The notes beneath the pieces are model-generated. The model was given only the letters and a program-made list of their open reading frames with translations. It made no database searches and had not been told where the DNA came from. Made by a program: the position numbers and the translations under genes. Shown one piece after another: positions 1 to 64,000 of a DNA stretch of 64,000 bases (its first letter is position 1; each line of letters begins with the position of its first letter). Origin of the DNA: Frondihabitans peucedani (GTDB lineage: Bacteria > Actinomycetota > Actinomycetes > Actinomycetales > Microbacteriaceae); contig NZ_BAABAU010000001.1 in assembly GCF_039537585.1 (NCBI RefSeq), positions 124,001 through 188,000 on the forward strand, read 5' to 3'.

Positions 1-100
1 GGCTGATGAACACCTCGGGCCGGTCGACCTCGGCGATCCGGTCGAACGCCGCGGCGACGCGCTCGGCGGCACTCGCGACACCGGTCGTGAACCCGCTCAC
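1..100 (-). CDS. Allophanate hydrolase, N-terminal fragment (runs off window)
   Basis: Only the first 33 codons are inside the window. The GTG start overlaps the stop of the carboxylase gene by four bases (GTGA), like every other junction in this operon. The readable peptide (…AAFDRIAEVDRPEVFIS) matches the usual N-terminus of AtzF-type allophanate hydrolases, where a short helical stretch leads into RIA..DRPEVWI before the amidase-signature domain. The family splits allophanate to ammonia and CO2 in the cytosol. Position directly after a urea/guanidine carboxylase supports the call. The amidase catalytic Lys-Ser-Ser triad lies outside the window and was not seen. Confidence 0.75.
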   Translation of the reverse strand, partial: MSGFTTGVASAAERVAAAFDRIAEVDRPEVFIS

Positions 101-3100
101 GACACGGCCCCGATCGACACGAGCACCTGGCCCGGCGCGACCTGGTCGCCCGCCTTCGCGTAGACCTCGAGCACGCGGCCCGACACGGGCGCCTGGATCA
201 CCGACTCCATCTTCATCGCCTCCACCGCCAGGATCCTGTCGCCCGCCTCGACGACGGCCCCGACCTCGACGTTCAGCTGCCAGATCGTCGACAGGAAGGG
301 CGCCGACACCCCCGTCACACCGTCCGGCAGCACGATCTCGTCGCTCGCGACGGCTGCGGGCTCGTCGCGCACGTCGAACTCGCCGGACGCCCGCCAGCGC
401 TCCTTCTCCTCGTCGAAGGCTCGCGCCTGCTGGGCCCGGAACGCGGCGATCGAGTCGTCGTTGTCGACCAGGAAGCGCTCGTAGGCGGCGATCGAGAACT
501 CGCCCCCGACGGTCTCGAAGTGCCCGCGCCCGGCGTCGGTCTCGGCCCGGAGCTCGAGGAGCTCGTCGGCCGACACCGGGTACCACTCGATCCGGTCGAA
601 GAAGCGCAGTGCCCAGGGCTGCTCGTCGAAGAGCCCGCCCTTCCGGAACCGGTTCCAGATCGGCACGGTGCGGCCGACGAACTGGTAGCCGCCGGGGCCC
701 TCCATCCCGTAGATGCAGAGGTAGGCGCCGCCGATCCCGACGGAGTTCTCGGCCGTCCAGGTCCGGGCCGGGTTGTACTTCGTCGTCACCAGACGATGCC
801 TCGGATCGAGCGGCGTCGCGACCGGGGCGCCGAGGTAGACGTCGCCGAGCCCGAGGACCAGGTAGCTGGCGTCGAAGACGGTGCGGAAGACGTCGTCGAC
901 GCTCTCGAGCCCGTTGATCCGGCGGATGAACTCGATGTTCCAGGGTGTCCACGGGGCGTCGCTCCGGACTCCCGCCATGTACCGCTCGATGGCGAGCCGG
1001 GTCGCAGGATCGTCCCACGACAGCGGCAGCCGGACCGTCCGCGACGGCACCACCAGCTCGCTCGTCGCGGGGATCTCGTCTTCGAGCTCGCGGAGCAGCG
1101 CCGCCATCCCCGACGCCTTCAGGATGCTCGCGTCGGTGTGCACCTGCAGCGACCGGATGCCCGGGGTCACGTCGACGATCCCGCGGGGGGAGTGCTCGGC
1201 GAGCTTCTCCTGGAGGGCGTGGACGCGCATCCTGAGTCCGATGTCGAGGGTCATGTCGCCGTACTCGACCAGGACGTTGTCGTCGCCGTCGCGCCGGTAG
1301 GTGACGCTCGGGCGCGCGTCGGTCTCGTCGAGGCGCGCGAGCACCCCGTCGTCGCCGTCGCCGCCGGAGGTGAGGAGCGTCAGCGAGGCGCGCTGATCGA
1401 TGAGACCCGCGGCCTCGTCCTCGCGGACCGGCACGAACCGGATGGTGTCGCCCGGGCGGAGCTGCCCGAGCTTCCAGAGCTCGCCGCTCGCCACGACGGC
1501 GGGGCAGACGAAGCCGCCGAGGCTCGGGCCGTCGGGCCCCAGGATGATCGGGGTGTCACCGGTGAAGTCGATGGCGCCGACCGCGTAGGGGGTGTCGTGG
1601 ATGTTCGAGGGGTGCAGGCCCGCCTCGCCGCCGTCCTCACGGGCCCAGCCGGGGCGCGGCCCGATGAGCCGCACGCCGGTGCGGGCCGAGTTGTGGTGGA
1701 CGCCGTACTCGGTGGCGTAGAAGACGGCGAGGTCGCCGCGGGTGAAGAAGGTCGGCGCTGCGTGCGGGCCCTCGGTGACGCCGATCTGCCAGGTGGAGGT
1801 CAGGGCCGGGCGTCGGTGCGCGGGCGTCGGCCCCGGGATCCTGGTCAGCCGCTCGTCACCCGCGATCGCCGGGTGCGGGGCCTCCGAGTCGGGCGATCCC
1901 GTGCGGAGGACGTCGCCGGCGAGGAGGGCTCGGCCGGCATGCCCGCCGAACCCGCCGAGGGTGAAGGTCGAGGCGCTGCCGAGGTAGGCGGGAACGTCGA
2001 TCCCGCCGCGGACCGCGAGGTAGGCGCGGAGGCCGGGGCCGGGGATCGTCCCGACGCTGAGGGTCTGGCCGGCGGCGACGTCGAACGGCTCCCAGAGCGG
2101 GACCGCGACGCCGTCGAGCGTGACGGGGGCCTCGGCGCCCGTGACCGCGACGACGGAGGCAGCCGAGAAGGTCAGCACCGGGCCCGTGGCCGTGATCTCG
2201 AGGGCGGGCGCACCGTCGGGATTGCCGACGGCCAGGTTGGCCTCCGCGAGCGATACAGGATCGAAGGGTCCCGACGGCGGCACGCCGACCTGCCAGTAGC
2301 CGATGCGGCCCGGGAGGTCCTGCACCGTCGTCTGGAGTCCGGGGGAGACGACGTCGATCCGCGGGTCGGGATCGGAGGTCGTGTCGAGGGTGGAGGTCGA
2401 GTGGGTCGCGGTCCGGAGGTCGGGATCGTCGGCGAGCGAGCGGACGAACCCGAGGTTCGTGACGACGCCGTCGATCCTGGACGCGTCGAGCGCCTCGCCG
2501 AGGAGGTCGAGGGCGCCGTCGCGCGTCGGCGCCGAGGCGATGACCTTGGCGAGCATCGGATCGTAGAACGGCGACACGGTGAGGCCGGTCTCGATCCAGC
2601 CGTCGACCCGGACCCCGTCGAGGGCGTCGCCGCCCTGCCCTGGGAACACGGCCCGCGTGACGAGGCCGGAGCTCGGGAGGCTCTGCTTGGCAGGGTCCTC
2701 CGCGTAGACGCGCGCCTCGACGGCGTGACCGGTGGGCGTGGCGGGCCGGTCGAAGAGACCCGCGTCGGGGCCCCGGTCGAGCCCGGGTGCCCCGTCGCGC
2801 GCCAGCCGGAGCATGAGCCCCACGAGGTCGACCCCGTAGACCTCCTCGGTGACCGGGTGCTCGACCTGCAGGCGCGTGTTGACCTCCAGGAAGGACGCCT
2901 CCTCGCGCACCGGGTCGTAGACGAACTCGACGGTGCCCGCCGATCGGTACGACACGCTCTCGGCGAGTGAGCGGGCCGAGGAGTGCAGGATCGCGCGCAC
3001 GTGATCCGGCAGGGCGGGCGCCGGCGCCTCCTCGATCACCTTCTGGTTGCGGCGCTGCAGCGAGCAGTCGCGGTCGCCGAACACGGCGACCCGCCCCTCG

Positions 3101-3801
3101 CCGTCGCCGAAGAGCTGCACCTCGACGTGCCGGGCCGGCCGGACGAGGCGCTCCAGGAACACCCCGGCCGAACCGAAGTTCTTCTCGGCGAGGCGGGCGA
3201 CACCGAGGTACGCGTCGCGCACCTCGTCGAGGGTGTGGCAGGCCTGCATGCCGATCCCGCCGCCACCGCCGGTCGCCTTGAGCATGACCGGGAGGCCGAT
3301 CCTGCGCGCCTGGTCGACGGCCTCGTCGACGGATGCCAGGAGCCCGGTGCCCGCGAGCATCGGCACGCCGGCCTCGGCGGCGAGGGCCCTGGCCGTGTGC
3401 TTGGCACCGAACGAGACGATCTGCTCGGGCGTCGGGCCGATGAAGACGAGTCCGCGCTCCTCGACGGCGCGGGCGAACTCGACGTTCTCCGAGAGGAAGC
3501 CGTAGCCCGGGTGCACCGCGCCCGCGCCGGTCCGCTCGGCGGCGTCGAGGATCGCCTCGATCCGGAGGTACGACTCGCGCGCCGGGGCAGGCCCGAGGTG
3601 CACGCGCTCGTCGGCCTCCCGGACGTGCGGCGCTGCGCGGTCGGCGTCGGAGAAGACCGCGACGGCGCGCAGGTCGTTCTCGTGGGCCGCGCGGATGATC
3701 CTGCGCGCGATCTCGCCCCGGTTCGCGATGAGGACCGTGTCGAAGCGGGCGGTGCCGCTGCCGGCGCTGCCCGAGCTGCCGGTCCCGCTACCGGCGCTCA
3801 C
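97..3801 (-). CDS. Biotin-dependent urea/guanidine carboxylase
   Basis: A 1234-residue biotin enzyme that carboxylates urea or, more likely here, guanidine with ATP and bicarbonate. Domain order: biotin carboxylase (about 20-470; ATP-grasp glycine loop GGGGGIGM near 180, EVNTRLQVEHPVTEEV near 310), KipA/AHS2-like carboxyltransferase half (about 480-780), KipI/AHS1-like half (about 840-1060), and a C-terminal biotinyl domain with AMKM, biotin on Lys about 1197. Length is typical of full urea carboxylases. The GTG start overlaps the upstream stop (GTGA) and is followed by a Ser/Gly-rich lead of about 18 residues before the normal FDTVLIANRGEIA; no closer start exists. The two DUF1989 genes upstream favour guanidine as substrate. 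Biotinylation and substrate are inferred. Confidence 0.93.
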   Translation of the reverse strand: MSAGSGTGSSGSAGSGTARFDTVLIANRGEIARRIIRAAHENDLRAVAVFSDADRAAPHVREADERVHLGPAPARESYLRIEAILDAAERTGAGAVHPGYGFLSENVEFARAVEERGLVFIGPTPEQIVSFGAKHTARALAAEAGVPMLAGTGLLASVDEAVDQARRIGLPVMLKATGGGGGIGMQACHTLDEVRDAYLGVARLAEKNFGSAGVFLERLVRPARHVEVQLFGDGEGRVAVFGDRDCSLQRRNQKVIEEAPAPALPDHVRAILHSSARSLAESVSYRSAGTVEFVYDPVREEASFLEVNTRLQVEHPVTEEVYGVDLVGLMLRLARDGAPGLDRGPDAGLFDRPATPTGHAVEARVYAEDPAKQSLPSSGLVTRAVFPGQGGDALDGVRVDGWIETGLTVSPFYDPMLAKVIASAPTRDGALDLLGEALDASRIDGVVTNLGFVRSLADDPDLRTATHSTSTLDTTSDPDPRIDVVSPGLQTTVQDLPGRIGYWQVGVPPSGPFDPVSLAEANLAVGNPDGAPALEITATGPVLTFSAASVVAVTGAEAPVTLDGVAVPLWEPFDVAAGQTLSVGTIPGPGLRAYLAVRGGIDVPAYLGSASTFTLGGFGGHAGRALLAGDVLRTGSPDSEAPHPAIAGDERLTRIPGPTPAHRRPALTSTWQIGVTEGPHAAPTFFTRGDLAVFYATEYGVHHNSARTGVRLIGPRPGWAREDGGEAGLHPSNIHDTPYAVGAIDFTGDTPIILGPDGPSLGGFVCPAVVASGELWKLGQLRPGDTIRFVPVREDEAAGLIDQRASLTLLTSGGDGDDGVLARLDETDARPSVTYRRDGDDNVLVEYGDMTLDIGLRMRVHALQEKLAEHSPRGIVDVTPGIRSLQVHTDASILKASGMAALLRELEDEIPATSELVVPSRTVRLPLSWDDPATRLAIERYMAGVRSDAPWTPWNIEFIRRINGLESVDDVFRTVFDASYLVLGLGDVYLGAPVATPLDPRHRLVTTKYNPARTWTAENSVGIGGAYLCIYGMEGPGGYQFVGRTVPIWNRFRKGGLFDEQPWALRFFDRIEWYPVSADELLELRAETDAGRGHFETVGGEFSIAAYERFLVDNDDSIAAFRAQQARAFDEEKERWRASGEFDVRDEPAAVASDEIVLPDGVTGVSAPFLSTIWQLNVEVGAVVEAGDRILAVEAMKMESVIQAPVSGRVLEVYAKAGDQVAPGQVLVSIGAVS

Positions 3802-4520
3802 GCGGCGGTCTCCTTTCGGGTCACGAGCATCCTGAGCGGGGTCGGGTTGAAGTCGTTGCAGGGGTTGTTCATCTGCGGGCAGTTCGACACCACGACGAGC
3901 ACGTCGCGCTCGGCCGTGATCGCCACGCGGCGGCCGGGCGCGCTCATGCCGTCGACGATCCCGAGGGTGCCGTCGGCTTCGACGGGCACGTTCATGAACC
4001 AGTTGAGGTTCGACACCAGATCGCGGGCGCCGAGCCCGTGCTTCTGGCCCTCGGCGAGGAAGTTCTCGCGGCAGCCGTGCTGGAAGTGCGTGTGGTAGCC
4101 GTAGCGGAGGGTGTTCGACTCCTTCGAGCAGGCGCCGCCGATGGTGTCCTGGCGGTCGATCTCGTTCGCGGTGACGGTCATCAGAGCCGCTCCCGATCCT
4201 GAGCGGAGGACGGTGCCGGTGCGGACGTAGGCGTTGCCCTGCCAGGTGATCGTGTCGGGGACGCTGTACCTCTCGTCGTGGTCGAGCGCGTCGAAGATCA
4301 GGCAGTCGGCCGACTGGTTCCCGCCGACGTCGACGATGGTCAGCGTGTCTCCTCGGGCGACGACGGCCGACCAGGAGGCGCGGGGCTCGACCCGCTCGTC
4401 GAGGACGACGCGGCCGTCGGACAGCGGGGACGACCAGTCGAGCACCGAACCGGGAGCGAACGACGCCCCGACGGGAACGCTGGTCTCGAGGGAGCCGAGA
4501 GGGGTGGTGAAGGTGCTCAC
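3798..4520 (-). CDS. DUF1989 protein, urea carboxylase-associated type 2 (carboxyguanidine deiminase subunit)
   Basis: A 240-residue DUF1989 protein. The GTG start at 4520 overlaps the upstream stop by four bases; longer reading in this frame is noise. Conserved cysteine/histidine clusters are present: GGACSKESN…YHTHFQHGC in the middle and NCPQMNNPCNDFNPTP near the C-terminus, likely metal ligands. Paired DUF1989 proteins of urea-carboxylase operons have been shown to form carboxyguanidine deiminase, which removes ammonia from carboxyguanidine to give allophanate. This copy keeps all the cysteines and is probably the catalytic, metal-binding subunit (inference). Which of the two names (UAAP1/UAAP2) applies is judged from gene order and the C-terminal motif only. 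Confidence 0.85.
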   Translation of the reverse strand: MSTFTTPLGSLETSVPVGASFAPGSVLDWSSPLSDGRVVLDERVEPRASWSAVVARGDTLTIVDVGGNQSADCLIFDALDHDERYSVPDTITWQGNAYVRTGTVLRSGSGAALMTVTANEIDRQDTIGGACSKESNTLRYGYHTHFQHGCRENFLAEGQKHGLGARDLVSNLNWFMNVPVEADGTLGIVDGMSAPGRRVAITAERDVLVVVSNCPQMNNPCNDFNPTPLRMLVTRKETAA

Positions 4521-5350
4521 TGTGCGCGGGCCTCCCAGTAGTCGGTGGTGTTGAGGTAGGCGCGGGTGCGCTCGGGGCTGGCGGTGTACGCGTCGTCGCC
4601 CGGCCCGGTCGGCGAGCCCGGCCAGGCGTGCACCCGGAGCGGCCCGACCGTGTACGCCGGTCGAGGGTCGAGCGGGTGAGGGACGTTCGCCAGCAGGATC
4701 ACGAGAGGCAGCTCGGCCGTGAACTCGACCGCGGTGCCCGGCCCGGCACTCCCCGTGTACGTCACCCCGCCCTCGTCGTCCACGCGGGCGCCCTGGAAGA
4801 ACGACACCGACGGCGGCAGGTCGCGCGGGGTGAGGCCGTGTTTGGCAGCCCCGAGCGCGAACAGCGACCGACCGGCGGGAGCCGGGCCCTCGGGGATGCT
4901 CGAGCCGTACTTCCGCTCGTTCCACGCCGCCGAGGAGGTGCCGCAGAATGCGTCGTGCCGACCGGAGGTGTCGGTCCGGATCGTGGCGAGCACGCGACCG
5001 TCGCCGGAGAGGAGCGGGTGACCCGCCGACAGGTAGGCCTGCCACGGGATCTTCAGCGTGTCGGCGACGTTCAGCCGCTCCCACGGCTCCAGCGCGTTGA
5101 ACAGCAGCAGGTGCGCGCACGCGTCGCCGGTCGGGTCGTCCAGCCGGAAGCGCGTGCCCCGGGCGACGACGCGGTGCGTGTAGCCGCCGGGCGCGACGGT
5201 CTCCGCCCAGACGAGCGATTCCGGATCGACGCCCGCGGGCGCGAACGGCGACGACGAGGCCGGCAGGTAGGGCATGAAGTCGCTGGTGAGGTCGGCCCGG
5301 GCGCGCGCGTCGCTCCGCGCGGCCCAGACGGTGTCGGTCTGGTTCGTCAT
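4517..5350 (-). CDS. DUF1989 protein, urea carboxylase-associated type 1 (carboxyguanidine deiminase subunit)
   Basis: A 277-residue DUF1989 paralogue immediately upstream of the other one, with ATGA overlap to the permease and GTGA overlap downstream. It shares the core (FRLDDPTGDACAHLLLFNALEPWERLNVADTLKIPWQAYL, aligned to the partner's SADCLIFDALDHDERYSVPDTITWQGNAYV) and keeps DAFCGTSSAAWNERKYG, but the C-terminal cysteine cluster of its partner is absent, replaced by ANVPHPLDP. It is therefore likely the partner subunit of a heteromeric carboxyguanidine deiminase rather than a stand-alone enzyme. Start ATG chosen because it makes the 4-base overlap and gives normal family length. Confidence 0.85.
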   Translation of the reverse strand: MTNQTDTVWAARSDARARADLTSDFMPYLPASSSPFAPAGVDPESLVWAETVAPGGYTHRVVARGTRFRLDDPTGDACAHLLLFNALEPWERLNVADTLKIPWQAYLSAGHPLLSGDGRVLATIRTDTSGRHDAFCGTSSAAWNERKYGSSIPEGPAPAGRSLFALGAAKHGLTPRDLPPSVSFFQGARVDDEGGVTYTGSAGPGTAVEFTAELPLVILLANVPHPLDPRPAYTVGPLRVHAWPGSPTGPGDDAYTASPERTRAYLNTTDYWEARAQ

Positions 5351-6930
5351 GCGGCCTCCGCGCCCTGGACGGTCGGGATCTGCGCGGTCGTCGCGACGGT
5401 CCGCAGCTCGCTGTGACTGCGGTGCGTCGTCGCGTAGTAGGCCGCTCCGACCGCGAGCGTCGCACCGATGAAGAGGGGCGCCGACCACTGCAGCCACCAG
5501 CTGTGCCCGGTGAGGTCGTAGATCGCGGCCCTCGGCCAGGCGAGGTTCACGACCATGAGCACCTGGAACACCACGGCGACGATGTTGACCGGGATCGCCC
5601 AGCGCCCCATCGAGAAGAGCGGCTTGCCGTCCTCGTCGACGCCGGCCTCCTTGTCGCGGGTCCAGCCCTGGATCCTGCGCACCAGGAGCGGCACGGTCAC
5701 GCCGAGGTAGGCCAGGTAGAGCATGGCGATGCAGAGGCTCGACAGGGCGGTGAACAGCGCGGACTGCCCGATGTTGACCAGCAGGGCGATCGCAGCGCCC
5801 GCACCGACGACGATCGAGGTGCCGATCGGGGTGCCCGTGCGCGGCGAGACGCGCGACAGGAAGTCGGAGAAGGGCAGGGCGCGCTCGCGGGCCATCGAGT
5901 AGACCATCCGGGAGCCCGAGGTCTGGACGGCGAGGGTGCAGGCGAACACGGCGACGGCGACGCAGCAGAGGAGGAGGCGGCCGAGGACGCCGCCCAGGCG
6001 GGTCTCGACGAGGCCCGCGAGGCCTCCCGAGACGAGCGATCCGTCGGTCAGGCTCGGCGCCGCGACGAGGGCGGCGACGATGAGGAGCGCGCCCCCGAGG
6101 CCCGATACCGTGAGGGCGCGGATGATCGTCTTCGGCGTGGTGCGGCGCGGGGAGTGCGTCTCCTCGCTGAGCTCGCCGGCGGAGTCGAAGCCGACCATGA
6201 CGTACGCGGCCATCAGCGCCGAGGCGAGCCACACCCAGAGGTAGGCGCCGCCGGGGGCGCGGCCCTCGTCGGTGAAGACGACCGAGGGGGAGCGCTCGGG
6301 CAGGAGGAACAGCGCCACGACCAGGACGACGACGCCCACGATCTCGATGAGCACGCCGATGCTCGTGACCCGGGCCATGAGCCGCACCGACACGATGTTC
6401 ACGGTCGTGGTGATCACGAGCATGATGCAGCCGAGGAGCACGGCGTTCGCAGCTCCGGTCGGCGACAGCGGGGCCGAGTCGGCGGTGGGGCCTCCGACGA
6501 TCTGGAAGCCCGACCAGATGGCCGGCAGGACCGCCTGCACCGCGACGGCGGCGACCGCGACGGTCAGGATCTGCCCGATGATCATCGTCCAGCCGGTGAA
6601 CCAGCCGACGACACTGCCCGCGAGGCGGCTCGACCACTGGAAGATCGCGCCGGAGATCGGCCACCAGGCGGCGAGCTGCGCGAAGTTCAGCGCGACGAGG
6701 AGCTGCCCGGCGAAGACGACGGGCCAGGCCCAGAAGAACGCGGCGCCCCCGAACGAGAAGCCGAGGCCGAAGAGCTGGAAGACGGTCGTCAGGATCGACA
6801 CGAACGAGAACCCGGCGGCGAATGAGGCGAAGGAGCCCACGCCGCGGTGGAGGTCCTGCGGGTAGCCGTGCGAGGCGATCGTCTCGCTCCGCTCGGGAGC
6901 CGGGGCCGTGGTGGTGCGAGAGGAGCTCAT
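5347..6930 (-). CDS. APC-superfamily permease (guanidine/urea-operon transporter)
   Basis: First gene of the nitrogen operon; 527 residues with about 12 hydrophobic segments, in the amino acid/choline (GABA-permease-like) branch of the APC superfamily. The family signature loop GFDSAGELSEETHSPRRTTPKTII is present near residue 255, and the first membrane segments carry the GFSFVSILTTVFQLFGLGFSFGG pattern. The ATG is preceded by AAAGG six to ten bases upstream. Cytoplasmic-membrane import of the compound degraded by the downstream enzymes (guanidine, urea or a related amine) is inferred from the operon; no direct substrate evidence is visible. A strong 22-bp palindrome lies 31 bases upstream of the start. 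Confidence 0.88.
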   Translation of the reverse strand: MSSSRTTTAPAPERSETIASHGYPQDLHRGVGSFASFAAGFSFVSILTTVFQLFGLGFSFGGAAFFWAWPVVFAGQLLVALNFAQLAAWWPISGAIFQWSSRLAGSVVGWFTGWTMIIGQILTVAVAAVAVQAVLPAIWSGFQIVGGPTADSAPLSPTGAANAVLLGCIMLVITTTVNIVSVRLMARVTSIGVLIEIVGVVVLVVALFLLPERSPSVVFTDEGRAPGGAYLWVWLASALMAAYVMVGFDSAGELSEETHSPRRTTPKTIIRALTVSGLGGALLIVAALVAAPSLTDGSLVSGGLAGLVETRLGGVLGRLLLCCVAVAVFACTLAVQTSGSRMVYSMARERALPFSDFLSRVSPRTGTPIGTSIVVGAGAAIALLVNIGQSALFTALSSLCIAMLYLAYLGVTVPLLVRRIQGWTRDKEAGVDEDGKPLFSMGRWAIPVNIVAVVFQVLMVVNLAWPRAAIYDLTGHSWWLQWSAPLFIGATLAVGAAYYATTHRSHSELRTVATTAQIPTVQGAEAA

Positions 6931-6960
6931 GAGGTGCCTTTCGCTTGCGCTGGTCTGGGG

Positions 6961-6982
6961 ATATCTGTCGGGCGACAGGTAT
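6961..6982. promoter_or_regulatory. 22-bp palindromic operator before the nitrogen operon
   Basis: Half-sites ATATCTGTCG and CGACAGGTAT separated by two bases; 9 of 10 arm positions pair, the tenth is T/G. It sits 31 bases upstream of the permease start on the minus strand, in the expected promoter/leader zone, so it is likely the binding site of a dimeric repressor (GntR- or TetR-like spacing). No regulator gene adjoins it, so the protein would be encoded elsewhere. Confidence 0.6.
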
Positions 6983-7037
6983 TGATCCCTCAGTCTGGGA
7001 GCGCGCGGTCACGAGCCGATTTCCCGCCTGTTTCGAG

Positions 7038-7050
7038 CGCATTAAATGCG
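7038..7050. promoter_or_regulatory. 13-bp AT-centred inverted repeat
   Basis: Perfect arms CGCATT and AATGCG around a single A, between the divergent permease and DHFR-like genes. It is an AT-rich island in a GC-rich region and could be a second operator or part of the promoter for either gene. Evidence is symmetry and position only. Confidence 0.3.
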
Positions 7051-7131
7051 TCGGGCGGCACCCGCCGACCGCGGGGGTAGCGGGATCAGGCAGACCGGAG
7101 AAGGATCGGACGACGACGAAGGGGAGACGAC

Positions 7132-7749
7132 ATGGGTTCGATCGTGGTCCAGGCTTTCATCACTCTCGACGGGGTGGTCCAGGCGGGCGGTGGTCCCGAC
7201 GAAGACCGCGAGGGCGACTTCCCGTTCGGCGGCTGGCAGCAGGGGTACGACGCCGAGGACGAGGGCGACACCATCGCCCGATGGGAGAGCCGCGACGAGG
7301 CCCTCCTCCTCGGCAGGAAGACGTACGACATCTGGTCGAGGTCGTGGGGTGTGTGGGACGCCGACGCCGAGGGCTTCCTCGGCGACCTGACGAGGCTCTA
7401 CAACCGGATCCCGAAGTACGTCGCCTCGCGCACCCTGAGCACCCTCGACTGGCAGAACTCGCACCTGCTCGGTCCCGACCTGGCGGCCGACGTCGCGCGG
7501 ATCCGCGAGCGGACAGACGGCGAGATCCGCGTGTGGGGGAGCACCGAGCTGATCCGGACCCTCGCCGAGCACGACCTGATCGACGAATACCGGCTCATGG
7601 TCCACCCCCTCGTGCTGGGGCGAGGCAAGAAGCTCTTCCCCGAGGGATTCCCCCTCGCGAGACTCGCCCTGACCGAGACCCGCCGACTGGGTTCGGGCAT
7701 CCTGATCACCGTCTATCGGCCTGTTCGCGATGAGGCGGCCGCGCCCTAG
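7132..7749 (+). CDS. Dihydrofolate reductase family protein (RibD C-terminal-like)
   Basis: A 205-residue single-domain member of the RibD-C/DHFR-like family, ATG preceded by AAGGGGAGACGAC. Visible landmarks: N-terminal FITLDGVVQAGGG, the DEALLLGRKTYDIWS strand-helix typical of these NADPH-binding proteins, VWGSTELIRTLAEHDLIDEYRLMVHPLVLGRGKKLF, and the closing TRRLGSGILITVYRP. These proteins are widespread in actinobacteria as cytosolic NADPH-dependent reductases of unknown substrate; they are not the folate DHFR. It stands alone, ending before a very long hairpin shared with the convergent quinone reductase gene. Confidence 0.88.
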   Translation: MGSIVVQAFITLDGVVQAGGGPDEDREGDFPFGGWQQGYDAEDEGDTIARWESRDEALLLGRKTYDIWSRSWGVWDADAEGFLGDLTRLYNRIPKYVASRTLSTLDWQNSHLLGPDLAADVARIRERTDGEIRVWGSTELIRTLAEHDLIDEYRLMVHPLVLGRGKKLFPEGFPLARLALTETRRLGSGILITVYRPVRDEAAAP

Positions 7750-7787
7750 ATCGCGGATGCGGTGCTCCGTGCCGCCTTCGCTCGCGC

Positions 7788-7857
7788 GCCGCCCGACGTC
7801 TCCCGGACATCGCACCCGGCCTCGGCAGGGTGGGATGTCCGGTAGACGTCGGGCGGC
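7788..7857. terminator. Very long intergenic hairpin, probable bidirectional terminator
   Basis: Two 30-base arms (7788-7817 and 7828-7857) pair at 28 of 30 positions around a 10-base loop. It lies exactly between convergent genes (stops at 7749 and 7866). There is no T-tract, as is common in high-GC actinobacteria. Loop/stem edge CTCGGCAGGG recurs in the hairpin at 34436-34493. Confidence 0.7.
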
Positions 7858-7865
7858 AGAAGTGC

Positions 7866-8876
7866 CTAGCGAGAGACGTCGATGAGCACCTTCCCGACGA
7901 CGCTGTCCTCCACGGCCTGGTGCGCCTTCGCCGTGTCGGCGAGCGAGAACCGGACGAGGGGGAGTCCTGCGTCCTCGCCGACGGGCAGTGCGCGGGCGAC
8001 GAGCGCTGCGGTGACGTCCTCGACGCCCCGGCGGAGCGCCTCCTCGCCGATCGTGTACAGGAGGACGAACTGGTAGCGCGTGTTCTTGCCCATGTTCGGC
8101 CGCACCGCGAGCTCGGCGGTCGAGCCGCCGTCGTCGGCGTACATCGCGACGACCGCGCGCTGCCCGACGACCTGCGCGTCGAGGTCGGCGTTCTTGACGA
8201 TCGACACCTCGACGACGATGTCGACGCCGTCGGGGGCGATCCTCGAGATCACGTCGGCGGCGTCCTCGGTGCGGTAGTTCACGACGTGGTGCGCTCCGGC
8301 GTTCCGGGCGAGGGTCGCCTTCTCGTCGCTCGAGATCGTCGAGACGACGGTGGCTCCGGCCCAGCGCGCGAGCTGGATGGCCGCGTGGCCGACCGCCCCC
8401 GCGCCTCCTGCGACCAGAACGATCTTCCCCGCCAGCGCGCCGGGGGAGAGGCGGTCGGGGCCGTCCTCCAGGACGGTGAGGGCCCGGTGGGCGGTGATCG
8501 CCGGGACGCCGAGCGAGGCGCCGATGTCGAAGGAGGTCCCGTCGGGCAGCGGCACGACGTGGGCGGCGTCGACGGTGGCGAACTCCTGCGCCGTCCCCGA
8601 GGCCCGCTGGTAGGCGGAGAGGTACAGCCAGACGCGGTCGCCGACGCCGAGGTGCGTCACTCCCTCGCCGACGGCGTCGACGACGCCCGCGCCGTCCTGG
8701 TTCGGGGTGACCTCGGAGTCGGGGTCGGTGTTCGAGCGCGACTTCCAGTCGGTCGGGTTGACGCCCGAGACGACGATGCGGACCCGGACCTCGCCGGGGC
8801 CGGGGTCGACCGGATCACGGTCGACGAGCTGGAGGACGTCGGGCGAGCCCTTGTGCGAGTAGACGATGGCTTTCAT
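7866..8876 (-). CDS. NADPH:quinone reductase / zinc-independent MDR family oxidoreductase
   Basis: A 336-residue medium-chain dehydrogenase/reductase. GroES-like domain at the N-terminus (KAIVYSHKG…GEVRVRIVVSGVNPTDWKSR), then a Rossmann domain with the AGGAGAVGHAAIQLARWAGATVV nucleotide loop near residue 150, which favours NADPH. The catalytic-zinc ligands of alcohol dehydrogenases are not evident, placing it with quinone oxidoreductases. ATG at 8876 is preferred over a TTG four codons upstream because GGAG lies about ten bases before it. It would reduce quinones or activated alkenes in the cytosol. No operon partner. Confidence 0.87.
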   Translation of the reverse strand: MKAIVYSHKGSPDVLQLVDRDPVDPGPGEVRVRIVVSGVNPTDWKSRSNTDPDSEVTPNQDGAGVVDAVGEGVTHLGVGDRVWLYLSAYQRASGTAQEFATVDAAHVVPLPDGTSFDIGASLGVPAITAHRALTVLEDGPDRLSPGALAGKIVLVAGGAGAVGHAAIQLARWAGATVVSTISSDEKATLARNAGAHHVVNYRTEDAADVISRIAPDGVDIVVEVSIVKNADLDAQVVGQRAVVAMYADDGGSTAELAVRPNMGKNTRYQFVLLYTIGEEALRRGVEDVTAALVARALPVGEDAGLPLVRFSLADTAKAHQAVEDSVVGKVLIDVSR

Positions 8877-8942
8877 GCCTGAAGTCAACTCCTGCTGACC
8901 CCGAGAGCATTCCGAGCATCGGCCCGGTCGTAGGATCGCAGC

Positions 8943-9359
8943 GTGGACGACCGCTTTCGCATCGACGGGGTCGAGCTCGGCGTGGACGCCCGCCGGTCGT
9001 CCGCCACGCTGTCCGCCGAAGGCGTGCTCGATGCGACCGTCGTGGCGCTCGGGGTCCCGGGGAGCGTCGCCGAGTGGGCGACGGTGCCGCCCAGGCTCCT
9101 GCTCGAGCTGGTCCCGGTCGCCTTCGACGGCGAGGGGCTCGGCGCGACGGTCGATCAGGACCTCCTCGACGACCTGTCGTTCGGCGACGGCGGGTTCTCG
9201 TTCTCGCTCAGCTCGCGCTTCGACCCGCAGGGCCGCCTGGCGGTGCTGGCCGGCGACCGCCTGCGCTTCACCGGCGAGGTCGAGACGCCCTGGTCGTCGA
9301 CGCCGTGGCGGCTCGACGTCTCGCTCGGCTTCGGCGGCCGGCGGAGACCTCTGATCTGA
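8943..9359 (+). CDS. Hypothetical protein, 138 residues
   Basis: Not recognised. GTG start 66 bases from the divergent oxidoreductase; start MDDRFRIDGVELGVD. Acidic, Val/Leu-rich, with no signal peptide, membrane segment or cysteine, and with alternating short strand-like stretches (LLLELVPVAFDG, FSFSLSSRF, LRFTGEVETPW, WRLDVSLGFGG), suggesting a small all-beta protein. Codon use (strong GC at third positions) is like its neighbours, supporting a real gene. Confidence 0.6.
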   Translation: MDDRFRIDGVELGVDARRSSATLSAEGVLDATVVALGVPGSVAEWATVPPRLLLELVPVAFDGEGLGATVDQDLLDDLSFGDGGFSFSLSSRFDPQGRLAVLAGDRLRFTGEVETPWSSTPWRLDVSLGFGGRRRPLI

Positions 9360-9389
9360 TGCGGACCGTCGGCCATGCCCGGCCCTCCG

Positions 9390-9450
9390 ACCCGCGCTGG
9401 GAGCGGGTGCAGAGCGTCGCGAATCCCTGCCTCGCGGGAACGCCTCGCGA
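9390..9450. terminator. Weak hairpins between convergent genes
   Basis: Two inverted repeats lie between the stops at 9359 (+) and 9472 (-): ACCCGC/GCGGGT (9390-9395, 9403-9408) and TCGCGA/TCGCGA (9417-9422, 9445-9450) with an inner CCC/GGG. They may act as a bidirectional terminator; the stems are short. Confidence 0.35.
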
Positions 9451-9471
9451 TCCCCGGGCCGGTCTCTCGCG

Positions 9472-10833
9472 CTAGGTGATCGTCACCGTCGGCAGGTGGT
9501 GCCGCATCCGCACGTGCAGGTGGAGCTGGCCGCGCCTCGCGAGAGCGATCCCGGCGACGACCGCGGCCAGCGCCGGCATGCCCCCGGAGACGAGCATCCC
9601 GATGTGCACGCTGAAGGACGACACGATCCAGCCCATGACGGGTCCGCCGATGGCCTGCCCGCCGAGGAGCACCAGCACGTACAGCGACATCACGCGCCCG
9701 CGGACGGCGATGTTCGACGACATCTGCACGAGCGAGTTCGACGCGGTCTGGAACAGCAGCGCCGAGAGGCCGACGGTGATCAGCAGGATCGAGAACGGCA
9801 CGATCGACGGCATGAGACCGGCGGTGGCCTGCAGGATCCCGGTCACACCGACCCCGACCACGACGGTGCGCAGCCGGAGGTTCGCGCGCCGCGTCGACAG
9901 CAGGGCGCCGGTGAGGGCGCCGACGGCGATCATGGAGTTGAAGAGGCCGTAGCCGCCCGCGCCGACCTTGAAGACCGTGTCGGCGTAGGTCGCCAGGAGC
10001 ACCGGCATGGTCAGCCCGAAGACGGCGAAGACGGCGACCAGGAACACCGGCCAGATGATGGTCGGCTTGTGGACCGCGTAGCGGAGGCCCGCCCGGAGCT
10101 GCCCGGGCTCGCGCGGCGGCGGCGCGATCCTGGTCATCTGACTCGTGCGGAGCCTCGACAGCGTGAAGACGACGAGAGCGCAGGCCAGCCCGTTGATGAC
10201 GAAGGCCCAGCCCGCGCCGACCGCGAGGAGGAGGACGCCCGCGAGCGCGGGCCCGATCATGCCGCCGAGCTGGAACACCGACGAGTTGACGCTGATGGCG
10301 TTCCGGAGGTTCTTCTGGCCGACCAGCTCGGTGACGATGACCTGCCGAGCGGGGTTGTCGATCACGGTCACGAGGCCCGTGGCGAACGCGATCGCCCAGA
10401 CCATCCAGGCCTCGACGTTGCCGGACAGGGTGAGGGCTGCGAGACCGATCGACAGGACGGCGAAGGTCGACTGCGTGATCATCATCAGCATCCGCTTCGA
10501 GAAGCGGTCGACGACGACGCCGCCGAAGAGGCCGAACAGGAGCATCGGGGCGAACTGCATGGCGACGGTCACTCCGACCGCGGTCGCGCTGCCGGTGAGC
10601 TCGAGCACCAGCCAGTCCTGAGCGACCTTCTGCATCCAGGTCGCGGTCATCGCCACGAGGTTGCCCGCGGTCCAGATGCGGAAGTTCGGCACCGACAGCG
10701 CGATGAACGTGTGGCGCCACGGCGGCCGCTCGGTGACGACGCGGAGAGGCTCGGTGGGCGGGTAGGGAGTCGGCACTGCCTGACTCGAAGGGGCCTGGGT
10801 GGGAACGGCGGAGGTCGACGTCGACGTGGTCAC
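9472..10833 (-). CDS. MFS transporter (MFS_3 / EntS-like)
   Basis: A 453-residue major facilitator with about 12 membrane spans. N-terminal Pro/Thr-rich tail of about 40 residues, then SVPNFRIWTAGNLVAMTATWMQKVAQDWLVLELTGSATAVG, the typical opening of the EntS/MFS_3 exporter group, and the loop VVVDRFSKRMLM in place of motif A. GTG at 10833 chosen: AGGA lies about 15 bases upstream and the frame beyond it reads through the divergent regulator. Likely a plasma-membrane drug or metabolite exporter. Divergent from the LysR gene at 10952, which probably controls it through the sites at 10897-10942. Confidence 0.85.
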   Translation of the reverse strand: MTTSTSTSAVPTQAPSSQAVPTPYPPTEPLRVVTERPPWRHTFIALSVPNFRIWTAGNLVAMTATWMQKVAQDWLVLELTGSATAVGVTVAMQFAPMLLFGLFGGVVVDRFSKRMLMMITQSTFAVLSIGLAALTLSGNVEAWMVWAIAFATGLVTVIDNPARQVIVTELVGQKNLRNAISVNSSVFQLGGMIGPALAGVLLLAVGAGWAFVINGLACALVVFTLSRLRTSQMTRIAPPPREPGQLRAGLRYAVHKPTIIWPVFLVAVFAVFGLTMPVLLATYADTVFKVGAGGYGLFNSMIAVGALTGALLSTRRANLRLRTVVVGVGVTGILQATAGLMPSIVPFSILLITVGLSALLFQTASNSLVQMSSNIAVRGRVMSLYVLVLLGGQAIGGPVMGWIVSSFSVHIGMLVSGGMPALAAVVAGIALARRGQLHLHVRMRHHLPTVTIT

Positions 10834-10896
10834 GCGGAATTGTCCTGAGGTCGAGAGCGAGAGGTGATCTCCCTCCACGCTAGGGGGAGCGCTCAC

Positions 10897-10942
10897 ATTT
10901 GGTTCCCGAATCAGCCCTATCAGTGTCATTCGTTCCTGTAAT
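10897..10942. promoter_or_regulatory. Twin LysR-type boxes between MFS and LysR genes
   Basis: Two 15-bp elements with the form ATT-N9-AAT, containing GTTCC (10897-10911 and 10928-10942), start 31 bases apart, about three helical turns. This is the T-N11-A pattern and spacing expected of LysR recognition and activation sites in a shared divergent promoter. They are AT-richer than the surroundings. Confidence 0.6.
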
Positions 10943-10951
10943 ACTGGTCGG

Positions 10952-11809
10952 GTGTACGATCCTGCGCTCCTCCGGACCTTCCTCGTCGTGGCCGAGACCC
11001 ACAGCTTCACGCTGGCCGCCCAGCGGCTGGGCATCAGCCAGCCGACCGTGAGCCAGCACGTGTCGAAGCTCGAGAAGGCGGCGGGCAGGATGCTCGTGGC
11101 CCGCGACACCCGAGAGGTCGCCCTCACCGACAACGGCGACGCGATGGCCGGCTTCGCCCGGACGATCCTCGCGGCCCACGCGTCGGCCGAGAGCTACTTC
11201 TCGGGCTCGGCGATGGCGGGGCGGCTGCGGTTCGGCGCGGCGGACGACCTCGCCATCACGCAGCTCCCGCGGATCCTGCGCCACTTCCGACAGCTCTACC
11301 CGCAGATCAACCTGGAGCTCACCGTCAACCAGAGCGTGCCGCTCCGACGTCGGCTCGCGTCCGGCCAGCTCGACCTCATCTTCGTGAAGCAGAACGCGGG
11401 GGAGTACGACGACGGCACCCGCGTCGCCGGCGACCCCATGGTCTGGATTGCCCAGGAGCGCATGCGCCTCGAGCCCGACCAGCCGGTGCCCCTCATCACC
11501 TACCAGGCGCCGAGCCTCTCCCGGCAGATGGCCATCGACGCGCTCGAGCGGTCCGGCCGCACCTGGCGCATCACCTGCAACACGCGCGACGTCAACGGCA
11601 TCCTCGCCGCCGTCCGCGCCGGCATCGGCATCGCCGTCTTCCCGTACTCGCTGATCCCGGCCGACCTCGTCAAGGTCTCGGTCCGGTTCGGGCTCCCCGA
11701 CCTCGGCGACGTCGACTATGTGCTCGTCGCCAACCCGACGGCCGCGCGCGAGCCCGTCGAGGCGCTCACCTCCGCGATCCTGAGCCGGGGCGTCAGCCGA
11801 GCCGAGTGA
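10952..11809 (+). CDS. LysR-family transcriptional regulator
   Basis: A 285-residue LTTR. Winged-helix DNA-binding domain at residues 1-60 (LLRTFLVVAETHSFTLAAQRLGISQPTVSQHVSKLEKAAG), then a periplasmic-binding-like effector domain (about 88-280) with the usual GRLRFGAADDLA start and AAVRAGIGIAVFPYSL near 225. GTG start; the next in-frame start would cut the helix-turn-helix. Divergently transcribed from the MFS exporter with a 118-bp intergenic that holds two LTTR boxes, so local and autoregulation are likely. Effector unknown. Confidence 0.9.
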   Translation: MYDPALLRTFLVVAETHSFTLAAQRLGISQPTVSQHVSKLEKAAGRMLVARDTREVALTDNGDAMAGFARTILAAHASAESYFSGSAMAGRLRFGAADDLAITQLPRILRHFRQLYPQINLELTVNQSVPLRRRLASGQLDLIFVKQNAGEYDDGTRVAGDPMVWIAQERMRLEPDQPVPLITYQAPSLSRQMAIDALERSGRTWRITCNTRDVNGILAAVRAGIGIAVFPYSLIPADLVKVSVRFGLPDLGDVDYVLVANPTAAREPVEALTSAILSRGVSRAE

Positions 11810-11855
11810 GCGGGGCCGGGTCCGCGCGCACTGTCTTCTGAGGCAGGATCGAGGC

Positions 11856-12233
11856 ATGACCTCCGCCTCCCCGAGAACCCTCGCCGCCGCCCTCGCCGCC
11901 GTGCTCGCCGCCTCCGGCACGCTGCACCTCGTCCGCCCGCAGACCTTCGACCCGATCGTGCCGCGCGCTCTGCCCGGCGAACGGCGGACCTGGACCCTCG
12001 TCTCGGGCTACGCCGAGCTCGCCACGGCAGCCGCTCTCGCGGCGAAGCCCTCGCGCAGGATCGGCGGGAGCCTCGCCGCCCTCCTGTTCGTCGCCGTGTT
12101 CCCGGCCAACATCGTGATGGCCAGGCAGTACCTCCGCAGCTCGAAGACGACTCGCACCGCGAAGGCGATCGTGCTCGCCCGGCTGCCGCTGCAGGTGCCG
12201 CTGGTCCTATTCGCGCTCCGCGCCCGCGGCTGA
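11856..12233 (+). CDS. Small DoxX-like membrane protein
   Basis: A 125-residue protein with four hydrophobic stretches (about 8-24, 48-62, 69-86, 103-122). The pattern LAASGTLHLVRPQTFDPIVPRALPGERRTWTLVSGYAELATAAAL matches the DoxX/DUF4267-like family of actinobacterial four-helix membrane proteins, which often contain H-L-x-x-P-x-x-F-x-x-I-V-P. Integral plasma-membrane protein; role unknown. It follows the LysR gene by 46 bases on the same strand and may be cotranscribed. Confidence 0.75.
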   Translation: MTSASPRTLAAALAAVLAASGTLHLVRPQTFDPIVPRALPGERRTWTLVSGYAELATAAALAAKPSRRIGGSLAALLFVAVFPANIVMARQYLRSSKTTRTAKAIVLARLPLQVPLVLFALRARG

Positions 12234-12250
12234 GCCCGGTCTGGGCCATA

Positions 12251-12358
12251 GTGCGCGATCGGAGGCTGCGCGGAAAGAAGCAGCGGCCCTCGGGCGACGT
12301 CACCGACACGAGGTGGCGGTGGTCGCTGATGAACTGGGGCCACGATCCGGAGAAGTGA
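12251..12358 (+). CDS. Possible small basic protein, 35 residues
   Basis: A GTG-started frame encoding a basic, Trp-rich peptide ending RWRWSLMNWGHDPEK. Codons have high third-position GC like neighbouring genes, and the region otherwise has no gene. There is no convincing ribosome-binding site, so this is a weak call; it could equally be a chance frame. Confidence 0.25.
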   Translation: MRDRRLRGKKQRPSGDVTDTRWRWSLMNWGHDPEK

Positions 12359-12428
12359 CGGCGGGTCGTCCGGTCTTGTCCCCCGATGCGGTGCTCCGTT
12401 CCAGGGGCCTCGGCGTACCGTCCCGCCC

Positions 12429-12614
12429 ATGAGCGATCAGACGAACCACACGGAGCACACCGGACACCACTCGAGCTCGGACGGGTCCACGGACGTCACC
12501 GAGAGCGACAAGGAGTACACGGAGGAGCTCGGCGACGGAAGCGCGTCGGGCGACACCCAGGACTCGCAGGGCGACACCGACTTCGTCTCCGGCGGAGACC
12601 CGGAAGGCGAGTGA
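12429..12614 (+). CDS. Small acidic Ser/Asp/Gly-rich protein, 61 residues
   Basis: Begins MSDQTNHTEHTGHHSSSDG and is dominated by Ser, Thr, Asp, Glu and Gly with no hydrophobic core, so it is probably intrinsically disordered. A His-rich N-terminus (four His in the first 14) could bind metal, but this is speculation. Its stop overlaps the start of the next small gene by one base (TGATG), so the two are translationally coupled. No family recognised. Confidence 0.6.
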   Translation: MSDQTNHTEHTGHHSSSDGSTDVTESDKEYTEELGDGSASGDTQDSQGDTDFVSGGDPEGE

Positions 12615-12733
12615 TGAGCGACCCGAAGCGCGACGACGAGCCGATCGACCCGTCGACTCCGAGCCCCGACGAGGTCGACCCCGGTGAGGGCACGACCGAG
12701 GAGGGCACGCCCGTCGAGAACCCCTCGGGCTGA
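12614..12733 (+). CDS. Small acidic Pro-rich protein, 39 residues
   Basis: Starts at the ATG of the TGATG overlap and reads MSDPKRDDEPIDPSTPSPDE…TTEEGTPVENPSG. Acidic, proline-rich and lacking hydrophobic residues; same composition style as the upstream 61-residue protein and sharing the MSD start, so the pair may have related roles or be remnants of one duplicated disordered protein. It is too short for standard gene callers. No function recognised. Confidence 0.55.
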   Translation: MSDPKRDDEPIDPSTPSPDEVDPGEGTTEEGTPVENPSG

Positions 12734-12750
12734 CCGGCTCCGAGACAGAG

Positions 12751-12822
12751 GGCCCAGTCCCCACCGCCCCGAAGCCCAGGCACCCCGGTGCACTCATGGA
12801 ACGAAGCAGCGGGGTCTGGGCC
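12751..12822. terminator. Inverted repeat downstream of the small-protein pair
   Basis: Arms 12751-12762 and 12811-12822 pair at 11 of 12 positions, around a 48-base loop that has its own small CACC/GGTG stem. It starts 18 bases after the last stop and may terminate the small-protein transcript. The remaining 185 bases up to the permease start show no gene or clear riboswitch. Confidence 0.45.
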
Positions 12823-13007
12823 TTCCCCCCGCCCTGATCCAAGCGTGGGGTGCCCACAGGCTACGCCACCACCCGCTGCCCGGTAGACCTCCCGTTCGGG
12901 GGGTGCCGGTGCGCGGCGGGGGCTCGTCACGGGGGGCGGGATGGAGCGCTGCGGCCGATCCAATAGGCTGTGAGGGTTTGCCTTCTGTGAGCCTGAGGAG
13001 AAGCCCG

Positions 13008-14459
13008 ATGACAGCCACCACCGAGACCGGCATGATGTCGCGGGTCGACCGCTTCTTCGAGATCACGAAGCGCGGATCGACCTGGGGCCGCGAGGTGCGC
13101 GGCGGCCTCGTGACGTTCGTCACGATGGCCTACATCGTCATCCTGAACCCGCTGATCCTGGGCGGCTTCTCGGGCGACCAGGCGGCGAAGGACGTCCTCG
13201 GCCACTGGCTCCAGAACGCACAGGTCGGAGCCGTCACCGCTCTGACAGCCGGCGTCATGACGATCCTGTTCGGCATCGTCGCCCGCCTCCCGTTCGGTCT
13301 CGCCGCGGGCCTCGGCATCAACTCGTTCCTCGCGGTCAGCGTCGTGAAAGACGTCACCTGGCCCGAGGCGATGGGCCTGGTCGTCATCGAGGGCCTCGTC
13401 ATCGTCATCCTCGCCGCCACCGGCCTCCGCACCCTCATCTTCAAGGCGGTGCCGCAGGCGCTCAAGACGGCGATCACCGTCGGAATCGGCCTCTTCATCG
13501 CCTTCATCGGGCTGGTCGACGCCGGATTCGTCCGCTCGAGCGGCGCCGCGTCGCCCCCGGTCCAGCTGGGCGACGGCGGATCGATCGAGACCCTCCCGAC
13601 GATCGTCTTCGTGATCGGCCTCATCGTCATCGGCGTGCTCGTCGCGCGTCGTGTGAAGGCCGCGATCCTGATCGGCATCGTCGCCACGACGGTCGTCGCG
13701 ATCATCCTCAACGCGATCTTCAAGGTGCCCGAGTCTCTCGGCACGAATCCGGCCGGCTGGAACCTCAACGCCCCGGTCCTCCCGAAGGGCATCGTCTCGC
13801 TCCCCGACCTGTCGCTGGTCGGCCAGTTCGACTTCGGTGCGTTCGGCAGGATCGGCGGGGTCGCGGCCACCATGCTCGTCTTCACCCTGGTCTTCACGAA
13901 CTTCTTCGACGCCATGGGCACGATGACGGGCCTCGCCCGCCAGGCCGACATCGCCTACCCCGACGGCACGTTCCCCCGTCTCCGCCCGGCGCTCATCGTC
14001 GAGGGCATCGGCGCCGTCGCGGGCGGTGCGACCAGCGGGTCGTCCAACACGGTCTTCGTCGAGTCGGCCGCGGGTGTCGGCGAGGGCGCCCGGACGGGCC
14101 TCGCCTCGGTCGTCACCGGCGTGCTGTTCCTGCTGGCGATGTTCTTCACGCCCCTGACGCAGGTCGTGCCGCTCGAGGTGGCCGCGGCTTCTCTCGTCGT
14201 CGTCGGAGCTCTCATGGTGTCGCAGATCAAGGACATCGACTGGTCCGACTTCTCGGTCGCGCTGCCCGTGTTCCTGACCGTGATCGTGATGCCGCTGACG
14301 TACTCGATCTCGAACGGGATCGGCGCCGGCTTCCTCAGCTGGGTGCTCGTGCGGTCGCTGTCGGGCAAGGCGCGCGAGATCAGCCCGCTGCTGTGGGTCG
14401 TGGCCGCCGGGTTCCTGATCTACTTCGCGCGCGGGCCGATCCAGGCCTTCATCGGCTGA
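13008..14459 (+). CDS. NCS2-family purine permease (AzgA type)
   Basis: A 483-residue membrane transporter with about 12-14 spans. Signature of the AzgA-like guanine/hypoxanthine/adenine permeases: GGLVTFVTMAYIVILNPLIL near residue 27, GLGINSFLAV near 103 and GATSGSSNTVFVESAAGVGEGARTGLASVVTG near 340. ATG at 13008 chosen because GAGGAG lies 8-13 bases upstream and the frame before it is non-coding. Proton-coupled uptake of nucleobases across the plasma membrane is the family role. Monocistronic, followed by a strong hairpin. Confidence 0.93.
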   Translation: MTATTETGMMSRVDRFFEITKRGSTWGREVRGGLVTFVTMAYIVILNPLILGGFSGDQAAKDVLGHWLQNAQVGAVTALTAGVMTILFGIVARLPFGLAAGLGINSFLAVSVVKDVTWPEAMGLVVIEGLVIVILAATGLRTLIFKAVPQALKTAITVGIGLFIAFIGLVDAGFVRSSGAASPPVQLGDGGSIETLPTIVFVIGLIVIGVLVARRVKAAILIGIVATTVVAIILNAIFKVPESLGTNPAGWNLNAPVLPKGIVSLPDLSLVGQFDFGAFGRIGGVAATMLVFTLVFTNFFDAMGTMTGLARQADIAYPDGTFPRLRPALIVEGIGAVAGGATSGSSNTVFVESAAGVGEGARTGLASVVTGVLFLLAMFFTPLTQVVPLEVAAASLVVVGALMVSQIKDIDWSDFSVALPVFLTVIVMPLTYSISNGIGAGFLSWVLVRSLSGKAREISPLLWVVAAGFLIYFARGPIQAFIG

Positions 14460-14462
14460 TGC

Positions 14463-14489
14463 GCGGCGGGCCCCCGAAGGGCCCGCCGC
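14463..14489. terminator. Bidirectional terminator hairpin
   Basis: Perfect 11-bp arms (14463-14473, 14479-14489) rich in G/C with a CCGAA loop, between the convergent purine permease (stop 14459) and SDR gene (stop 14503). No T-run. Confidence 0.8.
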
Positions 14490-14502
14490 ACCGGTGCACC
14501 GG

Positions 14503-15228
14503 TCAGCTCGCGCCGAGGATCTCCGCCATCTGCGCGTAGAAGGCGGCAGGATCGCCCGCGAGCGACGCCTTGACCATCGCGGTCCAGTCGTCGACGATCA
14601 CCTCGATCGAGCCCTGCTCGAGGCCGTCCAGCGACCTGCGGGGCACGTCGCGGGGATCGATCTTCGGGCCGTCGTAGGAGGCGGCGATGTCGGTGTCGGC
14701 GGCTCCGAGCAGGACGCCCTGCACGAGCGTGCCCTGCGCTCCGAGCTCCAGCCGGACGGCGTTCGTGAGATTCCACTCGGCGGCCTTGGCCGACGCGTAG
14801 GCGCCGGTGCCGCGGGTGGCGAACCACGACAGCGCGGAGAGCACGTTCACCACGGCGCCGCCCCCGTTGCCGGCGAGGACGGGGGCGAACTCGCGGATCA
14901 CGTCGAGCGTGCCCCAGAAGTGCGTGTCGAACTCGCGGCGGATGTCGGCGAGGTCGCCCGCGACGAGGTCGGCGCCGGTCGAGATGCCCGCGTTGTTGAC
15001 GACGATCGTGACGTCTCCGGCAGCGCGGGCCGCCGCGACCACCGAGTCGTGGTCGGTCAGATCAAGTCGGAGCGGGACGACCCGGGCGTCGTCGAAGTCG
15101 AGGGTCTCGGGTCGGCGAGCGGTCGCGTAGACCCGCGCCGCGCCGCGGTCGAGGAGTTCGAGGACGAACTCGCGGCCGATGCCGCGATTCGCTCCGGTGA
15201 CGAGGGCTGTCTGATCGGTGATGTCCAT
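14503..15228 (-). CDS. Short-chain dehydrogenase/reductase
   Basis: A 241-residue classical SDR: cofactor loop TGANRGIG (about 13-20), NNAG (about 83), catalytic Ser in VLSALSWFATRG, and YASAKAAE with the YxxxK pair near 150. The ATG is preceded by AGGAAG. A cytosolic NAD(P)-dependent oxidoreductase of unknown substrate. It is divergent from a small MerR regulator with an 18-bp perfect palindrome between them, so MerR control in response to an electrophile or substrate is likely. Confidence 0.9.
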   Translation of the reverse strand: MDITDQTALVTGANRGIGREFVLELLDRGAARVYATARRPETLDFDDARVVPLRLDLTDHDSVVAAARAAGDVTIVVNNAGISTGADLVAGDLADIRREFDTHFWGTLDVIREFAPVLAGNGGGAVVNVLSALSWFATRGTGAYASAKAAEWNLTNAVRLELGAQGTLVQGVLLGAADTDIAASYDGPKIDPRDVPRRSLDGLEQGSIEVIVDDWTAMVKASLAGDPAAFYAQMAEILGAS

Positions 15229-15285
15229 GGTGTTCTTCCTGTCGACGTTCCGCGGGCCTTCATCGACCCGCCTTCGGGTACGGTA

Positions 15286-15303
15286 GACGTTGACGTCAAC
15301 GTC
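15286..15303. promoter_or_regulatory. 18-bp perfect palindrome, MerR operator
   Basis: GACGTTGAC followed by its exact reverse complement. It lies 57 bases from the SDR start and 48 from the MerR start, and its sequence style (TTGACGTCAA core) fits MerR-family operators that overlap stretched promoters. Confidence 0.7.
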
Positions 15304-15351
15304 AGGTGCAAGTCGGCATCCGGCGACGGCGTCCGAGACGAGGAGGACGCC

Positions 15352-15771
15352 GTGCGCATCGGAGACGTGGCCGGCCGGTCCGGGGTCTCGACGAGAGCCC
15401 TCCGCTACTACGAGGAGCAGGGGCTCCTCTCGTCCGACCGGACGGCGTCGGGGCAGCGCGTCTACCCGGAGTCGGCGGTCGAGCGGGTGCGGATGATCCA
15501 GCGGTTCTTCACCGCGGGCCTGGCCAGTCGCACGATCCTGCGGATGCTGCCCTGCGTCGACGCCGGAGTGGCCTCGCCGGAGGTCTTCGAGCTGCTCGAG
15601 TCCGAGCAGGAGCGGATCCGCACGGCCATCGCCGACCTGCAGGCGGCCCAGGCCGAGCTCGACCGCATGATCGAGATCGCGCACCACCCGACGCCCGAGC
15701 ACTGCCCGGCCCTCCGCGACGTGGCCTGGGGGCCGTACGCGGCGGAGGCGGCCGGCGCTACCCGAACGTGA
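15352..15771 (+). CDS. MerR-family regulator
   Basis: A 139-residue protein starting at GTG with AGGAGG ten bases upstream. N-terminal winged helix is clear (IGDVAGRSGVSTRALRYYEEQGLLSSDRTASGQRVY, residues 2-38), then a long dimerisation coiled coil (LLESEQERIRTAIADLQAAQAELDRMIEIAH, about 84-116). No metal-site cysteine pair of the CueR/ZntR kind is present, only single cysteines, so a drug or aldehyde sensor is more likely. Its 3' end overlaps the convergent dipZ gene by 14 bases. Confidence 0.9.
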   Translation: MRIGDVAGRSGVSTRALRYYEEQGLLSSDRTASGQRVYPESAVERVRMIQRFFTAGLASRTILRMLPCVDAGVASPEVFELLESEQERIRTAIADLQAAQAELDRMIEIAHHPTPEHCPALRDVAWGPYAAEAAGATRT

Positions 15772-17521
15772 ACGAGTGGGCCGACAGCCCGGGGGAGAGC
15801 TCCACGGTGACGGTGCCGCTCCGGGCTCTGCCGGCATCGACCACGGCGTGGATGTTCGGGGCTCCCGAGACGCGGATCGTCCTGGTCGAGGAGCCGGAGC
15901 GGACCGTCAGCGTGCCGGTGCCGCCGACGTCGAGGTAGACCTTCGACGCGGTGTACGCCAGCTCGATGCTCGAGGAGGAGACGCTCGTGAGCGCCTCGTC
16001 GGACGCCTTCCAGCGGCCGCCGAGAGCGAACGTGTCCTGCTCGACCCCCTGGGGCGCCGTGAACGTCGTCGTGCCGTTCCGGAGCCTCATCGTGCCCGAG
16101 TAGGCGGTCGCCCGCTTCGTGCCGAGATACGTCTCGGGTGTCTGCGAGCGGTCCGTCGGCGTCGTGTCGGCGACGTCCGTGCGGGCGGGGAGGGTCACCT
16201 CGGGGTCGGCTGCCGTGAGGAGCTGACGGATCATGCCCTCGATCCCGTCGTAGTTCCCTTCGCCGACCGAGACGTGCCGGATCTCACCGGTGGCGTCGAT
16301 CAGGTAGTCGGAGGGCCAAGAGGTGTTCGCGTACGCGGTCCACGTCGTGTAGTCGTTGTCCTGCGCCACCGGGTAGGTGATTCCGAGCCGCTTCGCCCCG
16401 GCGACCACGTTGGCGTGCTCGTGCTCGAACGCGTACTCGGGCGTGTGCACACCGATCACGACGAGGCCGTCGGGCTGGTAGGTGCGGTACCACTGCTCGA
16501 CGTGCTGGATCGCGCGCTGACAGTTGATGCAGGAGTACGCCCAGAAGTCGACGAGCACGACCTTGCCGCGGAGCGAGGCCAGCGTCACCGGCTGGTCGTC
16601 GGCGGTGTCGAACCAGCCGTCGAGTCCCGTGAGGGCGGGCGCCCGGCCGCAGTTCCGGAGGGTCTTCGGGGTGGTGAAGGCGGCCTCCGAGGCGCAGGCG
16701 GCGAGCGTGCCCGGGCCCGATCCTGCGCCGGAGGTGCCGGTGCCTCCGCCGGTGCCTGTGCCAGCGCCGCTACCACTGCCGCCGCCGCCGGTCAGCGCGC
16801 CCGCGCCCGTGTCGCCCTCGAGCTGGTGGTTGAGCGACGCCGTGTAGTCGGGGATCGCCCGCTGGATCGCGTCGGTCGCGTTGAACGCCAGGGCGACCGC
16901 GAGGGCCAGGACGACCACGCCGGCACCTGTGCGGACGGCGCGCTGCCTGGTCCGGAACGCCTTCACCCGCTCTGCGACGCCGCGTCCGGCGAGGGCGAAG
17001 AAGAGCAGCGGGGCGGCCGTGCCGATGGCGAACGCGACGGTCAGGATCACGGTCGACGCGCCGATCCTGCCGGTCGCTCCGGCCACGGTGATCGCGGCCA
17101 GCACCGGACCCGCGCACGGGACGTAGACGGCGCCGAGGGTGAGCCCCAGGACGAAGCCGCCGCGGTCGGTCTGCGCCCGGGCCTGCGGGAGACGGGAGAA
17201 CGGCTTCTCGAGCAGGTGCTGGAACCGCGGCACGATCATGCCGACGCCGATCAGCACGAGGGCGGCGAGCCCGACCCAGCGGATGATGTCCTGCGGCACC
17301 GGCAGGGCGCTCAGCACGAGGGTGCCGAGGAGGGTGAACAGGCTGAAGCTGATCGTGAGCCCCAGGACGACGAGGAACGGCCTCCTGCCTGGTCCCCGGC
17401 CGTCGGGCCGGGCACCCTGGGCGCCGCCCGAGAGCAGGATCACGGGCAGCACCGGCAGGATGCACGGCGAGATCCCGGTGATGAGGCCGCCGACGAGGCC
17501 GAGGAACAGGAGGGTGATCAC
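15758..17521 (-). CDS. dipZ: DipZ-like cytochrome c biogenesis / thiol-disulfide protein (CcdA + thioredoxin-like)
   Basis: About 587 residues. N-terminal CcdA/DsbD-type membrane domain with the two expected cysteines (GISPCILPV near 20 and VYVPCAGP near 128) and about six spans; a 40-residue Gly/Ser/Thr linker; an extracytoplasmic redoxin domain with the active-site CINC (WAYSCINCQRAI); and a C-terminal all-beta domain. This is the DipZ layout of actinobacteria, carrying reducing power across the membrane to exported proteins. GTG at 17521 is chosen as the first start after the upstream SDR stop (17539); it leaves only MITLLF before the first span and has a weak ribosome site, so the true start is uncertain. 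Confidence 0.85.
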   Translation of the reverse strand: MITLLFLGLVGGLITGISPCILPVLPVILLSGGAQGARPDGRGPGRRPFLVVLGLTISFSLFTLLGTLVLSALPVPQDIIRWVGLAALVLIGVGMIVPRFQHLLEKPFSRLPQARAQTDRGGFVLGLTLGAVYVPCAGPVLAAITVAGATGRIGASTVILTVAFAIGTAAPLLFFALAGRGVAERVKAFRTRQRAVRTGAGVVVLALAVALAFNATDAIQRAIPDYTASLNHQLEGDTGAGALTGGGGSGSGAGTGTGGGTGTSGAGSGPGTLAACASEAAFTTPKTLRNCGRAPALTGLDGWFDTADDQPVTLASLRGKVVLVDFWAYSCINCQRAIQHVEQWYRTYQPDGLVVIGVHTPEYAFEHEHANVVAGAKRLGITYPVAQDNDYTTWTAYANTSWPSDYLIDATGEIRHVSVGEGNYDGIEGMIRQLLTAADPEVTLPARTDVADTTPTDRSQTPETYLGTKRATAYSGTMRLRNGTTTFTAPQGVEQDTFALGGRWKASDEALTSVSSSSIELAYTASKVYLDVGGTGTLTVRSGSSTRTIRVSGAPNIHAVVDAGRARSGTVTVELSPGLSAHSFTFG

Positions 17522-17538
17522 CGTCGGAGCATAGGCGC

Positions 17539-18312
17539 TCAGTTCTGACGCGTGGCTGAGATGCCCCCGTCGACGTCGAGCGTGGTCCCGTGGATCGCTC
17601 GCGCCCGGTCGGAGACCAGGAAGAGGACGGCGTCGGCGATGTCCTGGGGGAGGACGACGCTGCCGAGCGGCGTTCCGGCCGTCATCTGGTCGAGGACGTC
17701 CCGTGCGGCCTCGTTGCCCGGCGTCAGCGTCGCACCCGGCGCGACCGTGTTGACGCGCACGCCGCGCGGCCCGAACTCGGACGCCCAGGTGCGCGTGAGC
17801 TGCTCGTCGGCGGCCTTCGTCGCGGAGTAGAGGGCCGCGAAGCCCACGCCGGTGCGCGACATCCACGAGCCGATGCCGACGATCGCGCCCGATCCCCGCT
17901 CGGCCATCCTCGGGGCGATCTCGCCGACGATCACGTGCGGGGCGCGGATGTTGACCCGCAGCATCAGGTCGAGGTCCTCGTCGGACAGGTCCGCCGTCGC
18001 CGTCGCCGGGTAGACGCCGGCGTTGTTCACGAGGATGTCGGGCGTGCCGCCGAGGGCCGAGGCCGCTTCGGTTGCGAAGGCGCGGAGGGCTGCGGGGTCG
18101 GCGTCGAGGTCGGACGCCACGAAGACGGCGCGGCCGCCCGCCGCGGCGATCGCGTCGACCACGGCCTGCCCGCGCTCGGCGTCGCGGCCGGACACGGCGA
18201 CGGTGGCGCCGGCTCCGGCGAGGGTGAGGGCGATGGCGCGGCCGATGCCGCTGGTGGAGCCGGTGACCAGGGCGGTCCGGCCGGTGAGGGAGAGGTCGTT
18301 CGAATTCGTCAT
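17539..18312 (-). CDS. Short-chain dehydrogenase/reductase
   Basis: A 257-residue classical SDR with TGSTSGIG (about 16-23), NNAGVY (about 92), active-site SWMSRTG and YSATKAADE (YxxxK near 160), and the closing LDVDGGISA typical of the FabG-like group. Probably NADP-dependent and cytosolic. It lies 17 bases upstream of dipZ and is probably cotranscribed with it, although the functions are not obviously linked. Divergent from an XRE/MmyB-type regulator with an inverted repeat between, the standard arrangement for MmyB regulators and their target SDR gene. Confidence 0.9.
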   Translation of the reverse strand: MTNSNDLSLTGRTALVTGSTSGIGRAIALTLAGAGATVAVSGRDAERGQAVVDAIAAAGGRAVFVASDLDADPAALRAFATEAASALGGTPDILVNNAGVYPATATADLSDEDLDLMLRVNIRAPHVIVGEIAPRMAERGSGAIVGIGSWMSRTGVGFAALYSATKAADEQLTRTWASEFGPRGVRVNTVAPGATLTPGNEAARDVLDQMTAGTPLGSVVLPQDIADAVLFLVSDRARAIHGTTLDVDGGISATRQN

Positions 18313-18333
18313 GACCCGAGTCGACCAGCGCCC

Positions 18334-18361
18334 GGTCGATCGGACCAGAGCAGGATCGACC
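18334..18361. promoter_or_regulatory. Inverted repeat operator between SDR and XRE regulator
   Basis: Arms GGTCGATC (18334-18341) and GATCGACC (18354-18361), perfect, 12-base spacer. It sits 22 bases from the SDR start and 52 from the regulator start, suited to repression of both. Confidence 0.6.
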
Positions 18362-18412
18362 TGGGCACGGCGTGACCAGGCTGACCCGGCCTGGCGCTCC
18401 TAGCATGGGGGC

Positions 18413-19303
18413 ATGACGCAGGATCGGCGGGCACTCGGGGCGTTCCTCCGTTCTCGGCGCGACGCGATCAGCCCGGCCAGCGCCGGCATCGAGCCCTTCC
18501 CCGGAGCCAGGCGCGTCCCCGGCCTCCGCAAGGAGGAGCTCGCCGTGGCGGCAGGCCTCAGCCCCGACTACTACAGCCGGGTGGAGCAGGGCAGGCAGGC
18601 CACCGTCTCCCGGGAGGTCCTCGACGCCCTCGCCCGCGCCCTCCGGCTCGACGACGTGGAGCGCGCGCACCTGCACGACCTGGCCGATCCCGTCGAGAGC
18701 CGCGGAGTGCGGCGCGCCGACGGCCACGAGGCCGCGCAGCGGGCCGATCCGGGACTCCTCCGCGTGATGGACGCCCTCGGCCACCTGCCGGTCCTCCTGC
18801 TCGGCCGGCGAGGCGACGTCCTGGCGGTCAACCCGCTGGTCGGAGCGGTGCTCGGCACGACGCTCTCTGCCGGGTCGTCGTTCCTCGGCTGGCTGTTCCT
18901 CGACCCGGTCGCCCGGGAGCGCATCGTCAACTGGGAGGTCTTCGCACAGGCGTCGGTGGGAGCGCTTCGCCGCGAATCGGGGCGGCATCCGGGCGACGCG
19001 CGGCTCCGCAGGCTGGTCGCCGAGGTGAGCGCCGCGGACGACGACGTGGCCCGGTGGTGGGACGACCAGGGGGTCCGGGACTACGCCTCGGTGGCGAAGC
19101 GGATCCGGCATCCTGCGCTCGGCGACCTGGAGTTCGGCATCGAGATCGTCACCGGACCCGCCGACCCCGAGCAGCGGCTGGTGGTCTACACGGTCGAGGC
19201 CGGCTCGGAGACGGCGCGGACGCTGCCGATCCTGGCCAGCTGGGAGGCCGACGGACAGCCGGCCCCCGTCCTCGGTGGACGGGAGCCGGCTGGTCCTGCG
19301 TGA
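18413..19303 (+). CDS. XRE-family regulator with MmyB-like ligand domain
   Basis: A 296-residue regulator. Helix-turn-helix in residues 30-75 (GLRKEELAVAAGLSPDYYSRVEQGR) after the family opener LGAFLRSRRDAISPASAGI, followed by the MmyB-like PAS-type ligand domain (about 110-275; HLPVLLLGRRGDVLAVNPLVGAVLG). MmyB-type proteins in actinobacteria bind a fatty-acid-like ligand and usually repress an adjacent divergent SDR gene, exactly the arrangement here. ATG start with weak GGGGG upstream. Its stop is 13 bases from the convergent YbhB-like gene. Confidence 0.9.
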   Translation: MTQDRRALGAFLRSRRDAISPASAGIEPFPGARRVPGLRKEELAVAAGLSPDYYSRVEQGRQATVSREVLDALARALRLDDVERAHLHDLADPVESRGVRRADGHEAAQRADPGLLRVMDALGHLPVLLLGRRGDVLAVNPLVGAVLGTTLSAGSSFLGWLFLDPVARERIVNWEVFAQASVGALRRESGRHPGDARLRRLVAEVSAADDDVARWWDDQGVRDYASVAKRIRHPALGDLEFGIEIVTGPADPEQRLVVYTVEAGSETARTLPILASWEADGQPAPVLGGREPAGPA

Positions 19304-19316
19304 TGCGGTCTGGTCG

Positions 19317-19859
19317 TCAGTCGACCTGGTAGACCGGCGTGATGACGGCGCGAGCCAGGGTGTGGCCGAACATGTTGAACCCGAGGAACGCAGGCGACGC
19401 CGACGCGTCGACGTCGAGGTGGTCGACGTCGAGCGCGTGGACGCCGATGAAGTAGTGGTGCGTGCCGTGGCCCGAGGGCGGGGCCGCGCCGAGGTAGTGG
19501 GCGAGGCCGCCGTCGTTCTTCAGCTGCACGGCGCCGTCGGGGAGCCCTGAGCCCTCGGCGTCGCCCGCTCCGGAGTCGAGCGAGGTGACCGACGCGGGGA
19601 TGTTTGCCACGGCCCAGTGCCAGAAGCCGGCGCCGGTCGGGGCGTCGGGGTCGTAAACGGTGACGACGAAGCTCTTCGTCCCCTCGGGGAAGCCCGACCA
19701 CGACAGCTGGGGGCTGACATCCTCCCCTCCGGCGCCGAAGATGCCGCTGACGTGCGGCTGGGCGAGCGTCTGACCGTCGGCGACGTCGGTCGAGGTCAGT
19801 TCGAACGACGGCACCTCCTGGATCTCGTCGTAGGGGGAGCGGGGCGTGGACGTGGACAT
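19317..19859 (-). CDS. YbhB/YbcL-type PEBP (Raf kinase inhibitor-like) protein
   Basis: A 180-residue phosphatidylethanolamine-binding-protein family member. Recognised by [40 protein letters not shown], the PEBP anion-binding loop, and [16 protein letters not shown]. No signal peptide, so cytosolic. Start at 19859 has AAGGAG eight bases upstream; the longer upstream frame is noise. Function in bacteria is unknown. Divergent from the DUF559 gene. Confidence 0.92.
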
Positions 19860-19928
19860 CTGGTCTCCTTCGGTGATGCGTGCCCTCAGCCAACACCAGG
19901 TTGCTCGGAGCTCTCTTGCAGGCCGCGC

Positions 19929-19986
19929 CGAGATCGCAGAAGACGTCGTCTGCCGGGGGCCAGAAGCGACACCTGCTGCGATCTCG
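19929..19986. repeat. Long imperfect hairpin upstream of the DUF559 gene
   Basis: Outer arms CGAGATCGCAG (19929-19939) and CTGCGATCTCG (19976-19986) are perfect; the stem continues inward with further partial pairing (AAGACGTCGTCT against AGAAGCGACACC). The sequence CGAGATCGCA recurs in the hairpin at 20965-21022, so the two flank the intervening gene. Confidence 0.7.
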
Positions 19987-20067
19987 CCACTCGGGCGCTG
20001 TGGACAGAGAGTGCACGGTTGTGGAGAGGAGCTCCGGCGTGCCGGTGAGAGTCCGCAGGATGCTCGT

Positions 20068-21012
20068 ATGAAGCCAGCAGCTCTTCCTCCCGACCTCGCA
20101 GCGCGCCCCTTCCTCGTGCGCGAGGCGCTCCCGCTGACAGGGAGCGAGCGGCTCAGACGCCTGGATCTCTGCGCGCCCACCCGCGGCGTCCGAGCGCCGC
20201 CTGACACGGCGCTCACACCCGCGATCCTCCGCCTGGTCCTCGGCCCGTCGCAGTTCATCAGTCATACGACGGCGGCGCGCCTCCACGGGCTGCCCGTCCC
20301 GACGCGCGAGCAGGAGACCCTGCACGTGAGCACCGTGGGCGACGGCTCGGTCATGCGTCGCGCGGGCGTCACGGGTCACCGGATCGCGCAGGATCTCGCC
20401 CAGGTCGACTCGGCCGGGCCCGTCCGCGCCTCGACGCCGGCGGCCTGCTGGGCCGAGAGCGCGACTCTCCTCGCCCTCGACGACCTGATCGTCCTGGGCG
20501 ACGCCGTCATCGCTCGGAACCGTCCTGGTTCGGTCGCCGACCTCGCCGCGCTGGTCCGGCTGCGGGCAGGACGCCGACGGGCCGGAGTCCTCCGGGAAGC
20601 GCTCCGTCTCATCCGGGAGGGATCGGAGTCGCCGCAGGAGACGCGTCTCCGTCTCCTGATCGTCCGAGCGGGTCATCCGGAGCCGGCGCTGAACGTGCCG
20701 GTGCTCGACTCACGCGGCCGCAGCATCGGTCGTCCTGACCTCAGCTACCCCGAGCTGCGCATCGGCATCGAGTACGAGGGCGACCACCATCGCACCGACG
20801 TCGGCACCTGGCGCTCCGACATCCGTCGTCGCGAGCGCTTCGCCGCCGAGGGATGGCGCACCCTCCGAGTGGTGGCGGACGATCTGACCGTCCACGCGCA
20901 GTCGTTCCTCACTCGTCTCGAGCGTGCGCGTTCCGTCGCTGCTGCCGAGCGCGGCGCGACTTCGCGAGATCGCACTCGCCGTCGCGTCGGAGCGCCCGGA
21001 GGCGACGACTAG
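20068..21012 (+). CDS. DUF559-type (Vsr-like) nuclease-fold protein
   Basis: A 314-residue protein of a common Microbacteriaceae group. The N-terminal two thirds resemble the AbiEi/transcriptional-regulator-like region of such proteins ([15 protein letters not shown]…[49 protein letters not shown]). The C-terminal ~100 residues carry the DUF559/very-short-patch-repair fold: [49 protein letters not shown] (acid plus EYEGDHH), and the closing [11 protein letters not shown]. This looks like an intact PD-(D/E)xK-type centre. Biological role unknown. Long related hairpins lie just upstream and overlap its stop codon. Confidence 0.8.
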
Positions 21013-21022
21013 TGCGATCTCG
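20965..21022. repeat. Long hairpin overlapping the end of the DUF559 gene
   Basis: Two 21-base arms (20965-20985, 21002-21022) pair at 19 of 21 positions with a 16-base loop. The stop codon (21010-21012) is inside the right arm. It probably ends transcription, but shares the CGAGATCGCA end sequence with the hairpin upstream of the same gene. Confidence 0.75.
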
Positions 21023-21071
21023 GCGCCCCGCGCGCGGCGCGAGCGCGCGGAGGCGCAGGCGCGCACGCGAG

Positions 21072-22310
21072 CTACCAGTCGTGCACAGTCCCGTCGGCGA
21101 GGCGGTTGTACGGCAGGTACGCCTTCTCGTAGGGGTACCAGCCGGCCTCGTCGACGTCGAGGGTCACGCCGATGCCCGGCTCGTCGCCGGGGTGCAGCAT
21201 GCCGTCCTCGAACGTGAAGGTCTGCTGGAACACGCGGTCGGTCGCCGCCCCGTGCTTCATGTACTCCTGGATCCCGAAGTTGTGGATCGACAGCCCGAGG
21301 TGCATCGCGGCGGCCATCCCGACCGGCGAGATGTCGGTCGGTCCGTGCATGCCCGACTTGATCTGGTACTGCGCCGCGTACTCCAGGACCCGCTTCAGGT
21401 GCGTGATCCCGCCGGTGTGCGTGACCGCGCTCCGGACGTAGTCGATCAGCTGCTCGCGGATGATCAGCTGGTAGTCCCATACCGTGTTGAAGATCTCGCC
21501 GATGGCCAGCGGCGTCGTGGTGTGCTGCCGGACGAGGCGCAGCGCCTCCGGGTTCTCCGCGGGCGTGACGTCCTCCAGCCAGAAGAGGTCGTACGGCTCG
21601 AGCGACTTGCCGAGGGTGGCGGCCTGGATCGGCGTCATCCGGTGGTGGCCGTCGTGCAGCAGCGGGATCTCGGGGCCGAACTCGTTCCGCACCGCCTCGA
21701 AGACGGTGGGCACGTGGCGGAGGTAGGAGCGGGTGTCCCAGTCCTCCTCGTTCGGCAGGGCTCCGCGCTGGGCGGGCTCGTGGTCGTAGCGCACGCCCTT
21801 GTTCGCCTCGAAGGTCGCGTTCGACGCGATGCCGTAGATCGACTTGAGGCCCGGCACGCCGGTCTGCACCCGGATCGCCTTGTAGCCCTGCTCCTGGTGG
21901 GAGCGGATCGAGTCGAACAGCTCGGGCAGGTCTTTGCCCGACGCGTGCCCGTAGGTGAGGAGCCCCGTCCGAGACGCTCCGCCGAGCAGCTGGTAGAGCG
22001 GCATGCCGGCGGCCTTGGCCTTGATGTCCCAGAGCGCGACGTCGACCGCGGCGATGGCCGCCATCGTCACCGGACCGCGCCGCCAGTACGCCGACCGGTA
22101 CAGGAACTGCCACATGTCCTCGATGCGGTGGGCGTCCTTGCCGATGAGGAGGGGGACCACGTGCTCGGTGAGGTAGGCGACGACGGCGAGCTCCCGCCCG
22201 TTGAGGGTCGCGTCGCCGAGCCCGGTGAGCCCGTCGTCGGTGGTGAGCTTGAGGGTGACGAAGTTGCGGTCGGGGCTGGTGACGACCACTTCGGCCTTGT
22301 CGATGATCAT
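21072..22310 (-). CDS. manD: D-mannonate dehydratase, enolase superfamily (ManD)
   Basis: A 412-residue member of the ManD/RspA group. It dehydrates D-mannonate to 2-keto-3-deoxy-D-gluconate in the cytosol. Landmarks: [18 protein letters not shown] near the N-terminus, [41 protein letters not shown] (about 70-110), metal-ligand regions HDGHHRMTP and [25 protein letters not shown], and [19 protein letters not shown]. The C-terminal [27 protein letters not shown] is typical of ManD. ATG overlaps the upstream gene stop by four bases. Last gene of the hexuronate operon; product fits UxaC and the reductase encoded nearby. Confidence 0.92.
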
Positions 22311-23869
22311 GCGGGGACTCCGGTGTCGAGGGGGGAGGAGGCGGATGGAGAAGAGGTGGCAGGGTCGGCGGGCGACAGGCGCAGGATCCGCGCCCGCGCC
22401 TCCTCGACCGCGGTGACGAGGCGGTCGTCGCCTGCGAGGTCGGGTGCGACGAGCCGCAGGATGTCGCGGGCACCGAGATCGGCGGAGAAGTCGCCCGAGC
22501 GCGGGTCGGCCACGAGCGACGGGTCGCCGGTGACGTGCAGCCACCAGGCGGCGAGCAGCGTGGCTGCGCCCGGGCCGATGCCCGATCCTGCGACACCGCC
22601 TGCGCCTGCACGAGCGCCGTCGGCCCGCGCGAGCCGCCGCCGCAGCGGATCCACGACCCGGATCGGCAGCTTCACCGACCCGTCCGAGGCGATCTGCTGC
22701 AGGCGGTGCCGGATCCGCGGGTTGCCGAAGCGCTCGCCGAGAGCCGCCCGCGCGGCAGCGATCTCGTCGGCCGGGAGCGGCAGCTCGGCGGCGGCCTCGT
22801 CCCAGAGCTGCTCGAGAGGCTCGACGCAGCGGGGATCGCCGACGGCCTCGTCGACCGTCTGGTGCCCGAGGTGCAGACCGAGGTACGCGAGCAGCGAGTG
22901 TCCTGCGTTCAGCAGCCAGAGCTTCCGCTGCTCGTACGGCTCGAGGTCGTCGACGAAGCGGGCGCCCGCGGTCTCCCAGGCGGGGCGCCCGGCGGGGAAG
23001 CGTCCCGACAGCACCCACTCCGCGAACGGCTCGGCGACGACGACGGCCGGGTCGTCGAGGCCGGTGAGCGCGAGGGCGTCGGCACGGTCGCCGTCGGTGG
23101 TGGCGGGCGTGATCCTGTCGACCATGGACGCGACGAACGAGACCTCGCGCAAAATCCACGCGCCGAGGCCCGCATCGACCTCGTCGGCGAGCGAGAGCAC
23201 CATGTCACGCGTCATCCTGCCGTTGTCGGTCAGGTTGTCGCAGCACACCACCGCGACGGGGCCCGATCCTCGGTCGCGGCGCGCCCGGAGCCCGTCGACC
23301 AGACGCCCGGGCGCGGTCGTGCAGGCCTCGGGTGCTCCGCGCCGGAGCAGCTCGGCGTCGGCCGCGACGTCGGGGTCGTCGAGGTCGATGCGTCCGTCGG
23401 GGGCGCGGTGGTAGGCGGCCTCCGTGACGGTGAGCGTGACGACGGCGGTCTGAGGGTCGGCCAGGGCGGCTCGCCAGCGAGGGGCGTCGGCGCCGTCGTG
23501 CGCTTCGACGATCGCGTCGACGAGCTCGGCGGTGGCGCCGTCGGCGGCGCGGGTGAGGAGCGTGTAGACGGCGTCCTGCCGGGACAGCAGGTCGGCCTGG
23601 TCGGGGCGCCGGCCGGTGAAGGCGACGATGCCCCACGGGGCAGACCCGGAGGCAGACCCGGAGCTGGACCCGGAGCCGCCCGACCCTTCGGCGACGTGCT
23701 GAGTGAACCACGCCTGGTGCGACCGGTGGAACGCGCCGAGCCCGAGGTGCACGATCCTGCGCTCCCGAGCGTCGCGCACCGCGCGCTGCTCAGCAGACAG
23801 GGCCCCGAGGCCGACCGGGCGCGAAGCCCCGCCCGCAACCCGGCCCGAGCCCGCCTCCGCCTCAGACAT
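22307..23869 (-). CDS. Mannitol dehydrogenase-family protein, probable D-fructuronate reductase (UxuB-like)
   Basis: A 520-residue polyol-specific long-chain dehydrogenase. N-terminal Rossmann region [21 protein letters not shown] (about 39-59), [28 protein letters not shown], and the catalytic-helix region [17 protein letters not shown] (Lys plus Asn-x-x-His). Between the first Rossmann helix and the next strand is an 18-residue Gly/Ser run (about 61-78) made of short DNA repeats, unusual in this family. The reaction would be fructuronate plus NADH to D-mannonate, supplying ManD, whose gene overlaps it by four bases. Mannitol or another polyol is the alternative substrate; the context favours fructuronate. 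Confidence 0.88.
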
Positions 23870-24716
23870 GCGCCCCGACGAGCGCCCGCAGGTAGGCGAG
23901 GTCGTCGCGGAGGCGCTCCTCGAGCGGCAGGTCGGTGGAGAAGTCCTCGATGGTCACCCATCCGTCGTACCCGTGATCGCGGAGGTCGGTGAGGTAGCGC
24001 CCCACATCGGCCTGCCCGTCGCGCAGCGGCGCCCACTCGTGCCGCCAGGTCAGCGACCCGTCGGCGGATCGCTCGCCGTCGGCGACCCAGCGCGCGTTCT
24101 TGACGTGCACGTGCGCGAGGTACTCGCCGAGCAGCTCGAACGAGGCCCGGTGGTTCTCCCGCCCCTCGATGACGAGGTTGCCGAGGTCGTGGATGACGCC
24201 GACGTGCCGGGGGTCGAGTCCTTCGAGGAGCCGCCGGGCCGCCGAGGCCGACGGGGTGATCGTCTCGTGGTGCAGCTCGACGAGTGCCTTGACGCCGTGC
24301 TCCCCGGCGCGCGACACGACCCACTCGAGGTCGGTGCGCGTGCGGGCGAAGACCTCCGGGTAGGGGACGCCCGTGTCCGTCCGCGGCATGGTGACCCGCA
24401 CCTGACCCGCACCGAGCGCGGCGGTCGCGGCGAGCACACGGTCGACGTCGTCGTGCAGCCACGCGCCCGCGTAGCCGCCGAGCCCAGAGAACCCGAGCCC
24501 GGCCTCCTGGGTGATCCTGCGGATCTCGGGCACCGCCTCTTCGAGCCCGGTGAGCGGCCAGGTCGCCCGGTTGCCGGACCAGAAGCCGGGCGTCTCCGAC
24601 TCCTGCTGGTCGACGACGCGCCACTCGACGCCGTCCCAGCCCTGCTCGGCGAGCTTCCTCGCGACGACGTCGGGCGTCCAGTCGGGGGTCGACGCCGTGA
24701 AGACGGAGAACCTCAC
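23862..24716 (-). CDS. Sugar phosphate isomerase/epimerase-like TIM barrel
   Basis: A 284-residue xylose-isomerase-like TIM barrel (AP-endonuclease-2 superfamily). GTG overlaps the upstream stop by four bases; its own 3' end overlaps the next gene by eight. Metal-site strands are visible: ALVELHHETI, GVIHDLGNLV, AHVHVKNARW and GWVTIEDFS. In the sugar-acid operon it probably isomerises or epimerises a hexuronate or its derivative, but nothing in the sequence fixes the substrate. A second relative is encoded two genes upstream. Confidence 0.85.
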   Translation of the reverse strand: MRFSVFTASTPDWTPDVVARKLAEQGWDGVEWRVVDQQESETPGFWSGNRATWPLTGLEEAVPEIRRITQEAGLGFSGLGGYAGAWLHDDVDRVLAATAALGAGQVRVTMPRTDTGVPYPEVFARTRTDLEWVVSRAGEHGVKALVELHHETITPSASAARRLLEGLDPRHVGVIHDLGNLVIEGRENHRASFELLGEYLAHVHVKNARWVADGERSADGSLTWRHEWAPLRDGQADVGRYLTDLRDHGYDGWVTIEDFSTDLPLEERLRDDLAYLRALVGAHV

Positions 24717-25870
24717 GAGCGCACCCCCACGGTCACGTCCTGGTCGTCGAGCACGCCGGTCAGCACGTCGTCGACGGCGACCGGCCGCCCGAGCGTCGCC
24801 GAGACGTAGATCGCCTTGACGGTCGCCAGAGACAGCAGCGCGTCGTCGACCGTGACGCCGGGCGCCTCGCCCGTCCGGATCGCCCGCAGGATGTCGTCGT
24901 ACTGCCGCGCGTGCCCGCGGAGGAAGTGCTGCTCCTCGGGCGGCCCGCCCACGAGCTGGTCGGCCTCGACGAGACCCTCCGCCTGGTTCGCCGTGTCGAG
25001 CGCTTCCTGGAGGCCGGTCCCGGCACCCGGGGCCGCCACGTGGAAGTACTCCAGCCGGTCGTCGGTGACGACACCCGAGCCCGCGTCGCCGTGCACCTGG
25101 ATGCGGGTGGTCAGCCCCGGGTACGCGGCCGTCGTCGCGTGGACGACCGCGAGAGCACCCGACTCGAACCGGACGGTCGCGACCGCGACGTCCTCCACCT
25201 CGATTCGCTCGTGCGCGAGGAGCCCGGTCTGGGCACTCACCTCGACGGGTCGCCCCAGCATCCACACCAGCAGGTCGACCGTGTGCACGCCCTGGTTCAT
25301 CACGGCGCCGCCGCCGTCGAGCGCCCAGGTGCCGCGCCAGTCACCGGAGTCGTAGTAGCCCTGGCTCCGCCACCACGCGACCGAGGCGAGGCCCGACGAG
25401 ACGCGGCCGAAACGGCCGTCGTGCGCCGCCTGGGCCACGACCCGGTTCGCAGGATCGAAACGGTGCTGGCTGATCACCGTGACGCAGAGTCCCTGCGCCC
25501 GCGCGTCGGACGCGAGGTCGGCGATCCTGCGCGCACTGGCGATGCTGACGTCGAGCGGCTTCTCGATGACGACGTGCCGGCCCCGCGCGAGAGCGGTCTC
25601 GGCGAGCTCGACGTGCAGCCCGCTGGGGGAGCAGACCACGACGACGTCGACGTCGGCCTGATCGAGCGCCTTGTCGAGGGTCTCCGAGACGACGGGGCGC
25701 TCGCCGGTGGAGGCGGCGACCTCGTCGGCCAGGGCGGTGGCCGCGGGCAGGACGGCGTCGACGGCGGCGGTGACCCGGAAGCCGGGGTGGCCGACGAGCA
25801 CGCGGGCGTGGTGGCGTCCGATGACGCCGCAGCCGACGACGGCTGCTGTGAGGGGGGAGGCGGTGGTCAT
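24713..25870 (-). CDS. Gfo/Idh/MocA-family oxidoreductase
   Basis: A 385-residue NAD(P)-dependent sugar dehydrogenase. N-terminal Rossmann motif VVGCGVIGRHHARVL (about 10-24), the family catalytic EKPLD (about 101-105) preceded by VVCSPSGLHVELAETALARGRHVVI, and the C-terminal (alpha/beta) domain with GGGAVMNQGVHTVDLLVWMLG. ATGA overlap to the upstream gene. In this operon it could oxidise or reduce a uronic-acid or inositol-like intermediate; specificity cannot be read. Confidence 0.9.
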   Translation of the reverse strand: MTTASPLTAAVVGCGVIGRHHARVLVGHPGFRVTAAVDAVLPAATALADEVAASTGERPVVSETLDKALDQADVDVVVVCSPSGLHVELAETALARGRHVVIEKPLDVSIASARRIADLASDARAQGLCVTVISQHRFDPANRVVAQAAHDGRFGRVSSGLASVAWWRSQGYYDSGDWRGTWALDGGGAVMNQGVHTVDLLVWMLGRPVEVSAQTGLLAHERIEVEDVAVATVRFESGALAVVHATTAAYPGLTTRIQVHGDAGSGVVTDDRLEYFHVAAPGAGTGLQEALDTANQAEGLVEADQLVGGPPEEQHFLRGHARQYDDILRAIRTGEAPGVTVDDALLSLATVKAIYVSATLGRPVAVDDVLTGVLDDQDVTVGVRS

Positions 25871-26721
25871 GAGAGCTGGACTCCGATCCGGTCGGTGAGG
25901 GTTCTGAGGGCGCGGGCGGCGCGCCCGAATTCGCTGGGTCCCGAGAAGCCGCCGAGCGCGTTCGTGTCGGCGAGGTGCGGCTCGAGCGAGGCGAAGCCGT
26001 CGTAGCCGGTGTCGCGGAGGGCGGTGACGGTCTCGAGGAGCTCCCCGTCGCCCGATCCTGCGGGCACCACCTCGCCGGTCGATGCGACGGCGTCCTTGAC
26101 CTGCAGGTACTCGACGTGCTCGTGGAGCAGCGGCCAGGCCTCGGTGAACGGCCGGACCCCGCACTGCACGAAGTTGGCGTTGTCCCAGGCGAGGCGGAGT
26201 GCCGGCGAGCCGACCGCCTCCACGAGGTCGAGCACCCGCCTCGGGATGTCGCCGAAGATCTCCTTCTCGTTCTCGTGCAGCAGGATCACGCCCTCCCTCT
26301 CGGCGACGTCGGCCAGGGCGCGCATCCGCACCAGCACGTCGTCGCGGATGTCGTCGGGGTCCTGCCCCTCGGCCGGATAGAACGAGAACAGCCGGATGTA
26401 CCGCGCCTCCAGCGCGTGAGCGGCCCGGATCGCGCGGCCGAGGCGCTCGACCTCGTGCTCGACCGGGAGCGCCACGGGCACCTTGCCGATCGGCGAGGCG
26501 ATGGCCGAGACGCCGGTGGAGCGCCGGTCGAGGACGCCCTTCAGAGCGGCCAGCCGGTCGTCCGTCAGGTCGACGATGTTGGTGCCCCAGGCGGCGCGCA
26601 CCTCGATGTGGCGGGCGCCGAGCGCGTTCAGGACGGCCGCCTGCACGTCGGGGTCGTCGTCGATCTCGTCGCCGAACCCCGAGAGGGTCCAGGTGAGCGG
26701 GGGACTGCTGGGCTTCGTCAT
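25867..26721 (-). CDS. Sugar phosphate isomerase/epimerase-like TIM barrel
   Basis: A 284-residue xylose-isomerase-like TIM barrel, only distantly similar to the one at 23862 despite equal length. Metal-ligand strands: VILLHENEKEIFGD (about 137-150), LRLAWDNANFVQCG, YLQVKDAV and GFASLEPHL. ATG overlaps the permease stop by four bases and has no other start nearby. Likely an epimerase or isomerase for a sugar acid entering through the adjacent importer. Confidence 0.87.
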   Translation of the reverse strand: MTKPSSPPLTWTLSGFGDEIDDDPDVQAAVLNALGARHIEVRAAWGTNIVDLTDDRLAALKGVLDRRSTGVSAIASPIGKVPVALPVEHEVERLGRAIRAAHALEARYIRLFSFYPAEGQDPDDIRDDVLVRMRALADVAEREGVILLHENEKEIFGDIPRRVLDLVEAVGSPALRLAWDNANFVQCGVRPFTEAWPLLHEHVEYLQVKDAVASTGEVVPAGSGDGELLETVTALRDTGYDGFASLEPHLADTNALGGFSGPSEFGRAARALRTLTDRIGVQLS

Positions 26722-27599
26722 TTGACGCCTCCTGCTGTGAGGCCACCGACGAGGTAGCGCTGGAAGATGAGGTAGAGGACCACGACGGGCAGCGCGCAGA
26801 CGAGCGCGGCGGCCATCATCTGCCCGTAGACGGGGAGCGCGCCGCCCTCCTGCGTCGCCCCGAAGACCTGCAGGGCGACCGCGGCTGTCCGGCTGTCCGG
26901 GTTGGTCATGATCGAGGCGAAGAGCACGTCGTTCCAGCCGAGGAGGAACGCGAAGATCCCCGAGACGACGATGCCGGGCCACGACAGCGGGACGACGATG
27001 CGGGTGAGGATCCGCCACGACGAGGCGCCGTCGATCCTGGCGGCCTCCTCGAGCTCGCGGGGCAGGCCGCGGAGGTAGGTCACCATCACCCAGGTCGAGA
27101 ACGGGAGCGCGAAGGTGAGGTAGGTGATGAACAGGCCCCACCTCGTGCCGATGATCTGCACGCCCGTGTACGTGGCGGCGCTCGAGAACAGGACGAACAC
27201 CGGCAGCAGGAGCAGCGTGCCGGGGATCGACTGCAGGGCGAGCAGGCCGCGCAGGAACGTGAGACGGCCGCGGAAGCGGTAGCGGACGAGCACGTAGGCG
27301 GTCGCGACGGCCAGGAACGCGCAGACGAGGGCGACCGACCCTGCGACCAGGACGCTGTTGGCGAGGCCGGTGCCGAGGGCGACGGTCGTCCAGATCCGCG
27401 AGTAGTTCGCCAGCGTGAACTCGGTCGGCAGGAACGCGCCGTTGGCCACGGCGATGTCGGAGTTGACCGAGGCGAACAGGATGTAGACGACCGGGACCAG
27501 GACGAAGACCATCAGCACGGCCAGGATCACGATCAGCAGCGGCCGGGGGAGGAGCCTCGTGACGTCGGCCCCGCGCCCCTTCGGCGTGATGACGGTCAT
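26718..27599 (-). CDS. Carbohydrate ABC transporter permease (MalG/CUT1 type)
   Basis: A 293-residue inner-membrane protein with six spans. The EAA loop that docks the ATPase is seen as LPRELEEAARIDGASSWRILTRIVVPLSWPGI (about 180-210). The N-terminal opening LLIVILAVLMVFVLVPVVYILFASV and the WNDVLFASIMT stretch are typical of MalG-like subunits. Start overlaps the MalF-like gene by four bases. No ATPase is encoded in the locus, so a shared MsiK-type ATPase elsewhere is expected. Confidence 0.93.
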   Translation of the reverse strand: MTVITPKGRGADVTRLLPRPLLIVILAVLMVFVLVPVVYILFASVNSDIAVANGAFLPTEFTLANYSRIWTTVALGTGLANSVLVAGSVALVCAFLAVATAYVLVRYRFRGRLTFLRGLLALQSIPGTLLLLPVFVLFSSAATYTGVQIIGTRWGLFITYLTFALPFSTWVMVTYLRGLPRELEEAARIDGASSWRILTRIVVPLSWPGIVVSGIFAFLLGWNDVLFASIMTNPDSRTAAVALQVFGATQEGGALPVYGQMMAAALVCALPVVVLYLIFQRYLVGGLTAGGVK

Positions 27600-28603
27600 C
27601 GGGCGACTCCCGTCTCGCGGACGCCGCGGACGACCCGGTCTTCACCGGAGTCGAGACGCACGGCCTTCAGGTAGATGAACAGCGGGATCGCGACGATCAC
27701 CAGCGAGCAGATCGCCATCGCGGCGCTCAGCCCGAAGCGGAAGCTCTGGAAGCTGGCGATGTAGGTCAGCACCGGCATCACCTGCACCGCGTCGGGCGTC
27801 GGGATGCCGAACAGCACGAACGGCAGGGTGAAGTTGTTGATGTTGTGCAGGATCGCGATGATCACGGCCAGCGAGATCGGCCCGCGCAGGTAGGGGAAGA
27901 TCACGTACCGGAGCTTCGCCCACCAGAGCGCGCCGTCGAGGGCGGCGGCCTCGTGGACCTCCGTGTCGACGCTCTGCAGGCCCGACAGCGCCAGCAGGTA
28001 GATGAACGGCCACGACGACCAGATCGCCACGAACACCAGCGCCCAGTAGCTCTTCGGCCCGTTCAGCCAGAGCCCGCCATCGATCCCGAAGAACGACAGG
28101 AAGTGGTTGCCGATGCCCGAGGGCTGCAGGATCGTCCGCCACACGGTCGCGACGACGAACGCCGGGAGCACGTAGGGGATCAGGAAGATCGAGCGGACGA
28201 CGGCCCGCCCCCGGAACGCGTTCTGCGTCGCGAGCGCGGCGACGACGCCGATCGGCAGGGTCACCGCCGTCACGATGAGGGCGAAGCTCGCGCTGATCCC
28301 GATGGAGCGGAGCAGCGGCGACTGGGTGAGCGCCTCGACGAAGTTGCCGAGCCCGACGAACGGCGCCTGCAGCCACGACCGCAGCGTGTACTGGTCGAGG
28401 TCGAGGAGCGAGATCACGACGCCGAGGATCAGCGGGACGACGATCACGATCGCCATCAGGATCCCGCCCGGGAGCAGCATCCACAGCGGGCGTCCGCGGG
28501 TGTCGAGGCTGCGGCGCCTCGCGGGCCTCGGCGTGCGGCCCGGGGCGGGGGCGGTGCCTCCCGCCCGGGCGACCGGGCGCTCGGTGGTCGACGGTGTCGT
28601 CAC
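27596..28603 (-). CDS. Carbohydrate ABC transporter permease (MalF/CUT1 type)
   Basis: A 335-residue inner-membrane permease with a basic, Pro/Arg-rich cytosolic tail (about 1-38) and six spans. EAA loop: SVDTEVHEAAALDGALWWAKLRYVIFPYLRGPI (about 220-250). GTG start nine bases after the binding-protein stop. Forms the channel with the MalG-like partner for uptake of a sugar acid or oligosaccharide. Confidence 0.93.
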   Translation of the reverse strand: MTTPSTTERPVARAGGTAPAPGRTPRPARRRSLDTRGRPLWMLLPGGILMAIVIVVPLILGVVISLLDLDQYTLRSWLQAPFVGLGNFVEALTQSPLLRSIGISASFALIVTAVTLPIGVVAALATQNAFRGRAVVRSIFLIPYVLPAFVVATVWRTILQPSGIGNHFLSFFGIDGGLWLNGPKSYWALVFVAIWSSWPFIYLLALSGLQSVDTEVHEAAALDGALWWAKLRYVIFPYLRGPISLAVIIAILHNINNFTLPFVLFGIPTPDAVQVMPVLTYIASFQSFRFGLSAAMAICSLVIVAIPLFIYLKAVRLDSGEDRVVRGVRETGVAR

Positions 28604-28612
28604 GGCCGTCGC

Positions 28613-29965
28613 CTACTTCGCCCGGGAGAGAGCGGACGAGGCCGCCTTCTGCGCGGTCGCGAGCCGCTTGTCGATCTCGGACGACGAGATCGAGCCGGAC
28701 TTGAGCGACGGGATGCTCTGCACCGTGATGTCGGTGATGGCGAGCTGCACGTCGCCCCAGGCCCCGGAGAACGGGGTCGCGACCGACTTCTTCGCGGCCT
28801 CGACGATCGGCTGGAGCGACGAGTCGTCCTTCTCGAGGGCCGTCGCCGCTGCCGCGTTGGTCGGCAGCTGACCGAAGGTCGTGTAGAAGTCCTCCTGCTC
28901 CTGCTGGCCGGTGACCTGCTTGATGTAGGCGAAGGCGAGGTCCTGGTTCTTCGAGTAGTTCGCAACGACGAGGTTGTCGCCGGAGAGGATCGACGCGGCG
29001 TCCTTCCCGTCGCTCGGCCTCGAGGTCTCGCCCGGCGGCACGGTCGGCATGAGGGCGTAGGCGTACTTGCCCGCGACCGGCGACTTGTCGAGCGTGTTCT
29101 TCGAGGTCGCGGTCGTCATCGGGAAGTAGGCGGCCTTGCCGGCGGCGAAGGCGGCGAGCGCCTGCGCGTTGTTCCACCCGACGGCCGCAGGATCGACGAC
29201 GCCGTCGGTCGTCACCCAGCCGAAGTACGCCTTGTACGCGGCCTTCATCTCGGGGCTGTCGATGTCCGCCTTCTTGCCGTCGACCAGCGGGTTGCCGGCC
29301 TGGTTCGACATCGCCCAGACGAACTTCCAGACGTCGAAGCCGTCGGCGTAGCCGGTCGAGACGCCGTAGACGCCGTTCTTGGTGAGGGTCTTCGCCTGCT
29401 GGGCGAACTCGTCCCAGGAGGTCGCCGGCTTCGTGATCCCGGCCGCCTTCAGCAGATCCTCGTTGTAGGCCATCACGAAGGGGCGGCTCGCGAACGGGAC
29501 GCCGATCTCGTCGCTCTTCGAGGGGCCCGAGATGCCGAGGCTCGCCGGGACGAACCGGTCGCGCCCGCCCACCTGGCCCCACTGCTTGTCGCCGAGCTTC
29601 ACGAACGCGCCGGTCGAGTAGGCCGTCGGCGTGAAGGTGGTGCCGATCGAGTAGACGTCGGGGCCCTGCCCGGAGACGACCGAGGTCTGGATCCGGGTGA
29701 GCTCCTCGTTGGCCGAGGCGTAGGTGTCGTACTTCAAGGTGGCACCGGTGCTCTTCTTGAAGGCCGCTGCCTGATCCTGCTGCCACTGCTTCTGCTCGGT
29801 GGGGTAGAGGGTGTCGACGCCGGTCAGGACGTTGAGCGTCTTGCCGGATCCGTCGATCTTCCCGTCGGCGCCGGTGGTGGAACCACCCGACGCGGAACAG
29901 CCCGTGAGCACGAGTGCCACGGCGGCGAGGCCTGCGACGGCCCCTGCCAGAGTGCGCTTCTTCAT
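28613..29965 (-). CDS. Extracellular sugar-binding lipoprotein
   Basis: A 450-residue ABC substrate-binding protein. Signal peptide MKKRTLAGAVAGLAAVALVLTG-C, lipobox LTGC with Cys at about 23; a Ser/Gly/Thr linker follows. Mature domain has the family pattern PDVYSIGTTFTPTAYSTGAFVKLGD, FASRPFVMAYNEDLLKAAGITKPATSWDEF and AAGKAAYFPMTT. Anchored outside the membrane, it delivers substrate to the two permeases. First gene of the hexuronate operon, directly beside the divergent operator; glucuronate or a glucuronide is the likely ligand from context. Confidence 0.93.
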   Translation of the reverse strand: MKKRTLAGAVAGLAAVALVLTGCSASGGSTTGADGKIDGSGKTLNVLTGVDTLYPTEQKQWQQDQAAAFKKSTGATLKYDTYASANEELTRIQTSVVSGQGPDVYSIGTTFTPTAYSTGAFVKLGDKQWGQVGGRDRFVPASLGISGPSKSDEIGVPFASRPFVMAYNEDLLKAAGITKPATSWDEFAQQAKTLTKNGVYGVSTGYADGFDVWKFVWAMSNQAGNPLVDGKKADIDSPEMKAAYKAYFGWVTTDGVVDPAAVGWNNAQALAAFAAGKAAYFPMTTATSKNTLDKSPVAGKYAYALMPTVPPGETSRPSDGKDAASILSGDNLVVANYSKNQDLAFAYIKQVTGQQEQEDFYTTFGQLPTNAAAATALEKDDSSLQPIVEAAKKSVATPFSGAWGDVQLAITDITVQSIPSLKSGSISSSEIDKRLATAQKAASSALSRAK

Positions 29966-29991
29966 CTGTTTCCTCCTCGAAACGGTGAACT

Positions 29992-30065
29992 GGCACGAGA
30001 CTAGGAGCGTGGCAAATTAGCGGCAATTATTTGCCGCTAATTTGCCAAACCCGTAATTTCGTGCC
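29992..30065. promoter_or_regulatory. 74-bp nested palindrome, LacI-family operator of the hexuronate divergon
   Basis: Inner palindrome: 17-base perfect arms (30010-30026 and 30031-30047) reading TGGCAAATTAGCGGCAA and its complement around TTAT. Outer arms GGCACGA (29992-29998) and TCGTGCC (30059-30065) share exactly the same centre. It fills the gap between the binding-protein gene (start 29965) and lacI (start 30079), overlapping both promoters. Confidence 0.85.
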
Positions 30066-30078
30066 GGAGGAGGGACCG

Positions 30079-31110
30079 ATGACCGACACCGCCCCGCGTC
30101 GCAAGGCCGCGACGATCACCGATGTGGCAGCCCTCAGCGGCGTCGCCCCGTCGACCGTGTCGAGGGCTCTGACGACGCCCGACCGCGTGAACGCCCTCAC
30201 CCGGGCCCGCATCGAGAAGGCCGCCGAGGAGATCGGCTACGTGTCGCCGCGCGGCGCGTCGTCCGGGCCGGGCACCCGGACGAGAGCGGTCGCCGTCCTC
30301 GTCGCCGACATCACGAACCCCTTCTTCTTCGGCATCATCCGGGGCGCGCAGCAGCAGCTGAAGGCCGCGGGCTACCGGCAGATCCTCGTCGACACCGAGG
30401 AGTCGGGCGAGCTCGAGGCGGCGACCCTCGACTCGCTCGGCGCCAGCGCCGTCGGGGCCGTCGTCACCGCCTCCCGGCTCCCCGACGCCGACCTGGCCAT
30501 GTACGCCAGGAACACCCCGCTCGTCGCGATCAACCGTCGGCCCGAGGGCGTCGCGAACGTCCTGATCGACACCCCGGGCGGTGTGCAGCAGGCCCTCGAG
30601 CACCTCCACTCACTCGGGCACCGCGACGTGGTCTACGTCTCCGGCCCGGTGTCGTCCTGGTCGAACGAGCGCCGCTGGAAGTCGCTCGAGCGCGCCGCCG
30701 ACCGCCTCGGGGTGGCCCTCCGCAGGATCGGCCCGTTCGCCCCGACCACCGCGGCCGGCGTCGTCGCCGCCGACGTGGCCGTCACCACCGACGCGACCGC
30801 GTTCATCGTCTTCAACGACCTCATCGCCATCGGCATGCTCGCCCGCCTCCGGGAGCGCGGCGTCGATGTTCCCGGCGACCTCAGCATCGTCGGCTGCGAC
30901 GACATCTTCGGCGCCGACTTCTGCAACCCGCCGCTCACCACGCTGCACGCCCCCATCGAGCGCGCCGGCCGCGTGGCCGTGTCGATGCTCCTGGCCAGGA
31001 TCGAGGCGGGGTCGCCGGATGCCGCCCAGCGCCAGTCGGTGCTCCTCCCGACCACCCTCACGGTCCGGTCGACGACCGGACCGGTCCCCGAACGAAAGGC
31101 CCGACGATGA
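30079..31110 (+). CDS. LacI-family transcriptional regulator
   Basis: A 343-residue repressor. Helix-turn-helix and hinge at residues 11-60 (ATITDVAALSGVAPSTVSRALTTPDRVNALTRARIEKAAEEIGY), then the periplasmic-binding-like effector domain (AVLVADITNPFFFGIIRGAQQQL near 75; GCDDIFGADFCNPPLTTLHAP near 278). GGAGGAGGG precedes the ATG by about ten bases. It overlaps uxaC by four bases and lies beside the nested palindrome, so it probably represses both itself-uxaC and the transport/catabolic operon, released by a uronate or its metabolite. Confidence 0.93.
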   Translation: MTDTAPRRKAATITDVAALSGVAPSTVSRALTTPDRVNALTRARIEKAAEEIGYVSPRGASSGPGTRTRAVAVLVADITNPFFFGIIRGAQQQLKAAGYRQILVDTEESGELEAATLDSLGASAVGAVVTASRLPDADLAMYARNTPLVAINRRPEGVANVLIDTPGGVQQALEHLHSLGHRDVVYVSGPVSSWSNERRWKSLERAADRLGVALRRIGPFAPTTAAGVVAADVAVTTDATAFIVFNDLIAIGMLARLRERGVDVPGDLSIVGCDDIFGADFCNPPLTTLHAPIERAGRVAVSMLLARIEAGSPDAAQRQSVLLPTTLTVRSTTGPVPERKARR

Positions 31111-32525
31111 CGTCCCTCTCCCCGCACCCCGACCGCCTCCTGCCCGCCGATCCGGCGACGCGCGACATCGCCCGCTCCCTGTACGAGAGCGTGCGGGAGG
31201 CGCCGATCCTGTCGCCGCACGGGCACGTCGACGCCGGTCTGCTCGTGGACGACCGGCCGTTCGGCGATCCTGCGGCCCTCCTGATCACCCCCGACCACTA
31301 CGTGCTGCGGCTCCTGCACGCCTCGGGCGTCCCGCTCGAGCAGCTCGGCGTCGTGCCGCGCGACGGGCGTGGCGGCGTCGCGGACGGCCGCGAGATCTGG
31401 CGGGCGCTCGCGACCCACTGGGACGTCTTCCTCGGCACCCCCGTCCGCTACTGGTTCGAGACCGAGCTCCACGACGTCTTCGGGCTCACCGAGCAGCCGT
31501 CGCCCGCCAACGCCGACGAGCAGTACGACCACCTCGCCGAGGCGCTGGCTTCCGAGGCGATGAGGCCCCGCGCGCTGTTCGAGCGGTTCCGCATCGAGGT
31601 GCTCGCGACGACCGACGACCCCGCGTCCGACCTGAGAGCCCACGCGGCGCTCCGCGACGACCCCGCGTTCGCCGGCCGGGTGCTGCCGACCTTCCGCGCC
31701 GACAGCTACTTCGACCCCGCGAGGCCCGAGTGGCGCGACTCGCTGGCGCGGCTCGCCGAGGTGTCGGGCATCGACACGACGACGCACGCGGGGCTCCTCG
31801 AGGCCCTCCGAGCCCGCCGGGAGCACTTCGTCCGCCACGGCGCGACGGCGTCCGACACCGGAGTCCCCGATGCAGGATCGGAGCCGCTCGAGAGGGCGGA
31901 CGCCGAGCGCATCCACGCGGCGGCCCTCCGCGGCCCGGTGTCGGGCGCCGACGCGGCCGCGTACCGGCACACCATGCTGTTCGAGAGCGCGGCGATGGCG
32001 GCGGACGACGGCCTCGTCATGCAGCTGCACCCGGGCATCCTGCGGAACCACCACCGGCCGACCCTCGAGCGCTTCGGACCCGACACCGGGCACGACCTGC
32101 CGCTGACGGGCTCGACGTACACGGAGCCGCTCCGGCCGATCCTCGAGCGCTTCGGCACGCACCCGCGGTTCCGGCTGGTGCTCTTCACCGTCGACGAGAC
32201 CGCGTTCACCCGCGAGATCGCCCCTCTGGCCGGCTTCTACCCGTCGGTGTACGCCGGAGCCCCGTGGTGGTTCATCGACACCCCGGCCGCGATCCGCCGC
32301 TACCGGGAGGCCGTCACCGACTCCGTCGGCTTCACGAAGACCTCGGGGTTCATCGACGACACCCGGGCGTTCTGCTCGATCCCGGCGAGGCACGACATGT
32401 CGAGGCGGGTCGACGCCGGCTACCTCGCGTCGCTCGTCGTCACGCACCAGCTCTCGGAGGAGGACGCGCACCGGACCGCCCGCGACCTCGTCGACCGGAT
32501 CCCGAGGCAGACCTTCCGCCTCTAG
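31107..32525 (+). CDS. uxaC: Glucuronate isomerase
   Basis: A 472-residue UxaC. It converts D-glucuronate to D-fructuronate (and galacturonate to tagaturonate) in the cytosol. Family marks: SPHGHVD near residue 35 (metal-ligand HxH), DHYVLRLLHASGV, FETELHDVFG, RPTFRADSYFDP-type strand (seen as VLPTFRADSYFDPARPEW), MQLHPGILRNHH, and the C-terminal AGAPWWFIDTPAAIRRYREAVTDSVGFTKTSGFIDDTRAFCSIPARHDMSRR. ATGA overlap with lacI. It provides the first intracellular step of the pathway completed by the divergent operon. Confidence 0.96.
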   Translation: MTSLSPHPDRLLPADPATRDIARSLYESVREAPILSPHGHVDAGLLVDDRPFGDPAALLITPDHYVLRLLHASGVPLEQLGVVPRDGRGGVADGREIWRALATHWDVFLGTPVRYWFETELHDVFGLTEQPSPANADEQYDHLAEALASEAMRPRALFERFRIEVLATTDDPASDLRAHAALRDDPAFAGRVLPTFRADSYFDPARPEWRDSLARLAEVSGIDTTTHAGLLEALRARREHFVRHGATASDTGVPDAGSEPLERADAERIHAAALRGPVSGADAAAYRHTMLFESAAMAADDGLVMQLHPGILRNHHRPTLERFGPDTGHDLPLTGSTYTEPLRPILERFGTHPRFRLVLFTVDETAFTREIAPLAGFYPSVYAGAPWWFIDTPAAIRRYREAVTDSVGFTKTSGFIDDTRAFCSIPARHDMSRRVDAGYLASLVVTHQLSEEDAHRTARDLVDRIPRQTFRL

Positions 32526-32637
32526 CAGGCCGCTGCGGGTGCCTGACACGGGGCTCCCTCTCCTCGAACCCGCCGATTCGCGCCCACAGAGCGTGTCGCG
32601 GCGCCCGAGTCGGCCTCCCGCCAGCCACGATCAGGGC

Positions 32638-33291
32638 ATGCAGCCCCTCAGCGTCGACGCCACGAGAGGCGCCTCCACGACCCGCGTCGTCGTCATGTTC
32701 GCGGTCGGGATCGTGGTCGGCGTCGCCGCCGCGCTCCTCGGCCTCGCGGGGAGCTCGCTCGTCATCGGCTGGATCGCCGCGTGCCTCGTCTACCTGATCT
32801 GGGTGTACGCCATCGTGTTCCGCTTCGACGGCGAGCAGGCGAGGCAGCACGCCCGCGCAGAAGACCCCGACCGCAGCGTGTCGCAGATCCTGCTCGTCCT
32901 CGCCTGCGTCGGAAGCCTCGGCATCGTCGGCTTCACCGTGATCGAGGCCGGTCACGCCTCAGGGGCGAGGGCCGACGCGCTGGCGATCCTGGCCGTGGTG
33001 AGCGTCGTGCTGTCGTGGTTCTTGATCCACACCCTCTTCATGCTGCGCTACGCGGTGCAGTACTACGCCGGCGAGGAGGGCGGGATCGACTTCAACCAGC
33101 CCGAGCCGCCCGACTACCGCGACTTCGCCTATCTCGCGTTCGACCTCGGCATGACCTATCAGGTGAGCGACACGACGATCTCGAACCGGACCATCCGGCA
33201 CCTCGTGACGCGGCACTGCCTGCTGTCGTACCTGTTCGGCACGGTGATCCTGGCGACGCTGATCAACCTCGTGGCCGGGCTCGGCAGCTGA
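32638..33291 (+). CDS. DUF1345 membrane protein
   Basis: A 217-residue protein with four to five spans. DUF1345 hallmark near the C-terminus: LRYAVQYYAGEEGGIDFNQPEPPDYRDFAYLAFDLGMTYQVSDTTISNRTIRHLVTRHCLLSYLFGTVI. Family role unknown. ATG chosen as the first start giving a full N-terminal span; ribosome site weak. Stands alone after uxaC (113 bases away), with nothing to tie it to sugar-acid use. Confidence 0.9.
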   Translation: MQPLSVDATRGASTTRVVVMFAVGIVVGVAAALLGLAGSSLVIGWIAACLVYLIWVYAIVFRFDGEQARQHARAEDPDRSVSQILLVLACVGSLGIVGFTVIEAGHASGARADALAILAVVSVVLSWFLIHTLFMLRYAVQYYAGEEGGIDFNQPEPPDYRDFAYLAFDLGMTYQVSDTTISNRTIRHLVTRHCLLSYLFGTVILATLINLVAGLGS

Positions 33292-33340
33292 CGTCGGCCG
33301 CGCGGCCGCGATCCTGCGCCCCTCGCCTCGTCTGGGGAAG

Positions 33341-33356
33341 CGCGTGAACGTTCACG
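33341..33356. promoter_or_regulatory. 16-bp perfect palindrome upstream of aldo/keto reductase
   Basis: GCGTGAAC followed by its exact complement, 61 bases before the start at 33417. A second imperfect element, GGGTG-N7-CACCC, follows at once (about 33358-33374). Shape suits a TetR- or LacI-type operator overlapping the promoter. Confidence 0.6.
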
Positions 33357-33416
33357 CCGGGTGTACCGTTCACCCCGGCGACGCACCGACGCGCGCCACG
33401 ACAGGGAGCATCTTCG

Positions 33417-34421
<1,005 letters not shown>

Positions 34422-34435
34422 GCCGGCGCTCTCAC

Positions 34436-34493
34436 CCGAACGGCCAGAATCCGCCCTCCGCTCGTCTCGGCAGGGCGGATTCCGGCCGTTCGG
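34436..34493. terminator. Long bidirectional terminator hairpin
   Basis: Arms 34436-34457 and 34472-34493 pair at 21 of 22 positions with a 14-base loop, between convergent stops at 34421 and 34503. The loop edge CTCGGCAGGG is shared with the hairpin at 7788-7857. Confidence 0.75.
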
Positions 34494-34502
34494 CGGCGGT
34501 CC

Positions 34503-34904
34503 TCAGCTCGCGATGAGGCTCAGGACGAAGAACGGCCCGTCGTCGTCGTGCTGGATCGACGCGCTGCCGGCGAACCGGGCGAAGTCGCCGGTGCCGCTGC
34601 CGGGCACGATGTTGCCGAACTGCCCGGAGTCGTCCGGGGTCTGCATCGCCCCGTGGTGCACGGTGAAGGCGCCAGACCGGCCGTCGTCGAGGGTGCCGTC
34701 GATGCGCTCGACCGCGACGTACCCGCGGCCGGTCTCCTCCTCGCCGCTGGTCAAGAAGATGAGGTCGCTCTGGCCGGACAGCCCGCTGGTGAACGTCTTG
34801 TGCATCGCGAGACCGGAGGCCCAGCCGCCGACGACGCCCGGCAGGTCGATCGGCGTGGCAGCCGACAGGGTGAAGCGGCAGGTCAGGGTCTCGACGATGT
34901 CCAT
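34503..34904 (-). CDS. DUF3224 protein
   Basis: A 133-residue single-domain protein of the DUF3224 (allene-oxide-cyclase-barrel-like) family: AMHKTFTSGLSGQSDLIFLTSGEEETGRGYVAVERIDGTLDDGRSGAFTVHHGAMQ and VPGSGTGDFARFAGSASIQHDDDGPFFVLSL. All-beta and cytosolic; function unknown. ATG lies 24 bases from a CGTGCC tandem repeat. Confidence 0.92.
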   Translation of the reverse strand: MDIVETLTCRFTLSAATPIDLPGVVGGWASGLAMHKTFTSGLSGQSDLIFLTSGEEETGRGYVAVERIDGTLDDGRSGAFTVHHGAMQTPDDSGQFGNIVPGSGTGDFARFAGSASIQHDDDGPFFVLSLIAS

Positions 34905-34928
34905 GCGTCCACGCTACAAGCCCGGCAC

Positions 34929-34970
34929 CGTGCCCGTGCCCGTGCCCGTGCCCGTGCCCGTGCCCGTGCC
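34929..34970. repeat. Seven tandem CGTGCC hexamers
   Basis: Seven exact copies of CGTGCC in the 96-bp gap between the divergent DUF3224 gene and the next gene, in the promoter zone of both. A likely site of slippage and length variation between strains. Confidence 0.9.
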
Positions 34971-35000
34971 GGGGTCGGTGGTCGATGGCAGGATCACGCC

Positions 35001-35636
35001 ATGAGCTCCGACACGTTCGCGAACGTCATCCAGGTGGTCGCCACCCTCATCGCCCTCGTCGGCCTCGCCGTGTCGTTCGAGTTCTCGAGGCGCGGCCAGA
35101 AGCTCCAGCAGCAGGCGTCGGCCGATGCGGCGCGGCAGGCCGAGGAGTCGAACCGGGCCGCGCAGGCGGCCGCCCAGCGCGCGTCGGCGGCGGCAGCACT
35201 GACGATCGACGACCTCACCCGCATCGCCGACGGCGTCGAGCGGCTCGCGGCGGCGACGCGGGCGAGTGTCGCCGGGGCACAGGCGGCGGGCGCAGGATCC
35301 GGCGCCGCCCCGCGATCCGCAGGCGACCCCGCCCGGTTCGAGTCGCCCGGCCTCCCCGCCGCCCCGGCCTGGCGCCTCGAACGCGTCGGCGGCTCCGAGT
35401 ACCGCCTCACGAACACCGGCACGGCGCCGGCCTTCGACCTGTGGGTCGGCGGCGCCCCCTCGCTCGACGGCCCGCACGGGGTCGAGCCGGGCACGGAGCT
35501 CCCGCACCAGGCCTCGGTGATGTTCCGCGCCGCGATCCTGCCGACCACCACCGACTCGACCATCACCGTGACCTGGGCGAGCGCCCGCGGCGGGGCGGAG
35601 AGGTCGTCCTGGCGGTACCCGCTGCCGGAGGCGTGA
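35001..35636 (+). CDS. Single-span membrane protein of unknown function
   Basis: A 211-residue protein. One membrane helix at about 7-25 (VIQVVATLIALVGLAVSFEF) followed by a basic stop and an Ala/Gln/Arg coiled-coil-like helix (about 35-75, KLQQQASADAARQAEESNRAAQAAAQRASAAAA), an Ala/Gly linker, and a C-terminal all-beta region (RLERVGGSEYRLTNTGTAPAFDLWVGG…ITVTWASARGG) that looks Ig-like. Topology would place the bulk in the cytosol. No family recognised. ATG start chosen after the hexamer repeats. Confidence 0.65.
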   Translation: MSSDTFANVIQVVATLIALVGLAVSFEFSRRGQKLQQQASADAARQAEESNRAAQAAAQRASAAAALTIDDLTRIADGVERLAAATRASVAGAQAAGAGSGAAPRSAGDPARFESPGLPAAPAWRLERVGGSEYRLTNTGTAPAFDLWVGGAPSLDGPHGVEPGTELPHQASVMFRAAILPTTTDSTITVTWASARGGAERSSWRYPLPEA

Positions 35637-35691
35637 CGACCGGCGCGCCCCCCGCGGGAATGCTGAGACGCCGCCGGGCGTCGTACTCACG

Positions 35692-36939
35692 GTGACCACC
35701 GCAACGATCCCCACCCCTGTCGTCTCTCAGGCGCGAGCGCGCGCCGGCAGCTCCTCGATGCTGGTCTACGCCGGCACCCTCCTCGTGATGGTGGCCTCGG
35801 GCGCCGCCCCGTCGCCGCTCTACCCCGTGTACCAGGCGGAGTGGGGCTTCTCGCCGCTGTTCCTCACGGTCGTCTTCGCCGTCTACGTGCTCGGCCTGCT
35901 GGTCACCCTGCTCACCGCGGGCGCGATCTCCGACTTCATCGGCAGGCGCCCCGTCGTCCTGGTGGCCCTCGCCGTGTCGATCACCTCGATGCTCGTGTTC
36001 GCGTTCGCGTCGGCGCCCATGATGCTCATCGTGGCGCGGGTCGTGCAGGGCCTCGCCATCGGGCTCGCCACCGGCGCCCTGGGCGCGGCGATGATCGACC
36101 ACCAGCCCGCCCGGCGTCCGATCGCCCCGTTCCTGAACGGGGTCGTCCCGCCGATCGCGCTGAGTGTCGGAGCCCTCGGCTCCGGCCTGCTCGTGCAGTT
36201 CGTCGCGGGGCCGGAGCAGACGGTGTTCTTCGTCCTGGCGGGTCTCATGGTCGTCGCGGGCGTCGGAGTCGCCCTGACGCGCGAGCGGATCGATCCCCGG
36301 CCGGGAGCGCTCCGGTCGCTGACCCCGGTGATCCGGATCCCGCAGGCGTCCAAGGCGCTCTTCGCGGGCGTGATCGGCTGCATGATCGCCAGCTGGGCCC
36401 TCGGCGGCATGTACCTCGCCTTCAGCGGCAGCGTCCTGTCGGCCGCGTTCGGCATCCACTCGCCGCTCGCCGCCGGCGCCATGATCTTCCTCTTCGCCGG
36501 CACCGGCGCCGCCACCGGCATCGTCATCCAGAAGCGGGACGCCCGGCGGAGCATGCTCGTCGGCGTGGTCGCCCTGATCGTCGGCCCGATCGGCACGGTC
36601 GCGGCCCTCTGGACCGACTCGCTGCCGCTCCTGATCGTCTCCTCGGTCGTCGCCGGCGTGGGCTTCGGCGCCGGGTTCCAGGCCGGTCTCCGTCTCCTCC
36701 TCGCGACGGCGCCGGCCGACGAGCGCGCAGGCCTCCTGTCGAGCGTGTACGTGGCCAGCTACCTCGCCTTCGGCGTGCCGACCGTCGTGGCCGGGGTCTT
36801 CGTGCCGACCGCGGGGCTCACGCTCGTGCTGACCGTGTACGCGGCGTTCGTCGTGGCGTCGGCGGTGACGGCCCTGATCCTGCAGCGCGTCCTCGCCTCG
36901 CCCCGTCGCGCCGAGCTGCGAGCCGACCGCCTGGCGTAG
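35692..36939 (+). CDS. MFS transporter
   Basis: A 415-residue major facilitator with about 12 spans. Motif A is present in the first cytosolic loop (AGAISDFIGRRPVVLVAL, about 79-96); the N-terminal GAAPSPLYPVYQAEWGFSPLFLTVVFAVYVLGLL is typical of actinobacterial sugar/drug MFS exporters. GTG at 35692 gives a 22-residue tail; a later ATG (SSMLVYAG) is possible. A short GACGCC/GGCGTC inverted repeat (35667-35682) lies just before the start. Substrate unknown. Confidence 0.87.
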   Translation: MTTATIPTPVVSQARARAGSSSMLVYAGTLLVMVASGAAPSPLYPVYQAEWGFSPLFLTVVFAVYVLGLLVTLLTAGAISDFIGRRPVVLVALAVSITSMLVFAFASAPMMLIVARVVQGLAIGLATGALGAAMIDHQPARRPIAPFLNGVVPPIALSVGALGSGLLVQFVAGPEQTVFFVLAGLMVVAGVGVALTRERIDPRPGALRSLTPVIRIPQASKALFAGVIGCMIASWALGGMYLAFSGSVLSAAFGIHSPLAAGAMIFLFAGTGAATGIVIQKRDARRSMLVGVVALIVGPIGTVAALWTDSLPLLIVSSVVAGVGFGAGFQAGLRLLLATAPADERAGLLSSVYVASYLAFGVPTVVAGVFVPTAGLTLVLTVYAAFVVASAVTALILQRVLASPRRAELRADRLA

Positions 36940-36958
36940 GACGCCGGCCCCCCGACAC

Positions 36959-37003
36959 GACGAAGCCGCCGCGGACCCCTCGAGGGACCGCGGCGGCTTC
37001 GTC
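36959..37003. terminator. Bidirectional terminator hairpin
   Basis: 20-base arms (36959-36978, 36984-37003) pair at 19 of 20 positions with a CTCGA loop, between convergent stops at 36939 and 37017. Confidence 0.85.
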
Positions 37004-37016
37004 TGTGTGCCGCGGG

Positions 37017-37904
37017 CTAGGCGTCCTGCGTGGTCGCCGCCTCGAGGCGGGCGAACTCGTCGTCGCTCAGCTTGATCGACGCCGCGGTGGCGGAGTCCAT
37101 GATCGACTGCGGGCGCGACGAGCCCGGGATCGGGATGACCGTCGACGACTTCGCGAGCTCCCAGGCGAGGCAGACGACCTGGGGCGACAGCCTCCGGGCG
37201 TTCGCGATCTCGGCGAAGACCGCGTGGTTCGCGCCGAGGTCGCCCGCGTTCGTGATTCCGCCGAGCGGGCTCCACGGCAGGAACGCGATGCTGTTCGCGT
37301 CGCAGAACTCGAGCTCCTCGGTCGACGACAGGAACGCCGGCGAGAACTGGTTCTGCACGCTCACGAGACGGCCGTCGAGGACCTCGTTCGCCTCGGTGAT
37401 CTGCGCGATCGACGCGTTCGAGATGCCGGCCATCCGGATGACGCCCTCGTCGAGCAGCTCGACGAGCGCCCCGATCGAGTCGGCGTAGGGCACGCTCGGG
37501 TCGGGCCGGTGGAACTGGTAGAGGCCGATGGCCTCGACGCCGAGCCGCTTCGCGGAGGCCTTGGCGGCCTCCTTGAGGTGCTCCGGCCGGCCGTCCTGGT
37601 CCCAGCCGCCGTCCTTGTTGTGGACGCGGGTGTGACCGCCCTTGGTGGCGACCAGGATGCCGTCCGTGTCGCCGTGCCAGGCCGACAGGGCCTCCGCGAT
37701 CAGCGTCTCGTTGTGGCCCTCGTCCTCGAGCTTGCCCGAGAGGCTGTAGGCGTCGGCCGTGTCGATGAGGGTGATGCCGGCCTCGAGGGCGGCGTGGATG
37801 GTGGCGATCGACCGCTGGCGGTCGGGCCGGCCCTCGATCGACATGGGCATGGCGCCCAGGCCGATGGCAGAGACCGTGACGTCGCCGATGGTGCGTGTCT
37901 TCAT
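37017..37904 (-). CDS. Aldo/keto reductase
   Basis: A 295-residue AKR with the tetrad in LIDTADAYSLSGKLEDEGHNETL (Asp about 48, Tyr about 53), ILVATKGGH (Lys about 88) and LYQFHRPDPS (His about 131). The segment WDQDGRPEHLKEAAKASAKRLGVEAIGLYQFHRPDP places it with actinobacterial pyridoxal/aldehyde-type AKRs. NADPH-dependent, cytosolic. Follows another AKR gene by 52 bases on the same strand; the two may be cotranscribed. Confidence 0.92.
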   Translation of the reverse strand: MKTRTIGDVTVSAIGLGAMPMSIEGRPDRQRSIATIHAALEAGITLIDTADAYSLSGKLEDEGHNETLIAEALSAWHGDTDGILVATKGGHTRVHNKDGGWDQDGRPEHLKEAAKASAKRLGVEAIGLYQFHRPDPSVPYADSIGALVELLDEGVIRMAGISNASIAQITEANEVLDGRLVSVQNQFSPAFLSSTEELEFCDANSIAFLPWSPLGGITNAGDLGANHAVFAEIANARRLSPQVVCLAWELAKSSTVIPIPGSSRPQSIMDSATAASIKLSDDEFARLEAATTQDA

Positions 37905-37956
37905 TCGTGTTCCGTTCGTCGTCGAAGGGGGAGGGGGGAGAGCAGGATGCGGGTGG

Positions 37957-38928
37957 TCACCACGCGTAGTCCTCCGGGGCGGGCTTGTGCCCCGGGAACA
38001 GCGCGTCGAGCTTGTCGAGGGCGTCTTCGTCGAGCGAGATGTCGACGGAGGCGACCGCCGAGTCCCACTGTTCCATGGTCCGCGGCCCGGTGATGGGCCC
38101 GGTGACGCCCGGCTGGTGGAGGAGCCACGCGAGGGCGAGCTCGCCGGGGGCGTGGCCGAGCTCCTTGGCGAGGGTCTCGTAGGCCTCGAGCTGGTCGCGG
38201 TGGGCGTCGACGAACTCCTTCGACCGGCCGGTCAGGCGGCGTTTGCCCTCCTGCTCCTTGCCGACGATGCCGCCGAGGATCCCGCCGTTGAGCGGCGACC
38301 AGGGGATGACGCCCAGCCCGTAGTGGATCGCCGCCGGGACGACCTCGAGCTCGACCTCGCGCTTGATCAGGTTGTAGATCGACTGCTCCGAGACGAGCCC
38401 GGTGAAGTGGCGCGCCTTCGCGGCCTCCTGAGCCTGGGCGATGTGCCAGCCGCCGAAGTTGCTCGATCCGACGTAGAGGATCTTGCCCTGCTGGACCGCG
38501 ACCTCGATGGCCTGCCAGATCTCGTCCCAGGGGGTGGCGCGGTCGATGTGGTGGAACTGGATCAGATCGATGTGATCGGTCTGGAGCCGCTCGAGGCTGG
38601 CGTCGATGGCCTGGCGGATGTTCAGGGCGGAGAGCTTGCCCTGGTTCGGCCAGTCGCCCATGTCGCCGTAGAGCTTGGTCGCGAGGACCGTCTTCTCGCG
38701 TCGCTGGCCGCCCTTCGCGAACCAGCGGCCGATGATGCTCTCGGTCGCGCCCTTGCCGGCCGACCCGCCGTAGCCGTTGGCCGTGTCGAAGAAGTTGACG
38801 CCCACCTCGTGCGCCTTGTCCATGATGGCGTGCGAATCCTCTTCGCTGGTCTCCGGCCCGAAGTTCATCGTGCCGAGGATCGCTCGAGAAACGGACAGCC
38901 CTGTTCGTCCCAGATGCGTATATTCCAT
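37957..38928 (-). CDS. Aldo/keto reductase
   Basis: A 323-residue AKR: MEYTHLGRTGLSVSRAILGTMNFGP start, tetrad in NFFDTANGYGGSAGKGATESIIGRW (Asp, Tyr), TVLATKLYG (Lys) and LIQFHHIDRATPW (His), and the cofactor region PGVTGPITGPRTMEQWDSA. Similar overall to the KCNAB-like enzyme at 33417 but distinct. Upstream of the 295-residue AKR; no regulator nearby. Three AKRs within 6 kb suggests local expansion for aldehyde handling. Confidence 0.92.
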   Translation of the reverse strand: MEYTHLGRTGLSVSRAILGTMNFGPETSEEDSHAIMDKAHEVGVNFFDTANGYGGSAGKGATESIIGRWFAKGGQRREKTVLATKLYGDMGDWPNQGKLSALNIRQAIDASLERLQTDHIDLIQFHHIDRATPWDEIWQAIEVAVQQGKILYVGSSNFGGWHIAQAQEAAKARHFTGLVSEQSIYNLIKREVELEVVPAAIHYGLGVIPWSPLNGGILGGIVGKEQEGKRRLTGRSKEFVDAHRDQLEAYETLAKELGHAPGELALAWLLHQPGVTGPITGPRTMEQWDSAVASVDISLDEDALDKLDALFPGHKPAPEDYAW

Positions 38929-39029
38929 AGGATCTTTGTAGTCCCTCCGAGCCGTCGGCGCATCCTGCGCTCAGGAGTCTGCCGGGCGACACCGGGGCTC
39001 TCCCCACCGGCGGTGCGTACGATCGGGCC

Positions 39030-39395
39030 ATGTCGCTGCACGACGAGCACCACGGCGCTCACCACCACCGGCTCCGCAATACGCGGATCGCCCGGCGTGC
39101 CCGCCTGTTCCGCGCGCGGCTCAACGGCTACCCGCGGCTCCGCCTGGCCTACAAGGTGGCGATCGGGGTCGTCGGCATCGCGGTCGTCATCGCCGGCGTC
39201 ATCCTGATCCCGCTGCCCGGGCCCGGCTGGCTGATCGTGTTCCTCGGACTCGCGATCCTCGGCACGGAGTTCCCCGCCGCGCACCGCCTCAACATGTGGG
39301 CGCAGAGCCGCGTGAAGCGGGCGATCGCCTGGCTGCAGGATCGGCGCCGACGCCGGGCTGCCGCGAGGAGCCAGCGCGCTGCGACCGGTCGCTGA
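39030..39395 (+). CDS. TIGR02611-type PGPGW membrane protein
   Basis: A 121-residue protein with a His-rich, basic N-terminus (MSLHDEHHGAHHHRL), one or two spans (about 45-82) containing the hallmark IPLPGPGWLIVFLGLAILGTEF, and a basic C-terminus (DRRRRRAAARSQRAATGR). This matches the PGPGW/TIGR02611 family of small actinobacterial membrane proteins of unknown role. Confidence 0.88.
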   Translation: MSLHDEHHGAHHHRLRNTRIARRARLFRARLNGYPRLRLAYKVAIGVVGIAVVIAGVILIPLPGPGWLIVFLGLAILGTEFPAAHRLNMWAQSRVKRAIAWLQDRRRRRAAARSQRAATGR

Positions 39396-39475
39396 GCGGA
39401 CGAGGTGCCGCGGCGGTCGACCCGCGACGGTGAGACTGCTGGTGTCAGTGCTGGTGCTGCTGCTGCCGGTGCCCG

Positions 39476-40027
39476 TCAGACGTCGGCAGCGGCCTCGTTG
39501 CCCCAGGAGGTGATCTCACGGGGCACGGCCAGCGCGTGCTCGCCGGCCGGCTCGAGCAGCTCGATCGACCGGACCCGGGGCGCGACGGCTCCGGCCGTCG
39601 AGGCGATCCACGAGCCGACCAGGATGCTGTCGTCGACACTCGAGTGCACGGCCACTCCGGAGATGTCGAAGACCCCGTAGGCGTTCTCGGCGAAGGTCAC
39701 CCGCACCAGGTCGCCGTGCGACACCTGCGCGAAGGTCGACGGGGCCTGGTCGAGCGCCTCGTCGGCTGCCTGGCGCTCGGCCGAGTGGTAGGTGCGGAGC
39801 AGCTGCAGAGCCTTCTGGGGCTTCTTGTTCGCGTCGAGGGGGTGGCTGCCGAGGGCGAAGGCCGCCATCGACTGCGACTGCGTCACGAGTCCGCGCACAG
39901 CGAAGACGCCGTAGCGCTCGGTCGTGAAGGTGGCGACGACGGCGTCGCCCGGCTCCAGCTCGGCCAGGAACGCCGTCAGGTTCTTCACGTTGCGCTTGGC
40001 CGGGGGAGTGAGGTCGTCGTCTGCCAC
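39476..40027 (-). CDS. Hypothetical protein, 183 residues
   Basis: Not recognised. GTG start at 40027 (VADDDLTPPAKRNVKNLTAFLAEL). The protein contains two similar halves: GDAVVATFTTERYGVFAVRGLVTQS (about 27-51) and GDLVRVTFAENAYGVFDISGVAVHS (about 103-127), each a short beta unit with the shared pattern GDxVxxTF-x4-YGVF-x2-xGxxxxS, suggesting an internally duplicated all-beta fold. No signal peptide or membrane segment. Convergent with the PGPGW gene and divergent from the J-domain gene. Confidence 0.7.
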   Translation of the reverse strand: MADDDLTPPAKRNVKNLTAFLAELEPGDAVVATFTTERYGVFAVRGLVTQSQSMAAFALGSHPLDANKKPQKALQLLRTYHSAERQAADEALDQAPSTFAQVSHGDLVRVTFAENAYGVFDISGVAVHSSVDDSILVGSWIASTAGAVAPRVRSIELLEPAGEHALAVPREITSWGNEAAADV

Positions 40028-40141
40028 ACAGCCGACCCTACCGTCCGTCGTCCTCTCACACCTTTCATCGGATTCCCGCCGCGTCCTCACGGCGGAGCGC
40101 CTCCTGGTTCTCAGTCCGCTGCCGGTATTCTCTGTGGACAC

Positions 40142-41092
40142 ATGACCGAGAGCCCTGCCGCCGCCACCCCCTACGAGGTGCTCGGCGTCACCGCTGCCGC
40201 GACTCAGGACGAGCTCAGACGGGCCTACCGCCGACTCGCCCGCGAGACCCATCCCGACCTCGGCGGGACCCCCGAGCGCTTCCGCCAGGTCCAGCTCGCG
40301 TGGGAGCGCGTGGGCACCCCCGAAGACCGCGCCAGATACGACGGCAGCCGCACCTCGTCGTCCTTCGGCAGCAGCGCAGGCGGCAGCGGCGCAGGGGCCG
40401 ACGAGCCGTCCTCCGCGTGGGCCCCGCGTCCTCCGCGGAGGCGCGCCGAGTCGAAGCCGCGGGCCCGCGCATTCGGTCACCCGGGCGGCCAGGAGCGGGT
40501 GCGCTACCTCGAGCTCATCCGCGAGTGGGTGGGACTCGGCGACGAGATCGACGACCCGTACGACCCGGCACTCGTCCGCTCCGCTCCTCCCGAGATCCGC
40601 AGGATCCTCGCCAAGGCCGTCGCCGAGGAGTCGACCGCGAAAGCGGTCCTCGAGCTCGGCATCGCCTACACGATCTGGAGCAACGTCGCAGCGGGCCGGG
40701 AGCCGGAGCTCGACCACGTCGTCCTCGCGCCGAGCGGTCTCTACGCCATCGACTCCGAGGACTGGGGCTCGCCCGTCCGGCTCGTGAAGGGCGAGGTGGA
40801 GGGCGACGGCCTCGCGCCGGGGGAGCAGCCGGCGCGGACGCTCGCGCGGAGCGCCCGCGCGTTCCAGAAGTCGGCCGGCGTGCCGTTCACCGCTCAGCTC
40901 CTCGTCGTCCCCGACGACGCCCTGGAGGAGGCTGTCGAGCCGGTCAGCCGCGGACGCCGCAACCAGGCGTTCGCCGTCCGGCGCTCGGTCCTCCCGCACG
41001 TCCTCCGCGGCGGCCTCGCCGGCGACGCCACGGCCCTCGTCGACGTGTTCGAGATCCGCGCGCGGCTGCAGCAGACCGTCCGCTTCGTCTGA
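40142..41092 (+). CDS. J-domain protein with NERD-like C-terminal domain
   Basis: A 316-residue protein. Residues 10-70 form a DnaJ J-domain (YEVLGVTAAATQDELRRAYRRLARETHPDLGGTPERFRQVQLAWERVGTPEDRARYD) with intact HPD. After a low-complexity linker, residues about 175-215 read AAGREPELDHVVLAPSGLYAIDSEDW, which resembles the NERD nuclease-like core (E-x-D-H-V-V-x-x-P-x-G-x-x-x-I-D). The J-domain could recruit DnaK to whatever the second domain binds. No glycine/phenylalanine or zinc region, so it is not a general DnaJ. The NERD match is by eye. Confidence 0.75.
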   Translation: MTESPAAATPYEVLGVTAAATQDELRRAYRRLARETHPDLGGTPERFRQVQLAWERVGTPEDRARYDGSRTSSSFGSSAGGSGAGADEPSSAWAPRPPRRRAESKPRARAFGHPGGQERVRYLELIREWVGLGDEIDDPYDPALVRSAPPEIRRILAKAVAEESTAKAVLELGIAYTIWSNVAAGREPELDHVVLAPSGLYAIDSEDWGSPVRLVKGEVEGDGLAPGEQPARTLARSARAFQKSAGVPFTAQLLVVPDDALEEAVEPVSRGRRNQAFAVRRSVLPHVLRGGLAGDATALVDVFEIRARLQQTVRFV

Positions 41093-41162
41093 GGCCGGGC
41101 GGCTCCGGCAGCGGCGGGAGGTGGGACTGTCGGCGCCGGTCGATCGGTGCCAGAGTGTCGGC

Positions 41163-41543
41163 ATGATCACGACCGACCACGCGTTCAGCGGCTTCAGCGT
41201 CCGCGACACTGCCGAGGCGAGAGCCTTCTACCAGGACGTCCTGGGTCTCGTCGTCTCCGAGAACGCGATGGGGATCCTCGATCTCACGCTCCCGGGCGGC
41301 GCCCACGTCATCGCCTACCCGAAGACCGACCACGTCCCGGCGGCGTTCACGGTGCTGAACTTCCACGTCGCCGACATCGACCGGGCCGTCGCCGAGCTCG
41401 AGGCGGCGGGCGTCCGGCTCGAGGACTACGGCGGGTACGCCGACGAGAAGGGCGTGATGCGCGGGAAGGCCGCCGGGCGGGGGCCCGACATCGCCTGGTT
41501 CCTCGACCCGTCGGGGAACATCCTGTCGATCCTGTCCGACTGA
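41163..41543 (+). CDS. VOC-family (glyoxalase/bleomycin-resistance fold) protein
   Basis: A 126-residue vicinal-oxygen-chelate protein with paired beta-alpha-beta units: HAFSGFSVRDTAEARAFYQDVLGLVVSE and TVLNFHVADIDRAVAELEAAGV, ending DIAWFLDPSGNILSILSD. Metal ligands likely His6, the E/H at mid-protein and Asp/Glu near the end, but no specific enzyme is indicated. Cytosolic. Confidence 0.9.
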   Translation: MITTDHAFSGFSVRDTAEARAFYQDVLGLVVSENAMGILDLTLPGGAHVIAYPKTDHVPAAFTVLNFHVADIDRAVAELEAAGVRLEDYGGYADEKGVMRGKAAGRGPDIAWFLDPSGNILSILSD

Positions 41544-41609
41544 CCGGGCCCCCTCTCATCCTGCGCTCGCTATCCTTTCCCGAGTGCCAGACAGGACGAG
41601 GAGGCCGCG

Positions 41610-42032
41610 GTGAGCGACGAGCAGGACCACGTCGACGACCGCGGCGACCGGGCGAGCACCCGACCGGTGACGTCGATGTCGCTGCGGGCCGAGCGCCTCC
41701 GCCGCACCATGGCGAAGGCTGCGGGCGCCTCGCTCGAGAACGACCCCGGGCTGTCCACGCCGCCGCCGCCCCGCGATCCCGAGCTCGTCAACCGCTTCGC
41801 CGTCGTCGGCTTCAGCGTCGGCCTCGTCGCCCTCTTCGTCGACGCGGTCGGAGTGCCGAGCGTCGTCGCCCTCGTCTTCTGCGTCCTCGGGCTCCGGCGC
41901 GCCCGCGAGCTCGACGCCCGCGGCAAGGGCCCCTTCGGTCGGCGGCGCTGCCTCTGGGGCATCGGCTTCGCCGTGTTCGGCCTCGCGAACATCGCCTTCA
42001 CCCTCTTCGTCCGGCCGCTGCTCGCCCCGTGA
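41610..42032 (+). CDS. DUF4190-like small membrane protein
   Basis: A 140-residue protein, GTG start with GAGGAGG upstream. Charged, disordered N-terminal half (about 1-58), then two membrane helices (about 63-95 and 112-137) around VFCVLGLRRARELDARGKGPFGRRRCLWGIGFAVFGL, the pattern of DUF4190-type proteins (short loop with G-R-x-x-A between helices). Function unknown. Confidence 0.7.
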   Translation: MSDEQDHVDDRGDRASTRPVTSMSLRAERLRRTMAKAAGASLENDPGLSTPPPPRDPELVNRFAVVGFSVGLVALFVDAVGVPSVVALVFCVLGLRRARELDARGKGPFGRRRCLWGIGFAVFGLANIAFTLFVRPLLAP

Positions 42033-42123
42033 TCCCGGGGCGCTCCTCCTCGGCGGATGGGAAGCCCCTTCACGTTTCGACACCTGCGCGTCGCCGCTTG
42101 CGAGACGTGGCAAGCTCGGAGGC

Positions 42124-43008
42124 GTGACCATCCACGGACCAGCCGACGGCTGGGTCGTCGCGCCCGACGGCCGGAAGTTCTGGGGCCGTGCCGGTGCCGC
42201 AGGGCTCCTCGTCGTCGATCCCGAGCGCGGCGTCCTCCTCCAGCACCGCGCCGTCTGGAGCCACTTCGGCGACACCTGGGGCATCCCCGGCGGCGCCCGG
42301 GCCTTCGACGAGACCGCCGTCGAGGGGGCCCTGCGCGAGAGCGCGGAGGAGGCCTCGGTGCCTCCGGCGGCGCTCCGCCTCCTGTTCTCGTCGGTCGTCG
42401 ACCTCGACATCTGGTCGTACACGACCGTCGTCGCGCGCGCCGACACCCCCTTCGAGCCCGTCATCGCGGACCGCGAGAGCGAGGCGCTCCGCTGGGTGCC
42501 GCTCGACACCGTCGACGACCTCCCGCTCCACCCGGGGTTCGCGTCGTCCTGGGCTCGCCTCCGCGACCTCGTCACGACGCCGCTCCACCTCGTCGTCGAC
42601 TCGGCCAACGTCGTCGGGTCGAAGCCCGACGGCTGGTGGCGCGACCGCGTCGGCGCGACCGACCGGCTCGCCGTCGCTCTCGAGGCCCTGGCGGTCTCCG
42701 GGCTCCCCGCCGCCGCCGTCGGCGACCGCGACGGGCTCGTCAGCACCTGGTGGCCCGACGTGTCGCTCGTGGTCGAGGGGCAGGCGAAGGCCGCGCAGGA
42801 TCCCGCCCCCGGCTCCCCGCTCCGCCTCGTCCGCGCTCCGGCCGACGGCGACCAGGCCCTCGTCGACGAGGTCGAGCGCCTGCGGGCCGGCGGCGGTGCC
42901 GCCCCCCACGTCGTGGCCGTGACGGCGGACCGGGAGCTCGCCGCCCGGGTGGAGGCCCTCGGAGCGACTGTCGTCGGGCCGTCGATCCTGCGCGACCTGC
43001 TGCCCTGA
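42124..43008 (+). CDS. NUDIX hydrolase fused to a NYN/PIN-like domain
   Basis: A 294-residue two-domain protein. NUDIX domain at about 20-150 with the box GARAFDETAVEGALRESAEEASV (about 58-80), all catalytic Glu/Arg positions kept although the final Gly is Ser. The C-terminal half begins HLVVDSANVVGSKPDGWWRDRVGATDRL and continues VVEGQAKAAQDPAP…VVAVTADRELAARVEALGATVVGPSILRDLL, a pattern like NYN/PIN-type RNase folds (VDSANV first acid, later TADRELA). The pairing suggests a nucleotide- or RNA-cap-clearing enzyme. Domain roles are inferred. Confidence 0.82.
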   Translation: MTIHGPADGWVVAPDGRKFWGRAGAAGLLVVDPERGVLLQHRAVWSHFGDTWGIPGGARAFDETAVEGALRESAEEASVPPAALRLLFSSVVDLDIWSYTTVVARADTPFEPVIADRESEALRWVPLDTVDDLPLHPGFASSWARLRDLVTTPLHLVVDSANVVGSKPDGWWRDRVGATDRLAVALEALAVSGLPAAAVGDRDGLVSTWWPDVSLVVEGQAKAAQDPAPGSPLRLVRAPADGDQALVDEVERLRAGGGAAPHVVAVTADRELAARVEALGATVVGPSILRDLLP

Positions 43009-43010
43009 TA

Positions 43011-43050
43011 CACGAGCGCCCCCTCGCCGATCGGCGAGGGGGCGCTCGTG
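43011..43050. terminator. 40-bp perfect palindrome, bidirectional terminator
   Basis: Twenty bases followed by their exact complement with no spacer, starting three bases after the NUDIX stop and ending 17 bases before the convergent HtrA stop. The fold would need to open the central bases to form a loop. Confidence 0.85.
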
Positions 43051-43066
43051 GTCGCGCGGCGACCGA

Positions 43067-44827
43067 CTACGCGGCGGGACCGGCGCCGAGCGTCACGGTG
43101 ACGGTGTGGCTGGCACCCGCGGCGTCGGTGTAGGTGATGGTCACGCTGTCGCCGACGTCGTGCGCCTGGATGGCGTCGGTGAGGGCCGTGGAGTCGGCCA
43201 CCTGCGTGCCGCCGACCGCCGTGATCGTGTCTCCGGCGACGAGGCCCGCCTTGGCGGCGGCGCTGCCCGAGACGGTCCCGGCGATGGTGACGCCCGAGGT
43301 CGTCGTCCCGGTGCCGGTGCCCGCGCCAGCCCCGGCCGAGGAGATCTGCGCGCCGAGGAAGGCGGGCAGGCCGATCTTGATCGTGCCCGACTCCGTGCCG
43401 TCGAGGATCTTGTCGGCGATCTTCAGAGCGGACGAGATCGGGATCGCGTAGCCGGTGACGGCGGCGGTGCCGGACGACGCCGCGGTGACGATGCCGACGA
43501 CCTTGCCGTCCGCGTTCCGGAGCGGACCGCCCGAGTCGCCCGAGACGACGTCGGCCGAGATCTCGATCAGGTTCGACAGCGACTCCGTGCCGGAGCCCGA
43601 CTCGCTCTGCACGGTGATCGACTGCTTGGTCGCCGTGACGGTGCCCTTGGCTGTCACGAGGCTGCCCGTCCCCTCGGCATTGCCGGTGGAGTGGACGGAG
43701 TCGCCCGCAGCGACGGACGCGTTCTTGCCGAAGGTCACCGGGGTGAGGCCCGAGGCGCCCTGGAGCTTGAGGACAGCCACGTCGTTGGTCGCGTCGGTGC
43801 CGACGACGTCGGCCGTGTAGGTCTTGCCGGTCGAGACGACCGTGACCCGGATGCTCGTGGCGCCCTGGACGACGTGGTTGTTGGTCAGGATCTCGCCGTT
43901 CGAGGTCATGATCATGCCGGTGCCCGCCGACTTCGACGACTCGTCGTAGTCGAGGGTCGACACGATCGTTACGAGGCCCTGCTTCTCGGTCGCGGTGGCC
44001 GCGGTGGCGTCGCTCGGGACCGTGCCGGTGCCCTGGCTGCCGCCCTGCGTGCCGCCCTGCGCGCCGCCGAAGGTGCCGGTGCCGCCCTGGCCGTAGCCGT
44101 AGGTCCCGGACGAGCCGGACCCGCCGGACCCGTTCGGAAGCTGCAGGGTCTGGCTCTGGCCGGCCGCGTCGGCCGCCTTCTCGCCGGTGGCGTGCCCGAG
44201 GGCGTAGGCCCCGCCGCCTGCCGCGCCGGCGATGAGGACTCCCGCGGCGATCGCGCCGGTGATGGCCAGCGAGCGCCTCCTGCGCGGGTTCCGGTTCTGG
44301 AACGCCGGGGGTACCTGCCCGTAGCCGTACCCGTAGGGCGGCTGGCCGCCGTACGGGGGCTGCCCGGCGTAGGGCTGGCCGCCGTACGGCTGCTGTCCTG
44401 CCTGACCGCCGTACGGCTGGGCCGGGATGGGACGCCCGTACTGGTCGTACGCTTGGGGGGCCTGCTGCTGGGGGCCCTGCGGCTGGGGGGCGTGCTGCTG
44501 CGAGGCCTGCGCGGCGTACTGCTCGGCGCCGTACTGCGCCGCGTAGCCGTCCTGGCCGGTGTGGGCCGCAGGATCCTGCGCGACGGCGTCGTCGGGACCG
44601 GTGGCGCCCGCATCGCCCGGCTCCGAGGCGCTCGAGACGTAGCGGGCCGGTGTCGGGCCGGTGCGGTGCGGGAGCGTGTGGGCCGTGGGCTGCTCGGGCT
44701 GCTCGGGGAGCTGCTCGGTGGTCTGGTCGACGTCGTCATGAGGAAGCGGGACCGTCGGGTTCTCGGTGTTCTCGGCCGCGCCCTCGGGCTCGGGAGCACC
44801 GGAGACGGAGTTGCTGCTGTCGTTCAT
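43067..44827 (-). CDS. S1C (HtrA/DegP-like) serine protease with PDZ domain
   Basis: A 586-residue membrane-anchored protease. N-terminal cytosolic tail (1-180) is acidic then Gln/Tyr/Gly/Pro-rich with repeated PYGGQP units; one span at about 186-212 after RRRR; a Gly/Ser/Thr linker; trypsin-like domain (about 280-470) with His318 (TNNHVV), Asp349 (NDVAVLKL) and Ser432 (GDSGGPL); PDZ domain at about 490-580 (GTVSGSAAAKAGLVAGDTITAVGG). It would act outside the membrane in protein quality control. The gene is alone, divergent from garA. Confidence 0.93.
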   Translation of the reverse strand: MNDSSNSVSGAPEPEGAAENTENPTVPLPHDDVDQTTEQLPEQPEQPTAHTLPHRTGPTPARYVSSASEPGDAGATGPDDAVAQDPAAHTGQDGYAAQYGAEQYAAQASQQHAPQPQGPQQQAPQAYDQYGRPIPAQPYGGQAGQQPYGGQPYAGQPPYGGQPPYGYGYGQVPPAFQNRNPRRRRSLAITGAIAAGVLIAGAAGGGAYALGHATGEKAADAAGQSQTLQLPNGSGGSGSSGTYGYGQGGTGTFGGAQGGTQGGSQGTGTVPSDATAATATEKQGLVTIVSTLDYDESSKSAGTGMIMTSNGEILTNNHVVQGATSIRVTVVSTGKTYTADVVGTDATNDVAVLKLQGASGLTPVTFGKNASVAAGDSVHSTGNAEGTGSLVTAKGTVTATKQSITVQSESGSGTESLSNLIEISADVVSGDSGGPLRNADGKVVGIVTAASSGTAAVTGYAIPISSALKIADKILDGTESGTIKIGLPAFLGAQISSAGAGAGTGTGTTTSGVTIAGTVSGSAAAKAGLVAGDTITAVGGTQVADSTALTDAIQAHDVGDSVTITYTDAAGASHTVTVTLGAGPAA

Positions 44828-45012
44828 GATTGCCTTTCTGGGGCTGCTGGTGACGTGTGTTCATCAAAGGCGGCCCGCCATGGAAATCCCTATGACGACT
44901 CTGAGCGCCTCTGGTGAAGACCGAAACAAGACCCTTTGAGAGGGTGCCCCTCCAAAACGGTTCCAAAGGCCGGTAACGATTCCGCTACGCTTGGACGCCA
45001 CAGGAGGTCACG

Positions 45013-45504
45013 ATGGCAGAGCCAGCCAACCCGTCGCACGGGGCGCATGCGAACGGTGAACACGACGCCCGACGCGAGGTCGAGACGACCCTCAGTTTCA
45101 ACGAGGAGTTCCAGGCCCAGCTCGCCGCCCTCGAGGGCGGCGTCTCCGCTGACGAGCGCGAGGCGGTCGGCGCACTGCCGTCCGGTTCCGCGCTCCTCGT
45201 GGTGCGTCGCGGTCCGAACATCGGCGCCCGCTTCCTCCTCGACGCCGACGTGACCGTCGCCGGGCGTCACCCCGACGCGGGCATCTTCCTCGACGACGTC
45301 ACGGTCAGCCGCCGTCACGCCGAGTTCCACCGCCACGGCACGTCGTTCAGCGTCAAAGACCTCGGGTCGCTCAACGGCACCTACTTCGACGGCGTCCGGA
45401 TCGACGAGGCCCTCCTCAGCGACGGCGCCGAGGTCCAGGTGGGCAAGTTCCGTCTCACCTTCTACGCGTCACGAGTCGATCTCGCCAACCTGGCGATCAA
45501 GTAG
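45013..45504 (+). CDS. garA: FHA-domain regulator GarA/OdhI
   Basis: A 163-residue GarA/OdhI. N-terminal phosphorylation motif VETTLSF (about 22-28) corresponds to the ETT site phosphorylated by PknB/PknG-type kinases; the FHA domain (about 58-160) has VAGRHPDAGIFLDDVTVSRRHAEF and DLGSLNGTYFDGVRI, with the Arg-Ser-His-Asn phosphothreonine-binding residues present. Unphosphorylated GarA binds and inhibits 2-oxoglutarate dehydrogenase and alters glutamate metabolism. AGGAGG precedes the ATG. Overlaps ftsR by one base. Confidence 0.94.
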   Translation: MAEPANPSHGAHANGEHDARREVETTLSFNEEFQAQLAALEGGVSADEREAVGALPSGSALLVVRRGPNIGARFLLDADVTVAGRHPDAGIFLDDVTVSRRHAEFHRHGTSFSVKDLGSLNGTYFDGVRIDEALLSDGAEVQVGKFRLTFYASRVDLANLAIK

Positions 45505-46202
45505 TGCCCCGCGCACTGGCCCGGGCGGTCCACGCCCAGGGCTCTCCTGATCTGTTGACGATCGGTCAGGTGCTCGCACGACTCAAGCCCGAGTTCCCCG
45601 ACCTGTCGAACTCCAAGCTCCGGTTCCTCGAGGAGCGCCAGCTCGTCACCCCGGTCCGGACCGAGTCGGGCTATCGCAAGTTCTCGGCCGACGACGTCGA
45701 GCGGCTCCGCTTCATCCTGGGGCTGCAGCGCGACCACTACCTCCCGCTGAAGGTGATCCGCCAGCACCTCGACGACCTCGATGCCGGGCGGCCCTCGCAG
45801 CTGCCGAGCGGCGCGGCGCCCTCGTCGATGCTGACGGGCGCCCGGCGCATCAGCCGCGACGAGCTCATCGCCGAGTCGGGCGCCTCCGCGGCGCTCCTCG
45901 ACGACGCCATCGGCACGTCGCTCGTCCCCGCGGCGGAGTTCTACGGCGACGACCACGTCCGGGTCGTCTCGGCGCTCGTGGAGCTGAAGAAGTCGGGCAT
46001 CGAGCCGCGACACCTCCGGGCGTTCCGGGCTGCTGCCGAACGTGAGCTGGGGCTCATCGAGAGCGCCGTCGCCCCCGTCGCCAGGCGGCGCGACGCCGCG
46101 GGTCGGGCGCGGGTCGCCGAGCTCGCCCGAGAGATCTCCGACCAGCTCGAGATCGTCCGGACGAGCCTGATTCGCTCAGCGCTCGGACGCCTCGACACGT
46201 AG
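45504..46202 (+). CDS. ftsR: MerR-family regulator FtsR
   Basis: A 232-residue MerR-type regulator starting at the GTG of TAGTG, one-base overlap with garA. Winged helix at about 18-70 (LTIGQVLARLKPEFPDLSNSKLRFLEERQLVTPVRTESGYRKFSADDVERL), then a helical C-terminal half. Orthologues (Corynebacterium FtsR, mycobacterial Rv1828) sit next to garA and activate ftsZ. Control of division here is inferred from this conserved position and sequence. Confidence 0.9.
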   Translation: MPRALARAVHAQGSPDLLTIGQVLARLKPEFPDLSNSKLRFLEERQLVTPVRTESGYRKFSADDVERLRFILGLQRDHYLPLKVIRQHLDDLDAGRPSQLPSGAAPSSMLTGARRISRDELIAESGASAALLDDAIGTSLVPAAEFYGDDHVRVVSALVELKKSGIEPRHLRAFRAAAERELGLIESAVAPVARRRDAAGRARVAELAREISDQLEIVRTSLIRSALGRLDT

Positions 46203-46318
46203 ACTCGCTCGCGGGCTCTCGCGAATGTCCCGACACGCCGAATCGTCGAGTCGAATGTCGCCGGGTCCGGCCGGGGTTGTCGGTACCGTTGACCTCGGTA
46301 CAACCATCAACCCGATGT

Positions 46319-46334
46319 TGAACCTTAAGGTTCA
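46319..46334. promoter_or_regulatory. 16-bp perfect palindrome upstream of the ResR-type MerR gene
   Basis: TGAACCTT then its exact complement, 43 bases before the start at 46377. AT-richer than the surroundings; MerR-like autoregulatory operator is likely. A TTGACC (46289-46294) lies upstream as a possible -35. Confidence 0.65.
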
Positions 46335-46376
46335 GGATCGCGCATCGGGTGGGCAGACGGCAGTGGAAGGCACTTC

Positions 46377-46949
46377 ATGAGTGAGTCAGGTTCTCCCGAG
46401 GGAGCCCCCGAGAGCGAATCCCGTGCCTCCGTCAACGCCTACGGCGAAGAGGTCCTCTTCACCGACGGCATGGTCGAACTCGAAGACGACCACGGCTACC
46501 GCGGCACCGCCGCCGCCCGAGCCGCCGGCATCAGCTACCGCCAGCTCGACTACTGGGCCCGCACCGGGCTCGTCGAGCCCACGGTCCGCGGCGCCTCCGG
46601 ATCCGGCACCCAGCGCCTCTACGGCTTCCGCGACATCCTGGTCTTGAAGCTCGTCAAGCGCCTCCTCGACACCGGCATCTCGCTCCAGCAGATCCGGACC
46701 GCCGTCAACCAGCTCCGCGAGTCCGGCGTCAACGACCTCGCGCAGACCACGCTCATGAGCGACGGCGCCTCGGTCTACCTCTGCACGTCGAACGACGAGG
46801 TCATCGACCTCGTGTCGCGCGGTCAGGGCGTCTTCGGCATCGCCGTCGGCAAGGTGCTCCGCGAGGTCGAGAACAGCCTCGTCGAGCTCGACTCGACCCC
46901 GGCCGTCGATCCCACCGACGAGCTCGCTGCTCGTCGTCGCGTCGGCTGA
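46377..46949 (+). CDS. resR: MerR-family regulator (ResR/Rv1830 type)
   Basis: A 190-residue regulator, ATG start. Acidic N-terminal tail, then the MerR helix-turn-helix (about 40-85): GYRGTAAARAAGISYRQLDYWARTGLVEPTVRGASGSGTQRLYGFRDILVLKLVKRLLDTGISLQQIRTAVNQL. The C-terminal part (LMSDGASVYLCTSNDEVIDLVSRGQGVFGIAVGKVLREVENSLVEL) matches the mycobacterial Rv1830 (ResR/McdR) family, linked to cell growth and division. The usual intervening DUF151 gene is absent. Preceded by a 16-bp palindrome, followed by the hairpin array. Symbol assigned by family likeness. Confidence 0.85.
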   Translation: MSESGSPEGAPESESRASVNAYGEEVLFTDGMVELEDDHGYRGTAAARAAGISYRQLDYWARTGLVEPTVRGASGSGTQRLYGFRDILVLKLVKRLLDTGISLQQIRTAVNQLRESGVNDLAQTTLMSDGASVYLCTSNDEVIDLVSRGQGVFGIAVGKVLREVENSLVELDSTPAVDPTDELAARRRVG

Positions 46950-46971
46950 CGCCTCCTTCGGCCTGACCGGC

Positions 46972-47757
46972 GCCGTCCGACGTTGCACGGCCTGGGCACC
47001 CTGCCGCGGCGGGGTGTGGTGTCCGTGCACCGTTGCGCGGCAGCCCCGACACACGCAGAGCGGCTCGAGTCACGCGTAAAAACGCGTGCCCCGAGCCGAA
47101 GTGCGTGCGTGTTGCGCGCGGCAGCCTCGACACACGCAGAACGGCCCGAGTCACGCGCGAGAGCGCGTGCCCCGAGCCGAAGTGCGTGTGTGTTTGCCCC
47201 GAGCTGGCGCCGCCCGACGCTGCACGGCCTGGGCACCCTGCCGCGGCGGGGTGCGGTGTCCGTGCACCGTTGCTCGGCAGCCTCGACTCACGCAGAACGG
47301 CCCGAGTCACGCGTAAAAACGCGTGCCCCAAGCCGAAGTGCGTGTGTGTTGCGCCCGCGCCGCGCCGCCCGACGTTGCACGGACTAGGCACCCTGCCGCG
47401 GCGGGGTGCGGTGTCCGTGCACCGTTGCGCGCGGCAGCCCCGACACACGCAGAGCGGCCCGAGTCGCGCGTAAAAACGCGTGGCCCGAGCCGAAGTGCGT
47501 GCGTGTTGCGCGCGGCAGCCCCGACACACGCAGAGCGGCTCGAGTCACGCGCGAGATCGCGTGCCCCGAGCCAAAGTGCGTGTGTGTTTGCCCCGAGCTG
47601 GCGCCGCCCGACGTTGCACGGACTAGGCACCCTGCCGCGGCGGGGTGCGGTGTCCGTGCACCGTTGCGCGCGGCAGCCCCGACACACGCAGAGCGGCCCG
47701 AGTCACGCGTGAGAATGCGTGCCCCGAGCCGAAGTGCGTGCCGCGAGAGCGCCGGCG
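46972..47757. repeat. Array of two alternating long-hairpin families, 786 bp
   Basis: Ten hairpins of two kinds. Type 1, 44 nt each (46985-47028, 47222-47265, 47377-47420, 47616-47659), has outer GCACGG/CCGTGC and inner GCACCC/GGGTGC pairing. Type 2, 62 nt each (47049-47110, 47130-47191, 47286-47347, 47443-47504, 47524-47585, 47682-47743), pairs ACACACGCA/TGCGTGTGT, CGGCTCG/CGAGCCG and CACGCG/CGCGTG around TAAAAA-like loops. Order is 1-2-2-1-2 twice, so the region is a tandem duplication of about 394 bp. It separates convergent resR-type and parA genes and has no believable gene; frames through it are repeat artefacts. It is the only gap above 300 bases. Confidence 0.92.
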
Positions 47758-47761
47758 ACGC

Positions 47762-48574
47762 CTAGCGCGCGAGCGGCTCCGCGTAGTCGCCGATCTTCGC
47801 CGTGCGCATGATGCGCTCGAGCAACTGGTCGAAGTTGCGTGCCATCTCTTGAGCGCTCTCGCCGGGCCACACGTGGAGCGGCTTCGCCGCACCCTGGGCC
47901 TGCTGGAGCGACGTGCGCTCGGGCAGCTGCGGCGACAGGACGAGCGGCCCGAACATGTCGCGGAGCTCCTTGATGCGGAACTGGTGCTCGAGCGACTGCA
48001 CGCGGGCGCGGTTGACGATGATGCCGAGCGGCTGGAGGCGGGGGGAGAGGCCGCGGCGGATCTCCTCGATGGCCCGGAGCGCTCGGTCGGCGGCGGCCAC
48101 GGAGAAGAGACCGGGCTCGGTGACGACGGTGACGCGGTCGGAGGCCGCCCACGCGGTGCGGGTGAGCGCGTTCAGCGAGGGCGCGCAGTCGATCAGGACG
48201 AGGTCGTAGTCGGCCTCGACATTCGCGAGGGCCTCTTCGAGCTTCCAGATGTCGCGGATCGACGGGTGCGGGCCGTCGAAGTTGATGGCGGACGGGCTGC
48301 CGATCATGACGTCGATCTTGCCGGTGCGCCCCTTGGTCCAGCCGGAGGGCGCGATCGCGGCGCGCACCGTCTTCTCCTTCGGGGAGGCCAGGACGTCGGC
48401 GACGTTGAGGTGGCCGGCGACGGTGATGTCGAGGCCCGTCGAGACGTCGGACTGCGGATCGAGGTCGACCACGAGCGTTCGGAGTCCTTTGGCGAAGGCC
48501 GCCGACGTGAGTCCGAGCGTCACGGTCGTCTTGCCGACGCCGCCTTTGAGAGAGCTGACGCTGAGTACATGCAC
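47762..48574 (-). CDS. ParA-family ATPase
   Basis: A 270-residue deviant-Walker ATPase. Walker A KGGVGKTTVT (about 10-19), Walker A' DLDPQSDVSTGL, Walker B VLIDCAPSLNALT, and GIIVNRARVQSLEH. GTG at 48574 is chosen because the frame beyond it runs into the divergent pyc. No parB or parS is adjacent, so it is an orphan ParA that may position a cargo other than the chromosome. It faces pyc with 54 bases between starts and its 3' end abuts the hairpin array. Confidence 0.9.
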   Translation of the reverse strand: MHVLSVSSLKGGVGKTTVTLGLTSAAFAKGLRTLVVDLDPQSDVSTGLDITVAGHLNVADVLASPKEKTVRAAIAPSGWTKGRTGKIDVMIGSPSAINFDGPHPSIRDIWKLEEALANVEADYDLVLIDCAPSLNALTRTAWAASDRVTVVTEPGLFSVAAADRALRAIEEIRRGLSPRLQPLGIIVNRARVQSLEHQFRIKELRDMFGPLVLSPQLPERTSLQQAQGAAKPLHVWPGESAQEMARNFDQLLERIMRTAKIGDYAEPLAR

Positions 48575-48628
48575 GTAGAAGACGATACCTTCACTACTGT
48601 TAAAGCACCTAAAGAAGGGCTCTCCTCC

Positions 48629-51600
48629 TTGTTCACAAAGATCCTCGTAGCGAACCGCGGAGAGATCGCGATCCGGGCGTTCCGGGCCGCGTTCGAGCTC
48701 GGTGCTCGCACGGTCGCCGTGTATCCGTGGGAAGACCGCAACTCGATGCACCGGTTGAAGGCCGACGAGGCGTACCAGATCGGCGAGGTCGGGCATCCGG
48801 TCCGGGCCTATCTGAACGTGCAGGAGATCATCAGGGTCGCCGTCGAATCGGGGGCCGACGCGATCTACCCGGGCTACGGGTTCCTCTCCGAGAACCCGGA
48901 GCTCGCCGAGGCGGCCGCCGCGGCCGGGATCACCTTCATCGGCCCGGGCCAGCACGTGCTCGAGATGGCCGGCAACAAGGTCACCGCGAAAGAGAAGGCC
49001 ATCGCGGCGGGGGTCCCCGTCTTGAAGTCGACGCCGGCCAGCCGCGACATCGAGGAGCTCATCGCGGGTGCCGACGAGGTCGGCTTCCCGGTCTTCGCCA
49101 AGGCCGTGGCCGGAGGCGGCGGTCGCGGCATGCGGCGCGTCGACACCGCGGCAGAGCTCCGCCCGGCCCTCGAGGCCGCGATGCGCGAGGCCGACAGCGC
49201 GTTCGGCGACCCGACCATGTTCATCGAGCAGGCGGTCGTCCGTCCGCGGCACATCGAGGTGCAGATCCTCGCCGACGCCACCGGCGAGACGGTCCACCTG
49301 TTCGAGCGCGACTGCTCGGTCCAGCGACGCCACCAGAAGGTCGTCGAGATCGCGCCCGCTCCGAACCTCGACGACGCCACCCGGCAGGCCATGTACCGCG
49401 ACGCGATCGCCTTCGCGAAGTCGATCGGCTACGTGAACGCCGGCACCGTCGAGTTCCTGCTCGACACCGCGGGGGAGCGCCGCGGCCAGCACGTCTTCAT
49501 CGAGATGAACCCGCGCATCCAGGTCGAGCACACCGTCACGGAGGAGGTCACCGACGTCGACCTCGTGCTGTCGCAGATGCGCATCGCCGCGGGCCAGACG
49601 CTCGAGGAGCTCGATCTGCAGCAGAGCGACCTTCGCCTCCGCGGCGCAGCGCTCCAGTGCCGCATCACGACCGAAGACCCGAACGCCGGCTTCCGGCCCG
49701 ACACCGGGCGGATCACGACCTACCGCTCTCCGGGCGGCGCGGGAATCCGGCTCGACGGCGGCACGATCGACCCGGGTGCCCAGATCAGCCCCCACTTCGA
49801 CTCGATGCTCGCGAAGATGACGGCGCGCGGCCGCGACTTCCCGGCCGCCGTCACCCGTGCCAAGCGGGGCCTCGCCGAGTTCCGCATCCGCGGCGTCTCG
49901 ACGAACATCCCGTTCCTCCAGGCGGTCCTCGACGACCCGTCGTTCGCGGCCGGCGACCTCAGCACCTCCTTCATCGAGGAGCGCCCGCAGCTCTTCGAGG
50001 GCCACGTCTCCAAAGACCGCGGCACGAAGATCCTCACCTGGCTGGCCGACGTGACCGTCAACCAGCCGAACGGCCGCGGCGAGGGGGCTCTCGATCCTGC
50101 CGTCAAGCTGCCCCGGATCGACCTCGCGACCGCTCCGCCCGCAGGATCCCGCCAGCGCCTCCTCGACCTCGGCCCCCGCGGGTTCGCCGAGGCCCTCCGC
50201 GAGCAGACCGCCCTGGCCGTCACCGAGACGACGATGCGCGACGCCCACCAGTCGCTCCTCGCGACGCGGGTGCGGACGAAAGACCTCCTCGCGGTGGCAC
50301 CGTACGTGGCCAGGATGACGCCCGAGCTCCTGAGCGTCGAGGCCTGGGGCGGCGCTACCTACGACGTCGCCCTCCGCTTCCTCGGCGAAGACCCGTGGCA
50401 GCGGCTGGCGAGCCTCCGCGAGGCTCTGCCGAACGTGGCGATCCAGATGCTCCTCCGCGGCCGCAACACGGTCGGCTACACGCCGTACCCCACGGAGGTC
50501 ACCGACGCCTTCGTCAAGGAGGCGGCCGCGACCGGCGTCGACATCTTCCGCATCTTCGACGCCCTGAACGACGTGTCGCAGATGCGTCCGGCGATCGACT
50601 CCGTGCTCGAGACCGGCACCACTGTCGCCGAGGTGGCACTCTGCTACACCGGCGACCTCCTCGATCCTCGAGAGACGCTCTACACGCTCGACTACTACGT
50701 GCGCCTCGCCGCCGAGATCGTCGACGCCGGCGCGCACATCATCGCGATCAAGGACATGGCGGGCCTCCTCCGCGCCGGCGCCGCGGAGAAGCTCGTCACC
50801 GCGCTCCGCTCCGAGTTCGACCTGCCCGTCCACGTGCACACGCACGACACGGCCGGCGGCCAGCTCGCCACGCTGCTCGCCGCGAGCCGCGCCGGTGCCG
50901 ACGCGGTCGACGTCGCCAGCGCCCCGATGGCCGGCACCACGTCGCAGCCGTCGGCGTCGGCGCTCGTCGCGGCCCTCGTGCACACCGAGCGCGACCCCGG
51001 GCTCGACCTCCGCGCCGTCTCCGACCTCGAGCCCTACTGGGAGGCCGTCCGCCGCGTCTACAAGCCGTTCGAGTCGGGCCTCCCGGGCCCCACCGGCCGG
51101 GTGTACCTCCACGAGATCCCCGGCGGGCAGCTGTCGAACCTCCGTCAGCAGGCCATCTCGCTCGGCCTCGGCGACCGATTCGAGCAGGTCGAAGACTGGT
51201 ATGCCGCCGCCAACCAGATCCTCGGGCGGCCGCCGAAGGTCACGCCCTCGTCGAAGGTCGTCGGCGACCTGGCCCTGCAGCTCGCAGCGGCCGGGGCCGA
51301 CCCGGCCGACTTCGAGGAGAACCCCGACCACTACGACATCCCCGACTCGGTGATCGGCTTCATGGCGGGCGAGCTGGGCGACCTCCCCGGGGGCTGGCCG
51401 GAGCCGTTCCGGTCGAAGGTGCTCGCCGGCCGTGACATCAGGATCGGCGTGGAGCCGGTCGATCCTGCCGACCTCGCTCTCCTCGCCACCCCGGGGCGCG
51501 AGCGCCAGCAGACCCTCAACCGCCTGCTCTTCGCGGGGCCGACGAAGCAGTACCAGCAGGTCGTCGACACCTACGGAGACCTCTCGGTCGTGGCCACCCC

Positions 51601-52027
51601 CGACTACCTGTACGGCCTCCGGCAGGGCGTCGAGCACACGGTGCCCGTGTCGAGGGGCGTCAACCTCTACATCGGCCTCGAGGCCATCGGCGAGGCCGAC
51701 GAGAAGGGCGTCCGGACCGTCATGACGACGCTCAACGGGCAGCTGCGGCCGGTCTTCATCCGCGACCGCTCGATCGAGGTGTCGCAGAAGGCTGCCGAGA
51801 AGGCCGACCGCACCGCTCCGGGCGAGGTCGCCGCACCGTTCTCCGGCGTCGTCACGCTCAAGGTCGCAGTCGGCGACCGGGTCGAGGCGGGCGCCGCCGT
51901 CGCCAGCATCGAGGCCATGAAGATGGAGGCCGCGATCACGACGCCCGTCGGCGGCACCGTCGCGCGCCTCGCCATCCCCACGACGCAGCAGGTCGACGCC
52001 GGCGACCTGCTCGTCATCGTCCAGTAG
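48629..52027 (+). CDS. pyc: Pyruvate carboxylase
   Basis: An 1132-residue biotin enzyme making oxaloacetate from pyruvate, bicarbonate and ATP. Domain order: biotin carboxylase (1-450; ILVANRGEIAIRAFRAAFELG, AVAGGGGRGMRRV, EMNPRIQVEHTVTEEVT), carboxyltransferase (about 535-810; TTMRDAHQSLLATRVRT, FRIFDALNDVSQM, HVHTHDTAGGQ), allosteric/PT region, and biotinyl domain (AMKMEA, biotin Lys about 1098). TTG start with AAGGG 12 bases upstream gives MFTKILVANRGEIA, the normal end; an in-frame ATG 60 bases earlier lies inside the parA promoter and is less likely. Cytosolic anaplerotic enzyme. Confidence 0.96.
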   Translation: MFTKILVANRGEIAIRAFRAAFELGARTVAVYPWEDRNSMHRLKADEAYQIGEVGHPVRAYLNVQEIIRVAVESGADAIYPGYGFLSENPELAEAAAAAGITFIGPGQHVLEMAGNKVTAKEKAIAAGVPVLKSTPASRDIEELIAGADEVGFPVFAKAVAGGGGRGMRRVDTAAELRPALEAAMREADSAFGDPTMFIEQAVVRPRHIEVQILADATGETVHLFERDCSVQRRHQKVVEIAPAPNLDDATRQAMYRDAIAFAKSIGYVNAGTVEFLLDTAGERRGQHVFIEMNPRIQVEHTVTEEVTDVDLVLSQMRIAAGQTLEELDLQQSDLRLRGAALQCRITTEDPNAGFRPDTGRITTYRSPGGAGIRLDGGTIDPGAQISPHFDSMLAKMTARGRDFPAAVTRAKRGLAEFRIRGVSTNIPFLQAVLDDPSFAAGDLSTSFIEERPQLFEGHVSKDRGTKILTWLADVTVNQPNGRGEGALDPAVKLPRIDLATAPPAGSRQRLLDLGPRGFAEALREQTALAVTETTMRDAHQSLLATRVRTKDLLAVAPYVARMTPELLSVEAWGGATYDVALRFLGEDPWQRLASLREALPNVAIQMLLRGRNTVGYTPYPTEVTDAFVKEAAATGVDIFRIFDALNDVSQMRPAIDSVLETGTTVAEVALCYTGDLLDPRETLYTLDYYVRLAAEIVDAGAHIIAIKDMAGLLRAGAAEKLVTALRSEFDLPVHVHTHDTAGGQLATLLAASRAGADAVDVASAPMAGTTSQPSASALVAALVHTERDPGLDLRAVSDLEPYWEAVRRVYKPFESGLPGPTGRVYLHEIPGGQLSNLRQQAISLGLGDRFEQVEDWYAAANQILGRPPKVTPSSKVVGDLALQLAAAGADPADFEENPDHYDIPDSVIGFMAGELGDLPGGWPEPFRSKVLAGRDIRIGVEPVDPADLALLATPGRERQQTLNRLLFAGPTKQYQQVVDTYGDLSVVATPDYLYGLRQGVEHTVPVSRGVNLYIGLEAIGEADEKGVRTVMTTLNGQLRPVFIRDRSIEVSQKAAEKADRTAPGEVAAPFSGVVTLKVAVGDRVEAGAAVASIEAMKMEAAITTPVGGTVARLAIPTTQQVDAGDLLVIVQ

Positions 52028-52064
52028 TCCGTACCCGTACCCGCATCACCAGGAGCCTCACGCC

Positions 52065-52556
52065 GTGACCGACCGTCCCATCCGCCTGTTCGGCGACCCC
52101 ATCCTGCGCTCGCCCTCCGACCCGGTGAAGCTCGACGACCCGGGCCTCCGCGGCCTCGTGGACGACCTGCTCGACACGGTCCGCGTGCCCGGGCGCGCCG
52201 GTGTCGCCGCCGCCCAGATCGGCGTCGGCCTCCGCGCCTTCAGCTACAACGTCGACGACGAGGTCGGCTACGTGCTTAACCCCGAGATCGTGGAGCTGAG
52301 AGGCGAGCCCGAGCTGGTCGACGAGGGGTGCCTGTCGGTGCCGGGGTTCTACTTCCCCCGGCGGCGCTACCCGTACGCCCGGGTCGAGGGCGTGGACCTC
52401 GACGGCGACCGGGTGGTGCTCGAGGGGGAGGGCCTCATGGCGCAGGCACTCCAGCACGAGACCGACCACCTCGACGGCAAGCTGTACGTGATGGGGCTCG
52501 ACCCCGAGATCAAGCGCGACGCCATGCGGCAGATCCGGGAGAGCGACTGGTTCTGA
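52065..52556 (+). CDS. def: Peptide deformylase
   Basis: A 163-residue deformylase. All three motifs are present: GVAAAQIGVG (about 46-55, motif 1 with A for L), EGCLSVPG (about 86-93) and QALQHETDHLDGKLYV (HExxH, about 130-145). It removes the formyl group from nascent proteins using a metal held by Cys and two His. GTG start with AGGAG upstream, 37 bases after pyc and probably cotranscribed. Confidence 0.96.
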   Translation: MTDRPIRLFGDPILRSPSDPVKLDDPGLRGLVDDLLDTVRVPGRAGVAAAQIGVGLRAFSYNVDDEVGYVLNPEIVELRGEPELVDEGCLSVPGFYFPRRRYPYARVEGVDLDGDRVVLEGEGLMAQALQHETDHLDGKLYVMGLDPEIKRDAMRQIRESDWF

Positions 52557-52613
52557 GGCGCGGCTGCTCGGTGTGCGCCGTGCTCGGTGCTCGGTGCTCG
52601 GGTTCGGTGTCAA

Positions 52614-52681
52614 GTCGGCGGGCGGTAGCAGCAGTGGGCCGGGCTCCGGAGGGCCGCCGACTGCTGCGGGCACCCGCCGAC
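52614..52681. terminator. Nested inverted repeat between convergent def and ligase genes
   Basis: Outer arms GTCGGCGGG/CCCGCCGAC (52614-52622, 52673-52681) and inner GCAGCAGT/ACTGCTGC (52628-52635, 52660-52667). Convergent stops at 52556 and 52688 support a bidirectional terminator. Three GTGCTCG repeats precede it. Confidence 0.65.
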
Positions 52682-52687
52682 GCCGGG

Positions 52688-54028
52688 CTACTCCGCGCTG
52701 CGAGCGGGCGCAGGAGCCCCGGGGTCTCGACCCTCGAGGACGAGCACGCCGTCGACCAGGGTGCCCTCGTCGTCGCGCACCAGCCACTCCTGAGGGCCGC
52801 CACCGACCCCGACGCCCCGGAACGCCACCGACCCCTCGTCGAAGATCGAGACCTCGATCCCCGGCAGGGGCGGGCCCACGGCTCCGACAGGGCGCGTGAA
52901 CGGCGCATCGGCCCGCTCGAGGGTCACGAGGCCGCCGGTCGCGCGGTCGCCGTAGCCCTCGAGGCAGCGGATGTCCAGCGCGCGCAGCTGGAGCCGCATC
53001 CCGAGGGTCACCGCCTCTTCGGTCGAGATCGCGACGACGGTGGAGAGTCGCCCGCCGGCCGCCTTGCGGATGCCGCGGAGCACGAGCGTGTCGGCGACGG
53101 CGAACCGGGTCTTGAGGCCGCGCGGGACCGGTCCCGGCTCGAGCGCCTCGGCGTACTCGACGGCGACCTCGAGGGCCTGGCGGAGCGCGGTCGCCCGGCC
53201 GGACGCCTCGGCGCGCGCGTGCACTGTCTCGTCGATGTCGCGGAGGGTCGACGGGTACGCCATCAGGAGCGTCGGCTTGAAGGCGGCCATGGTCTCGACG
53301 AGGCGGCCCGGGTCGGCGAGCTGCGCGATCCTGCTGCCGGTGGCGACCGCGGCGAGAGTGAGGACGCGCGCGTGCACGTCGGTGGCGGGGAGGTGCTGCA
53401 GGAGCTGGCGGCCCGCACCGAGCGCGTCGCCGAGCACGCTCGCGAGGGCGAGCGCGCGCGACGACAGATCTCTCTGCGTGAGACGGTGCTCACCGAGGAC
53501 GACGGCGACGCTGTCGGGGGTGACCTCGGCCACGAGGCCGTCGAAGGCGTCGTCGGGGGTGTCGCGGCCCGAGGCGGCGAGCTTGTCGAGGTCGCCGAGG
53601 CCGATCTGCCACACCTCGGCGACGAGGGGGAGGTCGCCCTGGAGCTCGTCGATGCGGGCGAAGTCGCGCGCCGTCTCGACCACGACGGCCCGGACCCCCT
53701 CCTCGTCGAGGAGGGCGGCCAGCTCGGACTGCGACGACGACGGGGACAGCGGCACCACGACCACGCCCACGGCGGCGGCGGCGAAGTCGACCAGGACGGC
53801 CTCGAAGCGCGTCGAGCAGAGCACGGCCAGCGCGTCGCCCGGGTGGAGCCCGGCGGCCGCGAGGCCCCTGGCCAGCGCGCGGACCCGGCCCGCGAACTCG
53901 GGGCCGGTCAGATCGAACCAGCCGCCGAACGAGTCGGGGAGGGCGAAGACGGCGGCCTCAGGATCGACCCGGGAGCCCCGGTCGAGGAGCTCGTTCAGGA
54001 TCACGGCGTCGGCGGGCGTTGCGGGCAC
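52688..54028 (-). CDS. Degenerate AMP-forming acyl-CoA synthetase-like protein
   Basis: A 446-residue ANL-superfamily protein, GTG start with GGAAGG upstream. N-terminal half is clear (FDLTGPEFAGRVRALARGLAAAGLHPGDALAVLCSTRFEAVLVDFAAAAVGVVVVPL), as are FKPTLLMAYPSTLRDIDETV and RPVGAVGPPLPGIEVSIFDEG. But the phosphate loop (TSGTTGxPKG) is missing: VAVVL runs straight into GEHRLTQRDL. The usual YGxTE motif is YGDRA, and the C-terminal catalytic-lysine domain is absent. It is about 150 residues shorter than its FadD15-like relatives. The frame is otherwise intact with normal codon use, so it is more likely a retained pseudoenzyme than a decaying gene. Confidence 0.85.
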   Translation of the reverse strand: MPATPADAVILNELLDRGSRVDPEAAVFALPDSFGGWFDLTGPEFAGRVRALARGLAAAGLHPGDALAVLCSTRFEAVLVDFAAAAVGVVVVPLSPSSSQSELAALLDEEGVRAVVVETARDFARIDELQGDLPLVAEVWQIGLGDLDKLAASGRDTPDDAFDGLVAEVTPDSVAVVLGEHRLTQRDLSSRALALASVLGDALGAGRQLLQHLPATDVHARVLTLAAVATGSRIAQLADPGRLVETMAAFKPTLLMAYPSTLRDIDETVHARAEASGRATALRQALEVAVEYAEALEPGPVPRGLKTRFAVADTLVLRGIRKAAGGRLSTVVAISTEEAVTLGMRLQLRALDIRCLEGYGDRATGGLVTLERADAPFTRPVGAVGPPLPGIEVSIFDEGSVAFRGVGVGGGPQEWLVRDDEGTLVDGVLVLEGRDPGAPAPARSAE

Positions 54029-54125
54029 GGCCTTCCTTCCTCGAGAGGCTGCAGGATCGCTCCACTGTATCGAAGGGCCGACGCCCGACCGTGGACTGCT
54101 GCTGGCAGGGGCGACGGTAGAGTGG

Positions 54126-55100
54126 ATGCTCGTGCAGGCCATCGGAATCGACATCGGCGGAACGAAGATCGCGGGTGGCGTCGTCACCGAGCTCGGTGAG
54201 ATCGTCGCCGAACGCCGGGTCCCGACGCCGACGGGCAACGACTCCGAGGCCATCGTCCAGGCCGTCGTGACCATGATCCGCGAGCTCCAGGCCGAGGCTC
54301 CCGCCGAGCACGGCCAGGTCGTCGCTGCGGGCGTGGCCGCCCCCGGGTTCATCGACGCGGCCCAGTCGACCGTCTACTACACGCCGAACATCCCGTGGCG
54401 GAACGAGCCCCTCCGCGCCCGCCTGAACAGCGAGCTCGACCTGCACATCACCATCGACAACGACGCGAACGCCGCCGGCTGGGCGGAGTTCCGCTTCGGC
54501 GCGGGGCGCCTCGTCAGCGACATGACCATGCTCACCATCGGCACCGGCGTCGGCGGCGCGATCGTCACCGAAGACCGCCTGTTCCGCGGCGGCTTCGGCA
54601 CGGGCGGCGAGCTCGGCCACATGCGCATGGTCCCGAACGGACTCGCCTGCGGCTGCGGCGCCTTCGGCTGCATCGAGCAGTACGGCTCTGGCCGGGCGCT
54701 CCTCCGCATGGCCGGCGAGGTCGCCGACCGGGGCGGCGACGCAGGCCGCGCCCTCGCCGATGTCCGCCGCGCCAACGGCACCCTCACCGGGCACGACGTC
54801 GCCGCGCTGATGGCGCAGGGCGACGCCGGCGCCCTCGAGGCCCTCACCGAGCTCGGCACCTGGCTCGGGCAGGCCTGTGCGTCGCTCAGCGTCATCCTCG
54901 ACCCCCAGCTCTTCGTCATCGGCGGCGGCGTCGCCCAGTCGGGCGAGCTCCTGCTGGCGCCCATCCGCGAGGCCTACCGCAGCCACCTCCCGGCCCGCGG
55001 CTTCCACCCGGAGCCCGAGTTCGTCATCGCCGAGCTGGTCAACGACGCGGGCGTCGTCGGTGCCGCCGACCTGGCCCGCGTGCACGCCAAGGCGATCTGA
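54126..55100 (+). CDS. ROK-family glucokinase
   Basis: A 324-residue ROK kinase. Phosphate loop GIDIGGTKIAGGVV (about 7-20), DNDANAAGWAEFRFGAG with the catalytic Asp in the IDNDAN region (about 117), GTGVGGAIV, HMRMVPNG and the ROK zinc site CGCGAFGCIEQYGSG (about 178-192). Phosphorylates glucose with ATP in the cytosol. ATG at 54126 is used; a GTG two codons later is possible. Divergent from the degenerate ligase gene and followed by plsC after 56 bases. Confidence 0.93.
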   Translation: MLVQAIGIDIGGTKIAGGVVTELGEIVAERRVPTPTGNDSEAIVQAVVTMIRELQAEAPAEHGQVVAAGVAAPGFIDAAQSTVYYTPNIPWRNEPLRARLNSELDLHITIDNDANAAGWAEFRFGAGRLVSDMTMLTIGTGVGGAIVTEDRLFRGGFGTGGELGHMRMVPNGLACGCGAFGCIEQYGSGRALLRMAGEVADRGGDAGRALADVRRANGTLTGHDVAALMAQGDAGALEALTELGTWLGQACASLSVILDPQLFVIGGGVAQSGELLLAPIREAYRSHLPARGFHPEPEFVIAELVNDAGVVGAADLARVHAKAI

Positions 55101-55156
55101 CCTGCCGGCGGCCGGCGTCCGGTTAGACTTCTGACGGTCACGCGAAGGAGACGCCG

Positions 55157-55846
55157 TTGTTCTACTGGATCATGAAGACGTTCCTCTTCCGTCCGATCCT
55201 GCTGTCGATCTTCCGCCCGTGGGTCGTGGGCAAGCAGAACGTCCCCGAGGAGGGGGCGCTGATCTTCGCCAGCAACCACCTCTCGTTCGTCGACTCGATC
55301 TTCCTGCCCCTCGTGCTCGAGCGCCGCCTGTCGTTCCTCGCGAAGAGCGACTACTTCACGGGGCGCGGCTTCAAGGGCGTCATGACGAAGCTGTTCATGA
55401 CGGCGTCCGGCATGCTGCCGATCGACCGCTCGGGCGGCAAGGCATCCGAGGCGTCGCTGGCGACGGGCCTCAAGGTGCTGGCCCGAGGCGACCAGCTCGG
55501 CATCTACCCCGAGGGGACTCGGAGCCCTGACGGGCGCCTCTACCGCGGCCGCACCGGCGTCGCGCGGATGATCCTCGAGGGTCGCGTCCGGGTCGTCCCG
55601 GTCGCCATGATCGACACGCAGAAGGTCATGATCACCGGATCGAAGCGCCCGCACCTCCACCGCATCGGCATCGTCTTCGGCGAGCCGCTCGACTTCAGCC
55701 GCTTCGAGGGGCTGGAGGGCGACCGCTTCATCCTGCGCTCGATCACCGACGAGATCATGCACGAGCTCAACCGGCTCGGCGGTCAGGAATACGTGGACGT
55801 CTACGCGTCTTCGGTCAAGGAGAGACGGGCTCTCCTTTCGCGATAG
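55157..55846 (+). CDS. plsC: 1-acyl-sn-glycerol-3-phosphate acyltransferase
   Basis: A 229-residue PlsC-family acyltransferase. Catalytic block NHLSFVD (NHx4D, about 40-46), FLAKSDYFTG, GMLPIDRSGG and substrate-binding PEGTRSPDGRLYRGRTG (about 118-134). TTG start with GAAGGAG 9 bases upstream. Membrane-associated; adds the second acyl chain in phospholipid synthesis. Same-strand neighbour of the DAHP synthase gene, matching the mycobacterial Rv2182c-Rv2178c neighbourhood. Confidence 0.93.
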   Translation: MFYWIMKTFLFRPILLSIFRPWVVGKQNVPEEGALIFASNHLSFVDSIFLPLVLERRLSFLAKSDYFTGRGFKGVMTKLFMTASGMLPIDRSGGKASEASLATGLKVLARGDQLGIYPEGTRSPDGRLYRGRTGVARMILEGRVRVVPVAMIDTQKVMITGSKRPHLHRIGIVFGEPLDFSRFEGLEGDRFILRSITDEIMHELNRLGGQEYVDVYASSVKERRALLSR

Positions 55847-55901
55847 GCTCGATTCTCAGTGGTCTCCCGGCCACGACTCTCGCCGGCCCCCAGAGGAACC
55901 A

Positions 55902-57278
55902 GTGCTCCAGACCGATTTCCCAGTCATCTCCGCCGATCCCGACGTGATCGCAGGGCTGGACTATTGGCGCACGCTCCCCATCAAGCAGCAGCCGGAGTGG
56001 CCCGACCACTCCGCCGTCGAGGCCGCCTCGGCCGAGATCGCGACGTTCCCGCCGCTGGTGTTCGCCGGCGAGGTCGACACGCTCCGCGAGCGGCTCGCCA
56101 CGGCGGCTGCGGGCAAGGCGTTCCTGCTGCAGGGCGGCGACTGCGCCGAGACCTTCGCCGACGCGACCGCCGACAACATCCGCAACCGGGTCAAGACGAT
56201 CCTGCAGATGGCCGTCGTCCTGACCTACGGCGCCTCCGTGCCGGTCATCAAGATGGGCCGCATGGCCGGTCAGTTCGCGAAGCCGCGCTCGTCCGACATG
56301 GAGACCCGCGACGGTGTGACGCTGCCGGCCTACCGCGGCGACATCATCAACGGGTACGACTTCACGCCCGAGTCGCGGCAGCCCGATCCTGCGCGGCTCG
56401 TGAAGGGGTACCACACCTCGGCTTCGACGCTGAACCTCATCCGCGCCTTCACCCAGGGCGGCTTCGCCGACCTCCGCCAGGTGCACTCCTGGAACAAGGG
56501 CTTCGCCTCGAACCCCGCCAACGTCATGTACGAGCACCTCGCCCACGAGATCGACAAGGCGGTGCGCTTCATGGAGGCGGCCGGCGCCGACTTCGACGAG
56601 ATGAAGCGCGCCGAGTTCTACACCTGCCACGAGGCGCTCCTGATGGACTACGAGCGTCCGATGACCAGGATCGACTCCCGCACCGGCACGCCGTACACGC
56701 TCTCGAGCCACTTCGTCTGGATCGGTGAGCGCACGCGCGACCTCGACGGCGCCCACGTCGACTTCCTGTCGCGGGTCCGCAACCCGATCGGGGTCAAGCT
56801 CGGCCCGACGACGACGCCCGACGACATGCTGCGCCTGATCGACAAGCTCGACCCCGAGCGGGAGCCGGGCCGCCTGACCTTCGTCACGCGCATGGGTGCG
56901 GGCAAGATCCGCGACGCCCTCCCGCCGCTCCTCGAGGCCATCAAGTCGTCCGACGCGACGCCGCTCTGGGTCTCCGATCCGATGCACGGCAACGGCATGA
57001 CGACTCCCACCGGCTACAAGACGCGCCGCTTCGAAGAGATCGTCGACGAGGTCAAGGGCTTCTTCGAGGCGCACCGGGCGGCGGGCACGCACCCGGGCGG
57101 GATCCACATCGAGCTCACCGGCGACGACGTCACCGAGTGCCTCGGCGGCTCCGAGCACATCGACGAGGCCACCCTCGCGACGCGCTACGAGAGCCTCTGC
57201 GACCCGCGCCTCAACCACATGCAGTCGCTCGAGCTGGCGTTCCTCGTCGCCGAGGAGCTGTCGGCCGCTCAGGCCTGA
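55902..57278 (+). CDS. aroG: Class II 3-deoxy-D-arabino-heptulosonate 7-phosphate synthase
   Basis: A 458-residue class II DAHP synthase, first enzyme of the shikimate pathway (PEP plus erythrose 4-phosphate). Marks: LQGGDCAETFA (about 82-92, metal-ligand Cys), KMGRMAGQFAKPRS, RGDIINGYDF, RAFTQGGFADLRQVHSWN, GERTRDLDGAHVDFLSRVRNPIGVKLGP, VSDPMHGNG and GGIHIELTGDDVTECLGG. GTG start with GAGGAAC upstream. An in-frame GATCCTGC octamer (56385) encodes Asp-Pro-Ala with uncommon codons. Followed by a terminator hairpin. Confidence 0.96.
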   Translation: MLQTDFPVISADPDVIAGLDYWRTLPIKQQPEWPDHSAVEAASAEIATFPPLVFAGEVDTLRERLATAAAGKAFLLQGGDCAETFADATADNIRNRVKTILQMAVVLTYGASVPVIKMGRMAGQFAKPRSSDMETRDGVTLPAYRGDIINGYDFTPESRQPDPARLVKGYHTSASTLNLIRAFTQGGFADLRQVHSWNKGFASNPANVMYEHLAHEIDKAVRFMEAAGADFDEMKRAEFYTCHEALLMDYERPMTRIDSRTGTPYTLSSHFVWIGERTRDLDGAHVDFLSRVRNPIGVKLGPTTTPDDMLRLIDKLDPEREPGRLTFVTRMGAGKIRDALPPLLEAIKSSDATPLWVSDPMHGNGMTTPTGYKTRRFEEIVDEVKGFFEAHRAAGTHPGGIHIELTGDDVTECLGGSEHIDEATLATRYESLCDPRLNHMQSLELAFLVAEELSAAQA

Positions 57279-57293
57279 CGGTCGGCGCCGCAC

Positions 57294-57335
57294 GACGGCG
57301 CAGGCACCGGTCCGCGGACAGGTGCCTGTGCCGTC
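57294..57335. terminator. Terminator hairpin after aroG
   Basis: 15-base arms (57294-57308, 57321-57335) pair at 14 of 15 positions with a 12-base loop. Lies between convergent aroG and the kinase gene. Confidence 0.8.
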
Positions 57336-57346
57336 CCACGGCGCCA

Positions 57347-57379
57347 TAGCAGCATCAGCAGCAGCGGCAGCAGCAGCGG
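57347..57379. repeat. AGC-rich microsatellite
   Basis: Run of AGC triplets broken by ATC and GGC, ending at the stop codon of the kinase gene. Likely prone to slippage; no function seen. Confidence 0.8.
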
Positions 57380-59443
57380 CTACCCGACGCTGAGGCTCGA
57401 CCCGTCGTACTTCAGCGTCACCGTGTCGCCCTTGAAGGCGGTCCCCTGACCGGCCGGGCTCTGCGACTGAACCTTCACGAGCTTCCGCCAGTCGAATCCG
57501 AGCGCTGTCGCCGTGGCGCACTGCGCGGTCGTGCAGTCGGCGTACGAGACCTTGAGGCCGAGCGCGGCCAGTGCGCTCTCGGCGGTCGACACCTTGCGGC
57601 CGGTCTCGTCGGGCACGGTGATCGGGGTCGGACCCTTCGACACCACGAGGTCGATGGTCGATCCGGGGACGACGGCGCCGTCGCCCTCGGCGCCCTGGCG
57701 TATGACCGCGCCGTTGGCGACGCTGTCGCTGTACTCGCCGCCCGACTGGACGCTCTTCAGGCCGACGGCCGTGAGGGCCGCCTGCGCCGCTGAGAGCGAC
57801 TGCCCGGTGACGTCCGGGACGGGCCCGAGCGACACGGTGAGGGTCACCGGTCGACGCTCGGGGTAGGTCGTCGCGTTCTGCAGGTCGACCGTCGCACCGG
57901 ACGCGTTCTTGCCGGCGATCCCGAGGACCGTGCCCTTGGCCTTCTGATCGAACCGCGTCGTCGACGCCCCGACGGTGAACGGCGACAGTGCCTTCTTCGC
58001 GGCGTCCTCCTGCTGGCCGACGACCTTGGGCAGACTCAGGATCCGGGGGCCCTGCGACACCACGAGCCGCACGGCCGAGCCCTTGTGGACGGTGGCTCCC
58101 GCCTCGGGACGCGTGCCGGTGACCTGGCCGGCGGCGATCACGGGGTCGTAGGTCTTGACCTGCTCGTCGCTCACGCCGAAGCCCTGCGCCTCCAGCTTCG
58201 AGGTCGCCTGCGCCACGCTCGCGTTCGTGATCGCGGGCACGGTCGCCTGCGACCCGGGCCCGAGGCTGAACCACCAGGCCGTGGTGCCGGCGACGAGCGC
58301 GAGCACGACGACGAGCACCAGCCAGACGGCGCCGCGCTTGCGGCGGGCGGCGGCCTTCCGGCCGAGGGCCTCCGCGTTCGTCCCCAGGGCCGGCGTCACC
58401 GGGCCGGTGCGGTGGCGGGCCTTCTGCAGGATCGCCGTCTCGCCCGTCGAGCCGCGGAGCCCGGCCGGTCCGGTCTGGCCGGTGGGACCGTTCTGGCCCG
58501 CCGGACCGGTCGGGTTGCGCCCGGCGCCGAATGCCTCGGCGGGCGGCACCGGCGCCATGGCGCGGGGGAGCACCATCGTCTTCTGCGTGCCGCCGGGGAC
58601 GGCGTCGCCGCGCTGCAGGTCGTACAGGTGCTCGAGCATGGCCCGGGCGTCGCGGGGGCGCTGCTCGGGGTCGCGGGCGGTCGCCCAGAGGACGAGCTCG
58701 TCGAGCTCCGCCGGGACCCGCGGGTTGACGGCGGACGGCATGGGCACGGTGTCGTTGGCGTGCTGGTAGGCGATCTGCATGGGCTGCTCGCCCTTGTAGG
58801 GCTGCTCGCCGGTCAGCATCTCGTAGAGCATGATGCCGAGCGCGTAGATGTCGCTGCGGGTGTCGGCGATGCCGCGGGTCACGAGCTCCGGCGACAGGTA
58901 GGCGATCGTGCCGAGGAGGGCTGCGCCGGTGGCAGTGTTGGCGCTGGCGGCGCGGGCGAGGCCGAAGTCGCCGATCTTGATCCGGCCGTCGTCGGCGAGG
59001 AGCACGTTCTCGGGTTTCAGGTCGCGGTGCACGATGCCCGAGCGGTGTGCGGCGGCGAGCCCGGCGAGCACGGCCTCGAGGATGTCGGTGGCCTGCTCGG
59101 GAGTGAGCACCCGGTGCTCCTGGAGGAGCTCGCGGAGCGTGATGCCGGGGAGGTACTCCATGACGATGTACGCCGACTCGTCGTCCTGACCCTGGTCGTA
59201 GACGTTGACGACGTTCGGGTGCGCGAGTCGCGCGGCCGAGCGCGCCTCCTGGATGAAGCGCTCCTTGAAGTTCTCGTCGTCGGCGAGGTGGCCGTGCATG
59301 ATCTTCACGGCGACGGGCCGCTCGAGCCGCAGGTCGGACGCGAGGTAGACCGTCGCCATCCCGCCGCGGGCGATGCGTGAGCGCACCCGGTAGCGGCCGT
59401 CGATGAGCCGGCCGATCATCGGGTCAGTCTGGTTGGCGCTCAC
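57380..59443 (-). CDS. pknL: PASTA-domain Ser/Thr protein kinase (PknL position)
   Basis: A 687-residue membrane kinase. Kinase domain 14-270: GGMATVYLA loop, AVKIMH Lys47, IVHRDLKPEN Asp141, DFGLA Asp159, GTIAYLSPEL. A linker (about 313-340) has collagen-like Gly-x-y units (GPAGQNGPTGQTGPAGLRGSTG), unusual for this family. One span at about 375-395, then four extracellular PASTA repeats (VPAITNASVAQATSKLEAQGF; LPKVVGQQEDAAKKAL; VPDVTGQSLSAAQAALTAVGL; VPDETGRKVSTAESALAALGL), which bind muropeptides/lipid II. GTG start at 59443. Location between aroG and the Rv2175c-like gene, the known PknL substrate, supports pknL; PknB-like function is the alternative. Confidence 0.9.
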   Translation of the reverse strand: MSANQTDPMIGRLIDGRYRVRSRIARGGMATVYLASDLRLERPVAVKIMHGHLADDENFKERFIQEARSAARLAHPNVVNVYDQGQDDESAYIVMEYLPGITLRELLQEHRVLTPEQATDILEAVLAGLAAAHRSGIVHRDLKPENVLLADDGRIKIGDFGLARAASANTATGAALLGTIAYLSPELVTRGIADTRSDIYALGIMLYEMLTGEQPYKGEQPMQIAYQHANDTVPMPSAVNPRVPAELDELVLWATARDPEQRPRDARAMLEHLYDLQRGDAVPGGTQKTMVLPRAMAPVPPAEAFGAGRNPTGPAGQNGPTGQTGPAGLRGSTGETAILQKARHRTGPVTPALGTNAEALGRKAAARRKRGAVWLVLVVVLALVAGTTAWWFSLGPGSQATVPAITNASVAQATSKLEAQGFGVSDEQVKTYDPVIAAGQVTGTRPEAGATVHKGSAVRLVVSQGPRILSLPKVVGQQEDAAKKALSPFTVGASTTRFDQKAKGTVLGIAGKNASGATVDLQNATTYPERRPVTLTVSLGPVPDVTGQSLSAAQAALTAVGLKSVQSGGEYSDSVANGAVIRQGAEGDGAVVPGSTIDLVVSKGPTPITVPDETGRKVSTAESALAALGLKVSYADCTTAQCATATALGFDWRKLVKVQSQSPAGQGTAFKGDTVTLKYDGSSLSVG

Positions 59444-59520
59444 CCGTCGAATTTTACGGACGCCGGGCCGGAAGGCCCCTCGGACTCACCGCCCGGACCC
59501 AGATCGTTACCGGGCCACTC

Positions 59521-59542
59521 GCGCGATCCTGCAGGATCGCGC
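59521..59542. terminator. 22-bp perfect palindrome made of two inverted GCAGGATC octamers
   Basis: Eleven bases (GCGCGATCCTG) followed by their exact complement, 11 bases after the LysM gene stop and before the kinase gene. Likely a terminator; it contains the window's over-represented octamer in both orientations. Confidence 0.7.
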
Positions 59543-59552
59543 CGTCAGCGGT

Positions 59553-60863
59553 CTAGAGGCCGGCCAGCCAGGTGCGTGCCGAGCGCTCCCACTTCGCGTA
59601 CCCGTTCGGGTAGGCCGAGACCTGCACGGCCTGGGCGGCCTGTGTCACGGTCATGCGCGACCAGCCGGCGATGTCGAGGAGCCCGCGGGTGCGGCCCGCG
59701 TTCGGGTTGTGCGAGCCGCCGAAGAAGAGGCGGGTCGCGTGGGTGGCGTCGAGGAGCTGCTGCCGGGAGCCCCAGCCCTGGCTGGGACGCTGCTGGAACA
59801 GGCCGAGGGAGTCGCGGTCGCCGGAGGAGAGGTTGTAGAGGCTCGACTCCTGCGCGGCGGCGGCGAGGGCGATCACGATGCCGTAGTCGCTGACCCCGAG
59901 GGAGCGGCCGACGCGGATGACGGTGCGGGCGTTGGCGCGTTGCTCGGCGTCGAGGGCCGACACCGGGACGGAGGCGCCCGAGGCGCCGGCCGAGACGTTC
60001 GTCGACGAGCCGGTGGAGGCTGCGGCGACGGCGGCGCGGCCCGGGATCGTCAGCTTCTTGCCCGCGTAGATCGTGCTGGTCCAGCTCAGGTGGTTGGCGG
60101 CGAGGAGCTTGTCGACCGAGGTGCCGTGCGCCTTCGCGATGGAGGAGAGGGTGTCGCCGGTCTTGATGACATAGGTGGAGGCGCTCGACGGTGCTGACGA
60201 GTGGGTCGCCGTGACCGGGGCCGCCGTGGGGGCCGCGTGCGACGCGCTCGAGCCGGCGCCCGGGATCCGGACCTTCTGGCCCGGGTAGATGATGCTCGTC
60301 CAGCCGAGGCCGTTCGCCGACAGGAGGGCCTGCGTCGAGACGTGGTGCCGGCTGGCGATCGACGACAGGGTGTCGCCTCGGACGATGGTGTAGGTCGACG
60401 TCGGCGTGCTCGAGTGCGAGGCCGCCTTCACGGGGGCAGCGGCGGCAGCGCGGTGCGCGGTCAGGTGGAGGGTCTGCCCCGGGAAGATGGTCGACTTCCA
60501 GCTGAGGCCGTTGAGGGCGAGGACCGAGGCCGTCGAGAGGCCGTACCGGCCGGCGATCGACGAGACGGTGTCGCCGCTCTTCACGGTGTACGTGGTCGGC
60601 GCCGACGCGGTCTCGATCGTCGCGGAGGTCAGCTCGACGGCGGGCTCGGCCGTCAGGGCGCGGAGGTCGATGGTCGCGGTGTCGTCGGGGCTGACGCCCG
60701 GCTTCTTGGGGTGCGGCTGCACGTGGTCGGCGGCGAAGAGCGGGCCGGTGACGTTCGCGCTCACGACCATCGAGGAGGCCAGCACGATCGGGACCGTGCC
60801 GAGCATGCTGCGACCGATCCGGTAGGCGGCGCTGCGATTCGAGTTCTGATCCTGTGAGGTCAT
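59553..60863 (-). CDS. LysM-repeat cell-wall protein with lytic-transglycosylase-like domain
   Basis: A 436-residue exported protein. Hydrophobic signal-like segment at about 20-45 (MLGTVPIVLASSMVVSANVTGPLFA). Three LysM repeats at about 92-133, 160-203 and 228-272 (each TYTVKSGDTVSSIAGRYGLSTASVLALNGLSW-type), with Ser/Thr/Ala linkers, then a C-terminal domain (about 300-436) with ALAAAAQESSLYNLSSGDRDSLGLFQQRPSQGWGSRQQLLD, the Glu-Ser core of transglycosylase-like wall hydrolases. Binds peptidoglycan outside the membrane. Promoter carries an MtrA-like double box. Confidence 0.9.
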   Translation of the reverse strand: MTSQDQNSNRSAAYRIGRSMLGTVPIVLASSMVVSANVTGPLFAADHVQPHPKKPGVSPDDTATIDLRALTAEPAVELTSATIETASAPTTYTVKSGDTVSSIAGRYGLSTASVLALNGLSWKSTIFPGQTLHLTAHRAAAAAPVKAASHSSTPTSTYTIVRGDTLSSIASRHHVSTQALLSANGLGWTSIIYPGQKVRIPGAGSSASHAAPTAAPVTATHSSAPSSASTYVIKTGDTLSSIAKAHGTSVDKLLAANHLSWTSTIYAGKKLTIPGRAAVAAASTGSSTNVSAGASGASVPVSALDAEQRANARTVIRVGRSLGVSDYGIVIALAAAAQESSLYNLSSGDRDSLGLFQQRPSQGWGSRQQLLDATHATRLFFGGSHNPNAGRTRGLLDIAGWSRMTVTQAAQAVQVSAYPNGYAKWERSARTWLAGL

Positions 60864-60915
60864 GTGGTGCGTCCCGGGGGTTGTCGTCGTGTGGTCACTT
60901 CATCAGTGATGCGGC

Positions 60916-60940
60916 GTGTCAGCGAACTCAACGCTGACAC
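60916..60940. promoter_or_regulatory. Inverted repeat downstream of the LysM -10
   Basis: Perfect 9-base arms GTGTCAGCG and CGCTGACAC with a 7-base spacer, overlapping the expected transcription start of the LysM gene. A repressor site or 5'-UTR stem. Confidence 0.55.
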
Positions 60941-60943
60941 ACA

Positions 60944-60949
60944 TGTATA
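60944..60949 (-). promoter_or_regulatory. Probable -10 element of the LysM gene (TATACA)
   Basis: TATACA on the minus strand in an AT-rich pocket, 81 bases before the start codon at 60863. There is no good -35; activator-like repeats occupy that position. Confidence 0.5.
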
Positions 60950-60969
60950 GGCAAGTCAATTAACGAGGC

Positions 60970-60987
60970 GCATGTGACTGATGTGAC
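60970..60987 (-). promoter_or_regulatory. MtrA-like direct-repeat box
   Basis: Two adjacent 9-mers GTCACATCA and GTCACATGC on the minus strand, centred at about -35 relative to the LysM -10. Known MtrA sites are direct repeats of GTCACA-type 9-mers, and MtrA activates cell-wall hydrolase genes, so this is a plausible activation site. Could also serve the divergent gene at 61047. Confidence 0.55.
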
Positions 60988-61046
60988 TCTCACCCCAGAG
61001 CGGGGGAGGGTGACAGGCGCCGGTGAGTCCGTGGCACAGTTGACCC

Positions 61047-61403
61047 GTGACTGATCTCTCCACGCGTCCCTGGTTCCCGACCACGACCTGGCTCACGCTC
61101 CCCGACGTCGCCGAGAGGCTCGGCACGACGGCCAGCCGCGTGCGCCGCCTCCTCGACGAGCACGTCCTCGTGGCGGCGCGGGTCGACGACGTCCGGAAGG
61201 TCCCCGAGGTCTTCCTCGTCGACGGCGAGCCCCTGCACGAGCTCCGGGGCACGCTGACGGTGCTGCACGACAACGCCTTCGACGACGACGAGGCGCTCGA
61301 CTGGCTCCTGTCCGACGAGGAGTCGCTCGGCACGAGCCCCGTCCAGGCCCTCCTCGCCGGCCGCAAGGCCGAGGTCAGGCGCGTCGCGCAGTCGCTGCTC
61401 TGA
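61047..61403 (+). CDS. Rv2175c-family DNA-binding protein
   Basis: A 118-residue protein of the Rv2175c family: an N-terminal helix-turn-helix-like region (TTWLTLPDVAERLGTTASRVRRLLDEHVLVAARVDDVRKVPEVFLVDGEPLHELRGTLTVL) and the C-terminal FDDDEALDWLLSDEESLGTSPVQALLAGRKAEVRRVAQSLL. The mycobacterial homologue binds DNA and is phosphorylated by PknL, whose gene lies close by in both genomes. GTG start. Regulatory targets unknown. Confidence 0.92.
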   Translation: MTDLSTRPWFPTTTWLTLPDVAERLGTTASRVRRLLDEHVLVAARVDDVRKVPEVFLVDGEPLHELRGTLTVLHDNAFDDDEALDWLLSDEESLGTSPVQALLAGRKAEVRRVAQSLL

Positions 61404-61445
61404 GCCTCTCGAAGCTGAGCCTCTCGAATCCGAGCTGCTCGAATC
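61401..61445. repeat. Three 15-bp tandem repeats between convergent genes
   Basis: Units 61401-61415, 61416-61430 and 61431-61445 share GAGC-x-x-CTCGAA; the first begins at the stop codon of the Rv2175c-like gene. The next gene ends at 61455. No strong hairpin; may serve as a weak convergent boundary. Confidence 0.75.
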
Positions 61446-61454
61446 CGAGCAGCG

Positions 61455-62576
61455 TCAGGCCGATCGCGCGGTGACCGTGTCGGCGAGCTGCGACAGCTGC
61501 GTCCGGGCGCTCTTCGCCAGCGGCGCGTTGTCGATCGCGTCCTTCGCGCGCGTCACCTGATCGGCGATCGACTCCTCGAGGGCGTCGACGGCGCCGGACT
61601 CCCGGATCGTGGCCTGCAGGATCGCGATCTGGTCGTCGTCGAGACCGGGGTCGCCCAGGAGCTCGTCGAGCAGGCGGACCGCGCTCTGCGGCAGCGACTC
61701 GCGCGCGGTCGCGATGAGCACCGTGCGCTTTCCCTCCCGCAGGTCGTCGCCCGCGGGCTTGCCGGTGACGGCCGGGTCGCCGAAGACGCCGAGCAGGTCG
61801 TCGCGAAGCTGGTAGGCGATGCCGAGGGGCAGGCCGAAGCGCCGGAGCGCGTCGAGGTGCTCGGCGGTGCCGCCGGCCATGGCCGCACCGATCGTGAGCG
61901 GAGCCTCGACGGAGTACTTGGCGGACTTGTAGACGATGACCCGCTGCGCCCTCGGCAGGAGCTCGTCGGCGGGGACGGCGCCCCAGGCGCTCTCCTCCAG
62001 GATGTCGAGGTATTGACCGGCGGTGACCTCCGTGCGCATGCGGTTGAACTCGCGTCGGGCCGCGACGGCGGCGTCGCGCGACGGCAGCGAGTCGAAGGCC
62101 TCGGAGACGAGCTCGTCGCTCCACGAGAGCAGGAGGTCGCCGAAGAGGAGCGCCGCGGAGGTGCCGAACGACCCGGCGTCGCCGAGCCAGGAGCCGTCGC
62201 GGTGGAGGCCCTCGAACCGGCGGTGCGCCGCGGGGAGCCCGCGACGGGTGTCGGAGTTGTCCATGATGTCGTCGTGCACGAGGGCCGCGGCGTGGAAGAA
62301 CTCGAGCCCCGCCGACGCGGTCAGGACGCTCGCCAGCTGGGCGCGGTCGGGACCCTCGGCGAGAGGGTCGGACGAGGCGCCGATGGCCTGCACGGACTGC
62401 CAGCCCCAGTAGCAGAACAGGGCCCGGAAGCGCTTGCCGCCCTGGAGGAGGTCGGCGGAGAACCGGGCGAACGGATCGAGGTCGGAGGCGATGCGGGCCA
62501 GATGCGGCCGCTGCCCGTCGAGGAAGGTGTCGATCCGCTCTTGAACGACGTCTACTAACCGCGTACTCTCAGCCAC
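61455..62576 (-). CDS. Polyprenyl (isoprenyl) diphosphate synthase
   Basis: A 373-residue trans-prenyltransferase. First Asp-rich motif DDIMD in AALVHDDIMDNSDTRRGLPAAHRRFEG, second DDLLGVFGD in AYQLRDDLLGVFGD, and GGKRFRALFCYWGW for substrate binding. Makes geranylgeranyl-type or longer diphosphates for menaquinone, carotenoids or wall lipid carriers; chain length cannot be set with certainty. GTG start. Corresponds in position to mycobacterial idsA2 near Rv2175c. Confidence 0.93.
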   Translation of the reverse strand: MAESTRLVDVVQERIDTFLDGQRPHLARIASDLDPFARFSADLLQGGKRFRALFCYWGWQSVQAIGASSDPLAEGPDRAQLASVLTASAGLEFFHAAALVHDDIMDNSDTRRGLPAAHRRFEGLHRDGSWLGDAGSFGTSAALLFGDLLLSWSDELVSEAFDSLPSRDAAVAARREFNRMRTEVTAGQYLDILEESAWGAVPADELLPRAQRVIVYKSAKYSVEAPLTIGAAMAGGTAEHLDALRRFGLPLGIAYQLRDDLLGVFGDPAVTGKPAGDDLREGKRTVLIATARESLPQSAVRLLDELLGDPGLDDDQIAILQATIRESGAVDALEESIADQVTRAKDAIDNAPLAKSARTQLSQLADTVTARSA

Positions 62577-62696
62577 GCCGCTAGCCTAACCACAGACCGC
62601 GGTCGTAGAATTCTGAGCATCGAGCCCGCGCGTGCGCGGGTCCGATCCGGCTCGTCACGCGAGTCAGACCACAGCCGTCCCTGAAGGGAACACAAG

Positions 62697-63098
62697 ATGC
62701 CACTTTCCGAACAGGAGCAGCGGCTGCTCGAAGAGATGGAGCGCAGCCTCTACAACAACGACTCCGACTTCGTCACCACCATGAGCTCGCGTCGAGGGCG
62801 ACCGAGCTACACCATGGTGGTCGTCGGGGTCCTGGGAGCACTCGTGGGGGTGGGCATCGTCATCGCAGGCGTCGCCTTCCGCCAGCCGCTCATCGGTGTT
62901 GCCGGCTTCGTCGTCCTGCTCGCGGGCGCGCTGTTCGCGATCGCGCCGCCCCGCCGCCGTCACGGCTCTCTCGGCGCCGCCCCGGTCCCTCCCCGTTCCT
63001 CCACCGGGTCGGACGGCCGTGCGCGCGGCAACCGCGGCTCGATGATGGACCGCCTCAACGAGCGCTGGGAACGCCGTCAGGGCGGCGACGAGCGCTGA
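62697..63098 (+). CDS. DUF3040 membrane protein
   Basis: A 133-residue protein: MPLSEQEQRLLEEMERSLYNNDSDF is the DUF3040 N-terminal helix, followed by two spans (about 38-60 and 64-83) and a basic, disordered tail. It lies upstream of mraZ in many actinobacteria. ATG preceded by GAAGGGAACACAAG. Role unknown, but its constant position suggests a link to division or wall assembly. Confidence 0.93.
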   Translation: MPLSEQEQRLLEEMERSLYNNDSDFVTTMSSRRGRPSYTMVVVGVLGALVGVGIVIAGVAFRQPLIGVAGFVVLLAGALFAIAPPRRRHGSLGAAPVPPRSSTGSDGRARGNRGSMMDRLNERWERRQGGDER

Positions 63099-63114
63099 TC
63101 CTCCCTCTCTGATC

Positions 63115-63143
63115 GGGCCGACCTCCGGGTCGGCCCTTTTTTT
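63115..63143 (+). terminator. Intrinsic terminator after DUF3040
   Basis: Perfect 9-base stem GGGCCGACC/GGTCGGCCC, TCCG loop, then seven T. The clearest Rho-independent terminator in the window. Confidence 0.95.
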
Positions 63144-63191
63144 GTGCCCTCGACCTGCCGGGGGCGCACGAAGTCCTCCCTTTTCCTCCAC

Positions 63192-63223
63192 CCCCGTTCT
63201 TCCCCGAGAAGGCGGGGTTTTTT
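63192..63223 (+). terminator. Second tandem terminator before mraZ
   Basis: Stem CCCCG plus TTCT pairing AGAA plus CGGGG with a two-base GG bulge and a six-base loop, followed by six T. Stands about 50 bases after the first one and insulates the mraZ promoter. Confidence 0.75.
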
Positions 63224-63265
63224 CATGCCCCGGCACCCCCTTTTCGGGGCGGGGACTCGCTTGAG

Positions 63266-63290
63266 TGGCGTGCGGTGGAGTAAAGTGGAG
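63266..63290 (+). promoter_or_regulatory. MraZ-box repeats
   Basis: TGGCG, TGGAG and TGGAG start at 63266, 63276 and 63286, exactly 10 bases apart, upstream of mraZ. MraZ is known to bind TGG-type repeats with this helical spacing and to repress its own operon. Further TGGG elements follow off-register. Confidence 0.7.
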
Positions 63291-63320
63291 GAAACGGTGG
63301 GCGAGTGGGGGTGAGGTGCA

Positions 63321-63752
63321 GTGTTCCTCGGTACCTACGCGCCCCGGCTCGACGAGAAAGGCCGCATCATCCTTCCTGCCAAGTACCGCGACGAGCTGGC
63401 CTCCGGCCTCGTGATGACGCGCGGGCAGGAGCGCTGCGTCTACGTCTTCAGCCAGCGCGAGTTCGAAGACCTCCACTCGCGCATCCGGCAGGCGCCCGTC
63501 ACCAGCAAGGCCTCGCGCGACTACCTCCGCCTGTTCCTCTCGGGCGCGTCCGACGAGATCCCCGACAAGCAGCACCGCGTCACGATCCCCGCGAACCTCC
63601 GCGAGTACGCGGGCCTCGGCCGCGACCTGACCGTCATCGGCGCCGGCAACCGCGCCGAGATCTGGGACACCGCCGCTTGGAACACGTACTACGCCGAGCA
63701 GGAGGCGTCCTTCGCCGACACCACGGAGGAGGTGATCCCCGGCCTCTTCTGA
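63321..63752 (+). CDS. mraZ: Transcriptional regulator MraZ
   Basis: A 143-residue MraZ with two AbrB-like swapped-hairpin units: [25 protein letters not shown] (2-27) and [45 protein letters not shown] (about 73-116). First gene of the division and cell-wall (dcw) cluster; binds DNA and autoregulates. GTG start with GAGGTG seven bases upstream. Followed by rsmH after 104 bases. Confidence 0.96.
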
Positions 63753-63782
63753 CCTTCCGGCCCTGACTCCCAGCCGTCCACC

Positions 63783-63808
63783 CCTGGCGCACCTTCCCCG
63801 GTGCCAGG
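63783..63808. other. Small hairpin between mraZ and rsmH
   Basis: CCTGG and CACC pair with GGTG and CCAGG around TTCCCC, with a two-base CG bulge. No T-run. It may be an attenuator-like stem or chance structure in the dcw leader. Confidence 0.35.
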
Positions 63809-63856
63809 TGGGATGGATGGGGATCAGGGCCTGAAGACCACGAGAGTCCGTCCGCC

Positions 63857-64000
63857 ATGGCAGACGAGCAGATCCACACCCCCGTCCTCCTCGAGCGCAC
63901 GCTCGAGCTCCTCGCGGCGGCCATCGGCCGACCGGGAGCCGTCGTCGTCGACACCACCCTCGGCATGGGCGGCCACTCCCACGCGATGCTGTCGCGTCAC
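63857..64000 (+). CDS. rsmH: 16S rRNA m4C1402 methyltransferase RsmH, N-terminal fragment
   Basis: The first 48 residues are in the window: [24 protein letters not shown]…[25 protein letters not shown] and the S-adenosylmethionine loop [10 protein letters not shown] are typical RsmH (MraW). It methylates 16S rRNA C1402. Position after mraZ is the standard dcw order. ATG chosen as the only start giving the usual length before HTPVLL. Remainder outside the window. Confidence 0.94.

Follow-up and report, generated by a model that had tools for sequence, protein, structure and literature searches.

A strand-symmetric octamer with species-specific forms in Frondihabitans, tentatively read as a DNA self-recognition word

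The octamer GCAGGATC occurs in the genome of Frondihabitans peucedani far more often than base composition or codon usage predicts, on both strands and in every reading phase. It is raised in all seven Frondihabitans genomes (that of the window, G000, and six sisters), and the genus uses several species-specific forms of the word. By analogy, we tentatively propose that GCAGGATC is a genome-wide self-recognition word working like the DNA uptake sequences (DUS) of the Neisseriaceae and Pasteurellaceae. This reading appears plausible to us, although we stop short of calling it probable.

The octamer in the window and in the genome

The window, the whole 64-kb stretch of DNA analysed, has a G+C content of 71.4%. 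The initial annotation had counted about 62 copies by eye, and the exact recount gave the same result, 34 as GCAGGATC and 28 as GATCCTGC. Genes called with our own script hold 53 of the 62. Markov models of order 1 and order 3 predict 3.6 and 11.5 copies, respectively. The strong excess noted earlier thus stands, while the chance figure of about 2 given with it was somewhat low. The maximal-order model of the window expects 57.8 copies, because the 7-mers within GCAGGATC are themselves over-represented. The complete 3.69-Mb genome contains 3208 copies (1579 and 1629 by contig strand), or 0.87 per kb. The word read backwards occurs 22 times genome-wide versus these 3208, a loose yardstick since the control contains CTAG, which is rare. 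The copies in the window are as follows.

Copies of GCAGGATC (coordinates, strand, context)
1004..1011, plus
2985..2992, plus
3298..3305, minus
3697..3704, minus
4693..4700, plus
5671..5678, minus
9783..9790, plus
9831..9838, plus
10958..10965, minus
11272..11279, minus, kept in 4 of 6 sisters
11843..11850, plus
12055..12062, plus
13846..13853, plus
14546..14553, plus
15534..15541, minus
16719..16726, minus
17063..17070, minus
17434..17441, plus
18350..18357, plus
18418..18425, plus
20388..20395, plus
22381..22388, plus
22584..22591, minus
23753..23760, minus
24513..24520, minus
25449..25456, plus
25523..25530, minus
26054..26061, minus
26280..26287, plus
27847..27854, plus
28126..28133, plus
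29187..29194, plus
29773..29780, minus
30722..30729, plus
31266..31273, minus
31872..31879, plus
32886..32893, minus, G121 has GCAGGAGC here
33310..33317, minus
34089..34096, plus
34190..34197, plus
34988..34995, plus
35292..35299, plus
35534..35541, minus
36876..36883, minus
39335..39342, plus
40599..40606, plus
42795..42802, plus, G087 and G121 have GCAGGAGC here
42984..42991, minus
44568..44575, plus, first half of palindrome GCAGGATCCTGC (44568-44579)
44572..44579, minus, second half of the same palindrome
50093..50100, minus, pyc, in frame GAT CCT GC
50141..50148, plus, pyc, in frame; G122 has GCAGGAAC, G004 has GAAGGATC
51461..51468, minus, pyc, in frame; 5 of 6 sisters share it, G004 has GAAGGATC
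53327..53334, minus
54051..54058, plus
55195..55202, minus, kept in 5 of 6 sisters
56198..56205, minus, within the gene for DAHP synthase; 5 of 6 sisters share it
56385..56392, minus, in frame GAT CCT GC within the gene for DAHP synthase
58426..58433, plus
59525..59532, minus, left half of 22-bp palindrome 59521-59542
59531..59538, plus, right half of the same palindrome
61616..61623, plus

The copies described earlier as in frame within pyc (50093, 50141 and 51461) and aroG (56385) agree by position with the called genes for pyruvate carboxylase (48629-52027) and a class II DAHP synthase (55902-57278). Both inverted pairs reported for the window were also found: one is GCAGGATCCTGC (44568-44579), the other a palindrome of 22 bp, GCGCGATCCTGCAGGATCGCGC (59521-59542). 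The latter lies just 3′ of a LysM-domain gene (59553-60863, minus strand) and had been taken for a terminator. This role is unsupported, because the palindrome has no T tract and no terminator-like match, and its predicted fold barely beats shuffled sequences (z -1.56; 16 of 200 shuffles at least as good).

The main figures for coding sequence, phase, intergenic DNA and strand were obtained from a set of stretches of the window's own genome without overlaps. In 597 kb of called coding sequence, 511 copies were found versus 68.3 ± 7.5 after synonymous shuffling, a 7.5-fold excess; the highest count in 20 shuffles was 82. Observed and expected copies in the six phases are 59/1.0, 91/8.1, 60/5.2, 92/1.6, 5/0.4 and 204/52. 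Intergenic DNA carries 82 copies in 76.9 kb (1.07 per kb). A bias in codon pairs or dipeptides, or a composition artefact, could draw on the single phase ATC CTG (Ile-Leu), which makes 52 of the 68 expected copies, but the excess is present in six of six phases and between genes. Moreover, every octamer with at least 50 copies and at least 3-fold excess is a shifted or edited form of GCAGGATC, and no unrelated word stands out comparably. Codon choice does not explain the excess, and we rejected the artefact, to which we assign next to no probability, on the synonymous shuffling and its result by phase. Neither of the two outcomes that the initial annotation had named as refuting it was observed.

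The absence of strand bias reported for the window holds in the larger set as well: by local GC skew, 308 copies lie on the G-rich strand and 293 on the C-rich strand (p = 0.57). The spacing is exponential, that is random, and no more even than chance. All 32 non-plasmid stretches sampled contain the word, and its density varies about as chance would have it. The signal is confined to eight base pairs. No extended consensus was found in the flanks of 307 copies, which display mainly codon periodicity together with weak preferences adjoining the word; because of this periodicity, spread of GCAGGATC by a longer repeat element was rejected. Among one-letter deviations, all three alternative letters at position 1 are 2.8- to 3.4-fold over-represented and C to G at position 8 is 2.2-fold, whereas inner one-mismatch forms range from 0.3- to 1.9-fold. 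The 94-kb contig C2, a conjugative plasmid with a TrwC relaxase and TraG/TraD, has 6 copies versus 5.4-7.2 expected, so that mobile DNA lacking the excess is represented by this one plasmid contig.

Dialects and site conservation in Frondihabitans

The word forms of the genus include GCAGGATC, GCAGGAGC, GCAGGAAC and AGGATCCG, among others. GCAGGAGC is the form of G121 and G087, GCAGGAAC that of G122 and AGGATCCG that of G004, and each of these three surpasses the count expected from synonymous shuffling in five phases or in all six. The dialect words share a CAGGA-like core, of which AGGATCCG retains AGGA alone. The sister species are about 80-84% identical at the DNA level in aligned regions and yet differ in their word. 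Cross-species tests therefore have built-in controls.

At aligned sites, one-mismatch forms of the word are scarce in all six species pairs tested; between G000 and G123 they make up 8.5%, versus 32% for permuted octamers. Where at least three sisters could be aligned, 25 of 63 sites have the word in G000 alone, and at 18 of these 25 all aligned relatives differ from GCAGGATC by at least two letters. Conservation of octamer positions had been suggested as a check, and in the farther sisters the sites do not rise above permuted controls: 26.5%, 20% and 17% of G000 words are identical in G087, G122 and G121, respectively, versus 33-36% of permuted octamers. A dialect word stands at a G000 site in 1 of 16 cases in G122, 4 of 33 in G121 and 2 of 44 in G087, and GAAGGATC of G004 does so in 3 of 10. 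In-place swapping of one dialect word for another was thus rejected as a rule and occurs at some sites only.

Alternative readings of the word

The initial annotation had left the choice between uptake sequences, Chi-like sites and a methylation or segregation motif. The uptake-like reading fits best, as a putative one, while the missing strand bias speaks against Chi and directional segregation, and the methyltransferases searched do not follow the word. A serious rival, which we nevertheless consider unlikely, is that GCAGGATC arises and persists through repair linked to methylation, or through some other maintenance enzyme, as proposed for HIP1 of cyanobacteria. HIP1 is the palindrome GCGATCGC, and its alternate words in relatives go with cognate methyltransferases. 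GCAGGATC shares with HIPs the very high frequency of an octamer, the alternate words in relatives and deviations that favour the end letters (PMC4390886, excerpts), but it is asymmetric, not being its own reverse complement. In 18 of 18 genomes (12 of them read) we found an N6/N4 methyltransferase of some 280 aa that looks like an orphan, which would suit such a mechanism. Genera lacking the word have this enzyme too, however, and its identity among the seven Frondihabitans is 0.88-0.94 even though their dialects differ. Further PF01555 genes scored above the cut-off in G000, G087, G047 and G060 only, and PF02086 genes were found in genera that lack the word as well as in G122, G123 and G047. 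Since their distribution does not follow GCAGGATC, methyltransferases of PF01555 and PF02086, the two families covered by the search, were rejected as its cause.

Chi of E. coli, too, is an octamer that is over-represented and not palindromic, and the Chi words of other species differ from it. A recombination hotspot read by an end-processing helicase-nuclease is nonetheless improbable here. In 300 kb of E. coli, with genes called by longest ORF, Chi gave 48 versus 19 copies in the strand test (p = 0.0005) in contrast to the symmetry of GCAGGATC, and it exceeds its synonymous null only 2.4-fold. RecC (PF04257) was found in 0 of 18 genomes by a profile that matched E. coli only among 14 control genomes; of RecC, AddAB and AdnAB, the search covered RecC. 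A segregation or nucleoid motif, serving either a directional translocase or a protein of the chromosome, would agree with the presence of GCAGGATC in all non-plasmid stretches at near-chance variation in density. Directional segregation motifs are strand-biased, though, and GCAGGATC is not. We regard this class as very improbable; within it, a non-directional DNA-binding protein on GCAGGATC is possible. Both Chi and a directional segregation motif are disfavoured by the symmetry between strands and by the comparison with E. coli.

Putative uptake word and competence genes

For the self-recognition word proposed here, we infer uptake, a receptor and a drive. Within the competence machinery, a receptor for DNA would prefer fragments bearing GCAGGATC, and the imported fragments would recombine with the homologous chromosome. 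Word-bearing alleles would therefore gain ground through the bias in gene transfer, whether or not selection contributed, until copies reached a density near one per kb irrespective of strand and reading frame. A conjugative plasmid would not acquire them. As receptor specificity drifted, the favoured word would drift with it, giving rise to species dialects around the CAGGA-like core.

The Pasteurellaceae uptake signal sequence is similar to GCAGGATC in density and symmetry. Uptake sequences of Haemophilus are evenly spaced, whereas the spacing of GCAGGATC is not. The Haemophilus word also has a 29-bp flanking consensus (PMC1939737, excerpts), which GCAGGATC lacks, and over-represented mismatched forms are reported for uptake words in the same paper on DUES, unlike the inner forms seen here. 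The DUS of the Neisseriaceae is a short non-palindromic word with thousands of copies and dialects around a conserved core (PMC3630211, excerpts), and in these respects resembles GCAGGATC. Frondihabitans is, however, an actinobacterium, and its word is unrelated. Word-specific DNA uptake is described for the Neisseriaceae and Pasteurellaceae (PMC1939737, excerpts), and Neisseria is named as the exception in excerpts of PMC12236230. In the open-access literature searched, neither GCAGGATC nor its complement was matched as a whole word, titles and abstract beginnings on actinobacterial uptake words, Microbacteriaceae transformation and methylomes did not describe it, and nothing was found on competence in Frondihabitans. 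If the proposal is correct, a dialected word of similar density in a high-GC Gram-positive genus would mean either that such words arose independently once more or that a different class of genomic word exists.

As with the Neisseriaceae, genes for ComEC and type IV pili are present. ComEC was found in 14 of 14 genomes examined, with two adjacent matches in G120, and a type IV pilus cluster from pilB to pilM in all seven Frondihabitans. Two other Microbacteriaceae, Rhodoluna lacicola and Aurantimicrobium photophilum, are capable of natural transformation (PMC11577799, excerpts), which favours the uptake reading. The presence of these genes is not discriminating, because both also occur in genera without a marked excess of GCAGGATC. 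The gene names of the pilus operon rest partly on reading: PilT passed the NCBIfam cut-off, as did the N-terminal prepilin region in PilA and in a 237-aa minor pilin; PilB, PilC and a 457-aa minor pilin (PilV) matched below it; and a 614-aa protein of the operon and PilD gave no match. The minor pilins diverge fast, with a mean identity of 0.43-0.56 versus 0.94 for PilB. Compared over whole proteins, their similarity does not track the dialects, which speaks against the DUS reading: G000 and G004 differ in dialect yet have minor pilins that are 0.76-0.80 alike, and in G000 and G123, which share a dialect, the similarity is 0.41-0.52. A ComP-like receptor is no more than putative.

A weaker GGATGC signal was measured across 15 other genera (18 outgroup stretches minus G003 and G019, which were dropped, and G047, which was analysed apart). 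We offer as a rather speculative idea that Actinobacteria have uptake or self-recognition words of their own. On this view the Microbacteriaceae might bear a GGATGC-type word, old and weak, and Frondihabitans would have turned a related word into a species tag that is strong and changes fast, namely GCAGGATC with its dialects; gene exchange would then be species-specific in a Gram-positive lineage. The GGATGC signal is 0.7- to 3.5-fold in the six genera without N_methyl pilins and 1.1- to 5.5-fold in the nine with them; with no clear relation across the 15 genera, type IV pilins were rejected as its cause. Among the 6-mers of the 15-genus pool, GCTCGA ranks above GCATCC.

Abundance and placement of the octamer

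The initial annotation counted by eye 34 copies of the octamer GCAGGATC and 28 copies of its other-strand form GATCCTGC in the window, and the exact count is the same. The complete genome of F. peucedani (G000) contains 1579 and 1629 copies, respectively. In 32 non-overlapping stretches of this genome, covering 674.7 kb with the plasmid contig C2 left out, 601 copies were found, 297 and 304 on the two strands. The 597 kb of called CDS contain 511 copies, against 68.3 ± 7.5 when codons are shuffled synonymously within each gene (20 runs, maximum 82 copies). All six reading phases exceed expectation (observed/expected 59/1.0, 91/8.1, 60/5.2, 92/1.6, 5/0.4 and 204/52), and 82 copies lie in 76.9 kb of intergenic DNA. 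Twelve octamers reach 50 copies or more together with an excess of 3-fold or higher, and all are GCAGGATC or its shifted or one-letter forms. Because the CDS excess outlasts synonymous shuffling and no unrelated octamer is so enriched, neither a count near expectation under codon control nor an equal excess of many octamers was obtained, and the over-representation proposed from the sequence stands. A maximal-order Markov model of the window gives no excess (62 observed, 57.8 expected), since the 7-mers within GCAGGATC are themselves over-represented.

The flanks show chiefly codon periodicity, with a weak C ahead and a weak G behind. At position 1, replacing G by A, C or T yields forms enriched 2.8- to 3.4-fold, and at position 8 the form with C changed to G is enriched 2.2-fold; the other two forms at position 8 are rare, and one-letter variants at inner positions range from 0.3- to 1.9-fold. 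Where neither edge letter accompanies it, the hexamer CAGGAT shows no excess, with 153 copies for 141.8 expected in a sample with 12 kb counted twice. The spacing is exponential (CV 1.06), and the density across stretches varies about as expected by chance (chi-square 35.9 on 31 df). The overlapping palindromic pair GCAGGATCCTGC occurs eight times in the G000 sample. The 94 kb contig C2, where a TrwC relaxase and a TraG/TraD coupling protein were found among ten proteins searched, carries 6 copies of GCAGGATC against 5.4–7.2 expected from the composition of this single plasmid.

Distribution and species dialects

Among 120 genomes of the Microbacteriaceae, only Frondihabitans, the genus of G000, and one genome of another genus (G047, 1559 copies in 2.9 Mb) are outstanding in GCAGGATC count. 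The rest have at most about 215 copies per Mb, as calculated from rounded genome sizes; among 39 named genomes, the density does not exceed about 127 per Mb in any of the 36 outside Frondihabitans, which include Frigoribacterium, Leifsonia and Curtobacterium. The seven Frondihabitans genomes have 222 to 869 per Mb. The lowest density, that of G122, barely exceeds the top outgroup; its CDS contain 43 copies against 11.8 expected (sample set with 12 kb of G000 double-counted). In a pool of fifteen other genera, the CDS hold 35 copies where 17.5 are expected, and 25 kb of sequence between genes hold no copy. The leading words were compared in about 100–124 kb sampled per genome.

Leading words of Frondihabitans genomes and G047
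G000, G123 (F. sucicola NBRC 108728), G120: GCAGGATC
G087: GCAGGATC(C) and GCAGGAGC
G121: GCAGGAGC and GCAGGATGC
G122 (sp. PhB188): GCAGGAAC
G004 (sp. Leaf304): AGGATCCG, CAGGATCC, AAGGATCC
G047 (other genus): GCAGGATC(C)

Under the synonymous null, GCAGGAAC reaches 37 against 4.7 in G122, AGGATCCG 50 against 6.3 in G004, and GCAGGAGC 56 against 13.5 in G121 and 82 against 23.5 in G087. At a few orthologous sites (32886, 42795, 50141 and 51461) a sister carries its own form. Replacement of one dialect word by another in place was rejected as a rule, as most dialect sites are not of this kind. The words GGAGGATC and GCAGGACC each fall under synonymous expectation in seven of eight genomes (CDS samples of Frondihabitans and G047, 12 kb counted twice); the deficit of GGAGGATC perhaps stems from avoidance of ribosome-binding-like words within genes.

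Site turnover and candidate mechanisms

Of 82 G000 sites aligned with G123, 41 are identical, 9 carry indels and only 7 are one letter off, whereas permuted octamers of the same letters, serving as control, are 38% identical and 32% one letter off. The one-letter class is depleted in all six directions tested (2.7–21% against 28–32% in controls). The identical class exceeds the controls in three directions (G000 to G123, G123 to G000, G087 to G000) and lies under them from G000 to G087, G122 and G121 (17–26.5% against 33–36%). Among 63 sites with at least three sisters aligned, 25 are private to G000, and 18 of these are at least two letters away from every aligned relative. The scarcity of one-letter intermediates and the many private sites indicate that copies are being actively completed and lost. 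Such turnover fits drive, selection or fast conversion equally well.

The octamer is a genuine, strongly maintained feature that is specific to the lineage and has dialects. A candidate word for the uptake of self-DNA is its best-supported mechanism, which we hold tentatively, at somewhat under an even chance. Dialects of DNA uptake sequences share a CTG core (PMC3630211), and uptake words are described as spreading through point change and biased uptake (PMC1939737). Natural transformation is reported for Rhodoluna lacicola and Aurantimicrobium photophilum (PMC11577799), both of which belong to the Microbacteriaceae. Micrococcus luteus is transformed with Flp/Tad pili (PMC6370729, PMC8467076); the term 'uptake sequence' is absent from PMC8467076, and a 2025 review names Neisseria as the exception recognising a word (PMC12236230). 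ComEC is present in all 14 genomes examined. A type IV pilus cluster lies on contig C1 of G000 from 2144568 to 2156000, the end of the stretch read, with pilB, pilT, pilC, one to three pilA, minor pilins (about 457, 237 and 614 aa), pilD and pilM; it also occurs in the six sisters and five other genera. The minor pilins diverge much more than PilB, and not along dialect lines. The main rival, rather unlikely in our judgement, is maintenance like that of the highly iterated palindromes of cyanobacteria, which have alternate words and cognate methyltransferases (PMC4390886). A PF01555 methyltransferase was found in all 18 genomes searched, word present or not, with identity of 0.88–0.94 across Frondihabitans; D12 methyltransferases occur, within the seven Frondihabitans, in G122 and G123 only. 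As a control, Chi in 300 kb of E. coli MG1655 (genes by longest ORF) gave 63 CDS copies against 25.9 ± 4.4, with 48 on the G-rich and 19 on the other strand (p = 0.0005). The same kind of test gave 7.5-fold in CDS for GCAGGATC, with 308 to 293 on the G-rich and C-rich strands (p = 0.57). RecC was found in none of 18 genomes.

Further observations

In G120, ComEC appears as two adjacent partial matches (C1:2981383–2982173), probably a frameshift or assembly error. The minor pilins of G000 (L133:9692–13619, C1) and G004 (L138) are 76–80% identical, yet over the aligned region G000 is nearer to G123, suggesting that the pilus cluster has been exchanged between species. The pilT and pilC regions of the F. 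sucicola cluster (L135) gave short or odd gene calls, possibly through disruption or a gene-caller limit, and the second contig of this genome (C2) holds 13 of its 16 N_methyl prepilin matches. The conserved methyltransferase of about 280 aa has the motifs DPPFNTG and DFFAGSGTTG (L245:1243–2091 on G000 C4, and L246–L256); no adjoining restriction gene was seen in 2.4–3 kb read.

In the 15-genus pool, CGGATGC is the 7-mer with the top phase-independent score (149 against 46 outside the commonest phase, raised in six of six phases). GGATGC/GCATCC is likewise raised in all six phases, and among 6-mers GCTCGA outscores GCATCC. The GGATGC signal is strongest in G118, G021, G060, G026 and G006 (stretches L050, L058, L059, L063 and L064), with a peak in G118 (52 copies for 16 expected in about 18 kb of CDS), and across genera it does not clearly track whether type IV pilins are present. 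Because G121 has the word GCAGGATGC, we would guess that GGATGC and GCAGGATC are related.
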